In this document: positions 1 to 64,000 of the stretch, piece by piece
Position numbering within the stretch: position 1 is the stretch's first letter
Layout: each line of letters opens with the position of its first letter
The notes under the pieces: model-generated
What the model saw: only the letters and a program-made list of their open reading frames with translations
What the model was told of the DNA's origin: nothing
The model's database searches: none
Translations under genes and position numbers: made by a program
Assembly (NCBI GenBank): GCA_903813345.2
Contig: CAIIXF020000004.1
Location: 23,437,985 to 23,501,984 of the forward strand
DNA length: 64,000 nt
Direction: 5' to 3'
DNA from: Owenia fusiformis
Taxonomy: Eukaryota > Annelida > Polychaeta > Sabellida > Oweniidae

Positions 1-138
1 TTACCATGTCGCTCCCCCTACTTGAAACCAAAGGCCCCCCAGTTGGCACCCAGTTGGAATCTGCACTTCAACTTCTGATTTGAAAAATGAGTGAAGTAAG
101 CACCTACACGGAGATATTGTGAGCGTAGCGAGTGCTGA

Positions 139-745
139 TTTTTTATCGTACCTAACAAGAGGTACGATATTGTAGTCAGCTTGACGGGCGGCGGGCGGGC
201 GGGCGGGCGGCGTCTCACTTTTCAGCTTCTCTACAGGTTTCCAGCCAAACCATTTGACAGATCCATCTGAAATTTTCAGGAATGTTTCTACGTATCAAAG
301 TTAAGAACTGATTAGTTTTTGGGCATTCTGGGTAAATTTTAAGGTGGCCATTTTGGATTTTCCGTCCTAAAATCTTCACTTTCAAGACTTGTCTACAGGT
401 TTCCAGCCAAACCATTTGACGGATTCATTTGAAATTTACAGGGATGTTTCTACGTATCAAAGTTAACAACTGATTAGTTTTTGGGCATTCTGGGTTAATT
501 TTAAGGTGGCCATTTTGGATTTTCCGTCCTAAAATCTTCACTTTCAAGACTTGTCTACAGGTTTCCAGCCAAACCATTTGACGGATTCATCTGAAATTTC
601 AGGGATGTTTCTACATATTAAAGTTAAGAACTGATTAGTTTTTGGGCATTCTGGGTAAATTTTAAGGTGGCCATTTTGGATTTTCCGTCCCAAATTCTTC
701 ACTGTCACACTGCTGTGTTTTAGGTACGATATTGTTCACGTCTGT
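139..745. repeat. Interspersed element with three 162-bp tandem units
   Basis: The words CTACAGGTTTCCAGCC recur at 231, 393 and 555, giving a 162-bp period; each unit also carries GGGCATTCTGGGTAAA and GGCCATTTTGGATTTTCC. The array is bounded on the left by a short hairpin around GTACC...GGTAC with GATATTGTAGTCAG and a G/C-rich GGGC run, and on the right by GGTACGATATTGTTCAC. The same architecture returns at 7085-7800, so this is a mobile family rather than a local satellite. Elements with a ~160-bp tandem core are known from bivalve Helentron-like transposons; membership of that group is an inference. Confidence 0.75.
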
Positions 746-903
746 GCTTTGTTCAGACTTGAAATCTTGCACCCAGTTGAAATTTTTTTTGGGGAGAACA
801 CTGTATATGTAACAAAACCACGAGTCATCCAGCTGTAGAACAGTGATATTTATTATACAGTGTAGTAATTAGTGTAGGATTATATGACATATCAATGAAT
901 CAC

Positions 904-3900
904 CTTCAAATTTGTGGGGCTGTAGTTCACATACTATGCCTTCATCTTGGAACTCTACTATGGGACCTTTTTCACCAAAGTCTTTCACTGTACCAATGCT
1001 TCCATTGACCAAAACATCAGATAGATTATGAATGAGCATCACAGGCACATTCCTTTTTAGGTGAAGCTTTGGTGGTGCTGGTAAGGTGTCAAGTAAATTC
1101 TTATGATCACGGGATTCATCAGTGCTTGAGTAGGTCATGACATCATCATTTATCTGCACACAAAATCATTATGTATTTATTACATGTAGTGTTATTCAAT
1201 TAAAATTCATATGGTTTTCATCCCGACCTTGGGTGTGATATTGTGATCAGTTTACCGGGCTGGCAGGGGCGTGGGTGGGTGTCCCCATAAATCTGGTCTA
1301 CAGGTTTCCAGTCAAACTGTTTCAGGGATATCTTAAATTCTCTTATATGTTTGTACGTATGAAAGTTACGAACTGATTGCATTTTGGGCATTCTGGGTAA
1401 ATGTAAAGGTGGCCATTTTGTATTTTATGTCCAAAGATCTTGTCTGGCAAGGCTTGTCTACAGGTTTTCAGCCAAATCATTTCAGGGATTCATATGAATT
1501 TTTTAGGGATGTTTGTAATTTTAGTTCTTTGGCATTCTGGCTTAATGTTCAAGTGGCAATTTTGGATTTTCCATCATAAAATCTTGTCTGTTGAGTCTTC
1601 TCTACAGGTTTCCAGCCAAACCCTTTCATGTATTTATCTGCCTGCCTGCCCGGGCAATAACTCAAATACCATTGACCAGTTATTGTTTATTATCCCATCG
1701 AATGAAGTTTGGAGGGATATAGGGAACGCTTCCGTCTGTCCGTCTGTCTGCCTATACATACGTCCATCCAGGCAATAACTAAAATACCATTGGCCTGATT
1801 TTGTTCATATTTTGTACACATATACCCTATGGTGGTAGAAGTTCTGCTCGAAAGCCGATTTTCAAAATGGTCGCTCATTTAAAAATGGTGGCCATTTCAG
1901 TGCCAATTTTACAGAAATTAAGATAGAAATTAGGTTTAAAACCGTAATAGCAATATGTTTTAAATGTAAACAATTAAATAGGACATGAATAAAGCTAGAA
2001 ATGTTGTTATCGAAGAAGCACATGGCAGCCATCTTGAAAGCGGCCTTAACTCACTATTTTACAATTTTTGCTATGACTCGGAAAGTAGTTGAGCGATTTT
2101 GTTCATATTTGGTATGTGAATACTATAAGCATGGCACACTGTCTACTGACACTTTTGGTACAAGGTGAGCATTTTTTAAAATGGTCGCTTTGTACCAAAA
2201 GTGCCATTAGACAGTGTGCCATGCTTAGTATTCACAATATTTTAACATATTTTACTATAACTCAAAAAGTAGTAAGCGATTTTGTTCATATTTGGTATGT
2301 GAATACTACAAGCATGGCACACTGTCTACTGACCTTTTTGGTAGAAGGTGGCCATTTTGAAAAATGACTGCCATTTTTGCTATATACTTTGTTTGTAAAA
2401 ATGCCAGCCATGCCTGTTAGATGGGATTTGCTATGATTTGGCGTTGCTGTTGTCTAGTATTTTATGGGCACAATGTCCCATGTAAGGTAGAATGCCATGT
2501 GTAACTACAAGTTCTGCTCGAAAGCAGATTTTCAAAATGGCCATCATTTTAGGGGGTTGGGTGAAAATACCAATTCATATTGAGACGAAAGAAAATTTTT
2601 TATGGGAACATTGTGCCAGAGAAACTTGTAAATTATAATTGTTTTTAGTAGATCAGATCCGATAAATCAATGTTTTTTGGGTCAACCTAAGTGCCCAAAA
2701 ATGCCCCCCCCCCCCCCTCGCGACTTTCGTCTCCATATAAACATTGATATTTTGACCCCGCCCCTTAGTGTTAATCATATTTAATGTGTGAATTATCATA
2801 AGGATGGTACACTGTCTTGTGACTTGGATAGTAGGCAGCCATTTTACAAAATAGCCACCATTTTCACGCATGTCATTTTACTTTTTTAAATGTTATATGT
2901 GAGTACTAAGAAGTATGCGACTACTTAGAAGCATATTACATGTTCTTAAGACAATTTGGCCAGTGAGTCGGCATCCTAAAATATGTGCACCATTTTTACG
3001 TGGGTTATCTAAAGGAACAATTTTGTTAGAATTTTATATCCTATGTGAATACTTATTATTTCATTATCATTGATATTTTGGCTAATTGGTGGCCATTTTA
3101 AAAAATGGCTGTTTAGTCTAGTTTTTCTTACACCTCACCTTAGCAATCTCTTCATTATTTGCTAAATCCACTTGTAAGTTAGTTGCAAAAAGTTTAACAA
3201 GTGTCTCCCCTTCAGGGACAGCAACTGGTCTGTCAAGAGTGAGCAGAAACTTCTTTGTTTCTTTTGAAATGCTGCCCCGACTTAGTTCTGCTACTGCCTA
3301 TACATAAAAAAAGCGTTTGAAAACTATTGTTAGTCAATATACAATATCATATTTTGATTGTTATCTTTTTTCCTAATTTCACAGTAACTTGTTTTCAGTG
3401 TTCATTTTTCATGTGACAACTGGCATTATTATATCACTGCCATATTCCTCACTCTGTTATTGGTCCATGTCCTACACGTGACTAAAAAATAACTAGCGAT
3501 ATTCAACGGAAGTCACATGACTTCTGGTGAATATCAAATGATATTCAACGGTCATGAAGGGACATTTGAAAAACATTCCCAACCTTGTTTCCCACATGGC
3601 CATTAGTATGAGTATGAACACAATGCTTCCATTTTCTTTGACCCTATTACAATTAATTATAATAATTATAATTATTATAATATTAACATGAAACCTTAAA
3701 TTAAAATACTACAATTTGGGAGTTGATATTTATTGACTATACAATTTGGCAGTTGATATTTATTGTTATATATTGTTAGAAGAAATATAAATGTATATCA
3801 ATGTTAACATATGACTTATTTAATTATAGAAGATGTTATGACAGTGATATAATAAAACAAATATTTAATTCTATTTTTGTTCAATACCTGTGACACTTTC

Positions 3901-6900
3901 ACAAGATGATATTCCTCTAGCCCTTCGGGCTTCGTGGAATATCACTTGTGAAAGATGCACAGGTATTCACCTCAATAGAATTAAATATTTTTATAATATC
4001 CCATGATAATTCAGCCACCTGAACCCAATTCTAAAACATACATAAAGGACTACTGAAGAATGCATTTCTTAAAGATGGACACTGCAATTGACGGCTATTT
4101 TTTTTGTAAAAATGTAATCTTTGATATTACTCACGTACCACTTGACAGATAATAATCAATTTAATATGCTAATGTATAATAGGACTCTGGTGAAGAATGA
4201 ATTTTCAAGAAGGCTAATGATTTCAATATTACATCTTTTTCTTAAAAGTTTCATGATAATGCAAATACTAGTATCATGCTTTGGTGAGATTGTCTAGGCT
4301 AATAGGATCTCTACTCATGGGGAGGAATTTATAAATATGAAATCATGTCACATCAAGGGTGTAGAATATACACTGTACATTTTGACAAAACGAGACAATA
4401 TTATTATGCTCCTGCATGTATGTATGATGTTAATGTTAAAAATCATGAGTGCTTTGATAAAATATGTTTATCACCACAAAAATGGTGACATATTGTTATG
4501 GTCTCTTGTTTTTCTGACGGCGGTTGGCATCCAGCGGTTGGCGTCTGTAACAATTTCTTACAATTTTAAATAAGTTAACAAATACTTTTTAGACTGACTT
4601 TGGCCCTCAGTTTTTTCAACTTGCTTCAAATTGACTAATTTTTTTTCAAAATCATCTACAAGTTCGCAGAAGTTCAAATCTGACTTTAGACCTTCAATGA
4701 CCTTCTCATGGTCAAAAAGGTCAAAAGGGTATTTTTCAAGTTGCTTCAGATTGACCAATCTTTTTCACAAAATCATCTACGGGGTCTCAGAAGTTCATAT
4801 CTGACTTTAGATTTCAGATTTCACCTTCAATGACGTTCTCAAGGTAAAATAGGTCAAAAATGTATTTTTCAACTTCCTTCAAATTGACTAATTTTCCTTT
4901 TGAAAACCATCTACATCTACATCATCTGATTTAAGATAGATCTGACCTTCATTGACCTTCTCAAGGTCTAAAAAGGTCTTTCCAACTTGTTTTAAATTTA
5001 CCACATTTTTAGGTGGTGACATTTTGTCATGTTAATGCCTTGTTAATGTAGATAATGTAAATTATGAAGATCAACATTTATAAAAGTTTTATACATATTT
5101 AGAGATTCGAAACAGCTTTTCCTACAAAGAGAACAACACACTAGCAACACTACAACAATTAATGCCCTGTCATCTATATGTACATGAGTCATTAAACATA
5201 TTCCACCAATCATGCATATCAAATTTTCAACCTTCAGTACTCACTTTTACTAAGGCTTCTTCTTCTTGCCTGTGAACTGTTGTAAGCTCAATAATATGTG
5301 GGAAATGTTGTTTGAATGACCAACTTTCGTAGATAAAAGCCCCATCATCTTCATATCTGGCGTTCTTGACTGGGCGAAGCTGATAGAAATCACCTAAATA
5401 TGTAAGCAACTTAGTATAATATTATTGTTCATTTATTTCTCTTTTCAGTGGATAAACCTACAAAGATACAAGTGTCTGGAATAAAGAGTGACATCAATCG
5501 TGGGATACATCGAATGAGTGAAATGGACAACCTTGCAGCAAAAGATGCGGAGATTTGAAATCTACATTAAAATGCATTCAATGTTAATTAGGGATGTGAC
5601 TCAATTTAACTTACCTGCCAAGATAACTTGGAGGCCTCCAAAGGGGTGTATATTGCCACGTATGTGCTTGCATAGGGCATCAAGTTGGTCAAACAGTTTC
5701 TGTGATAGCATGGACATTTCGTCCAAAACGAGCACCTACAATAGTGAAACAGTTACGCAGTTATGACTGTGTACTTTATCAAACATGTCACATTGGTGGA
5801 TCCAGAAGTTTACAGGGGGAGGGCAATTTTTTTTGGGCACAACATTTTTTTCTGAGCCCACAAAAAGGGGGAGGGGACAGTGGATCCGTCAGTGTGTCAT
5901 GCGTGAATTTTGCGTGACAATATTGATGGAAAATAGGTTAGATACCGGATTTTCTTGCATATAAGCCCTGGGCGTATAACTGAAAGAAGGGGTAATTTTG
6001 TCTGTTATTTTACCTCTTATTTTTCACCCATGGGCGTATAAGTGTACTTCTTTCAATTTTTGGCCCAGTGGGCGTAAAGGTGAGAAAAGCATCAGCCATC
6101 TTCCTCAAAGACTACCGTACCTACTGTTGTAGTCCTACCGCATGTTTTGTAAGAATTATAAAGGAAATGTCACCTACAGCGTTGAACTTAATGTTGAAAA
6201 AGTAACGACAGGACGATCTGCCAGTGACAAAATACTCTTGAATTTATTGAAAAAAATCAATAAATAGTCATTTTTTATAGGCCCATGGGCGTATAAGCGT
6301 ACTACATTCGATTTTTGGCCCATGGGCCTAAATTTAGGGGGGCATATATGCGAGAAAATCCGGTACGCCAAATTGCCATGTTTCTAGGCCTATGGTCACC
6401 TCAATTGATATAATGTAAAAATTTGTGAAATTTATTGACATGTGTCACATATATGCCAATCAACGTAACTTTGGAAGACCTTTCCAATGATATATCACAC
6501 TTGGTACCATATAATCTGGTCTTGGCTGTAGAGGGGGGATAGGGCTTATTTGACACCCTGTATTATATTCTTTCCAATTTATTTTCAGTATACGATCCTA
6601 AACAAGACACTGTTTTATGCACACATGAATAAATACTGTAAAACGGGTATTGTTAGCGAGGGGTAATTGTTAGCGATTGTTAGCGATCGCTATAGTTTCG
6701 CTAAAAATTCAATTCGCTAAAATAAACCGGGGTTAAAATAAACCGGGCGCTAAAATTTGCAAATTCCCGGCAAACTACATGAATACTAATCTAGTATTTA
6801 AGGAGCTTTTTGTTCAGTGCTCGACTTATATCTTAACCGTGAAGACGAAAAATCAACGATTTAAATGCTACACTTTGTGATGAGTCAGATGAGATTAGTC

Positions 6901-9900
6901 TGGACCGAAAAATCAACGATTTTAAATGCTACCGTGATTTTGTGATTAGTCAGATGAGATTACAGTAGTTTGGACCAATACCATGTGCGTTAGAAGTCTT
7001 ACATTTTGATAATTCCTCTGTCATGTCCGTTATTCATTCTTCTGCCATAAATGATAAAATTTCTAATGCATTTCGCTAATTTGATTTTTATCGCACCTAA
7101 GGTGCTATATTGTAATCAGTTTGCCGGGCGGTTGGGCGGGCGGGCGGGCGGTCGTCCCGAATAATCTTGTCTACAGGTTTCCAGCCAAACCATTTGAGGG
7201 ATTCATTTGAAATTCTCAGGGATGTTTCTACCTATGAATGTTTAGAACTGATTAGTTTTTCGGCATTCTGGGTAAATGTTAAGGCGGCCATTTTGGATTT
7301 TCCGTCCTAAAATCTTGTCTGTCAAGGCTTGTCTACAGGTTTCCAGCCAAACCGTTTGAGGGATTCCTTTGAAGTTCTCAGGGATGTTTCTACCTGTGAA
7401 ACTTTAGAACTGATAAGTTTTTGCGGCATTCTGGGTAAATGTTAAGGTGGCCATTTTGGATTTTCCGTCCTAAAATCTTGTCTGTCAAGGCTTGTCTACA
7501 GGTTTGAAGCCAAACCGTTTGAAGGATTCATTTGAAATTCTCAGGGATGTTTCTACCTATGAAAGTTTAGAACTGACTAGTTTTTTGGCATTCTGGGTAA
7601 ATGTTGAGGCGGCCATTTTGGATTTTCCGTCCTAAAATCTTGTCTGTCAAGGCTTGTCAACAGGTTTCCAGCCAAACTGTTTGAGGGATTCATTTGAAAT
7701 TCTCAGGGATGTTTCTACCTATGAAAGTTTAGAACTGATTAGTTTTTCGACATTCTGGATGAATGTTAAGACGGCCATTTCTGTTCAAGGGTGCGATATT
7801 GTTCACCGTGTGTATTTTTTAAAGATTAATCTTCATTTCGCTAAAATTTCCCCCGCTAAAACCCCCTAAAATTGAAAAATCGCTAAAATTTACCGGTGTC
7901 AAAATTAACCGTTTTACAGTACCCGTGAAACCTGGGTTTGCGTATACTGTAAACAAATCTCAAGGTTGTCAGTTTGCCTATCTTAAAGTAGATTGCCAGT
8001 ACATGAACTACCCTGGCCAGCTTGGTGTAGCTGTGGCAAGGGCAACATCTGTTCACGGACTGCGACTAAAGAACTTTGATGCTACAAAAATTGTTAAACA
8101 GGGGGTCATTAACAGAACTTTCGCAAAGTAACGAATTTGCAAGTCAATTGTTAATTTTACGAATTTGGTAAATGTGCATTAACAGAACTTTCGTAAAGTT
8201 ACGAACGATTCGCAAAGTTACGAAAAAATGACGTCACGTATGATTTCGTTCGTAACTTTAATAGCACCTCAGACCCTTTCATAACTTTGCGAATGGCATT
8301 AATTTCTCATCCAGTTCCTATGTAAGGTATACAGATTGGCAAAAGGAGATTGTTCTTTAAATGCATGCTAAGTTTCAAGCTAAAATATCCACCTATTCTT
8401 ACATGATAAGCAAATATGTTCCTGAGCTGGGAATCTTTGAAATCGCGGAGACAGGTTTAATCACAGCGCGCAATGATATCAAATAACATCATATTTCTGA
8501 TTGTGCTAAATAATGATATAAGATGACGTCACAATTTGAAATTCGTTTACGAACGATAAAACTTATGAATGACTTACGAAAGTGTTCTGTTAATGGCCAA
8601 TTCGTAACTTTACGAATTCGTAAGTCATTCGTAACTTTTTAAATATTTACGAATTTCATAAAGTTACGAATTACGAATTCGTAACTTTGCGAAAGTTCTG
8701 TTAATGACCCCCAGGATAGCAAAACAACAGAATTTTACGACAACATTTGCGAAATCTGCATTGAACCTGATAATAGCTGCTGTGTGGGTTCTTCCATCAC
8801 CACCACAGATATCAAAGTTTTTCGACATTCTCGATAAATGTTAAGACGGCCATTTCTGTTCAAAGGTGCGATATTGTTCAACGTGTGTATTTTTTAAAGA
8901 TTAATCTTCATTTCGCTAAAATTTCCCGCGCTAAAACCCCCTAAAATTGAAAAATCGCTAAAATTTCCCGGTGTCAAAATTACCCGTTTTACAGTACCTG
9001 TGAAACCTGGGTTTGCGTATACTGTAAACAAATCTCAAGGTTGTCAGTTTGCCTATCTTGAAGTAGATTGCCAGTACATGAACTACCCTGGCCAGCTTGG
9101 TGTAGCTGTGGCAAGGGCAACATCTGTTCATGGACTGCGACTAAAGAACTTTGATGCTACAAAAATTGTTAAACAGGATAGCAAAACAACAGAATTTTAC
9201 GACAACAGTTGCGAAAGCTGCATTGAACCTGATCATAGCTACTGTGTGGGTTCTTCCATCACCACCACAGATATCAATGACACTATTTTGAAACCACTGA
9301 ATAATAATAACGAAGATGATTTTGAAGAGCCATACATGCCATTTGAACAACTTGCACCAGGAGTGCCTTCTGATCATGTAGATGTAAATGACTGGTGTAA
9401 TATTATATGTAACAGTCTCCATGAAAAAGAACTGGCTTTATTTGAGACTCTCGTGGCATCCAGGAAAGAATACCTAGATGTTTATTTGTCATGTGAGGTA
9501 ACCCATATCACAACAGCCATGGAGCCAATCCAGCAAGATGTTGTCACACAGGCAGTTGAGACAGAAGTTACATTGATGTATTTCACTACGACTTTATGAG
9601 TGTCTTGCCTCGTAGATATGAAATATGAAAACTGATTCGCTTTGCTCACTCGTTTTCATATTTCATACCAAATGTGCAATAACAATGATATCACTCAAAA
9701 TTATGTGATATTTATAGGATATCCTATGATTTTGAGGAATATCATTTTTATGTGCGAGTTGATATTGATATCTGCATGAGAGAGCAAAGCGAACGAGTGC
9801 ATTTATCAATATCATTGAGTAGATTAAAATGATATTCTGAAAAATCATAGGATATCCTATAAATATCACATAATTTTGAGTGATATCATTGCTATTGCAC

Positions 9901-12900
9901 ATTTGGTATGAAATATGAAAACGAGTGAGCAAAGCGAATCAGTTTTCATATTTGATATCTACGAGGCAAGACAAGGAAAGAATTTTGATTCTCCATTTTT
10001 CAAGGATGTTCTCAGATCATAATGGCCCTTTAATATGGGGTTATAAATGGTGCTGGTAGTTCACTTATTTGTTTTTGACAAAATTGGATAATGTTTAAAC
10101 TGGTCCGTCAGGCATTTTTTCTATCCCATTGAAAAACATTGCGGGCGATGCCCACTTTTCAATGGAAAACCTTGATTCGCACTTCTTGGCTGCTCATTTG
10201 CAGGGAATGGTTGGAATCAATTTTTCTGTTATAAGCATTTAGAAATACATCAAAACACTCTCAGTTGTTGCATACTAGAATGTTGTAGCATTTTTCGTCA
10301 CAGAGACATTGCCAGTCTTCTAACCTTGGAGGGTGGGGGGGGGGGGGCAAAAAATGAAAATTGATTTTAACCACTTTAATTCTTAAAACATGTTTCATTA
10401 CCTGTACAATGGAATATTTTGTTATTTCATTATCAAAATGTTCTTAAATATCAAAATTATTGACAGAAACAACTTTTGTGGATTCAACTGACCAATATGC
10501 ATTTTTTCGAACCCTAGGCCAGTAGGTCTGCAATATCTTGGTTATAAAAGTGCTAGAACATTCTAGTTTGCATCACTTGATAGTTTTTTGATGCATTTCA
10601 AAAAGCTAATACCACAATTACTGGTCACTATTATTCCCGGCAAATGAGCAGCAAAGAAGTGAGAAACAAGGTTTTCCATGGAAAAGTGGGCATCGCCTGT
10701 AATGTTATCCAATGGGACGGAAACAATGGCTGACAGACCAGTTTTAACGTAATCCGATTTCGTCGAAAACAAATCAGTGAACGACCAGCAGCATTTGTTA
10801 CCCCGTGTTAAAGGGCCGTTATGATCTGAGAACATTCTTGAAAAATGGAACCCCCATAGCTCTGTAAGAGAAAGAAGTTTTAAGCTGGCTGCTGAATTTT
10901 AAAATGGCCACTTTTCGTAAATAACTTAATCTTTCATAACTCAAATACAGGCGTAAACTTCCATCAATGTGAACATCAGTTCTGCCGTCGTGAACTAAGT
11001 GCATTGCACTCAAACCACAATCACCATATCGCAAACCTAAAATCTTTAGTCATGCACCACCATTTCCTTGCTCCTGAACATATTTCTCCTCTCGCACCCA
11101 CAGATCCATGTTCGCAATCCACTTGTTCGCGAGCATGTACCTCTATGCCTGAGTTGAGAAATTTGTTTGGGAGCGAGGAAATAGTGCTGCTTTTGTTCAA
11201 TAAGAATTTTTAAGATGTTGGCTGAACCTTAAAATGCCCACCATGTTTCAGGAAAATGTTATCTTTGATAACTCAGATACCAGTTTATGGATTTGGTCCA
11301 AATTTTAAAATGCCCACCATTTTTCGTGAAAGAATGTAATCATGGACAACTCAAATGCCAATTGATGGATATCTTTCAAATTTTATATGTTGATGCCTTG
11401 GGACAAACAATGTCTGGTCAAGAATGAATTTTTTAAGATGGTGATTAAATTTCATGTTATCTTTCTAAGCATATAGACATGATTACAGTCTACATTAATT
11501 ATCCCACCGAACGAAGTTCGAGGGGGATATAGAGAAGCCGTCCGTCTGTCGTGTGTCCGGGCGATAACTCCAATACCGGTTGACGGATTTAGTTCAAATT
11601 TTATAAGCTTATGCCTTATGAGTGTAGGACCTCTGCTCGAGAAGGAATTTTCAATATGGTGCCATTTTTCGTAAAAAATGTAATCGTTGATAACTCAAAT
11701 ATAAGTTGACGGATTTGGTTCAAATTTTATGCTAATGCCTAGGAACAAAGGAGTTTCGCACTAAAACAGATTTTCAAGATGGCCGCTTATTTCTAAATGG
11801 CGGCCATTTTTCGTAAAAAGATGTAATCTTTTTGATTACTCAAATACCGGACAGACGGACGGACGGACAGACTGACTGACTGACGGACGGACGGAGGGCT
11901 TCACTATATCCCTACCGAACTTCGTTCGTTGGGATAATAAGCATAATATGTTTTGTTCGGTGGGATTTGCTACTCCGTGGAGTTGCTGTTTTTCTAGTTT
12001 TTATGTTTATGGGATACTATGTATTACAGCTCAAACATTTCAGACATGACTTTACCAAAGAAAGACTTACATAACTTGCAAATGAATTGCGCAAATTGAG
12101 TGGTGAAGGCAATGGCTTTGGAGTCTATGGCTATAGTGTTAGAAGTCAAAGGTTTCAGTAAATGTGATTATGAAAGGCATTACTGTAATGCCTATTAATT
12201 AATATATTTACTGTTTACAGCATTGATTTACATATATATGATACGTTATAGGGATAAAGATTTGCTAGCATTTTTTTGCAGCCATCTTTGTTCCAAAGAA
12301 ATTAAGGGTGAAATATGGCTACTTGTATGTGAAAACAAGCATTTTTGCACCAATTTTGAAAAATGATTGATAACTCCCAAAATTTAAACATGTTACAATG
12401 TTATTTTCTTAATCTAGTGGCCTATGCCTTGCCTTGGCAAAAATCAACATGATAATTATTTCCCTGACTTGATACAAGGCTGCTTGATTAATATACATTT
12501 ACTTTTGTGTGTGTATTTATATGTACAGTAGACATGGTAGAATATAACTAGTATCTTAAATATAAAGTGCCATGTAGTTTTAATTTTACATACCCAGACT
12601 ATTGTACTAGGCTCATCTGGCACATTGTTCAAATATTTTCTTAATATTGAGATGTATTATATATTTTTTAAGTATGTCTCTATTTATGGACATTTTTGTG
12701 TCATGACTTTGTTACATCAATTGGAATTATCCCAACAAACAAAATTTGGAATAGATATAGTGAAGTGTGCAAATGCGTGCAAAACTAGAATACTAGGTGA
12801 TGTATAGGGACTCCCGAAAGTATGTCCCAATAGCAGACATATACCACTGCTTCATAGTGTGTGTCACATGTCATTTTAAAGGTTATCCAAAGTTACATTG

Positions 12901-15768
12901 ATTTGCCAAGTATCATGGTTTAACTCCCAAATGGTAAAAAGTTACAGTCATTTTAAAAGTTAGTGTTTGGCCAAAATAAAGTTCAATTTTACACCACATT
13001 ACTAGTCAGACGTAGACATGTTTTTGAAGTATAGCTTTATTATACTCAAATGAAAGGCAATTTAGAGTACATTGCAAATATTGTATCGTTTTTTTTTATT
13101 TCGACCTTCTAAAATTCAACATGGCTGCCTAATGTGGGATTTCGCAATTATTTTCTGATCTCTCAAAAGTATGGCTATATTATACTAAAATGGAAGGAAT
13201 TTCAGAGTAGATCATAAATATGGCATTGTTATTTTCATATTTGTACCTCAGAAAAGTCAAAATGGCTGACTAGAGCAGGGATTCGCCATTACTTGGAGTT
13301 CTCTTTAAGGACAGGGTGCATGTTGGGAAATTTTCTGCATTCCTCAATTGAGTCACATGTTATTTTTCAAACATGAATATAACTCATCCCACATTGTCTA
13401 CATCTTCCAAGTTTGCACAAAGAGTGCACTTCTGTGCCTAGAAAAGCTTTGTGAGAAGGTTTGTTTTGTAAAGTGTATAAAAAACAAGAAAATTCAGTGA
13501 AAAAAATTTCTGAAAATTTTCTGATTTTTTTCACTGAATTTTCTTGTTTTTTATACACTTTATCAAAACATTCTTCTCACAAGTCTTTTCTAGGCACATA
13601 AGTGCACTCTTTGTGCAAAACTGGAAGATATAGACAATGAAGGGAAGGAGTGATTCTTGTTTGAAAAATAACATGTGACTCAATTGAGGAATGCAGAAAA
13701 TTTCCCATCATGCACCCTGACCTTAAAGTATGGTTACATGATAGTACAATGATCTCAAATATTTATTGAAGGGAAGAGTAGATGGTACATGTAAATATTA
13801 AATTGTGACTGTACAGTTTCATGATTTATATATTGTTCGTTGGGATTTGCTCCTCCGTGGAGTTGCTGTTTTCTAGTTTATTTTGTGGGAAAATAGTTAT
13901 TTTCTTTAATTCTTACATATTTGTGCAATATTATTTTGTCCATTCGTATGTTTTCAAGGTGATAACTCAAATACAAAATGTACTGGTTTATTTAGATTTA
14001 TATGCAAATGCTGTAGCATTTTGTGAATCTGGGCTTCAAAAATTGCAAATGAATGGTTAGTGTGGTTTTTTATTTATTAAATTATTTATTCAACATATAC
14101 AAAACTTACAAATTTCATCTAGTATACAAATCCATGTACATATTTAAGAATACAGGATCAAAATGTAGCACTAGTATAGGCCAGGCCTATTACTTCATTT
14201 TACATTTTTGTGATAATGAACATATTCTTGTATGATTCTGAATCACAGATACAGGGTATTTTAGAAAGAATGCAACCCACAACATTGCATATCTTTTCAA
14301 CCAGTAAAGCTTGAAAAGTAGTTTTGAACAAAACTAAAGTTGGTTCAATGTTCTAAGAGTCCAGTAAGTATCATCACTGTCACATATGTATGTCTCATTT
14401 ACTGCCCATATAAAGAATGTGCTCCAAATGGCTAGCACCTCTCTTGCGAATGTCCATGTTATCTCCAGTTTCACCTCTATTATGATTCTTTGAGGATGAG
14501 AGCCATATCTACCAATGCATACACAAGTGTTGTTAAAAACATTTCACAAATTGTGCTGTCTGCAGAAAAGTTTGGGAAATTGGGGCAGGTTCTTTAAATG
14601 GCCACCAAATGGGCCATACACAAGCTCTGTGATGAAACTTTGTCAACTTGAAGAACAGTGAACCAATGTCAGTTATGCAAAGGACATTTCTCAAACCTGT
14701 CTGTTAAAAACATGCATTGTTAGGTGGGTTTCATTTTTTAAAACCGTGTATCTTGGACTTCAGTGAATTTTTTTAAATCTCCTGTTATTAATATTACCAG
14801 AGATTATGAATACATACAAGTATAATAAATTGTCTTTTTCAAACTAAACATAAGGCAAGATATACAGATAATGTATCTTCATTTATTAGAAACAGTTTTG
14901 TATTTTTACAAATACACACTTCATTACCACGTTACAACATTTTAAAATGATACAGGGTACAGTTAAGCTGCAAATGGAGCGGGTGTTCTCTATCTTTGTT
15001 CATTGGACTTTTCTGGTAACGATACGTTGCAAACTGCTCGATCAATCTATACATATTTATTTAAAATCTAGTATACCTTCAGAGCTATGGAAATGAACAA
15101 ACTTCATCCTTTTGCAACTTCGCTGTAGCCTGTATTTCTGTTAAAGCAACAGAACATACAGTATAGGGGTATAGTAGTATGAAATGAGAGAGGCTTTAAG
15201 CAGTTATTCCTCTCCCAAACCTGTTTACATACGTGTAGATTGTATTTCATTCATGAAGAAATAAGTGTCCACATTGAATTAATGTTTTTAGAGCAAGTCT
15301 GAATATTTCCTATGGATTATTTCCCCAAGTTAAATGTATTGGCCTAAGATCACATGATAAAAATGCAATACATTGATTTGAAGTGATATACAGGATGTAT
15401 TGTGCCTTTATAAATTGTGCATTGCCACGAGACGAATACTATTTATAATATATACCTTGTATTCCATACCTACTGAGGTTCTATGTACTTAAGTAGCTCT
15501 TAATTAGTATACTGCCAGGTTTTAGATATGGGATTATCCCCCAGGAATTATGTAGATTCCCTTGATGTCTGTGGTCCCTCGGGAGGAACACATATTTCCC
15601 TTGGGATAAACACTGTATTCAAAACATGTCAGTTTATTACATTACCCTTATATATGATTTACCTCGCAGTCCATAATCCTATTTTTGGCCTTCTCAAAGG
15701 CCTCTTCCATTTCGACTGCCTCACACAATTTTGTTGTTGATTTCCTTCCGTCATTCAGACCACTCCAT
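904..15768 (-). CDS. PIF1-like DNA helicase, partial (five exons, ends missing)
   Basis: PIF1-family helicases are superfamily 1B 5'-to-3' DNA helicases; in animals, divergent multi-copy relatives often derive from or resemble Helitron-type sequences. Five minus-strand exons with GT-AG borders join in frame: 15663-15768, 5615-5735, 5245-5393, 3139-3297 and 904-1153 (785 nt, no stop). They read WSGLNDGRKS (the conserved 'W-G' stretch before motif II), Walker B as VLVLDEMSML, motif III as LAGDFYQLRPV, a middle segment with KLFATNLQVD, and the SH3-like domain LKRNVPVMLIHNLSDVLVNG. The Walker A exon is not seen; it may lie in the gap at 16001-16500, since the first visible exon starts at phase 2. 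The C-terminal exon (motifs V/VI) is absent downstream on this strand. The intron between the first two exons is about 10 kb, full of transposons, and contains C-terminal exon copies on the opposite strand. I cannot say whether the locus is functional. Confidence 0.75.
1210..1660. repeat. Degenerate copy of the 162-bp-unit element
   Basis: GTGTGATATTGTGATCAG near 1230 is followed by a G-rich stretch and two to three decayed units (CTACAGGTTTCC at about 1290, CTACAGGTTTTC at about 1460 and CTACAGGTTTCC at about 1600) with the GGGCATTCTGGGTAAA and GGCCATTTTG words. It lies just upstream of the last visible helicase exon in gene direction. Confidence 0.6.
1668..2560. repeat. Mosaic of satellite-element fragments with a foldback core
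   Basis: Pieces of the TTATCCCA-ended element (1680-1900) are followed by units of the family seen at 26.8-27.6 kb (TTTTGTTCATATTTGGTATG, CACACTGTCTACTGAC). Between about 2110 and 2240 two units face each other, giving an inverted repeat around GCATTTTTTAAAATGGTCGC. Stops are frequent and no gene is visible. Confidence 0.6.
2700..3138. other. Intronic DNA, low complexity and satellite fragments
   Basis: A run of fourteen or so C residues near 2705 is followed by further decayed 'AAAATGG/CCATTTT' units up to 3110. No coding or structured RNA signal is seen. Confidence 0.5.
3859..3993. mobile_element. Near-perfect 135-bp hairpin (MITE-like)
   Basis: AAATATTTAATTCTATT at the left is matched by AATAGAATTAAATATTT at the right. 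Inner matched pairs are CAATACCTGTG/CACAGGTATT, CTTTCACAAG/CTTGTGAAAG and ATATTCC/GGAATAT, closing on a GCCCTTCGGGC tetraloop-like centre. Such a foldback is typical of a miniature inverted-repeat element. Related ATATTC-flanked pieces lie at 3490-3560. Confidence 0.7.
4440..5040. repeat. Short interspersed repeat plus ~125-bp tandem units
   Basis: The 'ACAAAAATGGTGACATATTGTTATGG' region at about 4475 and 'GGTGGTGACATTTTGTCATG' at about 5010 are the two ends of a dispersed family also found at 21470-21560, 32925-33060, 38390-38525 and 43770-43870. Between them sit three to four decayed units containing TTGACTAATTTT and TCTGACTTTAGA. Confidence 0.55.
5945..6363. mobile_element. Tc1/mariner-type MITE with TA target duplication
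   Basis: Terminal inverted repeats begin CCGGATTTTCTTGCATATAA on the left and end CATATATGCGAGAAAATCCGG on the right, each flanked by TA (5943-5944 and 6364-6365). Inside are three copies of a 'CCCATGGGCGTATAAG...TACTTC' word. It has no transposase and lies in the large intron of the helicase locus. Confidence 0.8.
6636..7919. mobile_element. Composite element: CTGTAAAACGG-ended TIR element hosting a 162-bp array
   Basis: CTGTAAAACGG at 6636 is mirrored by CCGTTTTACAG ending at 7919, with TA on both sides. Inside each end are GCTAAAATT-rich arms. A copy of the 162-bp-unit element is nested within (7085-7800), with unit starts at 7171, 7333, 7496 and 7658, a G/C-rich GGGCGGGC head and a GTGCGATATTGTTCAC tail. 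The right terminus ends in TTTTACAG and abuts the helicase C-terminal exon fragment. Confidence 0.75.
7922..8815 (+). pseudogene. PIF1-like helicase C-terminal exon, copy 1, transposon-broken
   Basis: The reading frame gives PVKPGFAYTVNKSQG, the motif V-like segment, and VAVARATSVHGLRLKNF, the motif VI arginine finger region, then KIVKQ, where a transposon interrupts it. The reading resumes after the insertion (8715 onward) with SKTTEFYDN and stops at the duplication border. It is nearly identical to the copy at 8997. No upstream helicase exons are visible on this strand, and the only candidate splice acceptor is the transposon end. Confidence 0.75.
8102..8711. mobile_element. 610-bp palindromic MITE with CAG target duplication and preserved empty site
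   Basis: Termini are GGGGTCATTAACAGAACTTT and its mirror ending AATGACCCC. The flanks are CAG at 8099-8101 and 8712-8714. The paralogous copy at 9173-9180 reads AAACAGGATAG with a single CAG, which is the pre-insertion state. The interior is rich in self-complementary ACGAATTCGTAAC words. A 3-bp duplication and G-rich ends would suit PIF/Harbinger- or CACTA-like DNA transposons, but I do not recognise the family. Confidence 0.88.
8997..9599 (+). CDS. PIF1-like helicase C-terminal fragment, copy 2 (intact frame)
   Basis: An open frame of about 200 codons begins at a non-ATG codon directly after TTTTACAG and ends at TGA 9597-9599. The first 60 residues hold the two C-terminal helicase motifs (AYTVNKSQG; GVAVARATSVHGLRL). 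The rest is an acidic, family-specific tail with CESCIEPDH and EDDFEEPYMPFEQL. The stop lies two bases before a 373-bp palindromic element, so the original tail may have been longer. Because it lacks Walker A/B and sits on the strand opposite the other helicase exons, it is either the 3' exon of a rearranged gene or a relic. Conservation of the long frame compared with the broken copy hints at recent function, but this is not proof. Confidence 0.65.
   Translation, partial: PVKPGFAYTVNKSQGCQFAYLEVDCQYMNYPGQLGVAVARATSVHGLRLKNFDATKIVKQDSKTTEFYDNSCESCIEPDHSYCVGSSITTTDINDTILKPLNNNNEDDFEEPYMPFEQLAPGVPSDHVDVNDWCNIICNSLHEKELALFETLVASRKEYLDVYLSCEVTHITTAMEPIQQDVVTQAVETEVTLMYFTTTL
9601..9973. mobile_element. 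373-bp palindromic foldback element
   Basis: TGTCTTGCCTCGTAGATAT at the left is exactly mirrored by ATATCTACGAGGCAAGACA at the right. Inner arms such as GATTCGCTTTGCTCACTCG/CGAGTGAGCAAAGCGAATC and ATAGGATATCCTAT also pair. The centre (GCATGAGAGAGCAAAGCGAACGAG region) is shared with the element at 24640-24800, so they form one family. Confidence 0.8.
9993..10853. repeat. Large inverted repeat, ~270-bp diverged arms
   Basis: Left arm 9993-10263 and right arm 10575-10853 are reverse complements at roughly 80-85% by eye (GATGTTCTCAGATCATAA versus TTATGATCTGAGAACATT; GGCGATGCCCACTTTTC in both). The 310-bp centre has a run of about 17 G. The right arm, read on the minus strand, stays open for 90 codons while the left arm has stops. 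No known domain is recognised. Confidence 0.7.
11496..11998. mobile_element. TTATCCCACCGAACGAAGTT-ended satellite element (short copy)
   Basis: The left end reads ATTATCCCACCGAACGAAGT with a GAACGAAGTTC hairpin, the middle holds three ~110-145-bp units with AAAATGG/CCATTTTTCGTAAAA words, then a GGACGGACGGAC run and a mirrored CGAACTTCGTTC end. The right part (11945-11998) has ATTTGCTACTCCGTGGAGTT and GCTGTTTTTCTAG, the other terminus of the family. A solo copy of that terminus lies at 13838-13880. Decayed units precede it from 11220. Confidence 0.7.
12000..13300. other. No gene or clear element seen
   Basis: AT-rich intronic DNA of the helicase locus. I see only weak ~110-bp similarity between 13000-13130 and 13150-13280 (TATACT-A-AAATG, AATGGCTG). 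Confidence 0.4.
13309..13722. mobile_element. 414-bp palindromic MITE with TTAA target duplication
   Basis: TTAA at 13305-13308 and 13723-13726 flanks ends GGACAGGGTGCATG and CATGCACCCTGACC. Almost the entire element folds back on itself (for example GTATAAAAAACAAGAAAATT against its complement around a TTTCTGAAAATTTTCTGA centre). TTAA duplication is the signature of piggyBac-type transposition. A related end (TTAAGGCCAGGGTGCATG) occurs at about 62743. Confidence 0.85.
13890..15500. other. No gene or clear element seen
   Basis: AT-rich DNA within the helicase intron. No exon-like frames with splice sites, no tandem repeats of note and no structured RNA were recognised. Confidence 0.4.
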
Positions 15769-16000
15769 CTGAAATGGGGAAAAATGTATTTTACATATGT
15801 TAAACTCTTTTTGTACTGCAATATTAACATGAATAATAAATGGATTTCATGTAAATTTATAAACACATTTCTTGTTTTATTTTATTTTATTATCACATTG
15901 CTTTTCAAGTGTTTCACAATAGGGAATATAATTTCAACATTGTCTCATGGAACAAACTAAAAATTACCAGGGATAAAATTTTAATGTTAGGCCCCTTCAA

Positions 16001-16500
16001 NNNNNNNNNNNNNNNNNNNNNNNNNNNNNNNNNNNNNNNNNNNNNNNNNNNNNNNNNNNNNNNNNNNNNNNNNNNNNNNNNNNNNNNNNNNNNNNNNNNN
16101 NNNNNNNNNNNNNNNNNNNNNNNNNNNNNNNNNNNNNNNNNNNNNNNNNNNNNNNNNNNNNNNNNNNNNNNNNNNNNNNNNNNNNNNNNNNNNNNNNNNN
16201 NNNNNNNNNNNNNNNNNNNNNNNNNNNNNNNNNNNNNNNNNNNNNNNNNNNNNNNNNNNNNNNNNNNNNNNNNNNNNNNNNNNNNNNNNNNNNNNNNNNN
16301 NNNNNNNNNNNNNNNNNNNNNNNNNNNNNNNNNNNNNNNNNNNNNNNNNNNNNNNNNNNNNNNNNNNNNNNNNNNNNNNNNNNNNNNNNNNNNNNNNNNN
16401 NNNNNNNNNNNNNNNNNNNNNNNNNNNNNNNNNNNNNNNNNNNNNNNNNNNNNNNNNNNNNNNNNNNNNNNNNNNNNNNNNNNNNNNNNNNNNNNNNNNN
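16001..16500. other. Assembly gap (500 N)
   Basis: Five hundred undetermined bases lie between the last visible UVRAG exon and the first visible helicase exon. The round size suggests a placeholder. The UVRAG C-terminus and the helicase Walker A exon are both missing and could be here. Confidence 0.99.
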
Positions 16501-16602
16501 CCAGGTGCAAATTAATTTTCAAATTCTCAATAATTTTACCACACACCATTTTGTACACTAATAAATTGGCAATTTTTCAACTTCTTAATTTTGTTCACTT
16601 AC

Positions 16603-19600
16603 AATTTTACTCCAAGTCTATATTCTAATAGGCTCTTAATATTTGGTAATGTTGTCCTAAGGTCAGGTGTGGAGAGACCACATGCATAACGTAACTGGGC
16701 AATGTCCTTGTTGAGTAGGAAAACACCATAGTTAAACTGAAACTTGTCTTTGCCTTTACTGTACAGGGGAAAACTGAAAAGTAAAACAACTGTTAAAGTG
16801 AGTCATTTTTCCCAAAAAAATCCTGAGATGTGGGTCAAATTTTGAAGAAGAAACCCTAGATATGGGTCCCATTTTGATAAAAAAATCCCTAGAACTGGGT
16901 TTACTTTTTGAAAAATCCTAAAACTGGGTACTGTTTTTGAAAAAAATCGCCGGAAGTGGGTCTTGTTTTTCAAAAATTACCTTGAAGTGGGTCTATTTTT
17001 GAAAGAAAAATCCTAGATGCGGGTCCACTTTTAGAGAAAAAATGCCTAGATGTGGGTAGATATTTTGAGTCTCAGCAACACCCCTCTGTACAAAAATCTG
17101 ACCCCCCATCTGTAAAGATTTCAAGTTGAATAAGTGAATTTCCTGGAATTTGATGACAACATCTATGAGGCAAAAATCCACTTGGTGTAGATTGAAAGTA
17201 TATCGAAACTGTCTACCAACATATTTGGAACTTCCAACACCTCCCACAACAACTTTTGTGGTGCCAATGGGGCTGTTCTAAGATTGCTTTACTATACATT
17301 TTGTAAAAATACAAAAAACAAAATTTAGTAGCTCACAAAAATTAACAAGATTACAGTACTTACTCTCTATCTTTATCAAGTAATTTATCTATAATATGGT
17401 CCCTTATCCGAGATCTAGAAACCCTGTGTTCTATGGCATAGCGTAGTGGGGTATCTATAAATTCTGCTATCATCTGGACCATGTGTGCTGAATAACCAAG
17501 AGCTACTGACACCATCATTTCATCTTGACCTAAAGCAATGCAAAAAGAACTATAAAAAGACTGTGTTCTATGGCATCATAATGGGGTATCTAGAAACCCT
17601 GTGTTCTATGGCATAGTGTAGTGGGGTATCTATAAATTCAGCTATCATCTGGACCATGTGTGCTGAATAACCAAGAGCTACTGACACCATCATTTCATCT
17701 TGACCTAAAGTAATGCAAAAAGAACTTTAAAAAGACTGTGTTCTATGGCATTATAATGGGGTATCTAGAAACCCTGTGCTCTATGGTATTACATATTGGG
17801 GCATCTAGAAACCCTGTGTTCTATGGCATCCCATATGGGGTATCTAGACACTCTGTGCATCATATAAAGGGGATCTAAAAAACAACTTTTAAAGATATAA
17901 AGATACTATAAAAATCTGACTATCTAATCTGACTTAATCATGATCTTATATTATAAAACCCCAAAACTAGCTTACCTGCGAAGTTTTCAGAATGAGGCAA
18001 TTTTACACCACATATAGTGTATCCAACATTGGGTGTCTCGATTATGGGATATATGAAGGCTAATTCAGAAACAAGCTGTTTTCTTCTTACTGCTAACTGG
18101 GCGTTCGATTTCAGAAACGATTCCCTGAAATTAACAGATTCATATCTCCATTAAGATTCCTGAATTTCATCCAAATCAAAAAACAGGAAAATGGTAAAAT
18201 ACATTTAATCAATGTCTCAATGAAATCAGAGAAGGTCCAAAATATAATTTAGTTTCATGTAATTTTCATTTTTTTGTTTTACTTACTTTCTGATCGGGCC
18301 TCGTACATGTATATTTTTTGTTTCGCGTAATTCTCTTTTACATGTATAGTTTTTTAAAAATGTTTGTGAAGATGTAATTGGGATATTCTGACTGTCCTCT
18401 CAGAATTAACTTCCTCTTTTATGTCAAAATACACTTCAAAAGTGCATTTTCTCTCTCATTCTCACAAGGCAAGATATTGTCAAGCTGACAAAAATAACTT
18501 AAATAACTTAAACCCTCAGTATAAAATGGAATTACAGTCTTGCCTTGAGGGAAAACATAGTTTTTTGTTTCACATCTTGCATAAAAATACACTTTTTTCT
18601 TTCTCTCACCATATGCTTTTTTGTTAATCTCTCATTGAATCAGAAATATGCTTATTCCACAATCTGACCTAAGGTATCAAAAGTACACTTAATTCTCACC
18701 TTGTATCAAAACACACTTATTTCACAATCTCACCATGTATCAAAAGTACACTTATTTCACAATCTCACCTTGCATCAAAACACACTTATTTCACAATCCC
18801 ACCTTGTATCAAAACACACTTATTTCACAATCTCACCTTGCATCAAAACACACTTATTTCACAATCCCACCTTGTATCAAAACACACTTATTTCACTATC
18901 TCACCTTGTATCAAAATATGCTTTTTCTCACGTTATATCAAAATACATACACTTTTTTCTTACTCTCACCTTGTATCAAAATATGCTTTTTTCTTATCGT
19001 GCAATCTGTCTTTATCTCTTTGAAGACTTTCATTTTTATTTCGTACTGCTACGTCTCGTTGATGATTGGTTGATTGCCTCTGCTCGTATTGCTCTTTTAG
19101 ACTTTGTAAATGCATCGTTCGCCATTCTAGGTCTGATCGTAGCTGGTGAACTTTTAGCAAGTACAGCTCCCGATTTGCTGTCTAGAACGAATGAATATTT
19201 AGAATGTTAACACCAAGAAGGTTAAAGGCTCTATGAAAAGTCAACTGTTCAGACTTTTGTTAATTATGCCGCTTAATCCAATGCGACAATATTGAGATTC
19301 ATAAAGTAACTTTAACACATCTATTTTAAGTTAAGGTTTAAGTAACAATTTTGAATAAGTGCAACAGAAACAACTTGTTTATTACACTTCATTATAAGCA
19401 TACCTGTACACTTCATTATAAGCATACCTTTTCTTCATTAGCTTGTGACAAGAGTAGCTTATCTTCTATATTAGATCTAACACGTTTTACAGATGCTTGG
19501 GTTTGAGTTATTGCACGAAGCACCATCTGAATTCTGAAAAGTAATAAAAGTTGTTTTTAAACATTTTTATTTCGTGTTACGCTTTAAAAATGTACAGATA

Positions 19601-22600
19601 AAGAAAACTTTGACTAACAGTTGTTAGTTTCGGAAGCAGAGATCCTCCCAAGTAGTAAACCAATTGAGCACTGCCATCATGATAATTCACCTCTCTCCCT
19701 CAACTCACAAATCACATCTCTTTTACAGTTAACCAGCAATAGATGATTACAAATAACCCATCGTCTGTTCCGCCTCATCATGTATCCTATAGGGACAGTC
19801 ACAAGGAAGCAATACAAATAACCAAAATATAAAACATGGACTTTTAAAGCTGGACTACGCTCCGAAACGCAATATGTTGACATATATTGTTTTTACATTT
19901 TCAAGCTCTAATATAAAGTTTATGTAAATAAAAATTGTTTTTTTCTGCGTAATATCAAAGAACAATCATTTAGTTAAAAAAATAAAAAGACTATGCGGGA
20001 TTCGAACCCGGGCCTCCCGCGTGCTCAGCGAGGATTCTACCCGCTACACCAACGTATTATTATGAAAGGAGGAAGTAATTAAACGCTACTTATTTTGAAT
20101 GTTATGATTCGGAAGTGACGTCACGTTCTTCATTTAGAAACCTTTCCAAAATCATATCGCCGGCACCGATCGAAGCAAATTCAATGAAAAATCTTTGAAA
20201 TGACACATTTATCGTAAGTATTTCTACACAAGATTTGCCCCATTTGTTCATCATTCTATAATCTTTCATTAAGCTCAAAATGATAAAGTTCACCCCCGAA
20301 ACAACCCAAGATTGCGTTTCGGAGCGTAGTCCAGCTTTAATGTACATACACATTTTTAAAATGTAAAATCTAGTATTGTTTTGAAGAAAGAATGGGATGA
20401 GACTTTGTTTTTTCTAATTCCCTCAAAAGGCTCAATTGTGTACCAAAAACACATATATTTTAATTTTCCACAAACTATATGCTAGGAAGTTTTTTGAATG
20501 CAGCATGGATATGGGAGAAAACACAAATCCACTATACATACCTTGATAGTGAACTAGTATTATATGATGTCCTGCAGACATTATTTTCCACCTCAAGGCT
20601 ACACTGGGAGATGTCCAATTCGGGCTCCTAAAGATCAAAAGAATTCATGATTTGACAATGTTTAATAACAATTGTTCATTCTATTGAGAAAATTATGAAA
20701 CTTTGTGATGTCAGAACTCCATATTTTCTCTAAAATTTTAGTGAACTACTGACAAGTACAATAGTGCCTATACTATCCGAAGTAATTACTTTTAACCTTA
20801 AACTTATTTATTCTATTTCTTACTTAGTCATTCTTAAAATTTCATTTTTCAATTCAAACATAACTTCATGTCCTAACTTAAAGAGGCAAATGGTGAAGAT
20901 CTTCCATGAATCTAAGGTCTGAGAGAATTCATCGACCAATCAGAGTCAACTTACTTCAGTTCCAGAAGGAGCACCATAGTAACCATCAAACATTCCAAAT
21001 ACCAGGCTATTAACAGGATAGGACTGACTCTCAGAGTGGAGCTGAAATGCAGTTAATATCAAAAATCAATAAAACAATTTAATAATGGGCGAAGCATTTT
21101 AACAGCCCAAATGCTATTTGCAAATGCACCATGTATTTTTCTAGCAAATTACAATATTGTAAATTGCAATATTTTAAATTTGGCAGATTTACAAGTAATT
21201 GTAGCATTTCAGATCATCCAAAAGGGGTAGCATTCAAATGCTTTAATGCTGGAGAGATTTGTATTTCAGAATTCGAATATGTGAGGTTTGAAATCCACAA
21301 AAACATGGAATTATAATTCTGAACCAAATAGAAGTGCTTTACACAATGTCATAAGTCCAGTACCAGCTAGCCATTTCAAACTAAACACTCACAAAAATTA
21401 ACAATTATTCTTAAAAAAACACATTTTGTCTTATGTCAGCAATATTTTACCTAGACAAATTTCAATGAGGCATTAACATGCAAAATGTCACCACCCACCA
21501 TTTGTTACAGATGCTGACCACCAAACACCAACCACAAAAAAGTTGGAGATTATAAAAATATGTCACTAAATAAAACAGTGTCAAAAGTCTGACTGAATTA
21601 TCAACTATTCTTAAAACAGTGTTAAAAGTCCCTTGTCAACAACATAAACCCACACAATTTTCAAAAAACAGTCTTACCTGATCACCCAGGTAGACAAGAC
21701 CTGATAGGTGGACTTTCCACTCTAGGACCAAATGTAGGGTGACATCTTTCACTTCACTCCACACTTTGATTATCAAATCTTCGTCAAGTTAAGAAATCTA
21801 AGTAATATTTTGGTAAATTTATTTACTCAATGAGGTACTGAATTTACTATTATCAAATCTTTGTCAAGTTAAGAAATCTAAGTAATATTTTGTTACATAG
21901 GAAATTTATTTACTCAGGTATTATATTTACTAATTATATATATATATTACTCAATGAAGTATAATTGTATTTACTCATTAATACATATGACTCAATGAGG
22001 TGTTATATTTACTCATTAATATATATTTACTCAATGAGGTATTATATTTACTCAGTAAGATATAATATTTACTCAATGAGGTACTGAATTTACTCAATAA
22101 GAAATAATAGTTACTTAATGAGGTATTATATTTACTCAATAAGATGTAATATTTACTCAATGAGGTACTGAATTTACTCAATAAGAAATAATATTTTCTC
22201 AATAAGAAATGATATTTACTCAATGAGGTATTATATTTACTCAATTTCATCAGAGACATCGATGTGACCTTGTTTGGAAAGAAATGTTAAATTTCTTATG
22301 GAATAGAAAACATGCTGAAGGTTGTTTCACAATTTCACAAAAAAGTTTACAAAAATGCATCATGCAGAACTACAAACTATTTATTTCATAATACCATGTT
22401 ATCTGTTGAATATTCCAAATGACATTTTCAACTCATTTTGAAAAAATCTTAAAAATGAAGGATACGTGAAGCAGAAGTGTTGACGGAATCTCTTAGACGA
22501 CCAAGTTCCAAACTTTTCCATGTCGGGTTCTGAAAAACAATAACAAACTCATTATATATTAAATTAAAACAGCATAAAAATCAGATTCTATGAATTCCGG

Positions 22601-25600
22601 TGAATTTGTTTTTTCGTGCACAAAATATATACCAAATGTTGCTTATATGGGAAGATATATACTAATAACATTCAAGCCCGTAGCCAGGGGGGTTCGAGCA
22701 AACCCCCCCTGGCCGAAAAATCTTTCAAAATCATGCAGTTTTTCACCATTCTGAGCACTTTTTAAGTGATTTTGGCCATTTTTGGACCAAAATTGTCACA
22801 AGTGAACCCCCTGGAATTTTTCAAAAAGTGTACATTCAAGCCCATAACCAGGGGGCAAATCCTGGCTACTGGCCTGACATCCCTACTAAATAACCCAGAT
22901 GCGAGTAGAAATAATCTTGATTTACGTCATTAAAAATTCAAAATTCAGTCAAAGTAATATCATATTTGAAATCTACATGTAAAATTACATCTAGAAATGT
23001 GGTTTTAAAAAGTGTTTATCAACTTTGAAAAATTAATTTTCTTTGAAAATGTGACTTCTAGCTCGGGGAGATTCCCCATAGACCCCATGCTATAAAATCA
23101 CAAAAAGTGAAATATCTTTTCTTTTAGTGGACAGATAATATTTTGCTTTACTGGACATATTTTCATTAGTATAAGTATCAGGCACATAAGGGTTATATGA
23201 AAATTGAGCCACTTAAATTGATAATATTCAAGTTTAAGGGAACTTTCTTATATACCTGCCATGTTAATTGACCCGAATCAGCCACCTGGTGGTGAAACTG
23301 GTAACTACCTACTCGCATTTGGGTAATTGGCTGATTTTGAAGTGGCAGAGATAAAACATATTTTATAATATATGAATGTTAATCACAACTAGAAAAACAG
23401 CAACTCCACGGAGTAGCAAATCCCACCTAACAAAACATGTTTTGATAAAAAAAATTGAGCCAAATTCATCCACTGGTATTTGAATTATCAAAGATTATGT
23501 CTTTATGAAACATGGTTGCCATTTTGAAATTCAGCTGTCATCTTTAGATTACTTCTTTAGCAGAGAATGTCCGTCCAATTGAATCTGGGTTATCAAAGAT
23601 TACTTTTTTAATGAAAAATGGCAGCCATTTTGAAATTCAGCTATCACCTTTGAAATTTCTTCTGAAGCAGATCTCCTTTTTCCCTAAACATCAGCATATA
23701 AAATTGGAACCGAATCCATCCACTAGTATTTGAGTTATCATTAATTATGTTTTTTTACGAAAAATGGTAGCCATTTTGAAATTCAGTGGCCATCTCGAAA
23801 ATTTATTTTTGAGCAGAACTTCTTTGTCTCTAGGCATCAGCATATAGAATTTGAACCAAATCCGTCAACTGGTATTTGAGTTATCAAAGGTTACGTTCTT
23901 TCTTGGTGGCCATTTTCAAATTTAGCTACCACCTTGAAAATCCCTTCTCGAGCAGAGCTCCTATGTCCCTTGGCATCAGCATCTAAAATTTAAACCAAAT
24001 CCATTCAATGGTATTTGGGTAATCAAAGATAACGTTTTTTACGAAAAATGGCCGCCATTTTGAAATTTAGCTGCAATCTTGAAAATCCTTTCTGGAGCAG
24101 AGCTCCTATGTCCCTAGGCATCAGCATCTAAGATTTGAACCAAATCCATTCAATGGTCTTTGTGTTATCAAAGATAACGGTTTTTTACGAAAAATGGCCA
24201 CCATTTTGAAATTTGGTGGCCATCTTGAAAATGTCTTCTTGAGCAAGGCTCCTTTGTACCAAGGCAACAGCATATAAAATTTAAACCAAATCCATCCACT
24301 AGTATTTGAGTTATTAAAGATTATATTTTTTCCGAAAAATGGCTGCCATTTTGAATTAAGCAGCCATATTGAAAATTCCTTCTCGAGCAGAGGTCCTACA
24401 CCCATAAGGCATAAGCCTATAAAATTTGAATGAAATCCGTCAACCGGTATTTGAGTTATTGCCCGGACACACGAACGGAAGAACGGACGGACGGCTTTTC
24501 TATATCCCCCTCGAACTTCGTTCAGTGGGATAATAAAGAAATGCAAGCTGAAGGCAGCAAAGATTAGAAACTAAGAGGTTAAAGAAAGAAAAAATAATTT
24601 TATAAAATATAATCGCGATATTATGATATTTTTATGGTAATAATTATAGGATATCCTATGATTTTGAGGAATATCATATTTATCTACGAGGTGATATTGA
24701 TATCTGCACGAGAGAGCAAAGCGAACGAGTGCATATATCAATATCACCGAGTAGATTAAAATGATATTCTGAAAAAAAAATCATAGGATGTTCGTATTAT
24801 CCTACACTTAAAAGAAGTGTACTAAATGTATAATATCATTGCAAAATGAATTTCATGCCAAATAGAGTCAATTTGGCGGGAAATCAACAAGCGGAGTATA
24901 TCGTCACAATATCCTCTGCATATTGGGTTTTCCCGAGTATATCGTCACGATATCCTCCGCCTGGAGTATATCATCACGATATCCTCCGGTTATTCATTTT
25001 GCCAATAGATATCAAATTTATTTTTTAATGTTATTATACATTTAGTACACTAAGTGTAGGATAAGTGCAGATATCCTCTTCCTCAATTGACCAAATTTGA
25101 ACATTTTACATCTAAGATCATCAACAAATCGATTTAGATGGGTATTAAAAGGAAATGTTGGCATAGATTCTTGAAAATATTGCTTCTAACATTTTACACT
25201 GACTCAATTTAGAGGAGGAAGAATTTGTGAAAAATAAAGTAGCAACCGGACCATTTTCAGAACTTCTCATTATGGAGTATGTTGTTAAGATGTTTAGCTT
25301 TCCAAAAATATCAAGAAACCCCATAGGGTTGGTAGATCCTTTTTTCCTTTAATATTTAGGACTTTTTAGTAAATCCCTACTCGTCTAATTCTTTGCTACC
25401 CCTTTAAAAGTAATTACCTGTGATCCTTGAATCCTCTCACTGGTGTAAAAAGCTGAAATAAAAAAAGTTTACTATGCATTGATATTATATACAAGACTAC
25501 AACCTCATTCAATTACGCAACATTGCTTACATTGATTTAATTTGTAAATAAATAGTAAATATGTTTTTAAATTATACTTTAAATTAAACATGATGAAATA

Positions 25601-28600
25601 AAACAGATTTAAAAAAAATCATATACGATGCAATCCCATACCTGGTGAACTGTCATCCAAATGAAGTGTAAAAAAGTTCTTGATATTCGGTATTGGTTCA
25701 CCCGTTATCTTCTGTACATGTCCTAGGTCGAGGTTTCTGGCAGCTATGCCTCGTACGTGACGGAGTCTACGCTGAAAAAGAAATACAAGCATGTATTTAG
25801 AACTTAGTCAAAACAGTTGCATAGTGAATCTTTCATGAATCATATACAGTAGTGAAGAAATGTTGAACACCTCTGTAACTACTTTATGTAAACACTTTTT
25901 GGTCCAATTTTTAAAGAGCCACAGGGTTCCAACTCAAAATTTGAACACCTGTAAATGCTGAAATGTGAATATTAATGGCCATGAACATGTATATAAACAC
26001 TTATCTCAGTGGTGTTCAGTTACAGATAGGTTTCACTGTATACTATAGCATGTACACTGCATGTATCCTTAGAAGTAAATGAGAAAACATTGCTATGGAA
26101 CATCTTGCCAATCATCAAAGATTATTTGATTAGATTATTCAGCTAGAAAACAGCAACTCCGCGGAGTAGCAAATCACACTGAACAAAAGATATCAAATCA
26201 CTTGTCATTTTGTACATTACACGATAAACATTATTAACCAAGAAGTTGTAGAGTAGTATTTTCTCATTTTACCCTATTCAATATGACGTGACCCCATATA
26301 TTGAATTCTTACTAAGCAGTGCATGTCTTATGACCAGAAAGCATTTGCACATAAAAGTTGCACCAAATTTGATAACTGGTATTTGTGTCATAAATCGTTA
26401 TTTTCCAGAAAAACTAATGCCTGGGTCACATATTATGCTCCGATCCATCGGCCGGCGCCCGGCCGATTGAGTGTTTTGTTCAATATTGTATTCAATTTTG
26501 AACAAAATACTCAATCAGCCGGGCGCCGCAGTGAAAATCAGAGCCTATGTGACCTTAAGGCATAAAACTTGTGAAAATAAATCAAAGTTTTAAATCAAGG
26601 TTTATCGGCAGAGCAAAGAAATTTTGTTTTTGATCGAGAGAGATTCCATTACTTTCCAAGATGGCGGTTGGATTTAAAAGGGGATTTCTTCATTCTGGCG
26701 ATAAACCCAGACAATTTTGGATTCAATTACACGAAAAGAATGCTAAAATACCAAGGAATCTATTGAAGTAGGTATCTAAAGAGTAATGGACGTAAATAAT
26801 TCTCCCAAGTTGTAACCAGAACAACGGCAACGCCAAAGCGTAGCGAATCCCATCGAACAGCCATGGATGGCATTTTTACAAACAAAGTATATAGCAAAAA
26901 TGGCAGGCATTTTTCAAAATGGCCGCCTTCTACCAAATGTGTCATTAGACCATTTGCCATACTTATAGAATTCAAATACCAAATATGAACAAAATCGCTC
27001 AACTACTTTTCGAGTTATAGTAAAATACGTTAAAATGGCAGCCATTTTTCAAAATGGCCACCTTCTACCAAAAGTGTCATTAGACAGTGTGTCATGCTTA
27101 CAGTATTCACATACCAAATATGAACAAAATCGCTTCACTACTTTTTTAATTATTATAAAAAACATTAAAATGTCAGCCATTTTTCAAAATTTTTTTCAAA
27201 ATGGCCACCTTCTACTAAAAGTGTCATAGGATAGTGTGTCATGCTTTTAGTATTCACATACCAAATATGAACAAAATCGCTCCACTACTTTTCGAGTTAT
27301 AGTAAGATACGTTAAAATGGTGGCCATTTTGAAAAATGGCTGCCTTCTACCAAAAGTGTCATTAGACAATGTGCCATCCTTATAGTATTCACATACCAAA
27401 TATGAACAAAATCCCTTCACTACTTTTCGAGTTATAGTAAAATAGGTTAAAATGGCGGCCATTTTTCAAAATGGCGGCCATTTTTTAAAATGGCCACTTT
27501 CTACCAAAAGTGTCTTTAGACAGTGTGCAATTTTTATAGTATTCACATACCAAATATGAACAAAATTGCTCCACTACTTTTGCGAGTTTCAGCAAAAATC
27601 GTAAAATAACGAGTAAAGGCCGCCATTTTTCAAGATGGCTGCCATGTGCTTCTTTATTATCTACATTTCTAGCTTTATTAATGTCCTATATAATTTTTTT
27701 ACATCTAAAACATATTGCTATTACAGTTTTACATATTGCACCTAAATTACTGTAAATTCGGCACTAAAATGGCCGCCATTTTGAAATGAGTGGCCATTTT
27801 GAAAATTGGCTTTCGAGCAGAACTTCTACCCCCATAGGGTATATGTGTACAAATATGAACAAAATCGGGCCAACGGTATATGAGTTATTGCCCGGACGGA
27901 CGAACGTACGTACGGACATCATTTGTTGTTGCTGCATTGATTTCTTCATTCATTTTCTTCTTTCTTTGTCTTGATTTGATTGCGATGTTACTTATCTTTC
28001 TTCAGGGTCCACAGACTTGAGACTGCGCATAGGTGGGTTAAACGTTTTGATCCGGCCGGAAAACTCTCCCCTTCCCCTTACTGTTGGTCTTATGCTGATT
28101 TGTCATCTTAGTTTACCCTCTTTGCGGAGAAGATACTGTTTCATATTCATTTGTTAATGTTCTCTTCTCTCATTAATTTTCCAGTCCTTCATGATGATAT
28201 TCTCCTGCATATTGTATTTAGTACATATCCATTTATTTCTTGTTATAGCTTTCTTAGTATACGAATTTAGTATGTTGCTCCTGTAGCCTTGACATTGTAG
28301 TTTATTTCCCAGGCTGGTAACTCTGTTTGTTGCATCTTCCAGTTGACTGCAGATTCTTGAAATCCTTATTATTTGTGATATAAATATTCCATAAGATTGG
28401 TTTCTAGGAATATTTCCAGATAGATCAGTACAGACGGACGGAGGCGTTCCCTATATCCCTCCGAACTACGTTCGATGGGATAATCATACAGGCAAAAGAT
28501 TGGGCTCACTCCAGGACTATAGTCCTGGCACGGGATAACTGGGAGCCACTCATCCTTCAAGTTCTTGACTTGAAATATAAAATAAAAATATTAGGCTTAG

Positions 28601-30971
28601 GCTAAAGAACACTTATTCTAGTGAGAAGTTCATATGGTTAAAATAACGAAATAATGAAATGTTACCATGTGTCTACGTAGCAGTGTGTTCTCTGTCATCC
28701 ATCCTGCTAGGTTACATTGTGGAACTCAGCCAAACACGACACTGAAGGCATTATTCTGAGGTTGTAAAATCTAAATCTAAAAAATTTCCCATTTGCAGCC
28801 CCTTGGAGATTTCCGGAATTGAACAAAGTAGCGAACGTTGCGATCTTTCAACTTTACTTCGTTGTTTTTCACCACTTTATGTGTAATATTTTCATTTAGG
28901 AGGCAGTCTTATTTGAATGCATCATTTCAGGTCTTTATGAATCAATAGATCAATAAGCAGACTAAAAATTAATACAATTAGCAGTTTCTTTCGTTGCGTA
29001 CTGGGCCTGTTAGGCACGAAATACAATTTAGCAGTTTCGTTGCGTAGTTGGTTCTTCTATAATCAGTAGCAAATGCTCGCAAAACATTTTCCAAAATATT
29101 TACTACCGTTTTCCTTGAAGACATGGTTTGGGTGACACGTCATTAAGTCACGTGATCAGACACATGTCACGTGATCAGACACGTGTCACGTGATCAGTCA
29201 TGTGAGCTTGCAAAATGGACGATCTAAATTTCCCAAAATTCTGCTAAGATCAATATCAATATGTTTTTGCCTTCATTGTCGTGTTTTAACTGCGTTCCAC
29301 AATGTAACCTAGCAGGATGGATGACAGAGAACACACTGCTACGTAGACACATGGTAACATTTCATTATTTCGTTATTTTAACCATATGAACTTCTCACTA
29401 GAATAAGTGTTTTATCTTTAGCCTAAAGTTTAGGCTAATCTAGACTACAGTTCGGGACATAAATAAATGACAGGTGGATTTGCTGAAGTGAGAATTTCCC
29501 ATGTTAAAAATAAGAGAATTTTCAAGAGGCCATACATCAGTGGATTAGTCATATAAATCCGACCATCGTATGCTTTATTTGTTATTATTTTTTGATAATT
29601 TGGATATTTATTTTTTGTTATTTTCTTGCATACTATGGTCGTACACACTTCCCAGTTGTAAATTGAGGGAAATGCTTTCCTGGCCTGTTTAGGCAACCAA
29701 AATCACACAAATTATGTATTAGAATATGCTCTTCATCGATAATGTATTTAATCCTACCTTACACACGTCAAACGCTTGATAATTGAAGAAGTATAAGAAT
29801 TTTTCTGGAAACAATTTTTTTCCCCATGTGTAGATGCATTCTGGGTAATGATTGTGTAAAAGTAAAACTCTAGGTGAAGCGAAAAACGAAATTACAATAA
29901 ATAACAGCAGCCATATTGAGATCGAGATTTCAACTCGAAAGTTTATCATCGTCTTATGACAATTGAATCGCCTTCTCAGACACCAAGGAGGGTGAAGAAA
30001 CCGAAAACAGATATGTTGGAAATAAATAATTACGATTTCGTTTTGGTTGCATGGTTTCACATTTAGACTGTATTCAGTGACCTTGAGTGACCTTGAGAAC
30101 CATATTGGAAATTGGTTCAAACATATACGAAAATGATTACATTTCTTCAATTATCAAGTATTTCCTGTGTTTAAGGTAAGAGTTAATACATTCTAGTTGA
30201 AGCATTGGATCCATTATCTTATCTGTGTAAGTTTTGTTGAGCATAGAGGGCAGAAAAGCATTTACCGCAATATACTGGGCTTAATATCCTCGACGCAAAT
30301 GTTGAAAACAAAAATAAAAAACAAATATCCAAATCGTCAAAAAGAAACGTGAAACAACAACATTAAGTCGAGTTCACTTGACTACAGTGGATGAGATTAT
30401 ACAAAATGCAGGCCTGTCAACTGTCCCGCAATTTGCGTATTTGTCACGCATTTGCTGAAGAATTTGAAGTCACGCCAGTTTTTTTTGCGTGACAGAAAAT
30501 GTCACGCAAAATACGCATTTTACCCCCCCCCATCCCCCCCCCCCGTTGACGACATCGCGAGCGTAGCAAGCGCGAAAAATATGAGGTGTTCAAAGTTTGG
30601 CAAAGGTGCTCAAACTTTGGCCAAAGGTGTTTAAAAGTTGGCCAAAGGTGTTCAAAATTTGGACAAAGGTGTTCAGATTTGGACTTAGGTGTCCAACATT
30701 TTGAAGTCACTCATATTAGGTGGTTCCAGCCCTGAAAATGTGAAATATACAAATTTTAAGGGATATGTATCTAGACAATATTGGAAATTATGGACTTTCA
30801 GACGACCAAAATTAGGAAATGGTGATCGAAAATCGACCTGTCATTTATTTTTGTCCCCAACTCAACTGTATAAAAGTTTTTTAGTTCCACAACCGGATGC
30901 CTAAATCTAGGCTAACTTACTTGTTGCGTCACAAGATTAACATGTCTGACTCTTGTGGCACCACCAGACAT
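16603..30971 (-). CDS. UVRAG: UVRAG, UV radiation resistance-associated protein (C-terminus missing)
   Basis: UVRAG is a subunit of the class III PI3-kinase complex II with Beclin 1, VPS34 and VPS15, acting at endosomes and in autophagosome maturation. Twelve exons join in frame: 30921-30971, 25642-25771, 25418-25452, 22466-22529, 21678-21778, 20955-21041, 20542-20627, 19428-19533, 18970-19181, 17976-18124, 17364-17529 and 16603-16773 (452 codons). Start is the ATG of [10 protein letters not shown]. Recognisable family blocks are [13 protein letters not shown], the C2-domain strand [21 protein letters not shown], a coiled coil at about 185-305, [21 protein letters not shown] and [16 protein letters not shown]...[11 protein letters not shown] of the BARA-like region. 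Vertebrate UVRAG continues ~230 disordered residues; here exon 12 ends at phase 2 before the gap. Several introns carry amplified exon edges (separate entries). Confidence 0.95.
16811..17065. repeat. ~36-bp minisatellite in UVRAG intron 11
   Basis: About seven imperfect units of the form AAAATCCTAGATGTGGGT followed by a T-rich spacer, with the word TGGGT recurring every 33-38 bases. Confidence 0.75.
17583..17870 (-). pseudogene. Tandem partial copies of UVRAG exon 11 with its acceptor
   Basis: The reverse complement of 17590-17715 repeats the acceptor (CTTTAG/GT) and about 110 bp of exon 11 almost exactly, reading [17 protein letters not shown] and on to RVSR, then running into a stop instead of reaching a donor. 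Two to three shorter fragments (CCCTGTGTTCTATGGCAT) continue to 17870. The copy has an intact acceptor but no donor, so it can act only as a decoy or a truncating exon. Confidence 0.85.
18540..18969. repeat. Minisatellite made of UVRAG exon 9 end plus donor site
   Basis: On the minus strand exon 9 ends ATTTTGATACAAG followed by donor GTGAGA. The same block recurs about every 34 bases through the start of the intron (at about 18697, 18730, 18767, 18801, 18834, 18868, 18901 and 18929), several copies preserving TTGATACAAG/GTGAGA or GTGGGA. The plus strand therefore reads as a run of 'CACCTTGTATCAAAACACAC' units. These are tandem decoy 5' splice sites. Confidence 0.9.
19381..19430. repeat. Duplicated donor of UVRAG exon 8
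   Basis: Exon 8 ends GAAAAG/GTATGCTTATAATG, and 24 bases further on CAG/GTATGCTTATAATG occurs again: a direct 24-bp duplication that supplies a second consensus donor. Using it would add 24 nt (8 codons) if the frame stays open. Confidence 0.8.
19848..20336. mobile_element. 489-bp TIR element with TTAA flanks, carrying a tRNA-like block
   Basis: Left end AGCTGGACTACGCTCCGAAA and its complement at the right end (TTTCGGAGCGTAGTCCAGCT) are flanked by TTAA at 19844-19847 and 20337-20340. It sits in UVRAG intron 7. The interior includes the tRNA-like segment described separately and no transposase. Family membership is not recognised. Confidence 0.8.
19989..20054 (-). tRNA. tRNA-like sequence (pseudo-tRNA or SINE-type head)
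   Basis: The minus strand has a good polymerase III A box (TGGTGTAGCGG) and B box (GGTTCGAATCC) at normal spacing, a T-arm that pairs over four bases, a possible GAG anticodon in CTGAGCA, and a T-run just after. The acceptor stem does not pair (AATACGT against ATAGTCT), so a functional tRNA is unlikely. It lies inside a TIR element. Confidence 0.45.
21771..21893. repeat. Duplicated acceptor of UVRAG exon 5
   Basis: The block spanning the exon 5 acceptor and first exon bases (plus strand TATCAAATCTTCGTCAAGTT, then AAGAAATCTAAGTAATATTT) at 21771-21813 is repeated at 21852-21893 with one or two changes. The copy keeps an AAAG/ATTTG border. It is followed by the 21.9-22.25 kb minisatellite. Confidence 0.8.
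21900..22250. repeat. ~21-bp minisatellite, UVRAG intron 4
   Basis: TTTACTCAATGAGGTATTAT and TTTACTCAATAAGAAATAAT alternate about fifteen times. A 93-codon minus-strand frame ([13 protein letters not shown]) is only its translation. Confidence 0.85.
22670..22865. repeat. Interspersed repeat with GCCCGTAGCCAGGGGGG ends
   Basis: CATTCAAGCCCGTAGCCAGG at 22670 and CATTCAAGCCCATAACCAGG at 22832 bracket a segment with GGTTCGAGCAAACCCCCCCT. Repeats starting 'GCCCGTAGCCAGG' are common in invertebrate genomes; the class is not certain. Confidence 0.5.
23393..24535. mobile_element. Satellite element with seven ~145-bp units (full-length-looking copy)
   Basis: The left end is CTAGAAAAACAGCAACTCCA with an ACTCCACGGAGT hairpin; the right end is CGAACTTCGTTCAGTGGGAT followed by AATAA. 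Between them the word GCCATTTTGAAAT or equivalent recurs at 23518, 23624, 23770, 23909, 24054, 24200 and 24345 (mostly 139-146 apart). Each unit has ACCAAATCC, TTATCAAAGAT, ACGAAAAATGGC and CATCAGCATATA. It matches the inverse-oriented copies at 11.5 and 59 kb and lies in UVRAG intron 3. Confidence 0.8.
24640..25066. mobile_element. Two foldback elements: GATATC family and TCCTACACTT-ended element
   Basis: 24640-24790 is a hairpin around GCACGAGAGAGCAAAGCGAA related to 9601-9973. From about 24797 to 25066 a second element has ends ATCCTACACTTAAAAGAAGT and its approximate complement at ACACTAAGTGTAGGAT, and inside three tandem copies of the palindrome GGAGTATATCGTCACGATAT followed by CCTCC. 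A related end occurs near 60080. Confidence 0.7.
26405..26572. mobile_element. ~165-bp GC-rich palindrome
   Basis: ATGCCTGGGTCACATA and TATGTGACCTTAAGGCAT are opposed at the ends, and CGGCGCCCGGCCGATTGAGT faces ACTCAATCAGCCGGGCGCCG. The centre is TTGTTCAATATTG. It stands out in base composition from its AT-rich surroundings. A solo GCAACTCCGCGGAGTAGC terminus of the 145-bp-unit family lies just upstream (26145-26190). Confidence 0.7.
26800..27660. repeat. Tandem 133-156-bp units with AAAATGGCGGCCATTTTT
   Basis: CCAAATATGAACAAAATCGC recurs near 26979, 27113, 27261, 27394 and 27550. Each unit has ACTACTTTTCGAGTTATAGT, AAAATGGCGGCCATTTTT-like cores and TCTACCAAAAGTGTCATTAG. Ends resembling the 2.0-2.4 kb copy and a TTGCCCGGACGGACGAACG run (27885-27910) suggest one element from about 26800 to 27910. 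It is in UVRAG intron 1. Confidence 0.75.
27910..28593. other. Intronic DNA with a displaced element end
   Basis: CAGACGGACGGAGGCG and ATCCCTCCGAACTACGTTCG at 28425-28480 is the missing terminus of the preceding satellite element, so 27910-28420 is probably a secondary insertion. CCAGGACTATAGTCCTGG at about 28510 is a short perfect palindrome shared with the element at 51.8 kb. No exon is supported. Confidence 0.45.
28594..29427. mobile_element. 834-bp element with ~150-bp inverted repeats and four CACGTG boxes
   Basis: Left arm (28594-28755, with AACACTTATTCTAGTGAGAA and GGTTACATTGTGGAAC) and right arm (29265-29427) are over 90% complementary by eye. The interior has CACGTG at 29149-29154, 29168-29173, 29180-29185 and 29187-29192 within GTCACGTGATCAGACAC repeats. 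It lies in UVRAG intron 1, about 1.8 kb downstream of the start codon. Confidence 0.8.
29440..30920. other. UVRAG intron 1, proximal part
   Basis: Mostly unique AT-rich DNA. At 30430-30720 there is a low-complexity block: GTCACGCA repeats, two C-runs near 30525-30543 and four to five units of CAAAGTTTGGCCAAAGGTGT. The translated frames there show no family signature. Confidence 0.45.
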
Positions 30972-31941
30972 CCTCAATATCTATATCTTATCGCTAAAAC
31001 TGTACTCTGTGAGCATTTATCAGCATTTTTCTGCTGAATTTGTGAAAAATATTTTTCGCCCACCATCCGCCATCTTGAATAAATTCTCGAATAACATCAT
31101 GTGACCTAATTTTGAAGACAGTAATTCGTCTATAAACCAGGGTGATATTTGGTCTTTTTAAGACCAGGTAGTTCAGCCACTACATGAATACTTCAAAGGA
31201 ATCTGTTTTTATCATAAACAGTAGACAGTTTGTAAAGAGGAACAAGAAAGACTAGCGAGACTTTGCGAGAGTTCGATTTTCACATGACTTCCGGGTTTGT
31301 GTGTTTTTGAAATATATTTTGACATTTTGTCAATTTGCAGAACTTTGAAGGTAAGAATATTGAAAACTGTTGTACCAAATGATGAATAAGTCAAATATGA
31401 TTTATTAAAATCATAAAAGGAAAGTGACATTCTTTCTTGCCTTCTCATATTTTTTTTTCATTTTTATTTCATTTTTTTATAAGCATGTAAGAGACAATGT
31501 CTTATTGTCAACAAATAAGGAGAGAACCACCTATTATAAGGAGAAATACATTTATTGTAATTTTCAGGGTTTCAGCCAGTCAACATCAGGAACTTGTACT
31601 GCCTGATATTGTGACGACACATGAGCACGCTCAATGTCACTCATCCAAGGAGTGTACAGTGTAACAAGCCAGATACTAGATCTGAAAGGGAGTGTGCTAA
31701 ATTCAATGCCCCATGTGATAATCAAACCCATGCCGCTGAAGAGAGTGGTATCTGGCTCGTTGCACTACAGCTTCCTTAATGAGTGTGCCCACAGGTCGTT
31801 ACATTAGTTACAGTAGCTCTCCAGACGAGCATGCCTTCAGGATCCATTTTCCTACCTGGAGGAATGGAGGCCATTTATTCTTTAATGTAGTCATATGTTC
31901 AGAAATTTCTGAACAAACTCCAAAATTGCTGTACTTGTAGA
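30972..31941. promoter_or_regulatory. Shared 5' region of divergent UVRAG and LAMTOR4
   Basis: The two start codons face away from each other with 970 bp between them. A CCGCCATCTTG word, matching the YY1 core in reverse, lies at about 31069-31079, close to where a UVRAG transcription start would be. No TATA box is obvious. LAMTOR4 ATG follows directly on TTGCTGTACTTGTAG, a plausible acceptor, so its 5' UTR is probably spliced from an upstream exon in this region. Confidence 0.5.
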
Positions 31942-33310
31942 ATGACGCAGGGCATTGAGAAGATTCCTGATTCTTTGGGCTACCTGGTCTTGAACGATGA
32001 CGGAGCTGTGATCAGTGTAAGTTCACCTTAAGTCACGATGTCATATGAAAGGACCTCCTCATGTCATATCTTCTTTCTAATTTTATTCATTAAAGCTTGA
32101 AATATGAAGTAAACAACAGGAATGGAAACGCATGTTTCCATGGTAACCCTGTTCCTAGTGGTTCTCTGATAAATGAAATACATGTATGTCACACTATTTT
32201 AATTTATACCAGTCACAATTAATTTTGACATCAAGATCAATCATGTAACTGTTGGACATCAAATTGATTTTTTGATATATATGAAATGATCTATTTTCAA
32301 AGGTTAAGGTTGTACCGTATAAGGTGGTTCTATGCATTCAATACGTCAAGATTATCTCAGGGTTTCGTTCAGTAGGTCAAGGTCATCTGAAAACACTTCA
32401 TACGATGGGTCAAGGTCATAAGAAAGGTGAAACATCATTGTCATGATTTGTTAAACCTATAATGAAAGACTGGAAATTTTTGCATTTAGACAGTCAAGTT
32501 CATTTTACAATAGTAAAACACAGATCGATTACCATGCCATCTTTATTTTAAAATTATTCCTATCGGCTTTTGCCTATGGTAAAATCTATATGAATGTACA
32601 TGTAACTAAAAAAGTTAATTTTATGATGAATTTCAGTCAGGTGGTGATCTAGATAATGCTGAGAAGTTAGCAGATACGATTATGAACCTGGTGCAGACAG
32701 CCGGTAAAATTCCAACTGGTGAGAAACCCAACACAGCTTTCAAAAGACTCTCAGGTACTGACTTAAATACTTTGTTGAAGTTTGGCAGGTCTTATTGGTT
32801 CAATAAAATGGAGATAACTACCTTATCAGAAAATATGGGGTGACCGTGTCAAATGCTTTATGTTTTGAGGGATCTTATACCTCATCTCCATAGAAACTCA
32901 CTCCCCAATCAGTCTTATTTATGTCATCACCACAAGTGGGGACATATTGTTGTAGTCTCTAACTTTTTTATTGATGGTGTTCGGCAGTTGATGTTTGGCG
33001 GTTAGTGGTTGGTGTCTGTAACAAATGGCAGGTGGTGACATTTTGCATGTCAATACCTTGTTTGATTTAAACTCTTATAAACTGCCACAATCCCAATTTC
33101 TGGTATTATATATTTTGATCAAAATCAAAAATCAAGTTAACTTCAAATCATTTTGAAAGAATAAATATAACGCAAATGGGCTAATTAACATAATTTATTT
33201 TTGATGTTTCAGTATTATGGGAGGAGTTTATGTACATCATCACAGTATCCAACCACAGAGTCTACATTAGTAAAAGACAGAACATTTCACAAGAGCCTGC
33301 GATTGCATAG
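31942..33310 (+). CDS. LAMTOR4: LAMTOR4, Ragulator complex subunit
   Basis: LAMTOR4 is a small roadblock-fold subunit of Ragulator, the lysosomal-membrane scaffold that recruits Rag GTPases and mTORC1. Three coding exons, 31942-32016, 32637-32754 and 33213-33310, join at phases 0 and 1 to 96 residues (human about 99). The sequence starts MTQGIEKIPDSLGYLVLNDD, close to the vertebrate TQGLERIPDQLGYLVL block, continues DGAVISSGGDLDNAE, FKRLSVLWEE and YIITVSNHRVYISKRQ, and ends with a short EPAIA tail. Donors are GTAAGT and GTACTG, acceptors TTTCAG. The next ATG is far inside, so the start is secure. AATAAA words at about 33845 and 33893 are possible polyadenylation signals. Confidence 0.96.
32925..33060. 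repeat. Short interspersed 'GGTGACATATTG' repeat in LAMTOR4 intron 2
   Basis: CATCACCACAAGTGGGGACA to AATGGCAGGTGGTGACATTT, about 135 bp. The same family is at 4470-5030 (split), 21470-21560, 38390-38525 and 43770-43870. The ends are GTGGTGAC in opposite orientations, as in a small inverted-repeat element. Confidence 0.6.
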
Positions 33311-35468
33311 CACATCCATATAGATCAAGATAACAACAATATTTTTGTATGTCAAACATTACAATGGCGGCAACATGATCGGAAGTTAAGCTTGATCACC
33401 TGATATTTAAGGAATGACAACATTATCAGTATATCACTGTCACACCTGCAATTGTATGATTGGTTCATATTGGGTCACATGTCATGAAAGATTAGGTGAT
33501 ATTCACTGGCATTGTAAAATTGAACCAAATCTGTTCACTGGTATTTGTCTATTTAAGTGATCAAAGATTATGATTTTTAAAAAAAAGGTCGCCATTTTTT
33601 ATTCACCATCTTGAAAATTCTTTTGGGAATTCCCCCGAGATATTAACAGATCAAAAATTCCCAGATAATGAGGATATTTGGGATAGGCTATTATAAACAT
33701 TTAATATAATCAAGGATAAATTACAGAGTCATAAACATGCATGACCCCAGTTGTGATATAATTATTTTTTGTGACATATGAATTGTAAATAATATTATAG
33801 ATATGATACAGTACATACAGTACTCGTATATATCTACACAATTAAATAATAAATTGAATTATTTTATCCTATATCTTGTCATGTTATATATACAATAAAA
33901 TGATTACATTAAAACTTAGAAAATAACGAGACACTGTGAAAAATACTGCACTTTTGATGGCAAATGTAATTTACCCAGCATGCCCAAAAACTAATCAGAT
34001 CTTGGCACTAGTTTGCTCTTGCAGTTTGAAAATTTAAAGTTGAATGGTAAAAGCGGTTTTCCTAAAACTTTGATAACAAGGTTTATGTGGCTCAGTGCCC
34101 TGCACTTAAAGTTTACAATCAGTTTACAGACACAGTGTTACGACTTCTCTTACAGTTAATTTTTAGGTTTCTAGGGATACGTGTATGGGGGAATAAACCA
34201 GATTTTCAAAATGTAGCCTTAATGAACAAAACAATATCTTTACTTTATATACATATATGATACATATATTTCCAAAAATCCTAACTAAAGTACATATACA
34301 ATTATTCATTTATATATTATACTTTGTATATTATACACAAAAAGCAGATTACATGTCTAGTATATAACAGTTCAGTTGTACATTCTTCTTTAAACATGAG
34401 AGAAATGAGCACATGTCTTGTTTTTCTATAGCGATTCTCTCTAAAATTTGAAAGATCTACTGAATTTTCTTTCATTTCTATACAATTTAGAGTGTTCAAT
34501 ACATGCCTATTTATTTTATTCCTTTCTGATTCCACTCTTTTCCACTCTACTTTGCAGTTGAAATTATGGCCATCTTGTCTGATTTTCTTGCATTTCTATA
34601 CAATTTAGAGCGTTGACTACACGCCTGTTTACTTTATTCCTTGCTAATTCCACTCTTTTTCACTCTATTTTGCATTTCAAAACATGGCCACCATGACATT
34701 TCTTCACTGGGTAAAAAGAATGACACTAAAGCAATAAATATTCAAAACAGCTGGAAATAATTATTATCATACATTGTAATTCTTTTATTAAAATACAAGT
34801 ATAGAGATACCTTAAATTCAATTAGCATGCAGAATGGCAGACATTTCATGTCATGATATTCATGTTAAAATTGAATTTTTCACTCACAAAAATTATGTTT
34901 CTAAAAATAAAATAAAACTTTAAATAATACACCATCCAACAATCAAAAGTGGATTTTTTAATCAATCAGAAGCACACTTAGTAACCAATCAGAAGTGAAC
35001 TTATCCACCAATCAAAAGTACATGTACAAGTATTAACAAATCAGAAGTGTACATGTACTTAAAATATATTTTAATATCTTTTGGTATCTGTTTTTTTTTC
35101 TGAGCAAATACAATGTCTCTTCCTATCTTAATCCAACCAAATTCCCAAAATTCTCTCTAAAACATAAACAAAATCTTAATTAATTGCATTTCTTTACAAT
35201 TTAAAATGTCTGTCTGCTTATACTTAACAATATATTTCACTCTATTTCTCTGTAAAATTTGAATAAAGTGTTTCATTTCCTTGCATTTCTACACAATTTA
35301 GAGTGTTTACTACATGCCTGTTAACTTAATTCCTTGCAAATTCCACTAATTTCTACTCTATTTTGCATTTTAAAACATTTCATGACCCCAGTGACCTGTA
35401 ATTTGGCAATGTAAAAAGTCTATACCTCACACAGTAAAATACAGTATCTACACATTACATGTTGCTCT
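33311..35468. other. Intergenic DNA between convergent LAMTOR4 and SAP130
   Basis: Contains decayed units of an interspersed family (34400-34690, 35180-35390; GCATTTCTATACAATTTAGA, CACTCTATTTTGCAT), which returns at 42610-42920 in a SAP130 intron, and a short stretch of CCAATCAGAAGT repeats at 34940-35050. No gene is seen. Confidence 0.55.
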
Positions 35469-35474
35469 TTTTAT
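35469..35474 (-). terminator. Possible SAP130 polyadenylation signal
   Basis: AATAAA on the minus strand 30 bases past the SAP130 stop codon. This is a very short 3' UTR if used; other candidates lie further downstream. Confidence 0.4.
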
Positions 35475-35503
35475 TATACTATTATACAGACTTATGAAAA
35501 ATT

Positions 35504-38500
35504 CTATGATCGTTCCTTCTTTTTCACAGGTCGTTTACTGTGATGTTTTGTCACAATTTCCATAATACGAGATTTATGTCCCAGAATTCCAAGCATTGAA
35601 TCGCGGGCCTCTTCCAATTGTTCGATAACCAGCTGACATCTCTGAATGTTGCCCTGGAATTTAGTTCATTCAAAATATAACAAAATCGATGAAAGAAGTC
35701 CAAATGTTATTTAAAGTGGAATATGAAATCAAAGGTAAAATATTAACTAAAATTACACTGGTTGTATTATACGTGCCAATTCATAAAATATCAATGTAAG
35801 TTCATAAAATATTGATGTCAGTTCATTTGTGTCATTTCATTTAAAACATGTTCATATGTGTCAGTTCATATAATACCTGTGTCAGTTCATACAGCACCCA
35901 TGTCAGTTCATCCATAGAGTCAGTTAATTTAACATCAGAGTCAGTTCATATAATACAAATGTCATTTCATTTAACACCTGAGTCAGTTCATATAATATAA
36001 ATGTCAGTTCATATAATACAATGTCAGTTCATTAAATACCTGTGTCAGTTCATGCACCATTGTGACATCATCATCCAGAGGGAGGTGTTTCACTTGAGAT
36101 TTTGGGGCAACCTGGGCCTGGATCTCCTTTAACTTCTTCCTAACATTTTTCTCACTGTCCGCCTGCAAGCAAAATAAATATTAGGGACATGTTTGAATTG
36201 TGGGATTAAAGGGGCAACAAGGACTGTAGAGAGAAAATTGGAAATTTTTTATTTTTTCTGAGCCATCAGGTCAATATTTGGCTTAACATCTTCTTTGACA
36301 TACCTATTTTCTTCAAATGTATAAATAAACTCTCAATTTCAGCATTAAGAAGTGTAAAGTCAGTTCAAAGCTTCTATAAAGGGAGTCCCACTTATAGATT
36401 TTTAAGATTCGCCACGTTTCAAGAGGAATAACAGCTGAAATAATGTTCATCCAGGGGGTTTCTTTGTAGATAATGAAAATATATGTTAGTCTTGATGAAA
36501 TATCCAAACTTAAATATATTTTAACACTGGTCGATGATCGTTGAATGCCCCCCCCCCCCCCTGCACTAATTGTTGCACCTTTAAGTTACCCTTTATTGGA
36601 TTGGAGCTATAAGGGTATGAACATTCTGCTTAAAAGCAATATAAACATTGGTGACATTGACTTTTGCAAAATCAATCAAAGTTACTTGAATTGTCATAAA
36701 ATTTCTTGCTATGCTTATTTATTACACCTTTTTTGGTGACATGGTTTTCAAAAATTATTTGTTTCACAATTTTTCTCAAACAATTAAAATTACATAAGAA
36801 GCTACTATTAGATTGCATATTCTGAATAAATGAAACTATTTCAGTAATAGATAAATTTCTTCATTCAAGAAATGTTGATATTTACAATACACAACATATA
36901 ACACATGAGCACATACCATGTCCTCCAGCTGTGCTGCCAAATGGTATAATCTCCAACCACTCGCTTTTTGCCCGATTCCTTTCTGATTGGACAGTTCATT
37001 CACTGTTGGTCTACGCTCATCTGGAACAAATTGTACGAGAGTTAATTTTTTATTTATAACATGAGACTATTTATTAGTATCTTTCAATATAATTTTTACA
37101 AGATATTTTCACTCAGGGATTATATTAGCCTTGCCCAAGTTAGTCTCTCTAACTTATCTTGATTTCTATTATGACCATAATAATTCAAGATCAGATAAGT
37201 AAAAAAACACCGGCTTGGGCAAGGCTAGGATTATATTTTTTTATTGTCTTTCTGTGTCTTGGAAAGGATGACTAACTTTGAATTACTAATAAATGGAGTA
37301 TTACTGTACCACTCTGAAATAGTGACCTTCAAAATTAATCGCAATTTCCTTTAGTCTCATAATATTGCTCACCATGCTTATTGTCTAAATAAATGACAAA
37401 ATAACTTGTCTCTTTAAAATTCACACACTGTTACACATATTGAGCATATTTACAAAAGACATAATTGCCAAAAATGACAGATGACAGTCGCAAAAATGGT
37501 GGCTATATCAGTATATCACAACTTGATTTGAACATATTTGTTCATTAATGCTTTACCTTTAGGTTTCACATCGACGTATCTAACAAAATGGTTGTTCCGA
37601 GCTTTCCAGTTACAATGGTAGTTTGTGAGTAAACAGCCAGAAAATCTCTTCCTCATTCGTACCCAGCGGACACCCTCATCATCAGTATACTCTGAAAGTA
37701 GCGAATAAAATATATCATTATCCCACAGAATAAAGATCGGTAAGAGTACAGACAAGCTGTCCTTCCGTTCAATCACTCATTGGTTGATTTGTCAGTTCGG
37801 GTAATGACACAAATACCGGTTGACAGATTTGGTTCTAATTTTATAGGCTGGTGCTTTATGGACATTGATGTTGAGGGAATAAATAGATCAGCAAAATACA
37901 CTGATCACCTCAGCATTCATTGGGGTGTTGCACCTGCTTGAGAATTTGAAAACAGGATTGCACCAACTTGATATTCAGCTTTATTTTTGCATATTATGAC
38001 CAAATATAGAAACTGTGAAAAAAGAAATCTGCATACACTTGACTTAAAAAGGTCAGCGAGAGCCCTGCAAAGCATGTTAACTTTTAGACAATGGCTATTG
38101 CATTTAAATCTCATGTAATTTTAATCAAACCAGGCATTTTGGAGATTGACTATAAATGTATCCCATTTTATTTCAATCATACCTTCAGGCAGCTCATCTT
38201 TTTCATCAAATGTTGTATCAATGTCCTCATCCTTCTCAATATCTGAATCAGTGGAGGAACTGTCCTTTATCTCATCTTTAATCCTGGGGAGAATAAATAT
38301 GGGGTTATGGTTATTTGCCAGATAAAATAGGCAAAGGGATAATGCTCGAAATTGTTCAGAAATGCCAGGCAGTGCCGCGCATTAACATGCAAAATGTCAC
38401 CACCTGTCATTTGTTACAGACATTTACTGCTTATATAGATACCCAACACCAACTGCCGAAGACCATCCACAAAAATTGGAAACTATAGCAATATGTCACC

Positions 38501-41500
38501 ACTTCTGGTGGTGACATAGATATATTTTACAAAAATGTCTTAAAGGAATATAGCTTTAAACAACTTTATTCATTTCTTTAGAGAAAACAATTTTAAATGT
38601 CTCAATGATTTTTTGTCATGAAAATTAATATTTGGTTCATTAAAAATATTATAAAACTGCATGGGGCCTTTAACTTACCTAACACTGTAAGGGGTGGGCA
38701 ATACAGGTTTGTTATCTCCCTCTACGCCTTCTATGCCATGTAGCAGCGACCTGGAAAGGAAAAGGTTAAATGTGAGCCAGAGATGCGAGGGTTAAATAAT
38801 GATAGACTGAACAAAGTTCTCAAGGAGGTTTCAGTAAAAATTCTGACAACTGATATTGTTGGAAACTAAACAGTCAAATATGGGAAAGGATTCCTGTCCC
38901 AATAAGCTTGCGACTGATTTTACAGCATATTCATGTATGATCTTGTTTCTTCATGTTTGTTTTTTATTTATCAAAACATCTCCCAGAAAATGCTTACTTG
39001 TCATCAGGAGTCCAACAGGGCACTTTAACTTGGTCAGAAGCTTTGGTTTAAAAACTGTTCGGTTTAGGTTTTTACTGTTTATCAATTCAGAAGAATTCAA
39101 TAATAATAATTCAAACAAATTTCATAAAACCAGTGAATTGATGATAGAGAATTTTCCAGTGCACATCATTTTAACTGATTTCTTGGTGAATGAGGTTGGT
39201 CATTTTTGCTTGATTCTAGTAAACATTTGACAAGTGGGTAATTTTTGCTTGATTCTAGTAAACATTTGACAAGCGGGTAATTTTTGCTTGATTCTACTAA
39301 ACATTTGACAAGCGGGTAATTTTTGCTTGATTCTAGTAAACATGTGACAAATGATGATAATTACATGTCTTCAATCATTTATTCTTTCTATAAATATTTA
39401 ACTACTTACAGTAATTGCTTTCTTGGTTTTTTCCTAGGGGACATCTCAACACTGTTGTTATTCAAACCATTTGAGATGGGCCCTAAAATGATATAGATTA
39501 TGTTTAAATATACAAAAGAAAAAATGAATTTTAAATACAGAATATTTGAAAAAACTTTTTTCTTAAAAATATATGATGAAAAATGCAAAAGCTACAAATA
39601 TTCTACAGGATTACAAAAATAAATAAAGAAGTCATTCAAATTTGGCAAATCATGTGACCCCCAGAATGTTAGATACACACATAAGTAAGCACCCTGGCAT
39701 GAGAATCTTTAACCTTTACTTCTTTCCACAATTGCACTCAGTGAGCTGAAGATGGTCAAAAGAGCCAATTTCTACAAAATGGGGCTTTAGGAGCCAAAAC
39801 AAATGGTGTAAGGTATTACCAGAATGGAGCCCTTAAAATGAAAATGAGTGCTGGATAAAATGAATGGAACTTTCATTTGCCCAAAAATTGCTGACAGGTG
39901 AATACACTGACGAATAGGTGAATCCATAGGCTACTAGCCAAAAAATAATACAAAGAATATTCCATCTGACCCTTAGCACATTCTCCCACATACCATTTTC
40001 TAAAAGATCTGGTTCTGTTTTGATTTTCACTGTTTCATCTCCAAGTCCAGTTTCGTTAGATGTGGCCGTGTCTGTAGATGATTGACTATTTTCCCTGGCA
40101 GGGTCGCTGGAATATTACATGGAGAAATATAAGTGCATTTTATATTACAGGAAAAATCTTGTTTTATCAAGCGTCAAACCTATCCTCAATCGCTATGTTC
40201 AATCATGGATATTTCATCCTCAATGATACAGGACATGTAATGAAATAACTACTTTAAATTTGGCAAGTTATGGCTATTTTTGCGCCAAATAACGAATTTC
40301 ACCTTGACTCTGCACAATTTATTATCTGTAATAAATGAAGTGTATGAACTTTAATTTAAAAATAAGACCAGTGTCAAGACCCTTTCGTGATTTTCTTTCA
40401 AACTAGATCCAGTTTTTGTAAGCAACCTAGCCTTATACAACTTACAGTGGTGGTCCAGGTTTTGTAGGCGATACACTTAAAGTTCTCGGAGCAAGTTCCT
40501 GCATCGGACTGCTTGTTTCACTTCCAGTGGGAGTAAGAACTTTTTTCACTTTGTCAATGAGGGTCCTGAAGCACAATCAGAACAATCAATATGGCACAAT
40601 CAAATTAACACAATCAAAAGATATGGAACAACCAATATGTCAGAATTAATTTGATTGTTTAAAAATTGGGTTCTCTTCTGGCAAATCAAAGTTGATGCTG
40701 TAACAATCAATACAGATCAACCAATTTGGCTTATAACACAATCAATAAGCAATCCAAACTATTTATGGCACAATCAACTGTTCTGGCACAACCAACTGGC
40801 AAACTCAGTGGAAATCATTATACATGTATCCATGGCTCAATCAATGAAACCAAGGTGAAGCAGAATATATACAAAATTTTTCGAGAAATTTCAAACCTAC
40901 CCCTCGAGGGTCCTCTTTCTGAGTATACTTGGTCTTGGTGACGCACTTGGGTTGGCTATAGGTTGATTACTAAGTCCACCAGAGCTTGTATGTGATGCAC
41001 TGTCAGTCACCTGGGTTTGAACTAAAATACAAACAATTTCCTTTCTATTTAACAAGTCATATGCAGGGGATAGCTTTTGGTTTTAAAGCGTTGTGTAAGT
41101 GTCAGACTCTAAAAGGCCTTGGTCTCTAAAACTCTTACACTTTTTTCTTTTTTTTTTTAAATTGTAACTGTCAGAATTCATTAAACTTTTCATGTATTTT
41201 GGAATTTACGTAATAAGACAAAGGCACTGAGCTATTTAAAAATAGAAATTGAAGTTACAATAACACCATAAATCACAATCACCATACATCGTAGTGCCAA
41301 CCACGAACCTCAAACAGAATGTTTTAACAATATTTTACAAGAACACAAATGTGTACAAAATGTCCCAACCAATGGGTGATCCCATCAAATGGTTATCCTG
41401 AAAATGGGTAGACAAGACTTTACCGACACAATTTGAGGACGGAAAATCCAAAATGGCCACTTTAAAAATTCTTACTTGATGTGGGAGCATACTGGCTATG

Positions 41501-44500
41501 AACAGCTAAAGGACTCCGTGTCGGGTCAACAGCCACCATCATTGGGTTATTGTAACTTTGGAGACGTGGACTACTAGAGATAGTCTGAGATTGTAGCGCA
41601 GTAGCCAGGTTAGGGCTTTGTGTATTTGGTACTGGAACATAAGTGGTAATTTAATGTAGTTATAACGTTGGAGACGTGGACTACTAGAGATAGTCTGAGA
41701 TTGTAGCGCAGTGGCCAGGTTAGGGCTTTGTGTATTTGGTACTGGAATATAAGTAGTAATAATTAAATGTAGTTATAACTTTGGAGGCGTGGACTACTAG
41801 AGATAGTCTGAGATTGTAGCGCAGTAGCCAGGTTAGGGCTTTGTGTATTTGGTACTGGAACATAAGTGGTAATTTAATGTAGTTATAACGTTGGAGACGT
41901 GGACTACTAGAGATAGTCTGAGATTGTAGCGCAGTGGCCAGGTTAGGGCTTTGTGTATTTGGTACTGGAATATAAGTAGTAATAATTAAATGTAGTTATA
42001 ACTTTGGAGGCGTGGACTACTAGAGATAGTCTGAGATTGTAGCGCAGTAGCCAGGTTAGGGCTTTGTGTATTTGGTACTGGAATATAAGTGGTAATTATC
42101 AAAAAGTATCACCCTAAATCATCAAGTGTTACCCTAAATCACAAAGTATCACCCATAATCACCAAATATCAAACTAAATCACCAAGTATCAACCTAAATG
42201 TCATGGGGTTATTATGATCACGTTTCAAATTAAAAGTTCAGGTAACAAAGTACAAGCATTAAAAAAATGTGACACATAAAATTATAATGCATCTCATTGA
42301 AACTTATAAATTACCCAACTTTACAACAATTGTTTCATCTATGTGATCTTAAATTTATAAGAATGATGCAAAATATCCATTTTTACAGCCCACTCTGTAT
42401 TTACCTATACTCTGTCTCACTCCTTGTGCAAACGCATGAGCTACAGCAGGACTATATGATAGGGGGTTGTAGCCAAGTGGTAAATTGGCCAGTGTAGGGT
42501 GAGTGTTCCCATAAGTAGCGTAAGTGGCAAAGTGTTGCATATCTTGGTACTGTTGGCCTACTTGTTGGGAAATCTGGGATCGGCTGAAAAACAAACAAAT
42601 AATTTTCATATTTTATCTTTTCTCTCAAGTCTGTATGAAATGTCTGATTTTTGACTTCACATATTTCTGTACAATTTAGAGTTTTAATATTACTATGTGT
42701 CACTTAACTTTATTTCTTGCTAATTCTACTCTCTTTCACTCTAATTTGTATTTTAAATCATGATCACATTGTCTGATTTCTTGGCATTTCTATACAATTC
42801 AGAGGGTACACTACATACTTGTTTACTTTATTCCATGCTGGTTTCACTCATTTCCCTCTAAAATTTGAATGGAGTGTCTGATTTTCTTGGCATTTCTATA
42901 CAATTTAGAGTGTTGACTACATGTCTGTTAACTTGATAATTTCAAAAGTATGCAATAAATTTGAGATCAGCCAGGTTCTATGTTCTGATTGGTCAGACAT
43001 TGATGTTATGCTTGCCTATAATTTTGTGCGAATAATACAATAATCTTACCTATCAGAGCGGATGTCAGTGTGTACATTTGTGGTTGCCGTAGAGACCCCT
43101 GTACTGAGACCAGGACTTCCCCTATGACCCTGACCTTGGAAAATAGTCCCGAGACCAGATTGAGTAGTGCGAGTGTCATGTGACAAGTCACGCGAATCCT
43201 GGGACATTTGTCGTTGAGGATGGACCTTAGCTGGAAAATTCAAACAATGTAAATGCTGTTATTGTCTGACATTGATTGAAATTGTTATAATTCTTGGTGC
43301 CAATGCTACTTGTGCCATGTAAAAATGCATATTGCAAAAATCAATGTTACTTACATCTTATAGATGTTCAAATACTAAGTCATTAAAATCTCAAATTGCG
43401 ATGACAAAAAGTGGAATGTCAATGTGTCCATGTGAATACAATTGTTATAGTGATGATTGGCTTTATCACAGTAAAATTAAAATCTCATTTTAAACACAAT
43501 GCAGACCATGAGACGTTCATTTATAGTATTTCATATATCTTTTAAAAATATGAATTCATTTATTTCTGTTTGTGTTTCCTTATCTTACCTATAGGTATGG
43601 CCGGTGCGGAAATTGTTGTCACAACTGGTGCTGACCCCTGGTGGACCGAACTATTTTGAAGTTGAGGTAACACTGAAATAAATAAAGAACGGATAACCCA
43701 AATTTGGATGGATGAAATGCCTTTTAAGACCTCAAAATCAAGTAAATCATTGCATTACTGTATCATAACATGCAGAATGTCACAACCTGCCATTTGTTAG
43801 AAACACTCAGACCACAAAAAGTTGGAGACTATAATCATATGTCACAATTTCTTGTGGTGACACAATTAAAAGGTATTATTGATTAAAACGACATGATGTT
43901 GTAATCCAATGATCTGAAGAATCAGAACTATAAATGGATACACAGAGGGCAGACTGGCAGTAGCGTTTCAGTCAGACTAGATAGAATAAGTATGAGTACC
44001 AGGTATGAGTACCACGTATGAGTAACAGGTATGAGTACTAGGTATGAGTAACAGGTATGAGTACTAGGTATGAGTAACAGGTATGAGTAGATGTTGCAGA
44101 GATCTCACCAAATTTTTCATAACAAGGTGCTAATTTTGAGCAGGGTGCATGCACCTAATTGCTCAAATGCTGAGTGTACCAATTACCAATTAATGTTTTC
44201 AACACCACACCTGTTTTTATGATCTGTTGCGGCAAAGACGAAACGGTTTGTTGTGACATCACAATCTTCTGTTGCGGCTGAAGCTGTTGGTTTATGACGT
44301 GCGTCTGGTTTAATTGCATTGGTTTGTTAATCTGCTGACTGCCACTCACCGCCCGGGGGATAATATCAATATTTGTACGAGGTTCCAGTGTCCGTGGTTG
44401 TTGTATGGTGATTTGAACTGTTGTCGTGGTTGTGCTGGGGATATGGGCCCTAAAATGAATTGTGACACATTGTGTTCATAGTACAATTTATTCTGACTTC

Positions 44501-47500
44501 TACGGTTTTGATTGGCTAATAGAATGAAATGCTTTATCTGATTGGTTAATGTAATGCAATGGAATGAAACAACACTTCTAAATGGTTGATGAAATGCAAC
44601 ATTAAATCTGACTGGCTCACTGTAAACCTGCATAGTATAAATGCGGCAGTTCACTTGTCACTGGTAGAAAGTCATTAATCACACATCTGGTGTTCTTGCA
44701 CATGCGTAGTGGTAATAAAATCTGTCTTAGAAAATATGGCTGTGGTGTTTGAAGGCTATGTCATGTTGTCTGGTAAGCTTAAAATCTATGATTTCTACCG
44801 ACATTTCTCTGTCTAAACTTATTACCTTATTATCTTATGATATTAAAGACTTGCTGAATCATATTTATTTGGTCATTATGTCACTATTTTAAATGTATCA
44901 GTTAATATGAAATAGATGTTTTTTTCATTTTTGAGTGTACTTTTCCATCATATTTTCTATATTTTCCTACTTTTTTTTTCAGAACTTTTTTCACAGTGAG
45001 AAACAATGGGGTATTATGAAACAATATCACTTCAAGAAAAGTGTACATTATTTTGTTTAAAGAAGATATTGTCATTTTAATTGAGTAGGTGTTGGCCAAA
45101 ATTGATATTTTTAATATTGGTTTGAATTAGTGTTGTCGCGATTAATCGATACATCGCGATATACATCGCCAAACCTGATTCTGGCGATGCATCGATGTCT
45201 AAAACAAAACATCAATGTTTTTAAAAAAAATTAATTTGCTAAAAATCACCATTTCTTATCTTATTTTGACCCAAATCGCTTACCTTTCTCATGTCTTATT
45301 TCATTTTCTGATGTTTTCTGATATTCTTTCGCTTTAAAACTGTTTTAGTTAGTCGAAATGAACCATTGATCTAAAACAATTTACTTTACTTTCATTTCAC
45401 CGTTACTAGAAGTTCCCGGATGTACTAGCGTACTCTTATTAATTTGTTCTGTTCAGTATTTTAGTGCATTAGCGTTTGGTATTTCAGTGCATTTTTCTCG
45501 GACTTTTTCTCGATGTACATCGCGATGTGCATCGATGTTTACTACTGAAAATTGCCGATGCATCGATGTACGATTATGGCACATCGCGACAACACTAGTT
45601 TGAATAGGCAACATTGAGCTGTTGCTTGCAGAAAACAAGTGATATATCAAAGGAAAAAATAATGTAGAAAATTGATTTAGATGAGCAGAAAGAAGAGAGT
45701 TTTAAGTACAAAACCATCAAAAAATTATAGGATTCAAAAAGTAGAATCAATTAGAAAAGTGACTTTTCATGCAAATATGTACTAAAATTAAAATTTTATT
45801 TATGTACTAGGGTTTCATTTACAAAAGATAGATACAATGAAATGTGTTAGAATTCGGTTGATTATGATTGGAATTTGTAAACTTTTTTTACATCTATGAA
45901 TTACTAATTGATCATTCTTTTTACTTATTGCAAAAGTTATATTTTCTAAGTAAGTTTAAATGAGTAATAACATGAAAAGAGATTGCGGTTTAATTAACCA
46001 AAAGTGGCTATAGCATTAACTTTCTACAGTGGAAGACTGTTTGACCTACTAGTAAACAAAGCTAAGAACTGGATATAAGGCTAATTAATCAAAACAAGCT
46101 TGACAAGCGAACTGCCAGCTTAGGTTTACAGTGGGCTGAGAGAATGGGACTCTGTATCTGATTGGTTGATAAAAAGCAGAACTGAACCCTATTGGCTGAC
46201 AGAATGCAACAATGTATCTGGTTGGTTGATGTAATGCTACATAAATATAATTGGCTTACATTATGAAACAAAGAATCTGATTGGTTGATATAATGCTACA
46301 CTGAGCCAATTGGCAGATAGAATAAAACATACCTGTGTGCATCTGTTGATATAGAACTTGAACTTGCAGCTGGTACAACAGTACGATTGATAGGTGGAGT
46401 CACTGGTCTTAAATTTGTAGAAACAAATGATCCCCTTGGTTGTATAGGTGTAGGCATCACGTTGCTGGAACTACTTTTAGTTGGCAGCACAATACTAGGC
46501 TGAGATGGGTGTAATACGGCTGTTGCTAGGGTAACACCTTTTGGGTTTGTGAGATTAGACACTTGGGCTGCACCTAAGAATAAAGCATAAAAATAATTCT
46601 GAATAATAATTAGATATAATTTTCCATGAACATTGTGATTGTTGTTATATATGTTGTCAAATCTAGTCTGTAACTAGTGTGGTAGTATTTTCCTCTTATA
46701 TCTAACTTTTTTAGTCTGATAGAATAAAGCATACAAATAATTCTGAATAATAATTAGTTATTTTTCTCCATGAATATTGCGATGACGGTTATATGTGTTG
46801 TTGAATCTAGTCTTTCACTAGTGTGTGACTATTTTCCTCTTATATCTAACTTTTTTAGGCTGTTAGTACTCATCTCTAGTGTGTAATTACTCACCTCTTG
46901 GCAAATGTGTAGCATAGGCTTGAGTGGATGGATGCTGCGATACTTGGACAGAGGCCCCCTTTATAATAGATGCCATTGGTACAGTCACCTGCTGTGTGGT
47001 TCCACCAGACATCACCTATTGTAAAAACGAATCTAATTGGCTAATGAAATGAAACATACAATTTGATTGGTTGATAGATGCCATTGGTACAGTCACCTGA
47101 TGTGTGGTTCCACCAGACATCACGCTATTGTAAAAATGAATCTAATTGGCTAATGAAATGAAACATACAATTTGATTGGCTGATAGATGTCTTTGGTACA
47201 GTCACATGTTGTGTGGTTCCACCAGACATCACCTTTTGAAAAAACGAATCTAATTGGTTGATAAAGTGAAACATACAATTTGATTGGCTGATGTGCCATT
47301 GCCAGTACCATGCTGTGTGGTTCCACCAGACATTACCTATTGTAAAAACAAATCCAATTGGTTGATGAAATGAAACACCCAATCGGATATTATGCATATA
47401 GTGAACAGTTCAACTGAGTCATCAGGTTTCCTTTCAATTAAGTTATTTAATGGCATGAGTAAAATACAAAAAATATTATGCGTAAGGAAGTCTGTATTTC

Positions 47501-50212
47501 ATGAGGCACACAAATATATGGCTAATGAGGAGATCAGATTAATGGAAATTTCATCAAGTTGTGACACTTATTTGACAAGAATGTAAATTGTAAGATCATT
47601 GGCTGATTGAATAAAGTATTAAATCTGATTGGGTTAAAGAATAACTATGACTGAATCTCATTGGCTGATGACAGATAATATTTTGATTCAGCCAATGGAA
47701 TGTAACAATAAATCTGATTGGTTGACAGAATGTACCTGTGGATGTAATGGTGTGGTATGCCGTATTTGAACTGGCTGGGCAGGGGTCGCTTGTACTTGAG
47801 TTGTAAGTGTACGTCCAGTCTGACTGGAGCTAAGATTTATGGGTACAGCATTCAATGATGAATGTCCTCCCTGCTGTGCTGCTTGGAGCTGAGCTGCCTG
47901 GGTATCAACTTGGTTTCCCATAACTGCAATTTAAAGGAGAATGCTCATTATGAATATTATGAAATAAACATATCTACTTCAGAATTTTTTGTGGCATTCA
48001 CTGATTGTTGGCTCCCTCTATACATTTGTTTCATTTAAAAAGATATTGAACGCTTCTTTAAAATAAAACAGGACAAGTACATAGCAAAGAAGCTATGGTG
48101 TCATTTCCTATTCTACTATGATGTCATTTCCTATTCTACTACAGTATTATGTCATTTTCTATCCTACTATGATGTTATTTTCTATCCTGACCTTATTCTA
48201 AAAACAAATATGGGGGATGACATTCACCGTACAATATTCCAATTGTCTTACTTATGTAACTATGGTAACAGATTTGATGCAACTATAGCAACAGGCATTT
48301 GAATTCAGGCCAGGGGGGGTTCTCCCAAAGTTCAGCCTTCGTATTCGATCACGTGGTACCCATGTGCTAGATCCATATAAGGCTTACATGACCATATAGG
48401 ATGGCTAAGGGGAATCCCCGAATACGAAAGAATATGATAGTATTATGGAAGCTACTCACTTCTTCTGAATTCAGGCAATCATAAATCAGAACTCAAGAAA
48501 TAGACCAATAGGGACTTACCTGTTAATTTAGGCACAAGGGTTTGTGGCTGTCTGTTGATTTGAGTCTGATAGCCTAGACTTGACTTGATGCAACTATAGC
48601 AACAGACATTTGAATTCAGCCAATCATAAAGCAGGACTCAAGAAATAGACCAATAGGGACTTACCTGTTAATTTAGGCACCAGGGTTTGTGGCTGTCTGT
48701 TGATTTGAGTCTGATAGCCTAGACTTGACTCGATGCAACTATAGCAACAGACATTTGAATTCAGCCAATCATAAAGCAGGACTCAAGAAACAGGCCAATA
48801 GGGACTTACCTGTTAATTTAGGCACAAGGGTTTGTGGCTGTCTGTTGATTTGGGTCTGATAGCCTAGACTTGACTTGATGCAACTATAGCAACAGACATT
48901 TGAATTCAGCCAATCATAAAGCAGGACTAAAGAAATAGACCAATAGGGACTTACCTGTTAATTTAGGCACAAGGGTTTGTGGCTGTCTGTTGATTTGAGC
49001 CTGATAGCCTAGACTTGACTTGATGCAACTATAGCAACAGACATTTGAATTCAGCCAATCATAAAGCAGGACTCAAGAAACAGGCCAATAGGGACTTACC
49101 TGTTAATTTAGGCACAAGGGTTTGTGGCTGTCTGTTGATTTGAGTCTGATAGCCTAGACTTGATCGTATGTTACTCGCTATTTGACTGGTTATTCCAGAT
49201 GATTTTAGCGATGCCTGGAACAAAATTAAAATACAAGGCAATTTATGGACGCTTAAACTCTATCTCAAATTCTCTTTCTCTGATCAAATCTGAATTGTCT
49301 ATCTCTTATACCGTTTAAGGAAATTATGTAAGACTTACTTATTCTTTTTAAAAGATATACAGTGAATTCTGTCCAAATCCAAATACAACATGGGCTGGCC
49401 CAAAGTGTTTAGATTGGCAGGTGTTCACATGTGATGTGTTTCAAAAATCAAAATCTACTTGCAAATTGCAAAATGGAAATTTAAAATGCAGTCACGTCGA
49501 GAGGTGTTCAGATGAGAGTGTACATTTTTTTTACTAGATCACATACCTGAAAATGTGACCGAATAGTCTGGTCAATATGCACAGGTTGACGAAGTATATG
49601 GGTAGGCTGTTGTTGGCTGCTCGGGTTCAACTCTGGTTTCTTACCTAGAAATAATATCATTATCATGAATCTCCCTGAGTCTCTCATACGCTGAAGCCGG
49701 CGGGACAGTTAATTATTGTATGATATTTTAGTATGTATATTGTTAACTGCAGTGTGAGACTTTTATTAACTACTAACTGTTATGGTTTTGGATTGTGATA
49801 ATGGTACGTGAATGGTAGGAGATTGGGTGTTGGACATGGTTTCTTTTCATTAGACCCTTGCTATTTTAATCCCAATATTTATTACTAAAAGGTTTCTGAC
49901 TTCCTATTCCTTGTTTGTATCCAGTTTTATGTATTTTCTCAGAGTTTTACCACAAATAATGTGACAAAAATGTAAAATTAGACTCCGGAAAAAACAATTT
50001 AAACTCCAAAAAAGTTATTAGACTCTGGAGCAAGAGGGTTTTAAGGCATAAGACGCCGGAGATTTTGCTTGGCTGCTTGAAAAGAAACACTCAATTCGAT
50101 TGGCTGGTCGATACCACTAATATTTCAACTGGATTGCTTAATCATGAGAAAGGTATAACTTACCACCAGTGCTGCCACCTTTTGAGTTCACAGGGTTTAT
50201 GTTGCTACTCAT
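35504..50212 (-). CDS. SAP130: SAP130, Sin3A-associated protein 130
   Basis: SAP130 is a subunit of the Sin3-HDAC corepressor. Twenty-one coding exons, all GT-AG, join in frame to 920 residues plus stop: 50164-50212, 49547-49644, 49100-49214, 47736-47923, 46895-47015, 46333-46573, 44211-44449, 43589-43672, 43050-43230, 42405-42583, 41476-41631, 40901-41021, 40446-40565, 39994-40106, 39410-39482, 38679-38750, 38183-38283, 37557-37691, 36917-37020, 36040-36162 and 35504-35653. Family marks are THLPRG (~186), SPRPSILRKR (~577), a VKIKTEP sumoylation-type site (~655), MSPRKKPRKQ (~681) and the conserved C-terminal region (DDEGVRWVRMR, NWKARNNHFVRYVDVK, KGIGQKASGWRLYHLAAQLE, GNIQRCQLVIEQLEEARDSM). 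The middle is low-complexity Gln/Thr/Ser/Pro. Start is the ATG of MSSNINPVNS; an untranslated exon lies at about 51100. Confidence 0.96.
35800..36039. repeat. Minisatellite made of SAP130 exon 20 end plus donor
   Basis: The penultimate coding exon ends GCATGAACTGACACAG and its donor begins GTATTTAATG. The intron then continues with about ten copies of an 18-22-bp unit TATGAACTGACANNGTATTA, some reproducing TGACACAG/GTATTATA or TGACTCAG/GTGTTAAA. The last ~13 exonic bases and the splice site have been amplified. Confidence 0.9.
39195..39350. repeat. 39-bp tandem repeat in a SAP130 intron
   Basis: TTTTTGCTTGATTCTAGTAA followed by ACATTTGACAAGCGGGTAA occurs four times (unit starts near 39221, 39260 and 39299 for the AAACATTT word). 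It is not derived from an exon. Confidence 0.85.
41632..42095 (-). pseudogene. Four tandem copies of the SAP130 acceptor and exon start
   Basis: The true exon (41476-41631) begins at TTCCAG/TACCAAATACACAAAG. The block with acceptor and about 80 exonic bases (reading VPNTQSPNLATALQSQTISS) recurs upstream at TGTATTTGGT positions 41731, 41843, 41953 and 42067, periods 110-114. The units alternate between two variants (GTTGGAGACG and CTTTGGAGGCG), so the array probably grew by doubling a dimer. Every copy keeps AG, but no copy has a donor, and each frame ends in a stop after LQSYNYI. Confidence 0.92.
42610..42925. repeat. Interspersed ~120-bp units (TATACAATTTAGAG family)
   Basis: Three decayed units with CTTGGCATTTCTATACAATT and CACTCTAATTTG words, the same family as 34400-35390. 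Confidence 0.55.
43985..44095. repeat. 22-bp minisatellite GAGTACCAGGTATGAGTAAC
   Basis: About eight copies of AGTANNAGGTATG. Read on the minus strand they are not donor-like. It lies in the intron after the SAP130 exon 44211-44449. Confidence 0.85.
44460..44620. repeat. GATTGGCTGAT-type ~40-bp repeats in SAP130 introns
   Basis: Units of the form CTGATTGGTTGATGTAATGC recur here, at 46130-46330, at 47030-47390 and at 47590-47730, in different introns of one gene. The word contains CCAAT on the minus strand. Units are diverged and interspersed with exon-edge copies. Confidence 0.65.
45128..45597. mobile_element. 470-bp hAT-type MITE with 8-bp target duplication
   Basis: Termini TAGTGTTGTCGCGAT and ATCGCGACAACACTA are flanked by identical GTTTGAAT at 45120-45127 and 45598-45605. 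The subterminal regions are full of CATCGATG/CATCGCGATG palindromes. An 8-bp duplication is the hAT superfamily hallmark. It lies in a SAP130 intron. Confidence 0.9.
46579..46860. repeat. ~140-bp direct duplication in a SAP130 intron
   Basis: GAATAAAGCATAAAAATAAT to CTCTTATATCTAACTTTTTT (46579-46712) is repeated at 46723-46858 with point changes. It lies just upstream, in gene direction, of the exon 46333-46573 acceptor. Confidence 0.8.
47016..47390 (-). pseudogene. Three tandem copies of the start of SAP130 exon 46895-47015
   Basis: The exon begins TAG/GTGATGTCTGGTGGAACC and reads VMSGGTTQQVTVPMAS. The same segment, up to about 45 exonic bases and the preceding ACAATAG-like border, recurs ending near 47124, 47233 and 47340, with period about 105-110 and GATTGGCTGAT sequence between copies. 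The copy ending 47124 has a changed border (CAATAGC); the copies lack a donor. Confidence 0.88.
48500..49095 (-). pseudogene. Four tandem copies of a SAP130 exon end with its donor
   Basis: The real exon (49100-49214) ends AAATTAACAG with donor GTAAGTCCC. A 145-bp block with about 60 exonic bases (GGCTATCAGACTCAAATC, QPQTLVPKLT) and the donor is repeated downstream with donors at 48515, 48660, 48805 and 48950, the true one being at 49095: an exact 145-bp spacing. Copies are about 97% identical and retain the consensus donor. A TTGCTATAG upstream in each unit could act as acceptor, but joining it to the exon frame meets a stop. Confidence 0.93.
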
Positions 50213-51099
50213 TGTACATTATATGTTCTCGGGAATCTGGAAATATTCAAATGTAAACAATTATATGTCGCAAGGAATCTCACTCCCCTTAGTTTTACAT
50301 GAGTTAAAATACTGAATTCTGCGGGTAAAATTAGTGAATTCTGCAAGGGGAAAATGTCAATTCTGTAGGAATTTTGTCATATTTTTGGCATTATTTTAGT
50401 GAAAATTGAGGTAAAGCCTTAATCTGGCAAAAGTTAGGTCTTGTAAACTGTCCCTGCCCTCAAATAAAAATCTTTGGGTGGTAACATGTCTGAATATTGT
50501 ACCAAAAGGGAATGAGCTGGTCAAACATATCTCATTATCGAATTTAATAATCGTTTAGAGTCATGGTTGTGAAGTACTATAAGCTGATACATCATGTTAT
50601 GAAGGTGAAATTCCCCTTCTATAGCCTATCTTCATGGCTGTTTGAGATTGGCAGTGTATATTACAAGTCAAAATTGCTTTTGGAATTCTAATTTTCATCT
50701 GATGTACATAAAAAATTGAAAAGCACATGGCTTTGTTATGATTTTAGTTATACATACTTCTAGGCCAGGTGACGTCATGACCTCACAACAAATTCAAAGG
50801 CCCTAACCCTGCATAAGAATTTTAATAGTTTTTGCCTAATTTCAGTTTTAAAATAACGCAAAAGAAGATAATTTAAACAGTTTAACATTGTGTCGGAACC
50901 AAAGCAATCCCATGCGAAAGGACAAATGTTTTCGTTCATTATTTTAGCTGGAAATCCAAGGGAAAGTTGAACTTCTGAAAACACGGGTTCGCCATTCGTA
51001 CCACACAAATCTAAGCCATTAGATCTCCTTATACCGACCATAAAATCAAATCAAAATGAGACACTCTAAGCTCAATATAATCAAGAAGAACATACTCAC

Positions 51100-51200
51100 C
51101 AATTGGCTCCAACAGTCTTCTGGATTCGTTGTGAATCACCGTCAAATTATAGCTTTAAGTTTCGTGTTTCAAAATAAGCACCATCTTCTTTCGTTGCGAA
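51100..51200 (-). other. SAP130 untranslated first exon (3' border seen)
   Basis: A consensus donor (TTG/GTGAGTATG) at 51099 on the minus strand follows a non-coding stretch, and the next exon (acceptor TTTCCAG at 50237) holds the start codon. The transcription start is not visible in sequence; the 5' limit given is approximate. Confidence 0.5.
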
Positions 51201-51620
51201 TTAGTGCGCCTTTCCGATTGGTTGTCGCATAAACTTCCGGCTTTTCACTTTGACCTAGTTTTTAAAATTAATACTCTTTAGATGTTTTACAATTTATCTC
51301 TCGAAATTTATAACTCACGTACAGTATTTTAATAAAAATACATACATTTAATGTTCTTTAGTACTTTTTGTACTTATTATCAAAATTGGTCATATAGATA
51401 ATTAGTAGCATTTATCTTTTGAGCGGCACAACAAAAGACACCTGGGATGCTGCAGGGCACTTCCGGTTGATTTTTAGATTAATAATTGCTTTGTGTACTG
51501 CAAATATTCTGGCAAGTTATATATCGTAGTTTTCATTTTTATATATATTTCTTACCTCAAAACTCGTCAATCAGTCGACCAGTGGCATGAAAAGATATTT
51601 AGCGGCTCGACCTCGCCATG
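51201..51620. promoter_or_regulatory. Divergent promoter region, SAP130 and methyltransferase gene
   Basis: CCAAT in the minus orientation at about 51216-51223 and two ETS-type ACTTCCGG words at 51233-51240 and 51459-51466 sit between the two predicted first exons. A good plus-strand donor (ATGGGAA/GTAAGT) at about 51625 marks a probable untranslated exon of the methyltransferase gene, and TTTCAG/GTCCGAG at 52375 the next acceptor. No TATA box is seen. Confidence 0.5.
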
Positions 51621-51777
51621 GGAAGTAAGTCAACCCTCCTTACTTCATGCGAAAGCTATTGGATTTTGATATAATACCATAAGTTTCAAAATCTAACATG
51701 GCTCTCGAAGTGAGTAAACCCCTCCCTCTTTTGGCCCCTCTTGTATTCTGTAGCCTATATTTTAGAGAATATTATAG

Positions 51778-51952
51778 CACAGGAAGTTGTATCAAGTCCT
51801 TTTTGGGCCTAACAGAGCTTTTTGCCCTTCCCCGAGGGATACATCTGTTCTGAAAGTGGGGAAGGGCAAAAGTTATCCCGTGCCAGGACTATACTGGCAC
51901 GGGATAAGGCAAAAGGCTCTGTTAGGCCAAAAGAGTACTAATACTTCCTGTG
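51778..51952. mobile_element. 175-bp hAT-type MITE, TATTATAG target duplication
   Basis: Ends CACAGGAAGT and ACTTCCTGTG are flanked by TATTATAG at 51770-51777 and 51953-51960. The arms pair over GGCCTAACAGAGC/GCTCTGTTAGGCC, and the centre has the hairpin ATCCCGTGCCAG...CTGGCACGGGAT. It lies in the predicted 5' UTR intron of the methyltransferase gene. Confidence 0.9.
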
Positions 51953-52529
51953 TATTATAGGGAGGATGACGTACTCCCCGTGGACATCGCGTGACATGTA
52001 GACTCAAAAGGATGTTGATAGATCTATTACTCATCCAATATTCCGGCCATGATTCCGCGTCACCACAGAAAAAGGAAAGAAATCTTGTTTTCAAAATTTT
52101 TGCAGAATTTGATTTGTGGCATGGAATTTTGCGCAATTTTCTCGTGAACAACCATCTCATTTCATATTTGTCACTCGTTGAAATACCTTAGTCAGTTGTT
52201 TGTCATCAGAAACTGGTGAGGATTTCCAGAAGAAAATCTAAAATCTGTTCAGATCCTTTGCATCGAGCATCTTGTATTCTCCTAAACCCATGCACATCGG
52301 TGTGTTATTCTGGAATATCAAAACTGACAAATTTTTCAATTATTTACTGTATAATTCATTTTTATTTTATTTCAGGTCCGAGTTGTTAATTTCTCACAAT
52401 TTGGAACGATTTCATCGATACATGTAGTTTGATAATGCCCTAAAATGAGGACTTCAAAGTGTATACAAAGTGTATTATAATATGTGCTAAGGACATGAAG
52501 GATGCAACATCCTTTTTACAATATAAGAC

Positions 52530-52835
52530 TTGTGAAACCTTGGAGTGAAAACTTGACATTGCTGCAATGCAGTTAAATTATGGAAGTGAAAACTCAATAT
52601 TACATGTAGCTCAATGTAACCACACTCTGGAAGTGAAATCTTGGAGTGAAAATTTACATTGCTGCAATGCAGTTAAATTATGGAAGTGAAAACTCAATAT
52701 TAGCTCAATGTAGCCACACTCTGGAAGTGAAACCTTGGAGTGAAAATTTACATTGCTGCAATGCAGTTAAATTATGGAAGTGAAAACTCAATATTAGCTC
52801 AATGTAACCACACTACTCTGGAAGTGAAATCCCAA
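52530..52835. repeat. ~105-bp tandem repeats in the methyltransferase 5' UTR
   Basis: ATTGCTGCAATGCAGTTAAA, TTATGGAAGTGAAAACTCAA and CACACTCTGGAAGTGAAAYC recur three times directly before the start codon. They add several short upstream ATGs, all out of frame with the main start or soon stopped. Confidence 0.85.
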
Positions 52836-52845
52836 TCTTAATGCA

Positions 52846-54311
52846 ATGCAGTCAAGGCATGCATTAAGGATAGCAATCACATTATTGTTCCTTTTGATTG
52901 CAATAAGACTTTTTTGGCAAGTGACTTGTAACCGAGAAATGGGCGATGCTGAGGTTCCAAACAGAAATATCATTTACGAAGTGCGCTATGTAAATCAAAC
53001 AATGGTCACTAATAGGAAACTTCCAATAGAAAAACAAACAATTACCAAAGTTATAAACTGCATCACTGGAGGAACAATCAGAAATCATAAACCATCAAAA
53101 TTTGAACTTTTTGATGCGACATACAAAACCAAAGGGGAGGACCATGCTAAAAGGCAAAATGATTTTGTTATGATATATAGTCTCAGGGGGTGGGGTGGTA
53201 TTGATGGAACAGCTGATTTACAAGCCTCGGGGATAGGGTCTACTTTGAACTATGCACAGGAAGCCATGACTACATTAAACTCGATTGTCGATCAATTGAA
53301 GCTGACATTGAAACAAGATAGAATTTCTATCTTGGATACAGCATGTGGGGACATGCAGTGGATGAGTAAGATTTTTACTTTCTAATTATATTATGTTATG
53401 TTATGTTTAAGGAATAAAGACCAAGATTTTATGATTTATGGCGTGATATATGACCGAAAATTTTATTCTGTTCATTGTTAAAAGACCAAAATGTGTTATG
53501 ATTCTAATATGATAAACAGACAAGAAACACAAAAAACACAACTATTTGCATTTATGAATTTTAGTGGTCATACATACAATATATATATATAATATATTTT
53601 TTTGTATATGTCTCTGCCAGTATCTATTTTTAATGGAAGATAGAAATATTGTTTATATCGATTGAAAGATGGCACATGATTATCATTTAGTCTGTAAAGA
53701 GAAAAGAGGAGGAAATTACCCATCATACCTTAATTTGGCTGTTGACAGAAATTCAAATGAGACTTGAATTCAGTGCATCTTCATTTTATTTTTCAGGTAG
53801 GTTCTTAACAATTAGAACAGATGTGGATTATACAGGGTTAGATATTGTGAATGACCTGATCCAGCACCACAAACAAACATACAAGGACCACTTTAACTGG
53901 TCATTCTTCCATAAAGATATCGTTAAAGACCCCTTGGATAAATCATATGATTTGGTTCTATTAAGAATGACTCTACAACATCTTAGATTACATGACATTA
54001 TGCAAGTTTTGGATAATATTAACCATAGTGGAAGTAAATACCTTTTATCGACAACATTCCCAGCTGTGCGGAACAATGAAGAGCTCACGAAGGATATTTC
54101 AACTGGGCGTATGCGTTACATCAATTTGGAGCTTGAGCCAATCCGGCTTCAGCCACCAATTTGTTTTTATAGGGATGGACCAATGGGAGACAAGGAAAAT
54201 CATTATCTAGGTTTATGGCGGATCCCAATGTTCCAAGTAAATAATTGTGAAAAAGAAGAAACCTTGATGCTCGATAAAAAAATGATCTCATATTACTGCG
54301 CATCTAAATAG
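52846..54311 (+). CDS. Membrane-anchored class I SAM-dependent methyltransferase
   Basis: Two exons, 52846-53365 and 53797-54311 (donor A/GTAAGA, acceptor TTTTTCAG), encode 344 residues. Residues ~9-24 (IAITLLFLLIAIRLFW) are one hydrophobic segment after a basic start, so a type II signal anchor with a lumenal or extracellular enzyme is likely; NQT near residue 50 is a possible N-glycosylation site. The SAM-binding motif I is ILDTACGDMQWM at the exon junction, followed by YTGLDIV (motif II acidic residue), FHKDIVKDPL, DLVLLRMTLQHLRLHDI and SGSKYLLSTTF. This pattern matches a family of uncharacterised methyltransferases (consensus around LDLPCGDF-WM, Y-G-DIV, D-V--R--L-HL) found patchily in bacteria, algae and invertebrates. 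The substrate is unknown. An earlier ATG at 52839 is out of frame. Confidence 0.85.
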
Positions 54312-55277
54312 TTCCAGTAAAAATTCAATGAATGACACTACTGTACTTCTACTTAATTTGGCGCTTCTTATTTTGGCAGATTTGCTGTTTTGAACAATTG
54401 GTGGCTATTTCATTTGGTGGACTTTAACAATTGGTGGATCTGTCAAATTAAAATGCTCGTCAAATTAAATAGAAGTACAGTATTCCTGTGAGCATATTCA
54501 AACAAGAGGCAGGCAAGGCAACTGACTCACCATTATTTTATTTATTTTATTTATTTTCGTCTCACAGCAGATTTATTTTACAAATACTAGTAGTACTAAA
54601 ATAACATTAAAAACACTGCGGCTTATGAGAAATGTTTCATACATGTATTATTGAAACAGAAAATATTAATTCGGACATTTTATTTTTCTGTAAAAATTGA
54701 TTCTCCTTGCTCATATTTGCCCAACCTATTTCAATTTGCCTCATCTATTTATATTTGCCTCACCTATTTATATTTGCCTCACCACTTTGAATTTGCCTCA
54801 ACAGTCAACAATTTAAGTTTGCCTCACCAATTTAAAGCCTCACCTATCTAAATTTGCCTCACCACTTTGAATTTGCCTTACACATTTAAATTTGCCTCAC
54901 CACTTTGAATTTGCCTTACACATTTAAATTTGCCTCACCACTTTGAATTTGCCTCACCTATTTATATTTGCCTCATCAATTTAAAACCTCACCTATTTCA
55001 ATTGTCAAAAATGTCTAAATTAGTTTCTGTAAAGTTTTGCCAATGCCCTGTGTCAAAACCTACACTTTAAAAGTGCATCAACACTTTGACTCAGACTAAT
55101 GTGCGTAATGTTAAGCCTATCACCTATTTGATATCCAACAGATTGTCTAATAGCTAGGAAACACATGTAACAACCTATTCTGTTATTATCATTCCAGAAC
55201 TATTTCAGGACAGTTTTATTATAATTTTTATACAATGTTGAATTATGTTAGTATTTCAATGTTTTAAAGCAACAGTA
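54312..55277. repeat. 3' flank with TTTGCCTCACCACTTTGAAT minisatellite
   Basis: From about 54700 to 55000 the unit ATTTGCCTCACC(A/T)NTTTNAA, about 21-24 bp, recurs some twelve times. The rest, including the methyltransferase 3' UTR, is AT-rich without features. Confidence 0.7.
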
Positions 55278-55343
55278 CAGGGTGGTCCAAAAAAGTGAAC
55301 TGTTGCAACAGGCTATATTAAAACACTTTTTTGGACCACCCTG
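55278..55343. mobile_element. 66-bp minimal mariner-type MITE
   Basis: CAGGGTGGTCCAAAAAAGTG and its exact complement CACTTTTTTGGACCACCCTG are separated by only 26 bases and flanked by TA at 55276-55277 and 55344-55345. This is near the minimum size for a TIR element. Confidence 0.88.
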
Positions 55344-55349
55344 TAGAAA

Positions 55350-56326
55350 AGGTCTATTTTGTAAAACTTTGTAATGTTTCAACATAAAGGCAATACATTA
55401 AAGACAACCATCGTAATTAAAATTTTGTATCCCTCCCATCTGATGATAGCAGAACGAAAAATGTAACCAACTAAATCAGAGCATATATTTCTAGTTGAAA
55501 AAACAAGGATGTGATGAGAGTCAGAATGGGAGATCGCAAATTGTCTGTTATTTTAACAAGTTGCTAAAGTAGCTCAGCTGTTGTGGCTTGCCTCTTTTTA
55601 GATACTTCTGCTAACTTTCCTTATACCAAAGGTATTGAGAAAACTAAGTACATTGTGTGTATGTCATTTTGTTTCATTTCATTCCAAAGAATATTTGTAG
55701 AAAATAACAAAAAAAAACAATTATACTTAACAAATCTGAAATTATTATATAAATATAAAGGTCCATGTGCAGTATGGCAAGTGATTTTAGACGGTCATAT
55801 CTTTCACCATAATAAATTTCTGGGCATAAATACACCTGTTTTTAATTAAAACAATATGTTTTCTTTCAAGTGAAGTCCCCATGATGATAAAAATACCAAT
55901 CGAACAATTCAAAAAATGTAAATAAGGACCCTCACATCAACAATTTTTTCAGAATGTTAAACGTATTTGCTCAAAAGATGATCTTCTTTTTCTGATTTTT
56001 ATTGTGTAAAAAGATTATTTAACAAGGGGACTAAAACATCTCCAAAAGTAGAATGGTATTGAAAGTCTACTTTTAAAGATATCAATTTTCGATGACCAAA
56101 ATCATGCTGAAAACAATGGATAGCATGAGTTTTCCCTAAGGGAAAATAACATGGGAAATGTGTTTTTTAACTTTATCGCATTTCAATACCCATCCCCTTT
56201 TCAGAAGTTATTATTATAGGCAGAGGAGGAAATACCCTAGAAATCATACACGAAGCTATCTCTCTGTAAAGATAAACTTCATTTTTATATGAAGAATGTC
56301 CATAATTTAAGAATGTTGTATATTCT
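55350..56326. other. No gene or clear element seen
   Basis: AT-rich. The frame at 55583-55849 has no family signature and no splice support. Confidence 0.4.
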
Positions 56327-56726
56327 CGCGGTCCTAACTTCGACCGTTAATTTGAATTTATGATCTACCGGATGTTTGAAAATCAAGGATTGCGAGTCTC
56401 ATACTGCACTGTTTTTCTTCAAACTTATACCATTAAAAGCAGAACAAAATTGCCTTTCTGTCGGTGCATTACTTTCTTGTAAAGAGTCCCTCGTTCTAGC
56501 AGCGGTTTGGTCGCCAGCTGTTAGAAGGCCTTCTTACAGCTGGGGACCAAAATGCCGCTGAAAGTAGGGACTCTGTTTAAGAGAATAATGTACCATAAGA
56601 AAGGGATTTTTGTTATGCTTTGAATGGAACAAGTTTGAAGAAAAACGGTGGAGTATGAGACTCGTAATCCTTGATTTTAAAGCATCCGGTAGGTCAAAAT
56701 TTCAAAATAACGAAGTTAGGACCGCG
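56327..56726. mobile_element. 400-bp foldback element, CGCGGTCCTAACTTCG ends
   Basis: The left end is mirrored by CGAAGTTAGGACCGCG, and inner pairs include ATCAAGGATTGCGAGTCTCA/TGAGACTCGTAATCCTTGAT and GTCCC around a CCAGCTG...CAGCTGG centre. No coding capacity. Confidence 0.8.
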
Positions 56727-57363
56727 TGATATTTCAAAGTGTACAATATTTTGAGTGAATCTCGAATTGCTGCTCAGTGACTCCTTTCCGAAAAAAGATT
56801 CAAAATTAGAAGTTGGAAATGATTTGAGTACGTATTAGGCAATATTACAGGATTAGTACCTTATCGATTCATTTGAAAACTGGAAATTGAACAGAACATA
56901 AAATTCTTCTGGTTTAAGTGCTGTAACTGGCTGCAAATGCGAGTAAAGAGCAATTCATTTTAGGCCCTGGCTAGAGAGCCTTAAATTTTAAGGTTCTTTA
57001 GCATTTCGGCTAAACCGCCTTAAATTTTAAGGTTCTGCAGACACTTCGATCATTTTAATTTCAACTGATTCTCTTTGTAGCTATAGCATATTCAATTTTC
57101 CTATTTAAACCATGGAAAAATCATGTTACATTTATAAATCATCCAGTGATCGATTGAATATGATAAGTTATCATTTATAACACCAAAATTATCTACAATC
57201 TGAGCGATTAAAAATGTTCTGCTCTATGCTTCCTTTATAGACTTTATAAGCATGACAATAGCTGAATAAAAATCCAATGTAAATCGTGTTTTGAATGTTT
57301 TTATTAATGAATGAGTGCATGAACTACCAGCGTATTGAATGCGGATCAATCTGGTTGATTCCG

Positions 57364-57600
57364 CGCAACTCACTTAGCATGTTTATTATTCCCACGTATA
57401 ACTTATAAAGCGTTTGATTACGATATCATTTATTGCGGAGTTTTACACATCCATAAGTGTGATATTCTTATAACGTCGTATAAACGTCAGAATATCACAC
57501 TTATGGACGTATAGAGCTGCGCGATAAATGATGACATAATCAAACGCTTCATAAGCTACGTTGTATACGGGAATAATAAACACGCTATAAGTGAGTTGCG
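57364..57600. mobile_element. 237-bp foldback element
   Basis: CGCAACTCACTTAGCATGTT faces its complement ending GTGAGTTGCG; inner pairs GTTTATTATTCCC/GGGAATAATAAAC and CATAAGTGTGATATTC/GAATATCACACTTATG. The centre is TTATAACGTCGTATAA. Confidence 0.8.
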
Positions 57601-57609
57601 AACTCTTAA

Positions 57610-58970
57610 TTATTTGTAATGATTTCGGCATTTATCATAATCGTGTTGCAGTCTCATATTTTACTTCTCTAGGATAACTGACGTCATTTTATGCCCTGCA
57701 AAGACCGTGACGGGACCACGCTGGAGTGATAAGACAAACAGATGGCATTCTAAAAGCAAGAATATAGTTGAGTTAGTGTAAATTTGGATTTTTGTGGGGA
57801 GCTTTGATTCAAACTTTTTTGACTGATAGAGGACACGGGTATGTGATGGCATGATAGCGAACAAGGCCATAAATCTTATTTTTTCTCTAAAACACAGGTA
57901 ACTGGTATGGGAAAACGCATATTATAGCATTTAGTTGTGTACCCCCGACAAATCTGGCTTACGTTCATCATAATGCAGATTTAAGGGTATGTGCTTTTTA
58001 TAAGGAGCGGTAAAAGTTAACCGTTTGTCGATTTGGTTTTGCCAATATTTCAGATTTGGTTTGCTTTTTTTAATGAGACACATATTGGCAATCTTGGTCA
58101 ATTATTGTACAAGTATTTGTTTTTCTTTATACAATTCATACTCTAGATACAATTCCTATATTAATTTAGCAGCCGTAAGTCTACATTTAAAAGCGTAGTT
58201 GCCATAGTCAGAGATAATTTCATTTAAGGATTAAAGCCCTGGATTCAGTGCATTGTTTGCTTAATCATACCATAAAGGTGTTGTTTCCGAACCTTTACAT
58301 GACCGCGCAACATGAATGCAAAGTTTAGGAAACAACGCCTGAGTGGAATGAAGCAGCTACTATGCATTGAGTCTTGGACTTAAATTCTTTTCACACATTG
58401 CAATTTTTTCTACAAAATCATCCAAAAGGAACGGAATCCCTAAAAGAACACATTTCCAATGAATTTTTTGCAAGGGTCAAGTTGGCAAGTCATTAAATCC
58501 AATGCAAAAAGTCCATTCATCACCATGATAATTGTTTAACTAGTGACCTTGCATGTGTTATTGATATTTCACACACTGTTCATTATGTGAATACTCTGTT
58601 CTGATTGGCTGGAATTGGACACACCTTGCCTAGCTATGTGGGAATTTTATTTCATCTAAATACATGTATGTAGCAGCCGTATGTAGCTATACATGTGGTG
58701 GACCTGGGCCGTGTGTTTGTATACATATAGTCTTCGTAGCAAGCGTAGTTGCCATTTTGTAACTCATCAATCATTGAATTATTATATGAACATGCGTACC
58801 ATGCCATCCTTTCTTCAACTCCATATTCATTACAATACAGATGGTCCAAATAAAGACATACACTGTGGCGGAGAGGAGGCAAACCAACCGACTCAAAGTA
58901 CAACTGCTACGGAAGACAGTCAGGCTGTTGGGGATACTCCTTAAGAAGGTAACCTGTAAACATACTATAA
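57610..58970. other. No gene recognised
   Basis: The plus-strand frame 58693-58944 (ending TQSTTATEDSQAVGDTP) has no recognisable domain and no clear splice context. A CAACGCC/GGTGTTG-type inverted pair flanks 58260-58350. Otherwise featureless. Confidence 0.35.
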
Positions 58971-58977
58971 TTTAATA

Positions 58978-59985
58978 ATTATCCCACCGAACGAAGTTCG
59001 AGGGGATATAGAAAAGCTGTCCGTTCGTGTGTCCGAGCAATAACTCAAATACCGGTAAACGGATTTCATTCAAATTGTATAGGCTTATGCCTTATGGGTG
59101 TAGGACCTCTGCCTGAGAAGAAATTTTCAATATGGCCGCTTAATTCAAAATGGCGGCCATTTTTCGAAAAAAATATTATCTTTAATAACTCAAATACTGG
59201 TGGATGGATTTAGTTCAAATTTTATATGTTGTTGCCTAGGTACAAATGACCCTTGCTCGAGAAGACATTTTCAAGATGGCCACCAAATTTCAAAATGGTG
59301 GCCATTTTTCGTAAAAAAATGTTATCTTTGAAAACTCAAATACCATTGAATGGATTTGGTTCAAATTTTACACGCTGATGCCTAGGGACATTGGAGTTCT
59401 GTTCGAGAAAGGATTTTCAAGATGGCAGCTAAATTTCAAAATGGCGGCCATTTTTCGTAAAAAAACTTTATCTTTGATAACTCAAATACCATTGAATGGG
59501 TTTGGTTCAAATTTTACATGATGATGCGTAGGGACTTAGGAGCTCTGCTCGAGAAGGGATTTTCAAGGTGGTAGCTTAATTTCAAAATGGCCGTCATTTT
59601 CCATAAAAGAACGTAACATTTGATAACTCAAATACCAGTTGACGGATGTGATTCAAATTCTATATGCTGATGTCTAGAGACAAAGAAGTTCTGCTCAATA
59701 AGACATTTTCAAGATGACCACTGAATTTCAAAATGGCCGCCATTTTTTGTAAAAAAACGTAATCAATGATAACTCAAATACCAGTGGATGGATTTGGTTC
59801 CATATACTGATGTTTAGGGAAAAAGGAGATCTGCTTCAGAAGAAATTTCAAAGGCGTTAGCTGAATTTCAAAATGGCTGCCATTTTTCATAAAAAAGGTA
59901 ATCTTTGATAACTCAAATACCATTGAACGGATTTACTTCAAATGTTATATACTGATGCCTGAAGGCCCAAGGTCCAATATTTCAC
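58978..59985. mobile_element. Satellite element with ~145-bp units, truncated copy
   Basis: The left end is ATTATCCCACCGAACGAAGT with the GAACGAAGTTC hairpin. Six to seven units follow, each with AAAATGGCGGCCATTTTTCG or a variant, TTTGATAACTCAAATACC, GGTTCAAATTTTA and CTGATGCCTAGGGAC. It stops near 59985 without the ACTCCACGGAGT end. Inverse orientation to the copy at 23.4-24.5 kb. Confidence 0.8.
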
Positions 59986-60650
59986 TATATTGCCCGCAGA
60001 AATGACGTTATTAGTATTATTACCACCGTTAATGACCAGTACTATTAATTAGCAAAACCTTAGGTATTCAACATTATCCTACACTTAGTTGTCCAAGTTG
60101 GAGCCAGTTTACAAATCGGTGCGCCCCGTTTAACATAAGCTATTTAGGGGCGATCTAGCGACTGGAAATGATGAAATACTGTCTCCCGATCATTCTTTGA
60201 TGTGCATTATGCATCTTATTCTCGTACAACTTTTATGAAAATGAGAAAAAACTGAGAAAATGCATAAAATCTTAACTTCTAGTCTTTTGCAAAACGTCAT
60301 TTTATACCAAAACTATTCAAGGTAAATTACATTCTGAGCATAAAGATCGATGAATAAGATCACGTTCATCAAGTTACAATAGATTATGCATCATTATTTC
60401 CGTTTAATAAAAACGCACCGCACATTTTTCAAAACACAGTTTACAAATCAGCTCACTACATTTAACACAAGATATTTAAGGACAATCTAGCAACTGGGAA
60501 AGGTGCGTTTTTATTAAACAGAAATACAATGAATAATCTGTTCTGAATTGATGAACGTGGTCCGATTCATCATTATTCATGCTTTTAATTCTATCTACAC
60601 TTATAATTTTGGCTTATAATGACGTTTTGCAGAAAATCTTGAAATACAGG

Positions 60651-61669
60651 GTGTCCGGAAAGTAAAGATACAAATGCTCTAATTTCGTTAGATTTACCTA
60701 TTGTGAGATGAAATTGCTACAGATTGTAGCATGACATTGTAACAATTTATCCTGCAACTGCCATGACAAATTGTTTCAAAATAAAAAAGTTATGGTTGTT
60801 ATGGTAACAGGAGTCACGGGTATGTGGAGCAGCGTCACAATTATGTTTTATAATTCTTTTCTCCTGTTCATATCATCTTGGCACTCCGTCGTCTGTTGCT
60901 ATTATGCATCAAACTATGTACCACAAAAGTAAAAGGATTAGTACTGTAACATTATTTCATCATTTGACATTACTACTGTTATCCAGTATTATGTATTTTC
61001 CACCTTTATCTAAACATTGTTGGTGCATTTTGACCAAAGATTCAAAGACCTGACAAAACCTTTGCTGTCAGTCTCTAAGATTGCTGATAACATTGGCTTC
61101 CAGCCGAGTCTCATTTTTATGTTGAACTTCTCGGAAATATTGCTTTAACATATTCATTATTGTAGAAGTCCAATGGGACATTATCGGGGAAATATGAGCC
61201 ATTGTACAAAAAGGTTAATGTCAAGACATTCAATTGTAAGATTTGTTTTCTTTGCTTTATGCATTGGAGCATTGACTGTGGAGGTGCACTATTGACTTTC
61301 CTATTAATCCAGGGACCCTTTTTCTTAGCACTTATATACCCTTTTCTTTGATTATGCTTATGACATTACATAGTTCTGATTTGTCTCAATGATATCGTTA
61401 TACTAAAGAGAATACCATGGCAGCAAGAATACAAAAAAACTGATAAGAAATACAATAATAAACACTATTTCAAATGGTTAAATTTTAACAATTTATCACA
61501 ATATCCTGGAACTGCTCCGCATACCCCTCACCACCGTAACCATGACAACCGTAACTTTAACACATTTAGATTATATGATATAAAAGTTGGTAGATGTATT
61601 GTTATGTAGTACCTCTACAATCTGTAGCGATTTCATTACAAAAAAACTAAATCTCTTAAAATTAGAGTA
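60651..61669. mobile_element. Mariner-like element, right end truncated
   Basis: The left end reads CAGGGTGTCCGGAAAGTAAA, typical of mariner/IS630-type termini. The inverse arm (GCTCTAATTTCGTTAGATTT, AAATTGCTACAGATTGTAGC, TGGTTGTTATGGTAACAG) returns at 61511-61669, but the outermost ~25 bases are missing on the right, where the next element begins at CAAGGGCCGATCAAAAAG. Confidence 0.7.
60965..61210 (-). pseudogene. Decayed mariner/Tc1-type transposase C-terminus
   Basis: Read on the minus strand, the sequence gives FPDNVPLDFYNNEYVKAIF, recalling the SPDL-P-DFFLWGYVK block around the third catalytic Asp, then after a frame change ETRLEANVISNLRD, a stop, and QQRFCQVFESLVKMHQQCLD with KGGKYI, recalling the usual FRNLVRRM--C---GGHF end. 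At least one frameshift and stops show it is dead. It lies inside the mariner-like element, which supports the call. Confidence 0.6.
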
Positions 61670-61670
61670 C

Positions 61671-62325
61671 AAGGGCCGATCAAAAAGTTTCTTACCTTTG
61701 GCTCTAGATTTTAAAATAAGAGGAGTCGGATGCTCAAACTTCTACATGAGACAGGGGAGTAAGTTTGCTTGAGACTGTCTGAGTTTCATTTAAATTGGTT
61801 CATTGGTAGTGACACAGAGTCAATACATATTTTCTATGATTGAATTAGGTGGAGCAGCGATTTTTATAAAAAAAATGTGCTAAGCTGCAGTTTTGGAAAT
61901 TTCTAACACTAAGTAGTGTCATCTGTCAACCTACTGTAGTTTAATCATTTTTAATTAGTTTTTCTGCTAATATTCATTCTCATTCAAAATATTCATTCCC
62001 AGTTGCAATGCACTTTCTATGTATGTCCACTTGATCCAAAAACACATGTTTAAGGCCTTCTTATGAGAGGTTTTAAACGATGTCGTTAAATTTCCAGAAC
62101 CACAACTCAGCAAATATTTTATATATAACGCTGCTCCACCTAACATTGTCATTGAAAATATGAATTGACTCTGTGTCACTACCAATTAACCAATTTATAT
62201 GAAACTCGTACAGTTTCAAGCAAACTAACTATCCTGTCTTATGTTAAAGTTTGAGCTTCCAATTCCTCTTATTATAAAATTGAGAGCCAACGGTAAGAAA
62301 CTTTTTGATCCTTGTATTGTATATT
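61671..62325. mobile_element. ~650-bp element with ~155-bp inverted arms
   Basis: CAAGGGCCGATCAAAAAGTT to ATTGGTAGTGACACAGAGTC (about 61670-61825) is complementary to 62162-62325. The centre repeats GGTGGAGCAGCG/CGCTGCTCCACC, which echoes GTGGAGCAGCG in the adjacent mariner-like element. Confidence 0.7.
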
Positions 62326-62741
62326 TTTCAGTTTTTTTAATTTTCATGCAAATAATAAGAGAATAAGATGCATAAAATATCTTATTCTATTTTATTAAAA
62401 TTATAATTCAAGAAGAATAAGATGCATCAAAATGATCGGGAGACAGTACCCCATGATTTCCAGTTGCTAGAGTGTCCCTAAAAAGCTTGTGTTAAATGGA
62501 GCGAGCTGCTTTGTAAACTGGCTCCATATTGGAGCCAGTTTTGAAAAATGAACGGTGCGCTTTTATAAATTAGAAATACAATGCATAATCTGTTCTCAGT
62601 CGATGAATGTGACCTTTTTCATCGATGTTTGTGTTTTTATGCAATTCACAGTTATAGTTTTGGAATAAAATGAAATATTGCAGACAATTTAAATATGTTG
62701 AGATTTTAGGTATATAATCAAAAAATTAAAAGCATATTTTG

Positions 62742-62775
62742 CTTAAGGCCAGGGTGCATGTACGGAATTTTTTTT
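62742..62775. mobile_element. Solo end of the TTAA/GGNCAGGGTGCATG family
   Basis: TTAAGGCCAGGGTGCATG matches the end of the 13309-13722 MITE. The other end is not found in the remaining window. Confidence 0.5.
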
Positions 62776-62799
62776 ATAAAATGGAATACAGGAATTAGT

Positions 62800-64000
62800 A
62801 TTGTTTCTCATATTTTGTGAATAGCAAAAGTCACTTATTATTAGAAGTACAGAAATACATGCGCGTCAGCCCTTAGCACATGATTCAATTCTGTTTTTTT
62901 ATTAGCTTATTAACAGATATATTTTGATCATATGCTTAAAAAAGAAGAAAAAAAACTGTATCTAAAATGTTCATTCATTTGCCTTCCTTTCAAGCACAAT
63001 CAAAAGTATTTGTGGGCTATTTAGTCATTGAAATCATTTACAAAGTCGAATCCAAATTATAATCGGATTTTTGATAACAAAGGATCTATTTTTCACAACA
63101 TTAGATTAATCAAAAGTAACTCATTAACTCAATGAATTCATTCAAGGTACAGTTTTAAGTTGAGACATTTGCATTTTCATGCTTATCTAATACGGGTACT
63201 ACTACATTATACTATGTATGCATGTGCAAGATATGTCAGATATTTGCATCAGTTCTTTTGTTTAATATTCATCTTGTTGTATTATGTGGGAAGTAGGATC
63301 AGATAAGAGATGTCAGATCTCTCATGTCAGTGTACTTCGTGTTCTCTCTATGTGCGTCAACAAGTGACATCTATAAAAGGCTGAAAGTCAAAAACAGATA
63401 ATATGACACACAAGTAGTTAGAATATTCATTAATTATATCATATCGTTTGGAATTGAATTACATATCGTTTCATCCAGTCTGGACAATTATTTAGATTCC
63501 AAAATAATGGAGGTTACTTCACGATTTTTGCACATAAACCTGTTAAATTATGACCCCAAGGGTTTACTTTCCTCCCAAATTGTATTTTTCATGGGCCTAA
63601 TTATAACAGCTGATTATACCTTCATTCTCAATCGAGCAACTGTAAATGGAGAACCTATCGCTTGATGACCATAATTCGAAAAGTCCCAATACACGTCCGC
63701 TTAACAAGTTCTTTTACAACTCTTAAAGTCGAGAATAAAGTCAGAATAAAGGCACGTGATCAGCTAATGATACATTTCTTGAAAGTAATTTTATCTATTT
63801 AAAAGTACAATCAATGCGCCTTGATATGAAATATTAATATTTGATTTAATATATCTGATCAAACGTTTAGTTGCTTTAGTATCAGCAAATACAATCATTA
63901 CTACCTTGCCGGACCTGTTCTAGGGGTATAAGTATTGATTTAGAAGGCATTTATTTTACTTTATTGACCTGAGCAATAAGCGACGTCATAGTTGTGGGCC
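62800..64000. other. No gene recognised; possible TATA box at 63372
   Basis: TATAAAAGG at 63372-63380 on the plus strand is the best core-promoter-like word in this end of the window, and a gene beyond 64000 could use it. Nothing else is supported. Confidence 0.3.

Follow-up and report, generated by a model that had tools for sequence, protein, structure and literature searches.

In two neighbouring annelid genes, UVRAG and SAP130, several introns carry, at their start or end, tandem copies of the border of the exon next to them. We asked whether these are ordinary minisatellites that happen to reach an exon, duplications retained for a role in splicing or the product of a process that favours exon borders, and how a regular mRNA could be made in their presence.

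Exon-border arrays in UVRAG and SAP130

The window, the whole 64,000-nucleotide stretch of DNA analysed here, contains both genes on its reverse strand (Table 1). The joined UVRAG exons align with residues 3–451 of human UVRAG (7bl1 chain; E value 1.8e-109), and the joined SAP130 protein contains the SAP130 C-terminal domain PF16014 (E value 7.7e-44). When the joined exons of the window are translated, the exon-proximal (innermost) splice sites yield continuous frames for both genes, and the SAP130 exon ends at 41476 and 36040 given in an earlier note on this DNA are correct. A search of the genome with the PF10186 profile returned no match, yet the joined UVRAG protein matches PF10186. A run of N at 16001–16500, which may be an assembly gap, separates UVRAG exon 12 from the next likely exon. 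No tRNA was detected when the window was scanned. Reading by eye points to a putative small plus-strand gene at 31942–33310, divergent from UVRAG, that resembles LAMTOR4.

Table 1 Genes and exon-border arrays of the window
Feature	Position in window	Strand	Description
UVRAG exons 1–12	16603..30971	-	452 aa of protein; joined exons aligned to human UVRAG
UVRAG exon 11 (17529–17364), acceptor array	17413..17811	-	175-bp unit
UVRAG exon 9 (19181–18970), donor	18694..18970	-	34-bp units; array 18694–18916
UVRAG exon 8 (19533–19428), donor	19383..19429	-	24-bp GT...ACAG unit x2; weak case
UVRAG exon 5 (21778–21678), acceptor	21769..21937	-	one 80-bp duplicate; ~10 exon bases
SAP130 exons 1–21	35504..50212	-	920 aa, no internal stop; joined exons and PF16014
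SAP130 exon 20 (36162–36040), donor array	35858..36053	-	degenerate 21-bp unit
SAP130 exon 11 (41631–41476), acceptor array	41553..42097	-	110/113-bp unit
SAP130 exon 6, acceptor (46573) array, additional	46577..46866	-	144-bp unit x2
SAP130 exon 5 (47015–46895), acceptor array	46966..47377	-	108-bp unit x3.8; 3 copies
SAP130 exon 3 (49214–49100), donor array	48466..49163	-	145-bp unit x4.8

The arrays in the window are real. With Tandem Repeats Finder (TRF), and counting a border as strictly spanned when an array covers at least 3, 5 or 8 bp on each side of it (all three thresholds give the same result), six of the eight junctions at which the earlier note had reported tandem border copies are spanned: the acceptors of UVRAG exons 5 and 11 and of SAP130 exons 5 and 11, and the donors of SAP130 exons 3 and 20. 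The UVRAG exon 9 donor is not TRF-spanning under the strict criterion and passes a looser one; its array is set about 54 bp away from the border on the intron side, the first decoy lies 65 bp into the intron, and the units copy the last 22–26 exon bases together with the donor at 73–85% exonic identity. At the UVRAG exon 8 donor, two identical units lie flush with the site, and because each includes only 2 exon bases this is not an exon-edge duplication proper. The additional array at SAP130 exon 6 likewise abuts its exon, stopping just before the true AG and containing no exon sequence. A donor-flush array elsewhere in the genome (L152:2132–2268, gene strand; 34 bp x4, 100% identical) shares with that of UVRAG exon 8 a unit that starts with GT and ends in ACAG.

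The eight units hold 2–117 exon bases, from exons of 101–212 bases, and one splice site each. The true donor of SAP130 exon 3, after 49100, is accompanied by decoy donors after 48955, 48810, 48665 and 48520, all four of which keep GT (exonic identity 95–97%), and the true acceptor of SAP130 exon 11, before 41631, by decoys before 41741, 41854, 41964 and 42077, all four with AG (97–99%). UVRAG exon 11 has a single decoy acceptor, before 17704 (97% exonic identity), with degenerate 40-bp sub-repeats beyond it. The description of each array as one true site beside decoys that keep AG or GT therefore holds for many copies, but not for the nearest decoy of SAP130 exon 5 (47123), which has lost the AG that the next two keep, nor for SAP130 exon 20, where a unit of about 14 exon bases plus donor retains GT in four of nine copies and has lost it in five. 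Unit lengths run from 21 to 175 bp rather than the 18 to 145 bp first put forward.

Two of these units were traced through the genome. Apart from its own array, the SAP130 exon 3 unit matched just one remnant of 38 bp, which lies in that same intron, and none of 106 other matches in the search with SAP130 exon 11 falls inside the repeat unit (40 of 1159 candidates scored); nor did any second copy of either region match in the assembly, with the same 40 of 1159 candidates scored for exon 11. Because they match only their own locus, both units are local duplications. This locus specificity, together with the differing lengths and sequences of the units, bears out the view that the arrays arose as separate events. 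Beside the exon 11 donor, window positions 41400–41470 hold a dispersed repeat found in at least 39 other places at 91–97% identity. Two arrays whose 162-bp units closely resemble one another occupy window positions 215–707 and 7166–7780, separated by about 7 kb; their longest open frame is 71 codons, and no gene was identified in them.

On its own, the window does not establish that borders are spanned more often than chance allows. Six of its 27 arrays span a border. When each array was collapsed to one unit and placed at random across the region, 2.79, 3.08 and 3.28 spanning arrays were expected for the 8-, 5- and 3-bp thresholds (P = 0.043, 0.069 and 0.093), and placement within the array's own intron, the stricter null, raised the expectation to 4.91, 5.53 and 5.95 (P = 0.34, 0.49 and 0.59). 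Because units of about 100 bp in introns of mostly 200–1000 bp will frequently span a border by chance, the window count is unconvincing alone and is compatible with chance on the own-intron null.

Border spanning in a sample of five gene families

The genome assembly comprises 498.3 Mb in 525 contigs, with 477.5 Mb in contigs C1–C12 (31.9–62.2 Mb). Exons were found, blind to repeats, through the CCT, kinesin, AAA, aldehyde dehydrogenase (ALD) and myosin head (MYO) families, as best-scoring candidates only for the last four and without that restriction for CCT, and a matrix seeded on the introns of the window served to call their splice sites. The sample consists of 291 exon matches with 582 exon ends, 521 called borders (61 of the 582 ends have no called site) and 116 arrays. 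It leaves out four CCT matches on the short contig C222, 17 kinesin matches to copies of a single exon, which is itself represented once, a random 10 of the 80 remaining myosin exons, and twelve similar myosin-head exon matches that lie in a row on one strand at C9:37986009–37994334, cover profile positions of about 18–84 and have the look of a mutually exclusive exon cluster within a myosin gene.

Border-spanning arrays recur across unrelated genes. In the pooled sample 22 of 116 arrays span a border against 8.01 expected, a count that 0 of 200,000 simulations reach, and with edge correction the expectation rises to 9.60 (P = 5e-6). At least one intact decoy is present in 19 of the 22, the exceptions being L023, L030 and L137. 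Consistent with this excess, control points in introns, 100–400 bp from a border, have a spanning rate of 0.0067 and borders one of 0.040 (21/521), a ratio of 6.0. The two parts of the sample differ (Fisher P = 0.023): CCT and kinesin contribute 19 spanning arrays among 83 (5.19 expected; border-to-control ratio 10.3), whereas AAA, ALD and MYO contribute 3 among 33 (2.82 expected, P = 0.57; ratio 1.2). The pooled excess thus rests on the CCT and kinesin genes. Restricting the count to chained borders, with arrays at unchained borders scored as misses, gives 6 observed against 3.59 expected (P = 0.13). The earlier argument that random minisatellites should not so often contain a splice junction is accordingly upheld by the pooled sample and by neither the window nor AAA, ALD and MYO alone.

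A count that does not depend on the splice-site caller places 27 of 582 exon ends in arrays, 22 of 366 for CCT and kinesin and 5 of 216 for AAA, ALD and MYO. It includes arrays at L041, L111 and L154, the degenerate arrays L023 and L030, the donor side of L028 (which falls among decoys belonging to the following exon), the flush array of L152 and two short repeats, on the acceptor side of L023 and at L067. Some border arrays escaped the caller but could be recognised by eye (L041, another in L070, L111 and L154); these stand outside the 22.

Several of the sampled arrays are striking. In a kinesin gene on C2, the true acceptor is preceded by 17 decoy acceptors with a 159-bp period, each carrying about 127 exon bases that are 95–97% identical to the real exon. 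Those 127 bases belong to an exon of about 175 bases (its end placed by eye), and a unit comprising a whole exon with both splice sites, as in tandem exon duplication, was found neither here nor among the eight window units. Arrays at L034, L072 (acceptor), L073, L097 and L111 have 3–6 decoys whose exon parts are 97–100% identical to the real one; L072 has arrays at two borders, an acceptor and the donor belonging to the next exon match. Unit length reaches 259 bp, in the myosin gene at L154.

Conservation and turnover of the decoys

Across 26 arrays, AG or GT is kept in 105 of 120 decoys. Mismatches to the true acceptor number 7 of 68 at each of positions -2 and -1, and mismatches to the true donor 3 of 38 at +1 and 2 of 38 at +2, compared with 2–5 of 38 at the three flanking bases to each side, so variability at the decoy AG and GT is roughly that of the neighbouring positions. 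Further into the intron (+6 to +12) donor decoys mismatch more, at 5–12 of 38, which leaves room for weak constraint on the donor GT. Of the 119 intact decoys, 92 would introduce an in-frame stop if used and 10 would shift the frame (102 together); the remaining 17, in five arrays, would be in frame without a stop.

Differences between decoys and exons are enriched in synonymous changes. Among changes private to some decoys, 24 are synonymous, where 11.8 would be expected (P = 1.3e-4), and 24 nonsynonymous; among those that separate every decoy from the exon, 11 are synonymous (5.2 expected, P = 0.006) and 10 nonsynonymous. The test has sites that are partly non-independent and omits UVRAG exons 5 and 8, L026, SAP130 exon 20 and arrays with a single usable decoy. 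The pattern is as if the real exon and its copies exchanged sequence and the variation came from the selected exon copy; it could alternatively reflect occasional translation of decoys. Copies near the exon showed no consistent tendency to be more alike (among 17 arrays with at least three copies, the correlation is negative in 10 and positive in 7), and centring of the border in the unit (P = 0.046) is too weak to use.

Origin of the arrays and relation to known systems

We consider it probable that these arrays are duplications of exon borders that expanded as minisatellites and are tolerated through exon definition by the innermost splice-site pair. A short segment containing an exon–intron border (of 21–175 bp in the window and at most 259 bp in the sampled genes) would be duplicated in tandem and then expand into a minisatellite on the intron side. 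The full exon would retain its own intact border, and the duplication would thus be nearly neutral, provided that the innermost pair is still used: the splicing machinery would pair the innermost acceptor and donor and leave the mRNA unchanged, with the extra half-exons acting as decoys that have one splice site and lack the other. Decoys would be replaced over time, through renewed duplication and through exchange in which the real exon copy takes part, and some cause would favour borders in certain genes. The first-AG scanning rule predicts use of the most upstream decoy acceptor, and acceptor arrays therefore offer a sharp test of exon definition.

The chief rival is that the genome simply has dense intronic minisatellites, whose long units take in the borders of short introns by chance. 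This would suit the window under own-intron placement and the AAA, ALD and MYO genes, both in count and in control ratio, but it sits poorly with the pooled excess, edge-corrected or not, and with same-intron control points being spanned about six times less often, and we think it unlikely. Still less probable is that selection keeps decoys as splice-site buffers or alternative splice sites, roles that the earlier note had raised. Retention of AG or GT in most decoys, the synonymous excess and the 17 readable decoys would fit such selection; since AG and GT are not better conserved than their neighbours and 102 of 119 decoys would truncate or frameshift the protein, these functions are left unsupported.

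The same raw event underlies the Rogers model, in which introns are newly created by tandem duplication of exon segments; the model, with its intragenic tandem duplication that copies splice-like sequence, is documented for other species in the accessible part of PMC3443670. Here, by contrast, the copies of a border that was already present extend an intron that was already present, with no change to the coding sequence and no sign of a new intron; moreover, each of the six strictly spanning window arrays occupies one end of its intron and stops short of the other, instead of a duplicated segment flanking the intron on both sides, and we regard intron creation as highly improbable. Insertion of transposons or introners that bring splice sites with them might be suspected from two window arrays that look alike by eye (23589–24459 and 59040–59960) and from the 259-bp myosin unit at L154, part of which resembles the repeat at window 34464–34690. 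Yet the units hold the gene's own coding sequence, and the two searched, those of SAP130 exons 3 and 11, are confined to their own locus rather than dispersed, which makes such insertion scarcely credible.

Beyond tolerated border duplication, we entertain as a tentative possibility that borders in some genes are duplication hotspots, through a cause such as a transcription- or splicing-linked lesion. Decoys and exons would then exchange sequence, exon ends would evolve in concert with a reservoir of non-coding half-exons, and innermost-pair exon definition would override first-AG scanning in the face of up to 17 near-equal competitors. If some 2–6% of exon ends carry near-perfect decoys, they would constitute a natural experiment on how the spliceosome chooses its sites. 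The arrays also provide material for testing the origin of new introns and alternative exons, and a warning for gene predictors and short-read aligners.

The phenomenon itself is already known. Tandem repeats that span exon–intron borders are described in amphioxus Adh3 under the name mirages in the available text of PMC3087553; the globins BflGb6 and BflGb9 add two genes, TnC is also listed (PMC3087553, PMC3902484), and PGBD5 is a further one in the accessible part of PMC3902484. As far as these texts extend, mirages are minisatellite-like tandem duplications at donors or acceptors, as here, with units of 10–160 bp and AG or GT in many but not all copies (PMC3087553, PMC3902484). For the globins, the portion available describes differences between haplotypes, RT-PCR evidence that splicing is regular and an intron-gain model (PMC3087553). 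The annelid arrays share the main structural features, with units spanning the border at six of eight window junctions and in 22 arrays at 521 sampled borders, and with splice dinucleotides kept in many decoys and lost in others. The unbroken UVRAG and SAP130 frames obtained from the innermost sites would be indirectly in keeping with undisturbed splicing. Mirages were proposed as raw material for new introns in the available part of PMC3087553, and the window arrays could possibly serve in the same way.

The arrays described here differ from amphioxus mirages in being sampled over gene families with a chance control, in including one array with 17 decoys and in their host, an annelid rather than a cephalochordate, to judge by three matches to the annelid linker family PF16915; the host is a difference of range, not of structure. 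In the open-access literature searched, a scope that leaves out most subscription journals, we found no report of mirages outside amphioxus, and the accessible parts of PMC4039745, PMC2206037 and PMC12153100 contain nothing on border arrays. This looks like a second animal lineage, to which, if true, an amphioxus curiosity would extend. Internal tandem repeats at exon–intron boundaries, in the available text of PMC2812944, also affect gene structure in human segmental duplications; those concern young paralogs with altered transcripts, whereas the arrays here lie in conserved housekeeping genes. MIRAGE1 (PMC9071541) is a transposon that resembles mirages in name only. Searches of the genome for GFP and COX1 gave no match, and the GFP search gave none in any control genome. 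An amphioxus source is judged unlikely from base composition, from the annelid linker matches and, weakly, from the negative GFP search. GC content is 35.0% over 185,521 sampled bases and 39% at third positions of coding matches; the amphioxus genome has a GC content of about 41%.
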